Assembly (NCBI GenBank): GCA_947178235.1 | Contig: CAMWXQ010000001.1 | Location: 1-26,666 of the forward strand | Direction of reading: 5' to 3' | DNA length: 26,666 bases | From: an uncultured Muribaculaceae bacterium | Lineage (GTDB): Bacteria > Bacteroidota > Bacteroidia > Bacteroidales > Muribaculaceae | In this document: positions 1 through 26,666 of the stretch, in pieces | Numbering within the stretch: the stretch's first letter is position 1 | Layout of the letters: every line of letters begins with the position of its first letter | The notes under the pieces: generated by a model | What the model saw: only the letters and a program-made list of their open reading frames with translations | Told to the model about the DNA's origin: nothing | Databases searched by the model: none | Translations under genes and position numbers: made by a program

Positions 1-97
1 GTGGGATACCCTTGTATCGGCATATCTTCTCGCCCACCCATATCACACTTTTGAGATAGGGGACGAAACTCAGCGGGCGGCGTTCAATCTTTTCCAT
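1..97 (-). CDS. manA: Mannose-6-phosphate isomerase, class I (N-terminal fragment, runs off the left edge)
   Basis: Only the first 32 codons are in the window. The ATG lies at 97-95 and the frame stays open to base 1. The fragment begins MEKIERRPLSFVPYLKSV and continues with IWVGEKICRYKGI, which resembles the N-terminus of class I (ManA-type) phosphomannose isomerases, where a PLxFxPxLKxxIWGGxKI pattern precedes the zinc site. The second G of the usual IWGG is V here. The family interconverts mannose 6-phosphate and fructose 6-phosphate in the cytoplasm. The start overlaps the last 14 nt of the upstream sugar kinase gene, so the two are probably translationally coupled; a kinase followed by this isomerase is a sensible mannose-entry pair. 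The identification rests on this short stretch alone, so it is probable rather than certain. Confidence 0.7.
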   Translation of the reverse strand, partial: MEKIERRPLSFVPYLKSVIWVGEKICRYKGIP

Positions 98-1187
98 CAA
101 TCTGCGACAATGCGAATGCGTAAGCTCCTGCCGAGATGGCCTTCGAGGCCCCGAGGCGGGAGAAGGTGATGCCGATGCGCTTCATGTCGTCATACTCGAC
201 GGTGCGGCCTGTCCCACGCACGGCGATGGTCTTGGCATTTCCGCGTGCAAACTTCTCGAACTCGGCGGGGTCATCGAGGTTGAAGACCTCCATCTGGACA
301 CGCCTTACCTTGTCGCCCCCGAGGGTGGCGAGCTCGGCGCGGAGTTCGGCGAGCAGCGAGGGGAGGATATGGTGGCGCGCTGCGGTGATGCCGCCGCCGA
401 TGACGATGATGCCGTCCACGAGCTGAGCGGCGATGGCCATGGCGTCGCCCGCGATGGTGCCGAACTCGGCGAAAGCCTTGCGGGCAGCCTCGCGGTCGCC
501 GGGACGCTTGCCGTCGGCGATCTCGCATATCTCCTTAGGCTCGAAGGCATGGGCATGGTCGCCCGACTCCTCGGCATAGACACGCTTGATGGCGCGGACG
601 GCCACCCCCTCCTCTACGATGATACCCTCCTTGGTCTTATGGGGGAGGCAGAAGGTCTCGACACACGAGTTGTCGCCGCGGTTGAGCTCGCCGTTCACCA
701 CCATGCCCACGCCGAAGCCTGTGCCGAAGGTGTAGCCGAGCAGATTCTTGAACCTGCGCGCGCTCCCCGTCTCGGCCAGGCGGCGGTTGACCTCGGGGAG
801 AGCCCCGCAGAGAGCCTCGCCGTAGGCAAAGAGGTCGCCGTCATTGTTGATGAACACGGGTATGCCGAATTCGTTTTCGAGCATTGGCCCGAGGGCCACG
901 CCGTCGCGGAACGACGGGAAGTTGGGGAGGTAGCCGCCGATGATGCCGTTGGGATAGTCGGCGGGGCCAGGAAAGGCGAAGCTGATGGCCGCGGGCTTCT
1001 CGTCGAGCGAGTCGATGACCTCTCGGAACCCCTTGACCATCGTGTCGAGGCAGAGGTCGAGGTCGTGTGCATTGGAGGGACGTGTGATGGGTTCGGTGAT
1101 GTACTCGCACCCCTTCATCGCCCCGAACACAAGGTTGGTACCCCCTGCGTCGAGGGTGATCACGATACGGTTGTCGTCCTTATACAT
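84..1187 (-). CDS. ROK-family sugar kinase (probable hexokinase/mannokinase)
   Basis: This 367-residue protein belongs to the ROK family, which phosphorylates hexoses or amino sugars with ATP in the cytoplasm. Visible motifs are the phosphate-binding loop DAGGTN (residues 13-18), the NND segment with the likely catalytic base Asp116, the glycine-rich GTGFGVG stretch, and a C-terminal IVIGGGI. The CxCGxxGCxE zinc signature of many ROK kinases is missing; CVETFCLPH stands in that region. The ATG at 1187 was chosen because it follows the upstream GH43 stop codon by 2 nt (TGA-AA-ATG) and starts directly at MYKDDNRIVITLDAGGTN; the longer open frame to 1388 only reads antisense-like Arg/Pro-rich sequence inside the GH43 gene. 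No helix-turn-helix domain precedes the kinase fold, so it is an enzyme and not a ROK repressor. It is followed by a mannose-6-phosphate isomerase, which favours mannose (or a hexose entering as mannose 6-phosphate) as substrate; that is inference. Confidence 0.85.
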   Translation of the reverse strand: MYKDDNRIVITLDAGGTNLVFGAMKGCEYITEPITRPSNAHDLDLCLDTMVKGFREVIDSLDEKPAAISFAFPGPADYPNGIIGGYLPNFPSFRDGVALGPMLENEFGIPVFINNDGDLFAYGEALCGALPEVNRRLAETGSARRFKNLLGYTFGTGFGVGMVVNGELNRGDNSCVETFCLPHKTKEGIIVEEGVAVRAIKRVYAEESGDHAHAFEPKEICEIADGKRPGDREAARKAFAEFGTIAGDAMAIAAQLVDGIIVIGGGITAARHHILPSLLAELRAELATLGGDKVRRVQMEVFNLDDPAEFEKFARGNAKTIAVRGTGRTVEYDDMKRIGITFSRLGASKAISAGAYAFALSQIDGKD

Positions 1188-1189
1188 TT

Positions 1190-2920
1190 TCAGTTGGTTG
1201 ATATGGTTTCGGTTGTCGGCCCCTCGCCACACTCGTTGAATGGCGTGAGGGTGAAATAATATTTGCTGTCGCGGTTGAAGTAGCGTGCCTCGTAGCCGTC
1301 GGCATATATGACGGCGGAGTGGATGAGGCGGTCGGGAGCGGTGCCCCAGCGCAGGATGTATCCGTCGGCGCCCACCGAGGGGTTCCACCCGAAGCTGAAC
1401 GCGCGGCGGTCACCCTCCTCGCGCACGGCCTTGAAGCCGGTGACGGATGCGGGAGCCTTCCCCTCAGCCTCGCCGAAGACACGGAGATCGAAGAGAGAGA
1501 ATGAGCCGTCGAGGGTACGGTCGTTGACGATGCGGACGTGGCGCGCGTCGACGGGCTTGTCGAGCACGATGAGTTCGTGGGGAGCATCGGCGTCACGCTC
1601 GGCCACACGCTTCCACTTCTTGCCGTCGGTGGAGACCTCAACATGGTATTTGTAGGCCACAGGGGCGTGGGGCGGGCGGACATCGAAGCCGTGATCGGCA
1701 AAGTTGGGCTGAACGGCGCGGATCTTCATCTTGCGGCCGAGGTCAATCCCGAGCCACTCGCCGGGCTCGCCCGACTGCGCGGCCCACCATGTCTCGACGC
1801 GCTCGTCGGCGCCCAGGGCGGGTGCATGGCCGTCGAGGGCCGAGGATGCGGTGGCCTCTGCGCCATGAGAGAGCAAGCGCCAACCCACCGAGGGGTCATA
1901 GGTCGAGAAGTCGACCTTGCGCTGAGGGATGACGAAGGGAGCGTCGGACCACTCGGTCAGCGCGTAGAGCTCCCCTGCGTCATTGACCGCCACGGGGAAG
2001 AGGCCGAGACGGCGCTCGAACCAGTGGCGCTGCGAGAGGGTCATCGAGGCGACGTGCCAGAGATTGCCGAACTTGTCGCGGAATGTGTGGCCGTGCCCCG
2101 CACCGCCGATGAATCCACCGGGCTTGAAGGAGAAGGGATTGTTCTCCATGTATGTGAACGGGCCGAGGGGCGAATCGCCCACATAAATGCCGTCGCCGTA
2201 GACGCGGTACTGTGTACCCGGGGCGGCGTATTGGAGCAGGTATTTGCCATCCACTTTGAGCATGGCGGGGCCCTCGTTCCATCCCGTACGCTTCTCCTCG
2301 TTGTTCACGCCCGGAACCTCCCAACCGAACTCATCGCCGCGGTGGGTGATTAGCACGCGAGGCTCGCCGATGGGGGCGAATCCATCCTTGGGGTCGACCT
2401 CGACACCCATGATGGGGTCCCTGTCCGAGCAGCCCCAGTAGAAATAGAGGCGCCCGTCGTCGTCGAGGTAGGCCGCGATGTCATTGGCGCCGTAGGGGAA
2501 CTTGCACTCGACCTCGGTCCACGTATCCTCCTTCGGGGTGGTGTTGCGGTAAATCTTTGGCCGTCCCGAAGATATGTAATAGAGGGCATCGTCCATCACG
2601 AGAATCGCGGGGGCATAGTCCTCGATGGCCCCGATGGTCGTTGTGGGGAGATAGGTCCAGTCCTTCATGTCTTCCGAGTACCAGTATCCCCCACTCTTGG
2701 ACGCGAACATGAAGTATGCATCCTTGAACCACTCGGCCACGGGGTCGGCGGCCTCGCGGCGCACATCCTCGGGCCCGGGCTGGAATCGGTAGTTGAGGTT
2801 GATGGGATTGGTGACAACAGGCTCTTCCGCAGTGCCGGCGGACGCCGTGGCAATGCCACAGGCCGCGAGCACCGGGATGAGAGCCGCTCTCAACAATATT
2901 CTTGGACTTATCTTATTCAT
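1190..2920 (-). CDS. GH43 glycoside hydrolase lipoprotein with discoidin (F5/8 type C) and FN3 domains
   Basis: This 576-residue protein has a signal peptide ending in a lipobox (L18-A-A-C21), so it should be a lipoprotein. Residues about 40-340 form a GH43 five-bladed propeller. The three expected acids are present: Asp59 in ADP (base), Asp147 before the YLDDDGRLYFYWG strand (pKa modulator) and Glu216 in NEGP (acid). Residues about 355-485 resemble an F5/8 type C (discoidin) carbohydrate-binding domain (DLGRKMKIRAVQPNF, then VEVSTDGKKW) and 489-576 an FN3-like domain. GH43 members are mainly alpha-L-arabinofuranosidases, beta-xylosidases or galactan-acting enzymes; the exact specificity cannot be told. 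The gene is second in a minus-strand operon, 155 nt behind another GH43 gene and 2 nt ahead of the sugar kinase. It is only distantly similar to the other two GH43 domains in the window. Confidence 0.9.
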   Translation of the reverse strand: MNKISPRILLRAALIPVLAACGIATASAGTAEEPVVTNPINLNYRFQPGPEDVRREAADPVAEWFKDAYFMFASKSGGYWYSEDMKDWTYLPTTTIGAIEDYAPAILVMDDALYYISSGRPKIYRNTTPKEDTWTEVECKFPYGANDIAAYLDDDGRLYFYWGCSDRDPIMGVEVDPKDGFAPIGEPRVLITHRGDEFGWEVPGVNNEEKRTGWNEGPAMLKVDGKYLLQYAAPGTQYRVYGDGIYVGDSPLGPFTYMENNPFSFKPGGFIGGAGHGHTFRDKFGNLWHVASMTLSQRHWFERRLGLFPVAVNDAGELYALTEWSDAPFVIPQRKVDFSTYDPSVGWRLLSHGAEATASSALDGHAPALGADERVETWWAAQSGEPGEWLGIDLGRKMKIRAVQPNFADHGFDVRPPHAPVAYKYHVEVSTDGKKWKRVAERDADAPHELIVLDKPVDARHVRIVNDRTLDGSFSLFDLRVFGEAEGKAPASVTGFKAVREEGDRRAFSFGWNPSVGADGYILRWGTAPDRLIHSAVIYADGYEARYFNRDSKYYFTLTPFNECGEGPTTETISTN

Positions 2921-3075
2921 ATAATTTCCATAGGAAAGTTTAAAGTTTAGGGCCTTAGGGCCAAAGGTTTAAAGTTTAAGATTCGGTTCATTGCTATAAT
3001 AAACTTTAAACCAATGAGCGAAGCTCCTAAACTTTAAACTTCGAGGAGAGCTTTGCTCAACTCGAATCACCTTAA
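2921..3075. repeat. Intergenic nested inverted repeats of AAGTTTA type between two GH43 genes
   Basis: This gap inside the minus-strand operon is built from AAGTTTA/TAAACTT units. One 13-nt arm at 2966-2978 (GGTTTAAAGTTTA) is perfectly complementary to 3000-3012, and a 16-nt arm at 2937-2952 is complementary to 3026-3041, so the transcript can fold into a long nested hairpin. A smaller palindrome GAGCGAAGCTC lies beside the outer arm. There is no T-run typical of an intrinsic terminator. The structure could stabilise or separate segments of the polycistronic mRNA, or be a residue of a small dispersed palindromic element. Confidence 0.65.
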
Positions 3076-4029
3076 TTACCAAACGTGCTGCCGTACAGTC
3101 TTTATTGTGCCGTCGGGATTATATTCGAGCTTGTCGATGCAGATTGAGCGCAGATTGCCCATGCCCGAGAGGGCCTGGTTGTGATAGAGCGCATACCAGT
3201 TCCCCTTGTACTTGACTATCGAGCCGTGGCTTGTGTCGCAGCCTGTCGGTTCGAGATAGATGCCCCGGTACTCCCACGGGCCCATCGGGCTCTTGCTCGT
3301 GGCATAGTGGAGGCGGTTGGCGCCGCGTCCGGCCTTGTCGACATGATTGTCGGCATACGAGAGATAGTAGAGGCCATTGTGCTTGTGTACCCATGCAGCC
3401 TCGTGGAAGTCGACGAGCCCGCCGACCTCCTGGACCTCGCCGTCGATCTCGACCATGTTCTCCTTCAAAGGCACCGCACGGCACTTGGCAGCGCCGCCGA
3501 AGTAGAGATAGGCGCGTCCGTCGTCGTCGACAAATACACAGGGGTCAATCATCCCGAACTCATCGCCGAGATTCTTGATATACCCCCAGACCTTGAAGTC
3601 CGCGGCGGGCTTGTCGCTGATGGCCACGCCGATCTTCCATGTATCGTTCCATCGGGTATCGCTCGGATGGGGGAAGTAGAAGTAATACTTGCCGTTCTTA
3701 TACGCGCAGTCGGGGGCCCACATGAAACCACCCTCGGGACGCCCCCACTCGACGTCGGCCGATGAGAGAATCTCGCCGTGGTCGGTCCAGTCGCGCAGGT
3801 TGTCGGTCGAGAAAACGTGATACTTGTCCATGCGGTCGCATCCCTGGGGCGGGTCGATGTCGTGCGAGGCATAAACATAGAGGCGCCCGTCGTCCCATAC
3901 ATGTCCCGATGGGTCGGCGGTGTACATGTGGGTCACGAAGGGATTGGGCCCGAGTGCCACATCGCGGTTCGAGCGGCAGGCGGTGCTGAGCATACCGAGC
4001 AGGGCCAGAGCAAGGATCGTTTTCTTCAT
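3076..4029 (-). CDS. GH43 glycoside hydrolase, single-domain lipoprotein
   Basis: This 317-residue protein has a short signal peptide with a plausible lipobox (LSTAC, Cys18) followed directly by one GH43 propeller. Catalytic candidates are Asp39 in TADPS (base), Asp162 in IDP ahead of VFVDDDGRAYLYFGG (modulator) and Glu210 in FHEA (acid), so it looks active. The ATG at 4029 was preferred to an upstream in-frame start at 4071 because that one lies in the -7 promoter box and the signal peptide starts cleanly at MKKTILALALL. It is closely related to the GH43 domain encoded at 10563-14162: both share YVYASHD, PPQGCDRMD, YHVFST, WTDHGEI, GFMWAPDCAY and IDPC-FVDDDG. It is the first gene of the operon GH43, GH43-discoidin-FN3, ROK kinase, isomerase, and is transcribed divergently from the GH3 gene. 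Substrate specificity is not determinable; arabinofuranosidase, xylosidase or galactosidase activities are all possible. Confidence 0.9.
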   Translation of the reverse strand: MKKTILALALLGMLSTACRSNRDVALGPNPFVTHMYTADPSGHVWDDGRLYVYASHDIDPPQGCDRMDKYHVFSTDNLRDWTDHGEILSSADVEWGRPEGGFMWAPDCAYKNGKYYFYFPHPSDTRWNDTWKIGVAISDKPAADFKVWGYIKNLGDEFGMIDPCVFVDDDGRAYLYFGGAAKCRAVPLKENMVEIDGEVQEVGGLVDFHEAAWVHKHNGLYYLSYADNHVDKAGRGANRLHYATSKSPMGPWEYRGIYLEPTGCDTSHGSIVKYKGNWYALYHNQALSGMGNLRSICIDKLEYNPDGTIKTVRQHVW

Positions 4030-4070
4030 AGTCGAGTATGAGAAATGGTAGAATTGATTGGTTTCGGTCA

Positions 4071-4104
4071 CAAAGTTAACCCCGGCCTATTACACCACGC
4101 TTAA
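4071..4104 (-). promoter_or_regulatory. Promoter with phased TTAA heptamers, GH43 operon (site A)
   Basis: Read on the minus strand, heptamer TTAAGCG (4104-4098) is followed 11 bp later by GTAATAG (4093-4087), then 8 nt, then TAACTTTG (4078-4071), a perfect match to the Bacteroidota -7 consensus TAnnTTTG. A 13-nt block (CAAATTAAGCGTG, 4108-4096) is identical to one in the GH2 promoter and sits at the same distance (17 nt) from the -7 box there. No TTTG -33 box is evident at the usual spacing, as expected if an activator is needed. The -7 match is direct observation; activator binding is inferred. Confidence 0.65.
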
Positions 4105-4170
4105 TTTGGGCCACGCACACCAAAACCACAAAAATCAGTGGCACAATCCATTACGGAAACGGCGGCAAAA

Positions 4171-4238
4171 TTAAGCGATAATTAATTCAGGCGTTAACCG
4201 CATTTTTAGCACCTATTATATATAGAACGATAAATTTG
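4171..4238 (+). promoter_or_regulatory. Promoter with phased TTAA heptamers, GH3 gene (site C)
   Basis: Heptamers TTAAGCG (4171-4177), TTAATTC (4182-4188), TTAACCG (4194-4200), TTTAGCA (4205-4211) and a weak TTATATA (4216-4222) follow each other at steps of 11, 12, 11 and 11 bp. After exactly 8 nt comes TAAATTTG (4231-4238), a perfect TAnnTTTG -7 element. The expected transcript start just downstream supports the ATG at 4256 for the GH3 gene over a GTG at 4238, which would lie in the -7 box. Site A for the divergent operon lies 66 bp away in the same gap. Confidence 0.65.
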
Positions 4239-4255
4239 TGGAAAAATTTACCGTG

Positions 4256-6616
4256 ATGAACAAAACCTTCCTCATCCCCCTCGTGCAGTGCATCTTCGCG
4301 GTCGGCCTCGCCCATGCGGCGGGCCCCGCGGACATATACCATGACGGATGGACCGACTTCAACAAGAACGGCCGCATGGACTCTTACGAGAACCCGCGGC
4401 TCACCGTCGGCGAGCGGGTCGAAGACCTGCTCGGACAGATGAACATGGAGGAGAAAACCTGTCAGCTCGCCACGCTCTACGGCTCGGGGCGTGTCCTCGG
4501 CGACTCACTGCCGACCGAGGCGTGGAAGGATGAGATATGGAAGGACGGCATCGCCAACATCGACGAACAGGCCAACGGCCTCGGGAAATTCGGGTCGTCC
4601 CTCTCGTGGCCGTGGGAGGCGAGCGTCGCCAACCGCCACGCCATACAACGGTGGTTTGTCGAGCAGACACGTCTCGGCATCCCCGTGGACTTCACCAACG
4701 AGGGTATCCGCGGCCTCAATCATGACCGCGCCACGATGTTCCCCGCCCAGTGTGGCCAGGGGGCGACGTGGGACCGCGCCCTCATACGCGAGATCGCCCG
4801 CGTCACCGCCGAGGAGGCCACGGCCCTCGGGTACACCAACATCTATGCCCCGCTGCTCGACATCTCGCGCGACCCCCGGTGGGGGCGCGTGGTCGAGTGC
4901 TACGGCGAGGACCCATACCTCGTCGGGGAACTCGGACTGCAGATGATCCTCGGTTTGCAGGAGCGGGGACTGGCCTCGACACCCAAGCACTTCGCCGTGT
5001 ACAGCGTCCCCGTCGGAGGGCGCGACGGACAGACCCGCACCGACCCCCATGTGGCGCCGCGCGAGATGCGCACCCTCTTCCTCGAACCGTTCCGCAAGGC
5101 TGTTCAGGAGGGGCACGTCAAAGGGGTGATGAGCTCGTACAACGACTATGACGGCGAACCGATCACGGGGAGCCACCGCTTTCTCACCGGGATTCTGCGC
5201 GACGAGTGGGGATTCGGCGGATATGTGGTGTCCGACAGCGAGGCGGTCGAGTTCCTGCATACCAAACACGGGGTCGCCGCCGATGCGGTCGAGGGGGCGG
5301 CGATGGCCATCAATGCCGGCCTCAATGTCCGCACCAACTTCACCCCTCCCGAACAGTTCATCCTCCCCCTGCGCGAGGCGGTGCGACGCGGGCTGGTCTC
5401 AGAGGAGACCATCGACGACCGCGTGCGCGACGTCCTGCGCGTCAAGTTCGAGCTCGGCCTCTTCGACAACCCCTACAAGGGTGACGCCGAGGGGATCGAG
5501 ACCCGCGTCCACAACGCCGACCACAAGGATGTATCGCTCCGCGCGGCCCTCGAATCGATAGTGCTGCTCAAAAACGAGGGCTCTGCCCTCCCCCTCGACA
5601 AGTCGCTCGGCCGCATCGCCGTCATCGGCCCCAATGCCGACGAGACGCAGAACCTCATCTGCCGCTACGGCCCCGCCAACGCCCCCATCAAGAGTGTCTA
5701 CCGCGGTCTGAGCGAGTATCTGCCCGATGCGGAGGTGAGATATGCCCGCGGGTGTGACATCATCGACCCCTACTTTCCCGAGAGCGAGATGTATGACGTC
5801 CCGCTTGACGAGGCCGAGCGGCGCGGAATCGAGGAGGCGGTCGAACTGGCCCGCAACTCGGACGTGGCTATCCTCGTGCTCGGCGGCAACGAGCGCACCG
5901 TCCGCGAGGAGTACTCGCGCACATCGCTCGACCTCTGTGGCCGTCAGCAACAACTCTTGGAGGCGGTCTGCGCCACAGGCACCCCCGTGGTGCTCGTGAT
6001 GGTCGACGGCAGGGCCGCGTCGATCAACTGGGCACAACGCAATGTCCCCGCCATCATCCACGCATGGTTCCCGGGCGAGTTCACCGGCGAGGCTGTGGCC
6101 CGCGTCCTCTTCGGCGACTACAATCCCGGGGGGAAACTCCCCGTGACCTTCCCGAAGTCGGTGGGTCAGATTCCGCTCGCCTTCCCCTTCAAGCCCGGGG
6201 CGGACACCGACGGATTCGTGCGTGTGGCCCATGCCCTCTACCCCTTCGGGCACGGACTCAGCTATACGACTTTCGAGTACTCGGACCTCGCGGTCGCCCC
6301 CGTGGCGGACGGGTGTTTCGAGGTGACCTGCAAGGTGACAAACACGGGCAGTCGTGAGGGTGACGAGGTCGTGCAGCTCTATATCCGCGACGTCGTGAGC
6401 TCGGTGACAACCTATGTCAAGGTCCTGCGCGGTTTCGAGCGTGTGACCCTCGCCCCGGGCGAGACGCGCGAAGTGCGTTTCACCCTCACCCCCGCCGACC
6501 TCGCCCTGTGGGACAAGGATAACCGCTTCGTGGTGGAGCCCGGCGACTTCAAGGTGATGATCGGGTCATCGTCGGAGGATATAAGGCTCATGGGGGAGTT
6601 GAGAGTTGAGAGTTGA
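4256..6616 (+). CDS. GH3 beta-glycosidase, secreted
   Basis: This 786-residue enzyme has a Sec signal peptide (MNKTFLIPLVQ..., cleavage near AHA/AGP) and the full three-domain GH3 architecture. It contains an N-terminal TIM barrel with the signature PLLDISRDPRWGRVVECYGEDP, the nucleophile in VSDSE (Asp327), an alpha/beta sandwich with the acid/base in REEYSRT (Glu551 or Glu552, more likely Glu552), and a C-terminal FN3-like domain (VVQLYIRD to the end). The family covers beta-xylosidases, beta-glucosidases, arabinofuranosidases and hexosaminidases; the PRWGR/ECYGEDP type is common among xylosidases and glucosidases. The last five codons and the stop fall inside a 7-bp tandem repeat, so the C-terminus LRVES may be repeat-derived. 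It is monocistronic or loosely followed by the GH2 gene, which has its own promoter. Confidence 0.93.
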   Translation: MNKTFLIPLVQCIFAVGLAHAAGPADIYHDGWTDFNKNGRMDSYENPRLTVGERVEDLLGQMNMEEKTCQLATLYGSGRVLGDSLPTEAWKDEIWKDGIANIDEQANGLGKFGSSLSWPWEASVANRHAIQRWFVEQTRLGIPVDFTNEGIRGLNHDRATMFPAQCGQGATWDRALIREIARVTAEEATALGYTNIYAPLLDISRDPRWGRVVECYGEDPYLVGELGLQMILGLQERGLASTPKHFAVYSVPVGGRDGQTRTDPHVAPREMRTLFLEPFRKAVQEGHVKGVMSSYNDYDGEPITGSHRFLTGILRDEWGFGGYVVSDSEAVEFLHTKHGVAADAVEGAAMAINAGLNVRTNFTPPEQFILPLREAVRRGLVSEETIDDRVRDVLRVKFELGLFDNPYKGDAEGIETRVHNADHKDVSLRAALESIVLLKNEGSALPLDKSLGRIAVIGPNADETQNLICRYGPANAPIKSVYRGLSEYLPDAEVRYARGCDIIDPYFPESEMYDVPLDEAERRGIEEAVELARNSDVAILVLGGNERTVREEYSRTSLDLCGRQQQLLEAVCATGTPVVLVMVDGRAASINWAQRNVPAIIHAWFPGEFTGEAVARVLFGDYNPGGKLPVTFPKSVGQIPLAFPFKPGADTDGFVRVAHALYPFGHGLSYTTFEYSDLAVAPVADGCFEVTCKVTNTGSREGDEVVQLYIRDVVSSVTTYVKVLRGFERVTLAPGETREVRFTLTPADLALWDKDNRFVVEPGDFKVMIGSSSEDIRLMGELRVES

Positions 6617-6647
6617 GAGTTGAAAGTTGAAAGTTGAGAGTTGAAAG
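6596..6647 (+). repeat. Heptameric tandem repeat GA(G/A)AGTT, about seven copies
   Basis: Copies of GAGAGTT or GAAAGTT run head to tail from 6601 to 6647, with a degenerate copy ending at 6600. The repeat covers the last codons and the stop codon of the GH3 gene (TGA at 6614-6616). With a 7-bp unit, slippage would change the reading frame and the C-terminal residues. Confidence 0.9.
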
Positions 6648-6660
6648 ACAAATTTGATGA

Positions 6661-6702
6661 ATTAGACTAATTAGACTAATTGGACTAATTGGGCTGATTA
6701 GG
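6661..6702 (+). repeat. Nine-bp tandem repeat ATTAGACTA, 4.7 copies
   Basis: ATTAGACTA occurs twice, followed by ATTGGACTA, ATTGGGCTG and a partial ATTAGG. It directly follows the heptamer repeat and lies 37 bp upstream of the phased heptamer array of the GH2 promoter. It is probably a neutral simple-sequence expansion; no function is visible. Confidence 0.85.
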
Positions 6703-6739
6703 CCTCGAAAAATATGTTCTACAACATAAATCACGATTA

Positions 6740-6784
6740 TTAACCGCAAATTAAGCGTGTATTATTGTCCTGCGCGTACTTTTG
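6740..6784 (+). promoter_or_regulatory. Promoter with phased TTAA heptamers, GH2 operon (site B)
   Basis: Heptamers TTAACCG (6740-6746) and TTAAGCG (6751-6757) are separated by 4 bp (11-bp pitch). A weak third unit TTATTGT (6762-6768) keeps the pitch, then 8 nt precede TACTTTTG (6777-6784), a perfect TAnnTTTG -7 box. The first heptamer sits in GATTATTAACCG, a 12-mer repeated exactly in the GH92 promoter (25174-25185). The remaining leader to the ATG is about 50 nt. Confidence 0.7.
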
Positions 6785-6837
6785 TGGCATAATGCACGAC
6801 TGACATAAATACCATCTTCATATTTCAGAACCAATCA

Positions 6838-9800
6838 ATGAACCTCAGAACCTCAGTATTGCCTTTGCTCTGGCTCGCTTTCACCCCCTTTGCGGAGGCC
6901 ACGGATCTCTTCTGTGACTTCTCCAAGGCAGGCGAACAACTGACCACCGTTGGACGCGGCGAAGCCGTCGTGGCCGACGGCCTGTTGAAGACCCGCGACA
7001 GCTATGCCCTCTTTGGCAATCCCGACTGGAAAAACTATACCGTCACATTCAAGGCCCGCGCACCGAAGGGTGCGGATCAAGTTCAGATCTGGGCCGGTTT
7101 CCGTACCAAGAACCGATTCGACCGCTATGTCCTCGGCATCAAGGGTGGCCTGCAAGATGACCTCTATCTGATGCGCACGGGGTACATGGGCACCGACGAG
7201 CTGATGGGTGTCCGCCCCCTCGGCTTCCATCCCGAGCCGGGCGAGTGGATCGACGTCAAGGTCGAGGTTTGCGGCCCCCGCATGAGGGTGTTCGTGAACA
7301 ACTCCAAGCTACCCTACATCGACATCGAGGACAAGAACGGATGGGAGCTCGCCGAGACAGGCCCCGTGGCCCTCGGCGGCGGATGGATCGACACCGAATT
7401 CGACGACCTCAGAGTGACTCCCCTCGCCGACAACGCCCTCGACGGCGTGAAGGCAGACGAGCTCTTCCTCGGCCTCACTCCCGCACAGAAGGAGGCCAAG
7501 CGCGTCAGCGAGCGCGCCGATTACCGCCCCAAGCGTCTCGAAAAGACCGAAGGGGCGCGAACAGAGTTCTCGCTCGACGGCGACTGGCTCTTCATGCCCT
7601 CGTATCAGCTCTCCGATGCCGCTGCAGCAACCGACGCTGGACACGACGATGCAGACTGGCACGTCATGAATGTCCCAGACTTCTGGTCGCCGATACGCAT
7701 CTGGCTCCACGGCGAGACGATGCCCTCCCCCTCGGGCCATCAGCCCAAGGGTGTCTCCGACACATACTATCAGCAGGAGACAGACCGCTGTGAGAACTAC
7801 ACCTTCGACCACCGCAAGACCAAGGAGGCATGGTACCGCCAGTGGCTCGAACTCCCCGATGATATTAAAGGTAAGAAACTCACCCTCCAATTCGACGCCG
7901 TATCGAAGGTCGCCGAGGTGTACGTAAACGGCCACAAGGCGGCATCGCACATCGGAATGTTCGGCAACTTCGATGTAGACGCAACCAAGTGGCTCCACCC
8001 GGGGCGCAACCTCATCGCCATCAATGTCGTGCGCGACATCAAGGGGGCGGGGCCGCAGACCTCGGACGCCATGGAGAACTTCTACTCGTCGGTGCGCAAG
8101 GATGTCGAGGACAACAAGGGTGACGCCCAGGCCAACGCCGAGGTACTCGCCGACATCCCGCACGGATTCTTCGGCGACAACCCCGCCGGTATATGGCAGC
8201 CTGTCAAACTCGTGGTCTCCGACCCGCTCATGGTCGAGGATGTCTACATCAAACCGAACCTCTCGGGGGCCGACTTCGAGGTCACCGTCGCCAACAACTC
8301 GACCAAGAAACGTAAATTCGACCTCTCCGTCGCCATCACCGACAAGCAGACCGGCGAGACCCTGTGGTCGGGCCCGCTCGCCAAGAAACTGACCCTCGGA
8401 CCGGGCGCCACAGAGACCTTCGACGCAACCGTCGGCGGCCTCCTGCCCAAACTGTGGGAGCCCTCGGACCCGAACCTCTACGACTTCCGCTTCGCGCTCA
8501 CCGAGGGCAAGAAGGAGACCGACGCATACGCAGTCACCTCGGGATTCCGCACGTTCGAGGCCAAGGATGGCTTCTTCGAGCTGAACGGACGCCGATTCTG
8601 GCTCCGCGGAGGCAATCACATCCCCTTCTCGCTCGGCATGAATGACGCCGGGCTCGCCGACAAGTTCATGAGCCTGATGCGCGAGGGCAATGTCAACTCG
8701 ACCCGCACACACACGACCCCGTGGAACGAGCTGTGGATGGATGCCGCCGACCGCAACGGCATCGCCGTGAGCTTCGAGGGCACATGGTCGTGGCTGATGA
8801 TACACTCCACCCCGATACCCTCGAAAGCCACGCTCGACCTGTGGTGCAACGAGTGGTTGCAGGTGATGAAGAAGTTCCGCAACCATCCGTCGCTCATCTT
8901 CTGGACCATCAACAACGAGATGAAGTTCTACGACCTCGACGCCGACAAGGAACGCGCCATGCAGAAGTTCCGCATCATCTCGGATGTCGTGGGTGATATG
9001 CGAGAGACGGACCCGACACGTCCCATCTCGTTCGACTCCAACTATATGCGCCGCAACGGCCTCCATCGCTTCGGCCCCGAGTTCATGGCTACGGTGGACG
9101 ACGGCGACATCGACGACAACCATGCCTATTACAACTGGTACGACTTCTCGGTATTCCGTTTCTTCAACGGCGAGTTCCAACGTGACTTCCTCACCCCCGG
9201 CCGTCCCCTCATCAGCCAGGAGATGAGCACCGGGTATCCGAACGCCGAGACCGGCCACCCGACACGCAGCTATCAGCTCATACATCAGAACCCCTACTCG
9301 CTCATCGGCTACGAGGCATACGACTATGCCGACCCCGCCTCGTTCCTCAAAGTGCAGTCCTTCATCACCGGCGAGCTCGCCGAGGCGCTGCGACGCACCA
9401 ACGAGAAGGCTTCGGGCATCATGCACTTCGCCTACATGACCTGGTTCCGCCAGTGCTATGACAAGGATAACATTGCCCCCTGGCCGACCTACTACGCCAT
9501 GCAGCGCGCCATGCAGCCCGTGCTCGTGAGCGCCGAGCTGTGGGGACGCAACTTCTATGCCGGCGAGCGGATACCCACACGCGTCTATGTCGTCAATGAC
9601 AGCGAAGATGGCCGCGACCTCGGCGAGACCACCCTCACATGGGCGCTCCGCGATGCCGACGGGAAGACACTCGCCGCAGGCTCGGAGAGCTTCCCCGCCG
9701 TCGAATACTATGGGCGCCGCTACATCGAGCCCTCCATCACCGTCCCCGAGGCGATCGGCGACGCGAAACTATACGGAAAGCTGACCCTGTCGCTCACCGA

Positions 9801-10515
9801 GGGTGGCAAGGAGATCTCGGCCAACGAGTATGACCTGACCCTCGCCCCGCGCAGCTGGGCACAGGCCCCGAAGAGCTCGGCAGACATCGTATTCGTGGGC
9901 TCGGACGCCCAGGCCGATGCCCTCGCCTCGATCGGCGTGGGTGTGCGCCGCGAAGACAACATCGGACAGATCTTCGGCAAGAAGGCACCCCGCCCCGACC
10001 TCTGCATCGTGGCCACCGCAGCCCTCACCGACGATGAGGTCTCGGCGCTCCGCGCCTACCAGGCAGCAGGGGGCCGCGTCCTGCTGCTCGACGCCGGCAA
10101 GACCGCCGCGAGCCTCTATCCCGAGTTTGTGACCGGGGTCATCAACCCCACCGAGGGTGACATCGTGGTGGTGGAGCGCAGCGACGACCCCATGTTCGAC
10201 GGCCTCGCGCCCCTCGACCTCAGATACTTCAACAACAACCAAAGGGAGATACCCCTGGCCTGCAACGCTACACTCAAAACCGTGCGTGACCCCCGTCTGC
10301 GCGAGCTCGCGTCACAGATGAAGATACACGCCTACATCGACGGCGGGGCTCCCGAGGACCGCATCAAGAAAATCGAGTCGATGCGCGGCCTCACCCTCTT
10401 CGAGATCGAGGATGGCGACGGCAAGGGTGTGGTATCGACCATCACCACCGACCGCGCCGCCACCGACCCGATCGCCGGCCGCATCCTCGCCAACATGATA
10501 GGCCGACTGCTCTGA
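6838..10515 (+). CDS. GH2 glycoside hydrolase with N-terminal jelly-roll and C-terminal amidotransferase-like domain
   Basis: This 1225-residue protein begins with a Sec signal peptide (cleavage near AEA/TDL). Residues about 22-200 form a concanavalin/DUF1080-like jelly-roll (WKNYTVTFKAR, RYVLGIKGG, GEWIDVKVEV). Residues about 240-900 carry the GH2 sandwich, immunoglobulin-like and TIM-barrel domains (LSLDGDW-like FSLDGDWLF, YRQWLELP, ELNGRRFWLRGGNHIPFS). The acid/base is Glu694 in INNE and the nucleophile Glu795 in ISQE. The C-terminal 230 residues look like a class I glutamine-amidotransferase/ThuA-type flavodoxin fold (DIVFVGSDAQADAL, YQAAGGRVLLLDAG), as in some large bacterial beta-galactosidases. 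GH2 members are beta-galactosidases, beta-mannosidases, beta-glucuronidases or arabinosidases; which one is not clear. It is 47 nt ahead of the GH43-CBM6 gene and probably cotranscribed with it from site B. Confidence 0.9.
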   Translation: MNLRTSVLPLLWLAFTPFAEATDLFCDFSKAGEQLTTVGRGEAVVADGLLKTRDSYALFGNPDWKNYTVTFKARAPKGADQVQIWAGFRTKNRFDRYVLGIKGGLQDDLYLMRTGYMGTDELMGVRPLGFHPEPGEWIDVKVEVCGPRMRVFVNNSKLPYIDIEDKNGWELAETGPVALGGGWIDTEFDDLRVTPLADNALDGVKADELFLGLTPAQKEAKRVSERADYRPKRLEKTEGARTEFSLDGDWLFMPSYQLSDAAAATDAGHDDADWHVMNVPDFWSPIRIWLHGETMPSPSGHQPKGVSDTYYQQETDRCENYTFDHRKTKEAWYRQWLELPDDIKGKKLTLQFDAVSKVAEVYVNGHKAASHIGMFGNFDVDATKWLHPGRNLIAINVVRDIKGAGPQTSDAMENFYSSVRKDVEDNKGDAQANAEVLADIPHGFFGDNPAGIWQPVKLVVSDPLMVEDVYIKPNLSGADFEVTVANNSTKKRKFDLSVAITDKQTGETLWSGPLAKKLTLGPGATETFDATVGGLLPKLWEPSDPNLYDFRFALTEGKKETDAYAVTSGFRTFEAKDGFFELNGRRFWLRGGNHIPFSLGMNDAGLADKFMSLMREGNVNSTRTHTTPWNELWMDAADRNGIAVSFEGTWSWLMIHSTPIPSKATLDLWCNEWLQVMKKFRNHPSLIFWTINNEMKFYDLDADKERAMQKFRIISDVVGDMRETDPTRPISFDSNYMRRNGLHRFGPEFMATVDDGDIDDNHAYYNWYDFSVFRFFNGEFQRDFLTPGRPLISQEMSTGYPNAETGHPTRSYQLIHQNPYSLIGYEAYDYADPASFLKVQSFITGELAEALRRTNEKASGIMHFAYMTWFRQCYDKDNIAPWPTYYAMQRAMQPVLVSAELWGRNFYAGERIPTRVYVVNDSEDGRDLGETTLTWALRDADGKTLAAGSESFPAVEYYGRRYIEPSITVPEAIGDAKLYGKLTLSLTEGGKEISANEYDLTLAPRSWAQAPKSSADIVFVGSDAQADALASIGVGVRREDNIGQIFGKKAPRPDLCIVATAALTDDEVSALRAYQAAGGRVLLLDAGKTAASLYPEFVTGVINPTEGDIVVVERSDDPMFDGLAPLDLRYFNNNQREIPLACNATLKTVRDPRLRELASQMKIHAYIDGGAPEDRIKKIESMRGLTLFEIEDGDGKGVVSTITTDRAATDPIAGRILANMIGRLL

Positions 10516-10562
10516 GAAACAAATACAATCAACCATAACCATCTAATTCCAAAAACATTATC

Positions 10563-13500
10563 ATGCACAAAACCATCATCGGACTGCTCGGAGCCTCTGC
10601 GCTCCTATGCGCTCCCGCCGCGTATGGCGCCGTATTCGGACCGGACGGCGAGCAGCCGTACGTCTACGACTACTTCGAGAGAACAGACCCGGCCTCATTC
10701 CTCGCTTCATATAAGGGAGAGGCTTTCAAAACCCACACCCTCAAAGCCGGCGAAGCCGTGAAGGTCGAGGCTGAATACTTCGACAAGGGCAACAAGGGTG
10801 AGGTATGGAACTTCAAATATCCCGGGGCATCGGACCTCCGCCCGGGCGAAGGTGACCTGCCCAAAATCAACAACGGAGGCACCGGCAAGGTGATCGGCAA
10901 CGTGAGCGGCGGTGACTGGATCTGCTATACCCTCGACGTGGCCGACGCCGGCGAGTACAAGATCACTGTCCACGTCAGCTCGGACGGTGCCCGCACACTG
11001 CACTTCGAGGTCGACGGCAATGCCGCCGGATCGGTGTTCAGCTTGCAGGGCCTCGGATGGGACAACTACTTCGATGTCTCGGGGAGCGGATACCACTTCT
11101 CGGAGGGCAAGCATGTCCTCAAATGGGTCCCCTCGGAGAGCATGAATATCGACTACTTCATCTTCGAGCGCGTCGGCGAGTATGACGGCCAGGCTGCCGC
11201 AGGCCCATCGTTCGTCTACCCCCGCACAAGCTCGTACACGGGGAATCCCCTCTTCACCGACTTCACATCACCGATGTTCGGGAGCGGTTTCACCGGCCAT
11301 CTCTACACCGCCGACCCCTCGGCCCACGTCTTCGACGGCACACTCTACGTCTATGCCTCGCACGACATGGAGCCCCCGCAGGGTTGCGACCGCATGGACC
11401 GCTACCATGTATTCTCGACCACCGACCTGGTCAACTGGACCGACCACGGCGAGATCATGAACGCAGCCACCTCGAACCTCTACACCGGCACCACCGGCGA
11501 CGGCTTCATGTGGGCACCCGACTGTGCATACAATCCCCATGACGGCAAGTACTACTTCGTCTACCCGCACAAGATCAACGTAGACCCCGCCACGACCGAC
11601 ATCCCCTCGCCCAACGAGCCGCAGGCCACCCTGCGCTGGGCCCACTTCCTGGCCGTGAGCGATACCCCCGTAGGCCCCTTCAAGTGTCTCGGCTACATCA
11701 AGGGTATTCCCTCGACCATCGACCCCTGTATCTTCGTTGACGACGACGGCGAGGCATACATCTTCACCTCGGGCCACGGCCACGGCTGCTGGGGCGCGCG
11801 TCTCAAAAAGGACAACTGGCTCGAACTCGACACCGAAATGGTGCCCATGGTCGGCCACGACGGCACCGAGAAGGGGGGATTCGAAGACCTCCACGAGGCT
11901 CCCTATATGATCAAGCGCAACGGCATCTACTATCTGATGCACTCTGACAACAACGCAAACAACAACAAACTGCGCTACTCGACCGCCCAGAACCCTCTCG
12001 GCCCCTTCACTCCCCAGGGCGTCTTCATGTACCCCCACGGCCATGACACCCACCATAACTCGCTCGTGGAGTTCAACGGGAAGTGGTACTCGTTCTACCA
12101 CACCGGCGACTACTCGGCAAGAGGCAACCTCCGCTCCGTATGCTTCGACGAGGCCACCTTCTCGGCCGACGGCAAGCTCAACATCGTGAATACATGGGGC
12201 ACACCCGCCAACGGTACCCCCGTGGCTGTCTCCGTCAAGGGTGAACCAGTGACCATCCCCGCATCCGCATACAACCTCGGCGGCAATGGCCGCGGATACT
12301 TCAAGCGCGAGGGTGAACCCGGCAACGGCACCATCAGCCTCGGCAACGAGGAGTGGGTACGCTACTCGATCAATGTGGCCGAGGCAGGACGCTATGCCCT
12401 CGCCGTGAAAGGTCAGAACGCCTCGACCGCAGCCAAGCTCGTCGTGTCGACCAACGGCGACTGGCGCACATCATCGAACGGCGTCGAGTGGCCCAAGGGT
12501 GACAACGAACTCTACATCTATCCCCTCAACCTCCCCGCCGGCGAGCAGTATATCGAGCTCCGCGTGAAGGGTGGCGAGATCGACATCGAGAGCTTCACGA
12601 TGGGCCGCGGCCAGGTAAATATACCCGGCACCATCGAGGCCGAGGATCTCGACCCGGACAACTACTACCACAAGCAGTTCATCGAGAACGGCAGTCTCAA
12701 AAACACCTACCGCGACGATGTCGCCGTGGCCATCGCAACCCAGAATGGTGTAACCCGCATCGGCAATACCTCGAACGGCGACTACTTCACCTACACCTTC
12801 AACGTTACACAGGAAGGACGCTACTCCGTGGACACTTATGTATCCGTCGGTCAGAACTGGGGCGCATACACCCTCGAATTTGACCGCGGGACCGAAAACG
12901 CCCAGAGCTTCTCGGAGCGCTTCGACGCCGTGATCCCCGAGGGCGCATCCAATGGATGGGAAACCTTCGTACCTGTCACCACCCGCAAGATTGACCTCAC
13001 CGAAGGCGTGCACACCATGCGCTTCACCGTCGACAACGGACTGAACCTCGACCGCTTCGTCTTCACCCGCAACGGCGACCTCCCCATCGCCATCGACCCC
13101 GCCAAGATCAAGAATGAGATTCCCGGCACCATCATCGCCGGTATGATTGACTCCGAGGGGTATCGCCACCAGCAGTTTGCCAACGGCGGCCTCCGCAACG
13201 ACTACAAGAACAACCAGGATGTGGCTGTCCGCATCACCGGTTCGGGTTCCATCGGCAACCTCACGCCCGGCGACTACTTCACCTACTACTTCAACGCCCA
13301 GATGGACGGTATCTATCACCTCGACTTCATCGGTCAGAACTATCTGAACGGGGTCGGTCGGTTCAAGATCACCTTCGACAATGACCGTGAGATCACCGGG
13401 TCGTTCGTTGGCACCGACTGGAACGACAATATCCTCGTAGACCTCGGCGAGATCGAGCTCGAAGCGGGCTACCATGTGATGCGCTATGACGTCGTCGCAG

Positions 13501-14162
13501 GCCACAATATGGTCGAGTTCGACTTCACCCGCATCAAGACCGAGGCCGATGCCAAGCACATCCTCCCCTCGGACCAGAAGCTCAAAGCCGGCAACATCGA
13601 CCTCGACAAGGGCTCGTACTACCACAAGGCCTTCACCACCATCGGCGTACACACTCCCCATGAGGCCGACATCCGCGTGGACGGCAATGGCCGACTCCTC
13701 AACACCGACCCCGGCGACTTCTTCTCGTACACCGTACTCTGCAACGAGGAGGGTGACTATCACATCACCACCCATGTCGAGGGCTCGACTACCGCCGTAC
13801 GAAAGATCGTCTTCTCGACCGGCAACGGCCGCGCAACCTCCGTCGAGGCATCCGGCCCCACAGCAGGATGGGAGAAAGAACTGGATCTGACCACCTCCGA
13901 ACCCCTCCATCTTGACGAGGGCCTCAACACAATCAAGGTTTCGCGCACTGAGGGTGGTGGCACCCATCTCTACCACTACACCTTTGCCAAGGTCGGCGGC
14001 AGCTCGACTGAACTCGACGTCATCACAGCCGAGGAGGCCAACGTGAATGTCTACACCATCGAGGGTCGCCTGGTCCGCGCAGGTGTACCCGCCTCCGAGG
14101 CTCTCGAAGGTCTCCCCGCAGGCTTCTACATCGCCGGCGGCAAGAAAGTACTCAAATTCTAA
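10563..14162 (+). CDS. Multimodular CBM6-GH43-CBM6(x4) enzyme with C-terminal sorting-like tail
   Basis: This 1199-residue secreted protein has a signal peptide (to about AYG/AVF), a CBM6-like module (about 60-207; VKVEAEYFDKG, NVSGGDWICYTLDV), a GH43 domain (about 235-550) and four more CBM6-like modules (about 553-685, 689-845, 853-1000, 1002-1145). It ends in a roughly 45-residue tail (VYTIEGRLV, LPAGFYIAGGKKVLKF) resembling a Por/type IX sorting domain. GH43 catalytic candidates are Asp251 (TADPS), Asp387 (TIDP) and Glu445 (LHEA). The GH43 domain is a close paralogue of the protein at 3076-4029. The repeated modules share a GDYFTYTF/GDWICYTL core strand but have diverged, so the array is old. 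CBM6 modules usually bind xylan or beta-glucans; five of them suggest action on an insoluble or polymeric ligand. The 47-nt gap to the GH2 gene has no terminator, implying one transcript. Confidence 0.9.
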   Translation: MHKTIIGLLGASALLCAPAAYGAVFGPDGEQPYVYDYFERTDPASFLASYKGEAFKTHTLKAGEAVKVEAEYFDKGNKGEVWNFKYPGASDLRPGEGDLPKINNGGTGKVIGNVSGGDWICYTLDVADAGEYKITVHVSSDGARTLHFEVDGNAAGSVFSLQGLGWDNYFDVSGSGYHFSEGKHVLKWVPSESMNIDYFIFERVGEYDGQAAAGPSFVYPRTSSYTGNPLFTDFTSPMFGSGFTGHLYTADPSAHVFDGTLYVYASHDMEPPQGCDRMDRYHVFSTTDLVNWTDHGEIMNAATSNLYTGTTGDGFMWAPDCAYNPHDGKYYFVYPHKINVDPATTDIPSPNEPQATLRWAHFLAVSDTPVGPFKCLGYIKGIPSTIDPCIFVDDDGEAYIFTSGHGHGCWGARLKKDNWLELDTEMVPMVGHDGTEKGGFEDLHEAPYMIKRNGIYYLMHSDNNANNNKLRYSTAQNPLGPFTPQGVFMYPHGHDTHHNSLVEFNGKWYSFYHTGDYSARGNLRSVCFDEATFSADGKLNIVNTWGTPANGTPVAVSVKGEPVTIPASAYNLGGNGRGYFKREGEPGNGTISLGNEEWVRYSINVAEAGRYALAVKGQNASTAAKLVVSTNGDWRTSSNGVEWPKGDNELYIYPLNLPAGEQYIELRVKGGEIDIESFTMGRGQVNIPGTIEAEDLDPDNYYHKQFIENGSLKNTYRDDVAVAIATQNGVTRIGNTSNGDYFTYTFNVTQEGRYSVDTYVSVGQNWGAYTLEFDRGTENAQSFSERFDAVIPEGASNGWETFVPVTTRKIDLTEGVHTMRFTVDNGLNLDRFVFTRNGDLPIAIDPAKIKNEIPGTIIAGMIDSEGYRHQQFANGGLRNDYKNNQDVAVRITGSGSIGNLTPGDYFTYYFNAQMDGIYHLDFIGQNYLNGVGRFKITFDNDREITGSFVGTDWNDNILVDLGEIELEAGYHVMRYDVVAGHNMVEFDFTRIKTEADAKHILPSDQKLKAGNIDLDKGSYYHKAFTTIGVHTPHEADIRVDGNGRLLNTDPGDFFSYTVLCNEEGDYHITTHVEGSTTAVRKIVFSTGNGRATSVEASGPTAGWEKELDLTTSEPLHLDEGLNTIKVSRTEGGGTHLYHYTFAKVGGSSTELDVITAEEANVNVYTIEGRLVRAGVPASEALEGLPAGFYIAGGKKVLKF

Positions 14163-14186
14163 GCTCATCAGTTGATTAACTCCCCC

Positions 14187-14230
14187 AGGGGAGGGGTAAG
14201 TAGTCTTTCGTGACTGTCGACCCCTCCCCT
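14187..14230 (+). terminator. Hairpin, probable terminator or attenuator after the GH43-CBM6 gene
   Basis: An 11-nt arm AGGGGAGGGGT (14187-14197) is perfectly complementary to 14220-14230, with a 22-nt loop, and is followed by ATTTTAT. It lies 24 nt after the GH43-CBM6 stop codon and 31 nt before the GH95 start. No -7 box is visible between it and the GH95 gene, so it may be a leaky terminator that lowers GH95 expression within the operon. Confidence 0.65.
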
Positions 14231-14261
14231 ATTTTATCCAAAACTACCAAAACCGATCCAA

Positions 14262-17200
14262 ATGAAACCAATCCGAACAATTATCCCGATGGCGGCGATG
14301 GCCGTGGCGCTCTCGGCGGGTGCCGAGGCCAAGCAGCCGCCCATGAAGGCGGTCTATGACCGCCCCGCGACCAACTGGGAGGAGGAAGCCCTCCCGCTCG
14401 GCAACGGCTACATGGGCGCGATGGTCTTCGGCGGCGTGTTCAACGACGTCATACAGACCAACGAGAAGACCCTGTGGTCGGGTGGCCCCGGCGAGGATGC
14501 CTCGTATGACGGCGGCCACCACAACAGTCCCGCGACGGCCCGCAAGGCATTGCAGGGGATGAGGTCGCGCCTCCAACGATGGATGAACGAGTTCGACAAC
14601 TCGCGTTACGAGCAGACCGGCAACTGGCGCGACGCCCGCAACTACCCGTACCTCGGCAACTATGAAAGCGACTGGACCAAGACCCAGAATGTCAACGACG
14701 AGAACTCGTACTTCATCAACCGTATGCTCGGCACCAAGAAGCACTTCGGCTCGTTCCAGACCCTCAGCGACATACATATCGACGACTGCGGATTTCCCAC
14801 CCTCGTGACGGGGAGCCCGTGGACAAACTATGACAACGACAAGAACCTCACGCAGACGGTCACGGCCCTGTTCGACGGCAATGTCGACACCAAGTGGTTC
14901 TCCGAGACCCACGACGGGAGGACCTTCCCCGTAGACATCAAATGGGAGTACGACAAGGCGGCCCGCATCACGGGCTACCGCCTCGGGTCGGGCGATGACA
15001 TGCCTGTGCGCGACCCTCAAAGATGGACGCTCTACGGCTCGGCCGACGGCGAGAACTACACAGCCATCGACAAGCGCGCAGGGGTCACATGGGCAGGGCG
15101 CAAGGAGCTCAAAGAGTTCACACTCGACGCCCCCGTGGACGGGTACCGCTTCTTCAAGCTCTCGATCGAGAAGCTCCAAAGCTCGGGCCAGAAGCCTCAG
15201 CTGAGCGAAATCCAGCTCATCTTCGATGAGTCGCTCACCCGCTACAACGACTATGAGCGCATCCTCGACATCGACCGCGGCGTGCAGACCGTGAGCTACT
15301 CGATGGGGGACGCCAAGTATCTCCGCGAGTACTTCGTGAGCTATCCCGACAGGGTAATGGTCGTGCGGCTGACGGGCGACAAGCCCTTCTCGCGCTCGAT
15401 CTCGCTCGACTGCAAGCACTCCGACTATACGGTCTCTTGTACCGACGGCGAGCTCGTTCTGACAGGATGGCCCACGCCCGTGAGCAACTTTGACCACGGA
15501 GGCAAGAACTCGGGGCGCGAGAATCCCGACTGGAAGAACGCACTGAGATTCGCGCAGGTAATCAAGATTCAGTCCACGGACGGCACCGTCTCGGTCGACG
15601 AGGCGGCCAAGAAGCTCGTAGTAGACAACGCCACCGAGATCACCATCGTGATGAGTGCGGCCACCAACTACCAATCCTGCTACGACACGAGCTACAACTA
15701 CTTCGCAGCCAAAGACCCCCTGGCCGATGCGCGCGAGGCTGTCAACGGCGTGGCCGGCAAGCCGTATGCCGAACTTCTGTCGGCGCACACAGGCGACTAC
15801 CGCGCCCTGTATGACCGCAACCGCGTGAACCTCGGGACCGACACCGTGCCGGGCAAGTGTACCGACGCCCTGCTCGCAGCGATGGCCGACGGCACCATCA
15901 CGGACGCCGAACAGCGCTATCTCGAAATGCTCTATTACCAATTCGGACGCTACCTGCTCATCGCCTCGTCGCGTCCCGGATCGCTCCCCGCCAATCTCCA
16001 AGGCGTATGGTGTGACAGGACCTCGGGCGCGTGGAACTCGGACTACCACACCAACATCAACGTTCAGATGAACTACTGGCCCGCCGAGCAGACCAACCTC
16101 TCGGAGTGCCATATCCCGATGGTCGAGTTCGTGCGGAGCCTCGAACCGCGCGGCACACAGACGGCACAGCACTACCACTGCAAGCCGGACGGGAGCGACG
16201 TGCGCGGATGGACCACATACCATGAGGTAAACGCATGGGGGAATACCGCCCCCGCCGCCGAGGGGACACACAGCTACTTCCCCGAGGGGGCCGCATGGCT
16301 CTGCCAGGACATCTGGGAGCATTACCTCTTCACCCGCGACCTCGACTTCATGGCCGAGTACTTCCCGACGATGAAGAACGCCGCACTCTTCTGGGTCGAC
16401 AACCTGTGGACCGATGAGCGCGACGGCACCCTCGTGGCCAATCCCTCGCTCTCGCCCGAGCATGGCGACTTCTCGCTCGGATGCACCGCCACGCAGGGGA
16501 TCATCTGCGAGCTCTTCGACGCCGTCATCCAGGCAGCCTCCGACCTCGGCCTCGCCGCTGACCCCGAGGTGAAGGAGATCGCCGCCGCCAAGGAGCGCCT
16601 CTCGATGCCCAAGATCGGCAAGGGGGGACAGTTCCAGGAGTGGAAGGATGAGATTCAGAAAGACCTCACGGGGGACGGCGAGTGGGATGCCTCGCGCGGC
16701 CGATTCATCAACACCCACCGCCATACCAACCACCTCTACTGGCTGCATCCCGGTTCGCAGATCGTAGCCGGACGCTCGGCCCAGGAGGACGCCTATGTCA
16801 AGGCGATGAAGGTGACCCTCGACACCCGAGGCGACGAGGGTACGGGATGGAGCCGCGCATGGAAGCTCAACTTCTGGGCACGCCTGCGCGACGGCAACAG
16901 GGCTCTCAACCTGCTTCACAACTGTCTGACACTGACCCACAACGTCTCCAACGCTCCCGGCGGCGTATATACCAACCTCTTCGACGCGCATCCGCCGTTC
17001 CAGATCGACGGCAACTTCGGCGCTACGTCGGGAGTGGCCGAGATGCTGATGCAGAGCCAGGGCGGTTACATCGAGCTGCTCCCCGCTCTGCCCGACGCAT
17101 GGAGCGACGGCGAATTCACAGGTCTGTGTGCCCGCGGAGGATTCGACGTGGATGTGAACTGGAAGAATGGCCGTGTGCAGAAGGCCGTAGTCCGCTCGAA

Positions 17201-17468
17201 GGCTGGGAATCTCTGCCGCATCAAGTTTGACGGCGCCGCGTCGGCCCTCGCATCGGTGCCCGGAGCGGTCATCGAGGACGGATGCCTCGTGTTCCCGACC
17301 GACAAGGGTATGGAGTATGTCATTACGGTCGACAACTCGGGCCTCGCGGCCATAGGGGCCGACAAGGGTGAGAACACAACCCTCTATGACCTCCTCGGCC
17401 GCCGCGTCACCAATCCCACCCCGGGCATCTATGTCCGCAAGAACGGCAAGGTGGCGGTGACACGCTGA
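14262..17468 (+). CDS. GH95 alpha-L-fucosidase/alpha-L-galactosidase with inserted discoidin-like domain
   Basis: This 1068-residue protein has a signal peptide (cleavage near AEA/KQP) and the GH95 fold: an N-terminal beta domain (ATNWEEEALPLGNGYMGAM), an (alpha/alpha)6 barrel and a C-terminal sandwich. Candidate catalytic residues, by comparison with Bifidobacterium AfcA, are Asn598 and Asn600 (TNINVQMNYW), Glu733 (SLSPE) and Asp916 (FQIDGNFG). Between LSDIHID (about 177) and YNDYERILDID (about 327) lies a roughly 150-residue insertion that looks like an F5/8 type C domain (ALFDGNVDTKW, WTLYGSADGENY, KLSIEKL), absent from ordinary GH95 proteins of about 780-800 residues. The C-terminus (LYDLLGRRVTNPTPGIYVRKNGK) is a short sorting-like tail. 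The family removes alpha-1,2-L-fucose or L-galactose from glycan side chains. It lies 99 nt after the GH43-CBM6 gene, behind a hairpin, with no obvious own promoter. Confidence 0.92.
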   Translation: MKPIRTIIPMAAMAVALSAGAEAKQPPMKAVYDRPATNWEEEALPLGNGYMGAMVFGGVFNDVIQTNEKTLWSGGPGEDASYDGGHHNSPATARKALQGMRSRLQRWMNEFDNSRYEQTGNWRDARNYPYLGNYESDWTKTQNVNDENSYFINRMLGTKKHFGSFQTLSDIHIDDCGFPTLVTGSPWTNYDNDKNLTQTVTALFDGNVDTKWFSETHDGRTFPVDIKWEYDKAARITGYRLGSGDDMPVRDPQRWTLYGSADGENYTAIDKRAGVTWAGRKELKEFTLDAPVDGYRFFKLSIEKLQSSGQKPQLSEIQLIFDESLTRYNDYERILDIDRGVQTVSYSMGDAKYLREYFVSYPDRVMVVRLTGDKPFSRSISLDCKHSDYTVSCTDGELVLTGWPTPVSNFDHGGKNSGRENPDWKNALRFAQVIKIQSTDGTVSVDEAAKKLVVDNATEITIVMSAATNYQSCYDTSYNYFAAKDPLADAREAVNGVAGKPYAELLSAHTGDYRALYDRNRVNLGTDTVPGKCTDALLAAMADGTITDAEQRYLEMLYYQFGRYLLIASSRPGSLPANLQGVWCDRTSGAWNSDYHTNINVQMNYWPAEQTNLSECHIPMVEFVRSLEPRGTQTAQHYHCKPDGSDVRGWTTYHEVNAWGNTAPAAEGTHSYFPEGAAWLCQDIWEHYLFTRDLDFMAEYFPTMKNAALFWVDNLWTDERDGTLVANPSLSPEHGDFSLGCTATQGIICELFDAVIQAASDLGLAADPEVKEIAAAKERLSMPKIGKGGQFQEWKDEIQKDLTGDGEWDASRGRFINTHRHTNHLYWLHPGSQIVAGRSAQEDAYVKAMKVTLDTRGDEGTGWSRAWKLNFWARLRDGNRALNLLHNCLTLTHNVSNAPGGVYTNLFDAHPPFQIDGNFGATSGVAEMLMQSQGGYIELLPALPDAWSDGEFTGLCARGGFDVDVNWKNGRVQKAVVRSKAGNLCRIKFDGAASALASVPGAVIEDGCLVFPTDKGMEYVITVDNSGLAAIGADKGENTTLYDLLGRRVTNPTPGIYVRKNGKVAVTR

Positions 17469-17491
17469 CGAGATAGTTCCCAGCAATACGA

Positions 17492-17529
17492 TACCCCCTC
17501 CCCCGAATTTTGATTCGGGGGAGGGGGTA
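17492..17529. terminator. Perfect 17-bp hairpin after the GH95 gene
   Basis: The arm TACCCCCTCCCCCGAAT (17492-17508) is perfectly complementary to 17513-17529 around a TTTG loop. It begins 24 nt after the GH95 stop codon. The stem is very stable, though only a weak T-rich tail (GTTGTAT) follows. It is likely the 3' end of the GH2, GH43-CBM6, GH95 operon. Confidence 0.8.
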
Positions 17530-17548
17530 GTTGTATGGTGAGGGCCAA

Positions 17549-17809
17549 GTGCCTCGCAGAGGCACGATACAGGAAACCCCAGTGTGGGCGGAGCGAAGCG
17601 GAGACCTCACTGGGGCCAACTGCCTAAAAACAAAAGACCAACCTCGTGGAGGTTGTACCACACTGACGTAACACGTTGGTGCTGTGCAACCTCTGCGAGG
17701 TTGGTTGTTAGGTATGGTTTCCTCACCCCAGTGAGGTCTCCGCTTCGCTCCGCCCACACTGGGGTTTCCTGTGTAGTGCCTCTACGAGGCATCTATGGCC
17801 TTCGGCCAT
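17549..17809. repeat. Large nested inverted repeat made of small palindromes
   Basis: Arms of 47 nt (17569-17615 and 17726-17772) are perfect inverted copies. Outside them, palindrome GTGCCTCGCAGAGGCAC (17549-17565) mirrors GTGCCTCTACGAGGCAT (17776-17792) with a few differences. Inside, palindrome CCAACCTCGTGGAGGTTG (17638-17655) mirrors 17687-17704. A further ATGGCC-TTC-GGCCAT hairpin lies at 17795-17809. The whole block is a cruciform-capable, mosaic element of roughly 240-260 bp in the only gene-free stretch above 300 bp (17469-17883). It has no credible coding sequence and no transposase. The short open frames on both strands beginning MGGAKRRPHWG come from the arms. It resembles a REP/BIME- or MITE-like non-autonomous element. 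Confidence 0.75.
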
Positions 17810-17823
17810 GCAATCTGTACCAT

Positions 17824-17865
17824 AAAAAAGATGTATCGAATCTCCCGATTCGATACATCTTTTTT
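17824..17865. terminator. Bidirectional intrinsic terminator after the SGNH gene
   Basis: Arms 17824-17842 and 17847-17865 are perfectly complementary (19 bp including A6/T6 ends) around a TCCC loop. The inner 13 bp read GATGTATCGAATC. With a U-run on either strand it can end transcripts from both directions; the SGNH stop codon lies 18 nt away. Confidence 0.9.
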
Positions 17866-17883
17866 ATTCAGGGGATATGGGGA

Positions 17884-20505
17884 TCAGAGGAGGACTTTGC
17901 GGGCGCCGTTGGCACCTACGACTACATAGACGCCGGAGGGGAGCTGGGCGTCGGTGTATGCGCCTTTGAATACGGGGATTCCGCAGAGGTTGTAGATTGT
18001 GACGGTGTTGTCTTCGGTCTCGGTGACAAATTCAACCTCTTCGAGCGAGGTGGTGTCATCGGCCTCGACAAGCTCACGCTTCACGAAGTTGAAGTTTGAG
18101 AAGGTCATGTTGATCTTGTCGAGAGTGAGGACGTCGTCATAAAGATACATCCAGCACGAAGCGATGGGGGCTGCCTCCCAGGTCATACCGCCGTTGAGAG
18201 TGAACGAGGAGAGGGGGAGTGTATAAGTATGTTTGCCGAACTGCCAGTCGAGTTTCTTGATGTTGTAGTTGCTCGCTCTCGCGGATGCCGACTGAATTTC
18301 GTTTGCCGTGCATGATGCAAGGAAGATACCTTGACCGCCCGCACCGGTGATATTCCCCAGAAGCGCGGGATCATCATTGCCATCGAGCGATGAGATCTCG
18401 ACATCGAAGCAGAACGATGTGTTGGCGGGATCGGTGACTTCGACAGGCATGTTGAATTCCAAACGCATGAATGCGTAGGTCTTTGCAGGGCCTCCGAGTG
18501 TGAATGTAGCCTCGTCGCCTAAGTTGCCAGGCTGAACGAAGTTGTATCCGGTCTCAACCACAGTGTTCTGATAGTATCGGCTGCGGTCTACGAGCTTGGC
18601 GTTCTTGGTCTTGAAGACGTAATTGTTCTTCTGCATACGGGCGAACGATACGCCGGCGGTGGTATATCCGCCGTCGAGGGGAAGCTGATCGATGAAGGGG
18701 CTGTCCTTGAATGGGATAACCATGTGGTTCCACTGGCCGCTCTTAACCTCGCTGAGCATTGCACCGAAAACATCGTTCATCTGCTCGCTCATGTTGGTGA
18801 AGTTCCATTCGTATCTCTCGGTAGTGGCTGTGGCAGGTTTCTTCATCTTAACGAAGAAGTAGTTCTGGGGCTGATTGCCGTGGGCTGCGTCGGAGGGGAG
18901 GATCTTGCCCCAGACGATGCCGGGGAAGGCGGGCTCGCCGGCGGCTACGCCGGGAGTCTCGACATACATATCGAATTCGAGGTAGAGGGTCTCGGTATCA
19001 CAACCTTCGAGGGTGAAGGGGATATTGGATATGCCCATCTCGTTGTATGCCCACCAGGGGTCATTCTTTTGGGGATCGATACATGTTCCGTTTCGCTCGC
19101 CTACATACTCGACGATGGTGTAGTAGTCAAGATCGTCGGGAGTATCGGGGTCGGTGGTCTCGCCGCCGGCGGGATTGTTGCCGTCGCCGTCACCGGGATC
19201 GGTGTATGTGCCGTTGATGGCCGAGAATACCATATTGGCCATCTGCTGGTGGCCTGTGGCGTTGTAGCGGTAGCCGTCGGAGAGGTAGTTGGTTGCGTCG
19301 ACGGCGGATGCGGTGTTGACGACGTCAACATTGAGTTTTGCGGCGACCTCGCGGAGGATGGGATAGAGCTCCTCGCGCATCACGGTGCCGCGGACGTTGC
19401 TCGTGGTGCGGTCACCCTTGGTGCGGGTGGGAAGGCAGAGGTAGATCTTGGCCGAGGCGTTGGTCTGACGGATGGCGTCGACCATGTGGGTGAGGTCCTG
19501 TTCGATCTCGTGCTTGTTGGCCCAGTTCCATTCGGATGTATCCTTCTCGCCGAGGTCGATGGTGACGATGTCGGGCGACTTGTTGATGACGTTGTTGGTG
19601 AAGTCATTGTGGTCGGCGTAGCCGCTCGTGACTGTTGCGGTCTCGGTCTCCTTGCCGGAGCGGATGATGGTGCGGTTGGCGACACCGGCGTTGACGGTGC
19701 TGAGTGTGCCGTTGGAGAGGGTCTGGAGCACTGCGGGATAGTACTGATCGGTGTTGACACCGGTTTTCAGACGCGAGCCGCCGATGCAGGAAACCACCTG
19801 GACCTTGCGCGGGGTGTGTGCGGGGTCGTAGGTACCGTAGTTCGCGTTGAGGATGGCGTCGGCGATGCGTTCGGCCATGATGCGGGCACCTGTGGGATTG
19901 GGGTGTACGCCGTCGTTATAGGCGGTCTCCCAGTCTGCCCCGAGAGACTCCTCCATGACGGTGTGGAGATTGATGACGGGGATATTGTATTCCTCGCCGA
20001 GCTCGTAGATCGCAGGGATGATCTTGTGGATATTGGTCTCCAGGATGCCGAAGTCAGACTTGATGGTGCGGAGAGGGAGGCAGAGGTAGATCTGAGGATG
20101 GGTATCGAGGTCGCGGAACGAGTTGATGATCGTACGCATATCGGTCTTGAAGCGTTCGGTGCCTGTCCAGTTGGCCGCCTTGGCGTCGTTGGTTCCGAGC
20201 TTGATGATGACGATGTTCGGGTCGAAGGCGAGAGCGCGGGGGTAGACGTCTCGTTTGATGTAGCTCTCGGAGTCGGAGATGGTCTGTGCGGTGGCGCCGC
20301 TGCTGCCGAAGTTGCTGACCTTGTATCCGTCGCCCAGAATCTGTTGAAGCTGGGACGGATATTTTTGACTGTCAGTGTTGATGCCGGACCCAGCGGTGAT
20401 GGAGTTGCCGACGCACGCGACGCGTATCGGATCGGCTGCCCGCGAGGCGAGCCCGACCGATAGGAACAAGGCGCACAAGAGAATGTGCAGTAGTCGTTTC
20501 CTCAT
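17884..20505 (-). CDS. Secreted tandem SGNH/GDSL-hydrolase protein with C-terminal beta-sandwich and sorting-like tail
   Basis: This 873-residue protein has a Sec signal peptide (about 1-24). Residues 27-222 form an SGNH hydrolase with all four blocks: Ser35 in GNSIT, Gly70 in NFGSSG, Asn106 in GTND, and Asp198/His201 in NDGVHPN. Residues 233-430 repeat the fold, but the blocks are degenerate: GGS at Ser244, GEKD instead of GTND, and DGYRYN instead of DxxH. The second domain is probably non-catalytic. A Pro/Asp/Gly-rich linker (TDPGDGDGNNP) leads to about 400 residues of predicted beta-sandwich, which I do not recognise, and a tail (TIYNLCGIPVF, LPSGVYVVVGANG) of sorting-domain type. SGNH enzymes in glycan loci are usually carbohydrate esterases, removing acetyl or similar groups. 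It is monocistronic with its own promoter (site E) and a strong terminator. Confidence 0.85.
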   Translation of the reverse strand: MRKRLLHILLCALFLSVGLASRAADPIRVACVGNSITAGSGINTDSQKYPSQLQQILGDGYKVSNFGSSGATAQTISDSESYIKRDVYPRALAFDPNIVIIKLGTNDAKAANWTGTERFKTDMRTIINSFRDLDTHPQIYLCLPLRTIKSDFGILETNIHKIIPAIYELGEEYNIPVINLHTVMEESLGADWETAYNDGVHPNPTGARIMAERIADAILNANYGTYDPAHTPRKVQVVSCIGGSRLKTGVNTDQYYPAVLQTLSNGTLSTVNAGVANRTIIRSGKETETATVTSGYADHNDFTNNVINKSPDIVTIDLGEKDTSEWNWANKHEIEQDLTHMVDAIRQTNASAKIYLCLPTRTKGDRTTSNVRGTVMREELYPILREVAAKLNVDVVNTASAVDATNYLSDGYRYNATGHQQMANMVFSAINGTYTDPGDGDGNNPAGGETTDPDTPDDLDYYTIVEYVGERNGTCIDPQKNDPWWAYNEMGISNIPFTLEGCDTETLYLEFDMYVETPGVAAGEPAFPGIVWGKILPSDAAHGNQPQNYFFVKMKKPATATTERYEWNFTNMSEQMNDVFGAMLSEVKSGQWNHMVIPFKDSPFIDQLPLDGGYTTAGVSFARMQKNNYVFKTKNAKLVDRSRYYQNTVVETGYNFVQPGNLGDEATFTLGGPAKTYAFMRLEFNMPVEVTDPANTSFCFDVEISSLDGNDDPALLGNITGAGGQGIFLASCTANEIQSASARASNYNIKKLDWQFGKHTYTLPLSSFTLNGGMTWEAAPIASCWMYLYDDVLTLDKINMTFSNFNFVKRELVEADDTTSLEEVEFVTETEDNTVTIYNLCGIPVFKGAYTDAQLPSGVYVVVGANGARKVLL

Positions 20506-20550
20506 GATGATAGTTGTTGATTATGATATTTAGTATGTATTATTTGTGTG

Positions 20551-20596
20551 CTAAGTTACCACAAGGGGATTAACAAGGAGATTAATTCCCGATTAA
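20551..20596 (-). promoter_or_regulatory. Promoter with phased TTAA heptamers, SGNH gene (site E)
   Basis: On the minus strand TTAATCG (20596-20590), TTAATCT (20585-20579) and TTAATCC (20573-20567) follow at 11 and 12 bp, then 8 nt, then TAACTTAG (20558-20551), one mismatch from TAnnTTTG. Spacing and layout match the GH92 promoter position by position, including the GTTAA-pyrimidine-CCC third unit. The leader to the ATG at 20505 is about 40 nt. The rest of the divergent gap (to 20731) has no comparable array for the plus-strand gene. Confidence 0.6.
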
Positions 20597-20731
20597 TGCG
20601 GCATCTTTTTGTCGATTTTTTCAAAAAAAGCCAGTATGAAGAGCGATAGTGAGCCCCAACGTGCCTAAACATTAGGGGGAGGGTCTTTGTATATACTATT
20701 GGACATTCACCACGTTTCTATCCCCACTCAT

Positions 20732-22429
20732 ATGGACTATATCCTCGACATTCTGCGTCACAATCCCGTGATACCCATATTCCTCACCATCGGCCTCGGC
20801 TTCTGGGTAGGGCGTTTCAAATACAAGTCGTTCACACTCGGATCGGTGGCATCGACGCTGCTCGTGGGTGTGCTCATCGGCCAGATAGGTATCGAGATAC
20901 CGTCGATCGTGAAAAATATCTTCTTCATGCTCTTCCTGTTCTCCATCGGGTACAGCGTGGGGCCGCAGTTTTTCAGATCATTCAAGGGTCAGGGGCTCAA
21001 ACAACTCGGATTCGCCGTGGTCGAGGCCCTCGTGTGCGCAGGGACCGTTATCCTCGCCGCCAAGCTCATGGGATATGACACAGGGGTGGCCGTGGGCATG
21101 TTCGCCGGCTCGCAAACCGCCTCGGCGTCGCTCGGCGTGACCTCGGAGACCATCCGCGGCCTCGCCCTCTCGTCCGAGGCGAAGGCACGGCTGCTCGACA
21201 TTATCCCCACGTGCTATGCAGTGACGTATGTGTTCGGCACCATAGGCTCGGCGTGGTTCCTCTCGAACATCGGCCCTATGCTGCTCGGCGGCATCAAGAA
21301 GGTGAAGGCCGAGACCAAGGCGATAGAGGAGGAACTGGACGCAGGCTCGGAAAAGATTGCCCCCGGGATGGTGTCGGCTGACACCCCGGTGACCTACCGC
21401 GTATTCCGCGCCGAGTGTGACTGGTTTGACCGCCCGCGCACCGTGGCCGAACTGGAACAGTACTTCGCGGACAAGAACGAGCGCATCTTTGTCGAACGGC
21501 TGAGACTGAGAGGTAAGATCGCCGACCCATCGCCCGATGCAGTAATCCGCAAAGGGGACCTGTACGTGCTGAGCGCGCGGAGCGAGGTGATGGTCGAGGA
21601 GTCGCCATTCCTCGGCACGGAGGTGGCCGACCACGAGCTGCTGAGCTTCGGCTCGGAGAATCTGCCCGTGACGGTGGCCAAGTCGGCAGTGGACGGCATG
21701 ACCTTCGGGAAGCTGAGACAGCAACCGTATATGAAAGGAGTGCTCGTGAGCCGCATCACCCGCAACAACATGGCCCTGCCAGGGAAGAACAATCTGATAC
21801 TCGAACGTGGCGACGTGCTGACCCTCTGCGGGTCACCCCGCAATGTCGCGCTCGCAGCCAAGTCGATCGGATATGAGGACCGTCAGACGGTCAGCACCGA
21901 CATGGTGCTGCTCGGCCTCGGGATTGCCTTAGGGTGTTTCGTGGGTGCGCTCGCCGTCCATATCGGCGGGGTGCCTGTGTCTCTGAGCACGAGCGGCGGG
22001 GCACTGCTCTCGGGTCTCTTCTTCGGGTGGCTGCGCAACCGCCGTCCGACCTTCGGGCATATCCCCGACCCTGTGGTGTGGATATTCGACAACCTCGGCC
22101 TGAACATGTTCATAGCCGTGGTAGGCCTCTCAGCAGGCACGAGTTTCGTTTCGGGTCTGAAGGAGGTCGGTTTCGCCCTCTTCTTTGTGGGTGTGGCCGC
22201 CACGCTCACGGCTTTGACCATCAACATCTTCATCGCACGCAAGCTCTTCAAGTTCTCGGCTCCCGAGACCCTGGGCTGTGTGGCGGGTGCGCGATGCGGC
22301 GTGGCCTCGATCGGAGCCATACAGGACGCACTCGAAAGCACGGTGCCCGTGATCGGGTACACCGTGACCTATGCGGCGGCAAATCTCATACTTGTATTCT
22401 CATCCCTGCTGGTACTGGCCCTTGTCTGA
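20732..22429 (+). CDS. AspT/YidE/YbjL-type transporter with two RCK_C domains
   Basis: This protein of about 565 residues belongs to the aspartate:alanine exchanger (AAEx) family of inner-membrane carriers. It has about five N-terminal membrane segments (PVIPIFLTIGLGFWVG, IFFMLFLFSIGYSVGPQFF), the conserved AGSQTASASLGV loop, a cytoplasmic region (about 190-380) with two TrkA-C/RCK_C-like domains (RLRGKIADPSPDAVIRKGDLYVL and RITRNNMALPGKNNLILERGDVLTLCG), and a second membrane half with the mirrored AGARCGVASIGA loop. The start at 20732 (MDYILDILRHNPVIP) was preferred to an in-frame codon at 20687 because family members begin shortly before the first helix. A weak -7-like TACTATTG lies at 20694-20701; no heptamer array precedes it, so it is probably outside the regulon. 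Substrate unknown; relatives carry aspartate, alanine or dicarboxylates. It converges on the regulator gene with only 5 nt between stops. Confidence 0.85.
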   Translation: MDYILDILRHNPVIPIFLTIGLGFWVGRFKYKSFTLGSVASTLLVGVLIGQIGIEIPSIVKNIFFMLFLFSIGYSVGPQFFRSFKGQGLKQLGFAVVEALVCAGTVILAAKLMGYDTGVAVGMFAGSQTASASLGVTSETIRGLALSSEAKARLLDIIPTCYAVTYVFGTIGSAWFLSNIGPMLLGGIKKVKAETKAIEEELDAGSEKIAPGMVSADTPVTYRVFRAECDWFDRPRTVAELEQYFADKNERIFVERLRLRGKIADPSPDAVIRKGDLYVLSARSEVMVEESPFLGTEVADHELLSFGSENLPVTVAKSAVDGMTFGKLRQQPYMKGVLVSRITRNNMALPGKNNLILERGDVLTLCGSPRNVALAAKSIGYEDRQTVSTDMVLLGLGIALGCFVGALAVHIGGVPVSLSTSGGALLSGLFFGWLRNRRPTFGHIPDPVVWIFDNLGLNMFIAVVGLSAGTSFVSGLKEVGFALFFVGVAATLTALTINIFIARKLFKFSAPETLGCVAGARCGVASIGAIQDALESTVPVIGYTVTYAAANLILVFSSLLVLALV

Positions 22430-22434
22430 GGCTC

Positions 22435-25029
22435 TCATTCGGCGGTGTCTTTGGCTCCGCGCTTGATGAGCTGCGAGAAGGGCACGGGGTACTCCTCGCC
22501 GTAGCTGCGCTCGTACTCGCGACAGAAGGCGTCGTAGGCGCTCTTGGCCACGCCCTTCATGCGCTTCTGGGTCAGTATGCGGCACTTGACGGCAAGTGCC
22601 TCCTCGCTGAGGGGGTCGTGGAGCGATATGGTCTCGGCAATCTTGTAGAGTATCTCGCGGTCACCTTTGGTTCCGATACGCCCGAGGAGTCCCGAGAGTA
22701 TGTGGAGCGAGGTGGCGGTGTAGTTGCTCTTGAAGTCATCGAGCCAGTCGTAGACCGTATCGGGGAGGAGGGGGCCGTAAAGGAGGAGTTCGATGGCCTC
22801 TTCGAGCCTCTCGCCCGAGAGGCTGTCACCCTTGGCGCCATCGCCGATACGGGTCATGACCTCGTGATAGTCTATGGTGACGTCGGCGGGGTCTATGCGG
22901 TAGTAGCCCTTCTCGTATGTGATGTCGGCGTTGCCGACCTCGCTGAGGAGGAGGCGGAGTTTGCGCATATAGACATTGCGGTTGTTCTTGGCCGATTTCT
23001 CGTCCTTGTCACCCCAGATGGCCTCGTCGAGGGTCTGGTATCCGACCCCCTTCTCGCCCTTCTCGCTGAACAGGATGAGCATGATGAGCAGGTCCTTGGT
23101 GCGCGATGTGAACTTGGGTGTTATGTCGGCGCCGTTGCGGTCCTTGATCTCGAACGTGCCGAGGAAGGAGATGGCGCTGCGCGAGCGGTCGAACCTCGCG
23201 GGTGCAGGGGGCTCCGGCGCGGGTTCGGGTGACGCAGTTGCGAAGGGCGCATCGGGTTCCGAGGGCTCGGTAGAGTCGTCAGCCGAGGTAGCATCGGAGG
23301 GAGCAGGAGTGTCGGAGGCGGTGTGGGATGAGAGCCTGCGGCGACGCTCGAACCACCATGCGGCACACGCGGACACGAGCAGCAGGACGGCGAAGAGCCA
23401 CCACCATACCGATGAACTGCGGCGCGTCTCGGGCAGGGCGGGAGGCGGTGTCTTGGCGACGACACCACCGCTGAACGGGTATGCTATATGATAGAGGCGA
23501 TACTCGTGGCTGTAATCATTGAGACGCTTGTCGATGACGAGGTAGTAGTTGCGTCCGTCGGCCGAACGGTAGAGGTTGAAGACGCAGTCGCGGTAGTCCA
23601 TGATGGAGCGGATCGGCTGGGAGACAACCTCGTAGCCGGGATGCGAGGGGGAGATGCGCATCATGCATCCGCCGAAGAGCGTGGAGGCGACGTAGAAGCA
23701 TGAGTCCCTGGGGACATAGTACATCGACTGGGAGGGGAGGAACTGGTACGAGACCGTATCGGTCTCCCACAGACACTTACCCTTCATCGTTTCGAGGTCG
23801 TACTCCCACAGGTCGAAGTAGTGGCGCGAGGGGATCTCCTGCTTGCCGACGCTGTTGCCCATGCCACCGAATATATACAACTTGCCACCGGCCACGCAGA
23901 GCGACGCCGAGGTGCGCGGGTCGGGGAGCGGGTGGAGGGTGATGTCCTCCATGCTGCCCGTCGCGAGGTCGAGGCGCACGAGCATATTGTTGTACATATA
24001 GAATCCGTAGCCACCGAACATATATGCGTTGTGGCCGTCAGAGGCGAAACCGTGATTGGCGAAACGGGGTTCGTTGTCGGCGGCGGGATCAACGCCTTTG
24101 AGCCAGCGGTGGGTCTTGAAGTCGAATCGGTTGGTCTGCTTCGGTTCGAGGCTATACGAGAGGAGCTGTCCGGCTATCGTGTCGTAGAACAGATAGTTGG
24201 AGTACTTCATCACCCTCGCGTCGGCATCGACTCGGATGTTGGTCGAGGCATGGGTGAGGGGGTTGAACTCGGTGATGCGCTCCGAGGTGACGATATAGAA
24301 TAGTTCGTCGCGGGGGTCGAAAGCGGTCTGGACCTTCTCGTCAGTGGTCATCGAGTATATCTCGCGCCACGAGACATGGTCGTCGAGAATCCAGTGGGGG
24401 GACTGGGCTACGGCGACGACGTCCGAGAGGTCGTCGGTCACCGAGTCGCCGTCATGGCGGCGGAGCTCCCAGCGGTGGGTATTCTTCTTATCTATAAATA
24501 TGCGTATGTCCTGGATCTCGACCGGGGCCACGGAGGCTTGGGTCTCGGCCTTGCCGAAGTGTATGGTGGCCGACTTCATGCGCGAGAGGTCGACCGGGAA
24601 GGTGAAGCGTTCCTGGTTGTAGGTGAACTGTACGGTGTTGTCCTTGCGGTTGAGCTCGATGACCGAGTGCGAGGGATGGGCCGGGGTAGCATCGAAGCGG
24701 ACAGGCACGAGGTTGAGTTTGTCGTTGATGACGATGCCGGGCTGATAGTCCCTGTCGCGGCCCGATGAGGAGACGAGCGAGATGGCCGTGCCGTCGTCAC
24801 CGGTGATAGTACATATAAGTCCGAAACGGGATGTGTCATAGAAACCCATGTCGAAGCCGAGGGAGATCTGATCCTTGAACTGATACGGGCGGTCGCCGAG
24901 CGACAGGGACGTGCGCTCGGGCGTCGGGAAGGAATGGGACTTGAAACGTAGTCCGTATTCCATACCGAAGGCAAACAGGCTGCTCAGCAATATCAGTGCA
25001 GAGAGAAAGTAGCGGGATTTCGTTCCCAT
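22435..25029 (-). CDS. Membrane-spanning one-component regulator: jelly-roll, Kelch propeller, TM helix, SARP-type DNA-binding domain
   Basis: This 864-residue protein starts with a hydrophobic signal/anchor (FLSALILLSSLFAFG). Residues about 27-182 resemble a concanavalin-like jelly-roll and about 215-510 a Kelch/galactose-oxidase-type propeller (AYMFGGYGFYMYNN, KLYIFGGMGNSVG). One transmembrane helix (about 538-560, WWWLFAVLLLVSACAAWWF, then ERRRR) separates these periplasmic parts from a Pro/Ala/Ser/Glu-rich cytoplasmic linker. Residues about 617-712 are an OmpR/SARP winged helix (RTKDLLIMLILFS, LDEAIWG, NNRNVYMRKLRLLLSEVG, GYYRID) and the rest an alpha-helical BTAD-like region (HDPLSEEALAVKCRILTQ). 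There is no kinase, receiver or AraC domain. The most direct reading is a ligand-sensing activator embedded in the inner membrane. The ATG at 25029 was preferred to a GTG at 25080 that lies in the -7 box. It is divergent from the GH92 gene. Kelch-only database hits could mislabel it galactose oxidase. Confidence 0.88.
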   Translation of the reverse strand: MGTKSRYFLSALILLSSLFAFGMEYGLRFKSHSFPTPERTSLSLGDRPYQFKDQISLGFDMGFYDTSRFGLICTITGDDGTAISLVSSSGRDRDYQPGIVINDKLNLVPVRFDATPAHPSHSVIELNRKDNTVQFTYNQERFTFPVDLSRMKSATIHFGKAETQASVAPVEIQDIRIFIDKKNTHRWELRRHDGDSVTDDLSDVVAVAQSPHWILDDHVSWREIYSMTTDEKVQTAFDPRDELFYIVTSERITEFNPLTHASTNIRVDADARVMKYSNYLFYDTIAGQLLSYSLEPKQTNRFDFKTHRWLKGVDPAADNEPRFANHGFASDGHNAYMFGGYGFYMYNNMLVRLDLATGSMEDITLHPLPDPRTSASLCVAGGKLYIFGGMGNSVGKQEIPSRHYFDLWEYDLETMKGKCLWETDTVSYQFLPSQSMYYVPRDSCFYVASTLFGGCMMRISPSHPGYEVVSQPIRSIMDYRDCVFNLYRSADGRNYYLVIDKRLNDYSHEYRLYHIAYPFSGGVVAKTPPPALPETRRSSSVWWWLFAVLLLVSACAAWWFERRRRLSSHTASDTPAPSDATSADDSTEPSEPDAPFATASPEPAPEPPAPARFDRSRSAISFLGTFEIKDRNGADITPKFTSRTKDLLIMLILFSEKGEKGVGYQTLDEAIWGDKDEKSAKNNRNVYMRKLRLLLSEVGNADITYEKGYYRIDPADVTIDYHEVMTRIGDGAKGDSLSGERLEEAIELLLYGPLLPDTVYDWLDDFKSNYTATSLHILSGLLGRIGTKGDREILYKIAETISLHDPLSEEALAVKCRILTQKRMKGVAKSAYDAFCREYERSYGEEYPVPFSQLIKRGAKDTAE

Positions 25030-25079
25030 GTTCAGCGGAATGGGTCTAAGGTGAATCAGACAATGTTGGTTTGATGTCA

Positions 25080-25110
25080 CAAAGGTAGTGATTCTTTTTG
25101 ATTCCGCAAT
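25080..25110 (-). promoter_or_regulatory. Promoter of the Kelch-SARP regulator gene
   Basis: On the minus strand ATTG (25110-25107) is followed by 19 nt and TACCTTTG (25087-25080), a perfect TAnnTTTG -7 box with a near-consensus -33 (TTTG). No TTAA heptamer lies 8 nt upstream of this -7 box, so the regulator gene appears to have a housekeeping promoter. The leader to the ATG at 25029 is about 45 nt. Confidence 0.6.
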
Positions 25111-25167
25111 ACCCTCTGAGGGCCCAAAATGGCATTTTTGATGTTAAAATCGTAAGTTTTGGCCCGA

Positions 25168-25224
25168 TTAAGTGATTATTAACCGATGCTTAATAGGGGG
25201 GTTAACCCCGAGGTGCTTATTTTG
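25168..25224 (+). promoter_or_regulatory. Promoter with phased TTAA heptamers, GH92 gene (site D)
   Basis: TTAAGTG (25168-25174), TTAACCG (25179-25185), TTAATAG (25190-25196) and TTAACCC (25202-25208) follow at 11, 11 and 12 bp. After exactly 8 nt comes TTATTTTG (25217-25224), one mismatch from TAnnTTTG. It is the clearest of the five arrays, with four units all starting TTAA, and lies in the gap shared with the regulator gene. No -33 box is evident. Confidence 0.68.
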
Positions 25225-25261
25225 CATCAAAATCTGAATCGAAACCATAACAAGCCAAACC

Positions 25262-26666
25262 ATGAACCTTCGAATGCTTATCCCCGTCGGGTTGGCCGGA
25301 CTGGTATCCGGGTGCGGGCATATGTCGGCAGACCTCTCTGAAAAGACCCCCGTCGACTATGTGAATCCCTACATCGGCAATGTCAGCCACCTGCTCGTTC
25401 CGACATTCCCGAACGTCCACCTCCCCAACAGTATGTTGCGCGTGGTGCCGGAGCGCGCCGACTACACGGCCGACAAGCTCAACGGCCTCCCCGTGATCGT
25501 GACCAACCACCGCGAGAAGTCGGCCTTCAACCTCTCTCCGTTCCAGGGTGAGCGCAACGCCATGGCTCCGGTCATAGCTTATACATACGACAACGAGGAC
25601 CTGCGTCCGTATCTGTACTCGGTCTATCTCGACGAGCCCGAAATCTCGGTGAGGTTCGCCCCGGCCCATCAGTCGGCGGTCTACGAGATGTCGATGAATC
25701 CCGACGCCCCCTCATATATAATAGTGAACTCGCGCAACGGCGAGCTCACGAGCGAGGGGAACGTAATCCGCGGATACCAGAATCTCGACAATAATGTACG
25801 CGTGTACCTATATATGGAGAGCAAGCAGGCTCCGCGCGAGGTGTATGCCGTGCGCGGGGGATCGTCCCAGCCGTCGCGCACGGCCTCGGGCGAGAATGCG
25901 TGCCTGGCGGTGAACTTCGACGGGAATCCCGACGTCATCAACCTGCGCTACGGCGTGTCCTTCATCAGCGAGGAGCAGGCCGCACGCAACCTGCACCGCG
26001 AGATCTCGAACTACGATGTCGACTCGGTGGCCAACGCCGCCAAGCAGATCTGGAACACGACACTCGGCAAGTTCGAGGTCGAGTCGCCCAGCGATGACGA
26101 CAAGACGCTCTTCTACACCTCGCTCTACCGCGTGCACGAGCGTCCCGTCTGTCTCAGCGAGGACGGCAAGTATTTCAGCGCCTCGGACGGCAAAGTTCAT
26201 GAGGACGGGGGTCACCCCTTCTACACCGACGACTGGATCTGGGACACCTACCGCGCCGCCCACCCCCTGCGCGTCATCTCCGAGCCCGAGCTCGAACTGG
26301 ACATCATCCGCTCGTATCTCGCCATGGCCACACAGACCGACAGCCTGTGGATGCCGACCTTCCCCGAAATCACCGGCGACACCCGCCGCATGAACTCGAA
26401 CCACGGCGTAGCCACAGTGGCCGACGCTTGGGCCAAGGGGCTCAAAGACTTCGACCTCGAACTGGCCTACGAAGCATGTCGCCGCGGCATCGAGAACAAG
26501 ACGCTCGCCCCGTGGTCGGGAAAGCCCGCGGGAGAACTCGACCGATTCTATAAGGAACACGGATACATCCCCGCCCTCGCCGATGGCGAGAAGGAGAGTA
26601 TCCCCGAGGTGCATCCCTTCGAGAAGCGTCAGCCTGTGGCCGTGACACTCGGCACAGCCTATGACG
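25262..26666 (+). CDS. GH92 family glycosidase lipoprotein (probable exo-alpha-mannosidase), 3' end outside the window
   Basis: The frame is open from the ATG at 25262 to the right edge (468 complete codons). The N-terminus has a lipobox (LVSGC, Cys18), so the protein is probably a lipoprotein. The GH92 N-terminal signature is present in a variant form: VNPYIGN, then VSHLLVPTFPNVHLPNSMLRV, where many members have a GHGHTxPGAxxPFGM type of sequence. The second domain shows TSLYRVHERP, HPFYTDDWIWDTYRAAHPL, RSYL and MPTFPEITGD, matching the FxxWDTYRxxHPL core of the family. GH92 enzymes are calcium-dependent inverting exo-alpha-mannosidases. The catalytic glutamate and aspartates of the C-terminal half are not in the window, so activity cannot be judged. 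The gene is divergent from the regulator and carries the best heptamer array. A mannosidase agrees with the kinase/isomerase pair at the other end of the window. Confidence 0.88.
   Translation, partial: MNLRMLIPVGLAGLVSGCGHMSADLSEKTPVDYVNPYIGNVSHLLVPTFPNVHLPNSMLRVVPERADYTADKLNGLPVIVTNHREKSAFNLSPFQGERNAMAPVIAYTYDNEDLRPYLYSVYLDEPEISVRFAPAHQSAVYEMSMNPDAPSYIIVNSRNGELTSEGNVIRGYQNLDNNVRVYLYMESKQAPREVYAVRGGSSQPSRTASGENACLAVNFDGNPDVINLRYGVSFISEEQAARNLHREISNYDVDSVANAAKQIWNTTLGKFEVESPSDDDKTLFYTSLYRVHERPVCLSEDGKYFSASDGKVHEDGGHPFYTDDWIWDTYRAAHPLRVISEPELELDIIRSYLAMATQTDSLWMPTFPEITGDTRRMNSNHGVATVADAWAKGLKDFDLELAYEACRRGIENKTLAPWSGKPAGELDRFYKEHGYIPALADGEKESIPEVHPFEKRQPVAVTLGTAYD

Follow-up and report, generated by a model that had tools for sequence, protein, structure and literature searches.

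TTAA heptamer arrays before glycan genes of a Muribaculaceae bacterium: candidate operators of a predicted membrane-anchored SARP-fold activator

Results

Arrays and genes of the locus

The stretch of DNA analyzed here (26,666 nucleotides from an uncultured Muribaculaceae bacterium; the window) carries genes for glycoside hydrolases, a double esterase and a regulator with a predicted Kelch propeller, and five of its promoters are preceded by direct repeats of heptamers that start with TTAA (Table 1). These five sites, with steps of 11 or 12 bp and a last unit 8 nt from the -7 box, had been proposed by a sequence-only reading; direct reading and a script recovered the sites and steps, and the gap was 8 nt in all five. 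Array C has five slots, three with exact TTAA. The -7 boxes of D and E each have one mismatch to TAnnTTTG. Site A, with a single exact TTAA, is the weakest, and it is strengthened by the promoter of a GH43 orthologue in locus L061 (88% protein identity), which reads TTAATCT, TTAACGC, N8, TATATTCG and so has two exact units in A's two slots.

Table 1. Positions of the arrays, genes and other features in the window
Feature	Position	Strand	Details
Array A	4071..4104	minus	TTAAGCG 4104, GTAATAG 4093, N8, -7 box TAACTTTG 4078-4071; upstream of GH43
Array C	4171..4238	plus	TTAAGCG 4171, TTAATTC 4182, TTAACCG 4194, TTTAGCA 4205, TTATATA 4216, N8, -7 box TAAATTTG 4231; upstream of GH3
Array B	6740..6784	plus	TTAACCG 6740, TTAAGCG 6751, TTATTGT 6762, N8, -7 box TACTTTTG 6777; upstream of GH2-GH43-GH95 run
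Array E	20551..20596	minus	TTAATCG 20596, TTAATCT 20585, TTAATCC 20573, N8, -7 box TAACTTAG 20558; upstream of double GDSL esterase
Array D	25168..25224	plus	TTAAGTG 25168, TTAACCG 25179, TTAATAG 25190, TTAACCC 25202, N8, -7 box TTATTTTG 25217; upstream of GH92
GH43, target of array A	3076..4071	minus	more GH43 and ROK genes downstream on minus strand
GH3, target of array C	4256..6616	plus	reading frame listed from GTG 4238; ATG 4256 downstream of -7 box
Palindrome TATGTTCTACAACATA	6713..6728		matches published BT4338/Cur motif with 0 mismatches; first unit of array B lies 19 bp after its centre
GH2, GH43-CBM6, GH95	6838..17468	plus	probable operon from array B
Double GDSL lipase/acylhydrolase, target of array E	17884..20505	minus	
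Regulator gene	22435..25029	minus	predicted beta-rich N-terminal part and Kelch propeller, TM helix, C-terminal SARP-fold domain
Probable -7 box of regulator gene	25080..25087	minus	TACCTTTG; by eye
GH92, target of array D	25262..26666	plus	truncated by window end

The other arrays also have counterparts. GH3 orthologues with arrays, corresponding to array C, were found at L058+8077 (78%), L062+15269 (74%) and L061-16003 (81% over 388 aa), and GH2 orthologues with arrays, corresponding to array B, at L058+10551, L061-13473 and L119+6008 (76-77%). For array E, a related GDSL gene on contig C9 of the same genome (42% identity over 443 aa) has an array of its own.

Spacing, chance and gap in the window

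The five arrays hold 13 of the 25 TTAA words of the window, where pairs of TTAA occur five times at a period of 11 and three times at 12, against a mean of 0.0 over 12 other periods. A strict scan (at least two exact TTAA in register) returned C, B, D, E and a reverse-strand match at 4136, which we rejected as a site as it is a palindromic re-reading of array C. Site A was missed. When the intergenic DNA was dinucleotide-shuffled 200 times, the scan averaged 0.04 matches and never gave more than 1, compared with five in the real sequence. For gaps of 6, 7, 8, 9 and 10 it gave 3, 4, 5, 4 and 1 matches. Since a step may be either 11 or 12, gaps adjacent to 8 score too, and the strict scan by itself therefore does not fix the gap. 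A gap of exactly 8 rests on direct reading of the sites and on the offset histogram of the regulator loci described below, in which the distance from the start of a TTAA in an 11/12 pair to the -7 box is 15 nt nine times, and 14 nt and 16 nt once each.

Unit anatomy and the published SARP rule

A curated set of 48 promoters comprises 47 of 66 raw matches together with site A, the other 19 raw matches having been dropped by eye as weak or misplaced. The 99 exact units at the 32 promoters of the orthologue set mainly read TTAA(T/G/C)(C/T)G, with G at position 7 in 63%. Steps of 12 bp account for 26 of the 102 between exact units (three sets summed), and they are concentrated between units 1 and 2, where 16 of 27 steps are of this length compared with 10 of 75 elsewhere (p 9e-6, summed sets); unit 2 therefore overlaps the -33 position. 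The genes behind the arrays encode GH3, GH2, GH43, GH92, GH31 and DUF5703/GH95-like enzymes, esterases and SusC-like receptors.

According to the available text of PMC10936776, SARP regulators such as AfsR, at the afs box, use direct repeats about 11 bp apart, with the last repeat 8 bp before the -10 element and the upstream repeat over -35, and the rule invoked in the sequence-only reading agrees with it. The arrays described here are likewise direct repeats spaced 11 bp, with 12-bp steps too, the last of them 8 bp from a -10-type element.

A Kelch regulator with a predicted SARP-fold domain

The regulator reading frame is open up to GTG 25080, with Met18 (25029) as the preferred start, and the database entry for the protein (P0002) has 864 aa. 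By eye, no TTAA array lies upstream of the gene's own probable -7 box. Since fold searches with the whole model showed only the Kelch propeller among the matches listed (50 each), the C-terminal part was modelled alone; a PDB profile search with the whole alignment similarly had its best stretches in the Kelch part for all 60 among the matches listed. The predicted structure of the C-terminal domain resembles AfsR and EmbR, well above the next match, with an rmsd of 6 A to AfsR, and consists of an OmpR-type winged helix followed by an all-helical BTA domain of seven helices, as expected of a SARP domain.

In Pfam, the domain of the window's protein alone matched Trans_reg_C with an E value of 0.026, below the cut-off, and a search with the regulator gave no BTAD match; PF03704 was precomputed for 3 of 120 among the homologues listed. 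The SARP assignment thus rests on the predicted structure and these three homologues. The same Pfam search detected no histidine kinase, receiver or AraC-type HTH in the regulator, which sets it apart from hybrid two-component proteins. Classical SARPs carry the SARP domain N-terminally, as described in the available text of PMC10936776. Here the predicted SARP-fold domain is C-terminal, behind the Kelch propeller and a TM helix predicted at 556-580, and we therefore file the protein as a new architecture with a SARP-fold domain and not as a classical SARP. In this arrangement the propeller would be periplasmic and the C-terminal domain cytoplasmic.

Arrays accompany the regulator across genomes

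The regulator domain is present in 11 of 297 family genomes (own genome included); a search of 393 order genomes with query P0093 (E <= 0.001) found a relative in 32, three of these being weak matches. At period 11 the family regulator loci (358 kb) contain 50 pairs of TTAA, where other periods average 10.0, and the order-level regulator loci (371 kb, 20 regulators, ten families) 67 against 20.1, whereas two sets of control loci, far from known regulators in some of the same genomes, gave 3 against 2.7 and 6 against 7.5. The signal thus comes from pooled regulator loci of ten Bacteroidales families, and is weak at some order-level loci, such as L160, L161, L165 and L168. For recurrence at 11/12 bp in the order-level loci, none of the other 256 tetramers scores as high as TTAA, which stands first.

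Full arrays at gap 8 number 36 in the family and 24 in the order-level regulator loci, compared with 0 and 2 in the control loci, and the other gaps tried (2-4, 12-15) gave 1-7 arrays in the regulator sets. The step controls are less clean than the gap controls: in the two regulator sets, 8/9-bp steps returned 23 and 12 arrays and other steps 3-12, against 36 and 24 at 11/12. In loci of Prolixibacteraceae and related bacteria with a distant SARP domain, some of which may be near-copies, the signal is weaker (period 11, 29 against 11.2); gap 8 gives 10 arrays, with two exact units each and mostly in far slots, and other gaps give 0-2.

Counted genome-wide, TTAA triples are found in 255 of 297 family genomes, to a large extent because of AT content, and were rejected by themselves as a test of regulator dependence; we therefore used genus-stratified counts, co-location and GH92 promoters. 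In genera g1 (3 versus 24 genomes) and g13 (5 versus 9) triples are more numerous in the regulator-positive genomes (stratified p 2.5e-5), and the reversed control is not significant; genera g4 and g30 lie outside this test, and by eye the regulator-positive g30 genomes are not elevated. Among the merged triples listed for 11 genomes (the window's included, and G155 represented in part), 22 of 72 lie within about 20 kb of a regulator, where 1.2 were expected. Among 29 GH92 homologues, arrays of at least three exact units precede 7 of the 11 from genomes with the regulator and none of the 18 from genomes without it (p 2e-4); the other four of the 11 have no array. This contrast is partly confounded with divergence, as the regulator-negative GH92 are more distant on average, with identities of 45-72% and just two of them exceeding 60%. 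Restricted to homologues of at least 55% identity, the counts are 7 of 11 versus 0 of 7 (p 0.01). The link between array and regulator that these data suggest is a comparative one.

It might be argued that the arrays serve another regulator (SusR-like, hybrid two-component, ECF sigma factor or the product of the ROK gene) and that the Kelch regulator is merely a neighbour, a ROK-family protein being also encoded in the window. We regard this as improbable, as the geometry is that of the published SARP rule, the arrays cluster at Kelch-SARP genes, paralogues too, in genomes of four genera, no arrays were seen at the GH92 promoters of the 18 genomes without the regulator, and the Pfam domain content of the regulator is not that of a two-component or AraC-type protein. 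Phased TTAA could also be a structural trait of strong promoters, acting through curved DNA or an UP-type contact with RNA polymerase alpha and with no dedicated activator; the period of 11 bp is indeed close to the helical repeat and the units are AT-rich. This reading is less probable still, given that the control loci are near-empty despite 190 and 687 -7-like words, that the units show a non-AT preference at position 7, and that they extend into the core promoter, as far as positions -26 and -15 upstream of the -7 box. Chance or low-complexity repeats read as a pattern, which might be suggested by the triples seen in AT tandem repeats and across most genomes of the family, were rejected via the shuffles and spacing controls and, given the period and gap specificity and the conservation at orthologous promoters, have a negligible probability.

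Further arrays in the same genome

The assembly of the window's own genome (1.70 Mb, 58% complete) contains eight forward matches to TTAAN{7,8}TTAAN{7,8}TTAA and none to the reversed control: four in the window, one each on contigs C9 and C77, and two in a tandem repeat on C213. The spacing controls gave one match for N{5,6} and eight for N{9,10}, every one of the latter a low-complexity AT repeat by eye. The genome-wide search proposed in the sequence-only reading, run here as triples, therefore yielded two new promoters; those on C9 and C77 have the exact 8-nt gap and a perfect TAnnTTTG, and neither was used in defining the rule. The C77 transcript had no match above the gathering score in Rfam. 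A third promoter outside the window, on C53, was found with a pattern of half a Cur palindrome and two TTAA, the -7 box being left out of the query. It reads full palindrome, TTAATTG, TTAATCG, (ATTCCCC), TTAATCC, N8, TAATTTTG, and the gene behind it is 74% identical to a gene of genome G240 preceded by the same arrangement. Pairs of TTAASCG in the own genome were out of register in three of nine cases (C51, C53:5028, C139).

A Cur-type palindrome in fixed phase with the arrays

The available text of PMC3878776 and PMC6989115 describes the BT4338/Cur motif of Bacteroides as a palindrome, TATGTTnTAnAACATA, upstream of sugar genes, first predicted and later tied to BT4338 binding at fusA2. It occurs with 0 mismatches before array B and in C53. 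Counting palindromes with up to two mismatches, a TTAA starts 18 or 19 bp from the centre for 9 of 9 palindromes in family regulator loci (about five promoter types by orthology), 0 of 6 in control loci and 1 of 5 in order-level loci; this fixed phase in the family loci is new here. A second TTAA follows 11-12 bp further on in eight of the nine, and a -7 box lies in register in six. The ninth palindrome, in L108, has a solitary TTAA at +18 and no array, those upstream of the regulator genes in L066 and L068 have no recognised -7 box, and in L113, from the wider set, the first in-register TTAA is at +29.

The in-register -7 box lies 56, 66-68 or 78 bp from the palindrome centre, corresponding to 3, 4 or 5 slots. 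Because the number of slots varies while the distances at both ends of the array, to the palindrome and to the -7 box, are fixed, a continuous row of bound protein from palindrome to -7 box is suggested. The half-palindrome pattern is found in 7 of 11 regulator-positive genomes versus 4 of 29 others hand-picked from 286 (p 0.004), and is weak by itself; of its 12 matches, four have the full palindrome (up to two mismatches), three of which were already known, and these four all come from regulator-positive genomes.

Discussion

These results favour the arrays as operators of a membrane-anchored SARP-fold activator encoded by the Kelch regulator gene of the window, at a probability of roughly 0.85. 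The sequence-only reading had likewise taken them for binding sites of one SARP-type activator, and the AfsR-like predicted fold and the co-occurrence with the regulator support it. In such a mechanism the Kelch propeller would face the periplasm, where it probably senses a glycan breakdown product, and one TM helix would connect it to the cytoplasmic SARP-fold domain. On activation, several SARP domains might occupy neighbouring TTAA heptamers, roughly one for each helical turn. The gene-proximal unit ends 8 nt from the -7 box and unit 2 covers the -33 position, so that the bound protein could hold RNA polymerase in place of the -33 contact. Glycoside hydrolase and esterase genes would thereby be switched on, and in relatives SusC-type genes too. 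Some promoters may in addition be bound by Cur, the regulator of carbon limitation, at a palindrome whose helical phase relative to the first unit is fixed; substrate sensing and carbon limitation would then be combined there.

A wider model, to which we give barely better than even odds, is that of an order-wide Bacteroidales Kelch-SARP class in which the row would start at the -7 box and grow upstream over the TTAA units; in the family to which the window belongs, it would dock onto Cur at the 18-19 bp phase. The outcome would be a single unbroken activator complex that replaces the sigma -33 contact and links two signals through the geometry of the DNA.

Under the main reading, the SARP promoter rule known from antibiotic regulation in Streptomyces would also apply in a phylum whose promoter consensus is different, a point relevant to the generality of the mechanism. 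If true, it would add a class of sensor for gut polysaccharide utilization alongside SusR, hybrid two-component systems and ECF sigma factors. The operator code is readable and predicts targets, having pointed to three unlinked promoters in the own genome, and the fixed Cur-array phase offers a testable model for how substrate and carbon-limitation signals could be joined. By titles and abstract openings within the open-licence literature, we found, among the papers listed, none on a SARP-type regulator of Bacteroidota glycan genes; the SARP content of the available text of PMC10100984 concerns Streptomyces.

Among the closest known systems is AfsR of Streptomyces coelicolor, which the regulator resembles in its predicted DNA-binding fold of a winged helix and seven helices, and whose afs box shares with the arrays the repeats of about 11 bp, the 8-bp gap and an upstream repeat over -35 (here unit 2 over -33). 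AfsR, however, has NOD and TPR domains, whereas the C-terminal domain here would be mounted on a membrane-anchored Kelch sensor, and the arrays differ from the afs box in their TTAA core, 2-5 slots, frequent 12-bp step beside the -7 box, Bacteroidota -7 box and glycan genes. With SusR and the hybrid two-component systems of Bacteroides polysaccharide utilization loci, as presented in the available text of PMC3878776, the proposed system would share a membrane-spanning sensor, a cytoplasmic DNA-binding domain and the activation of polysaccharide utilization genes. It differs from them by domain content, no kinase, receiver or AraC domain being found by Pfam, and by a predicted SARP fold and compact arrays abutting the promoter core. 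Activators of the ToxR/CadC type join an OmpR-type winged helix by one TM helix to a periplasmic sensor, an arrangement that the predicted regulator would share, but here the DNA-binding domain is C-terminal and followed by a BTA-like helical domain, and the sensor is a Kelch propeller. Finally, the palindrome upstream of sugar genes is common to the arrays and the Cur (BT4338) regulon; what sets the present promoters apart is that it stands in fixed phase with a SARP-type array.

Phasing of palindromes and TTAA units

Around the regulator genes of the window's family, every palindrome of the type published for Cur/BT4338, the carbon-limitation regulator of Bacteroides, has a TTAA 18-19 bp from its centre (9/9), and from 8 of these 9 phased palindromes a TTAA pair is reached. 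At control loci, which lie far from known regulators, this spacing was found for none of six such palindromes. Upstream of the regulator genes in the related genomes G092 and G119, the palindrome is accompanied by two TTAA units, with no recognised -7 box in either region; judged from this arrangement, the regulator may control its own gene in both genomes. No such arrangement was seen upstream of the regulator gene in the window.

Two further partial regulator genes adjoin arrays; both were missed by the search with the C-terminal domain, and they were not counted as near in the co-location count of TTAA triples and regulators.

Features discussed in the text (L, extracted locus; G, related genome; C, contig)
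Feature	Position	Genome, contig	Remark
Palindrome, phased TTAA	window 6713-6728		
Palindrome, phased TTAA	L058 10487		
Two palindromes, phased TTAA	L059 6007, 15357		
Palindrome, phased TTAA	L060 12238		
Palindrome, phased TTAA	L061 13522		
Palindrome, phased TTAA	L108 7973		
Palindrome, phased TTAA, two TTAA units	L066 16580, L068 3439	G092 and G119	upstream of regulator gene
Partial regulator gene adjoining array	L115 5515-6453	G228 C51	residues 39-352 only
Partial regulator gene adjoining array	L116 10146-11633	G155 C48	N-terminal part at contig end
GH92 -7 box, TTAnTTTG	window 25217-25224; L199; L200; L201		
Array promoter	L011 4040-4270	own genome, C77	perfect -7 box
Tandem repeats	window 6596-6702		between GH3 and array B
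Antisense open frame	window 14244-17486, minus		1080 codons, opposite GH95

Promoter architecture

In the arrays examined, the 12-bp step falls mostly between the two units closest to the -7 box (16/27, versus 10/75 elsewhere). In four orthologous promoters the second base of the GH92 -7 box is T rather than A, which looks like retention of a weak core promoter. The C77 array promoter reads into some 80 nt closed by a strong terminator-like hairpin (z -6.8) and a convergent gene; this stretch could encode a short RNA governed by the same regulator. Upstream of array B, GTTGAGA- and TTAGACTAA-like tandem units were recognised by eye. The open frame antisense to GH95 gave no match in a Pfam search and is probably an artefact of composition.

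Distant SARP-domain loci

At L072-L085, loci of Prolixibacteraceae and related bacteria with distant SARP domains, the period-11 TTAA signal is present but weaker, and the array units are C-rich.
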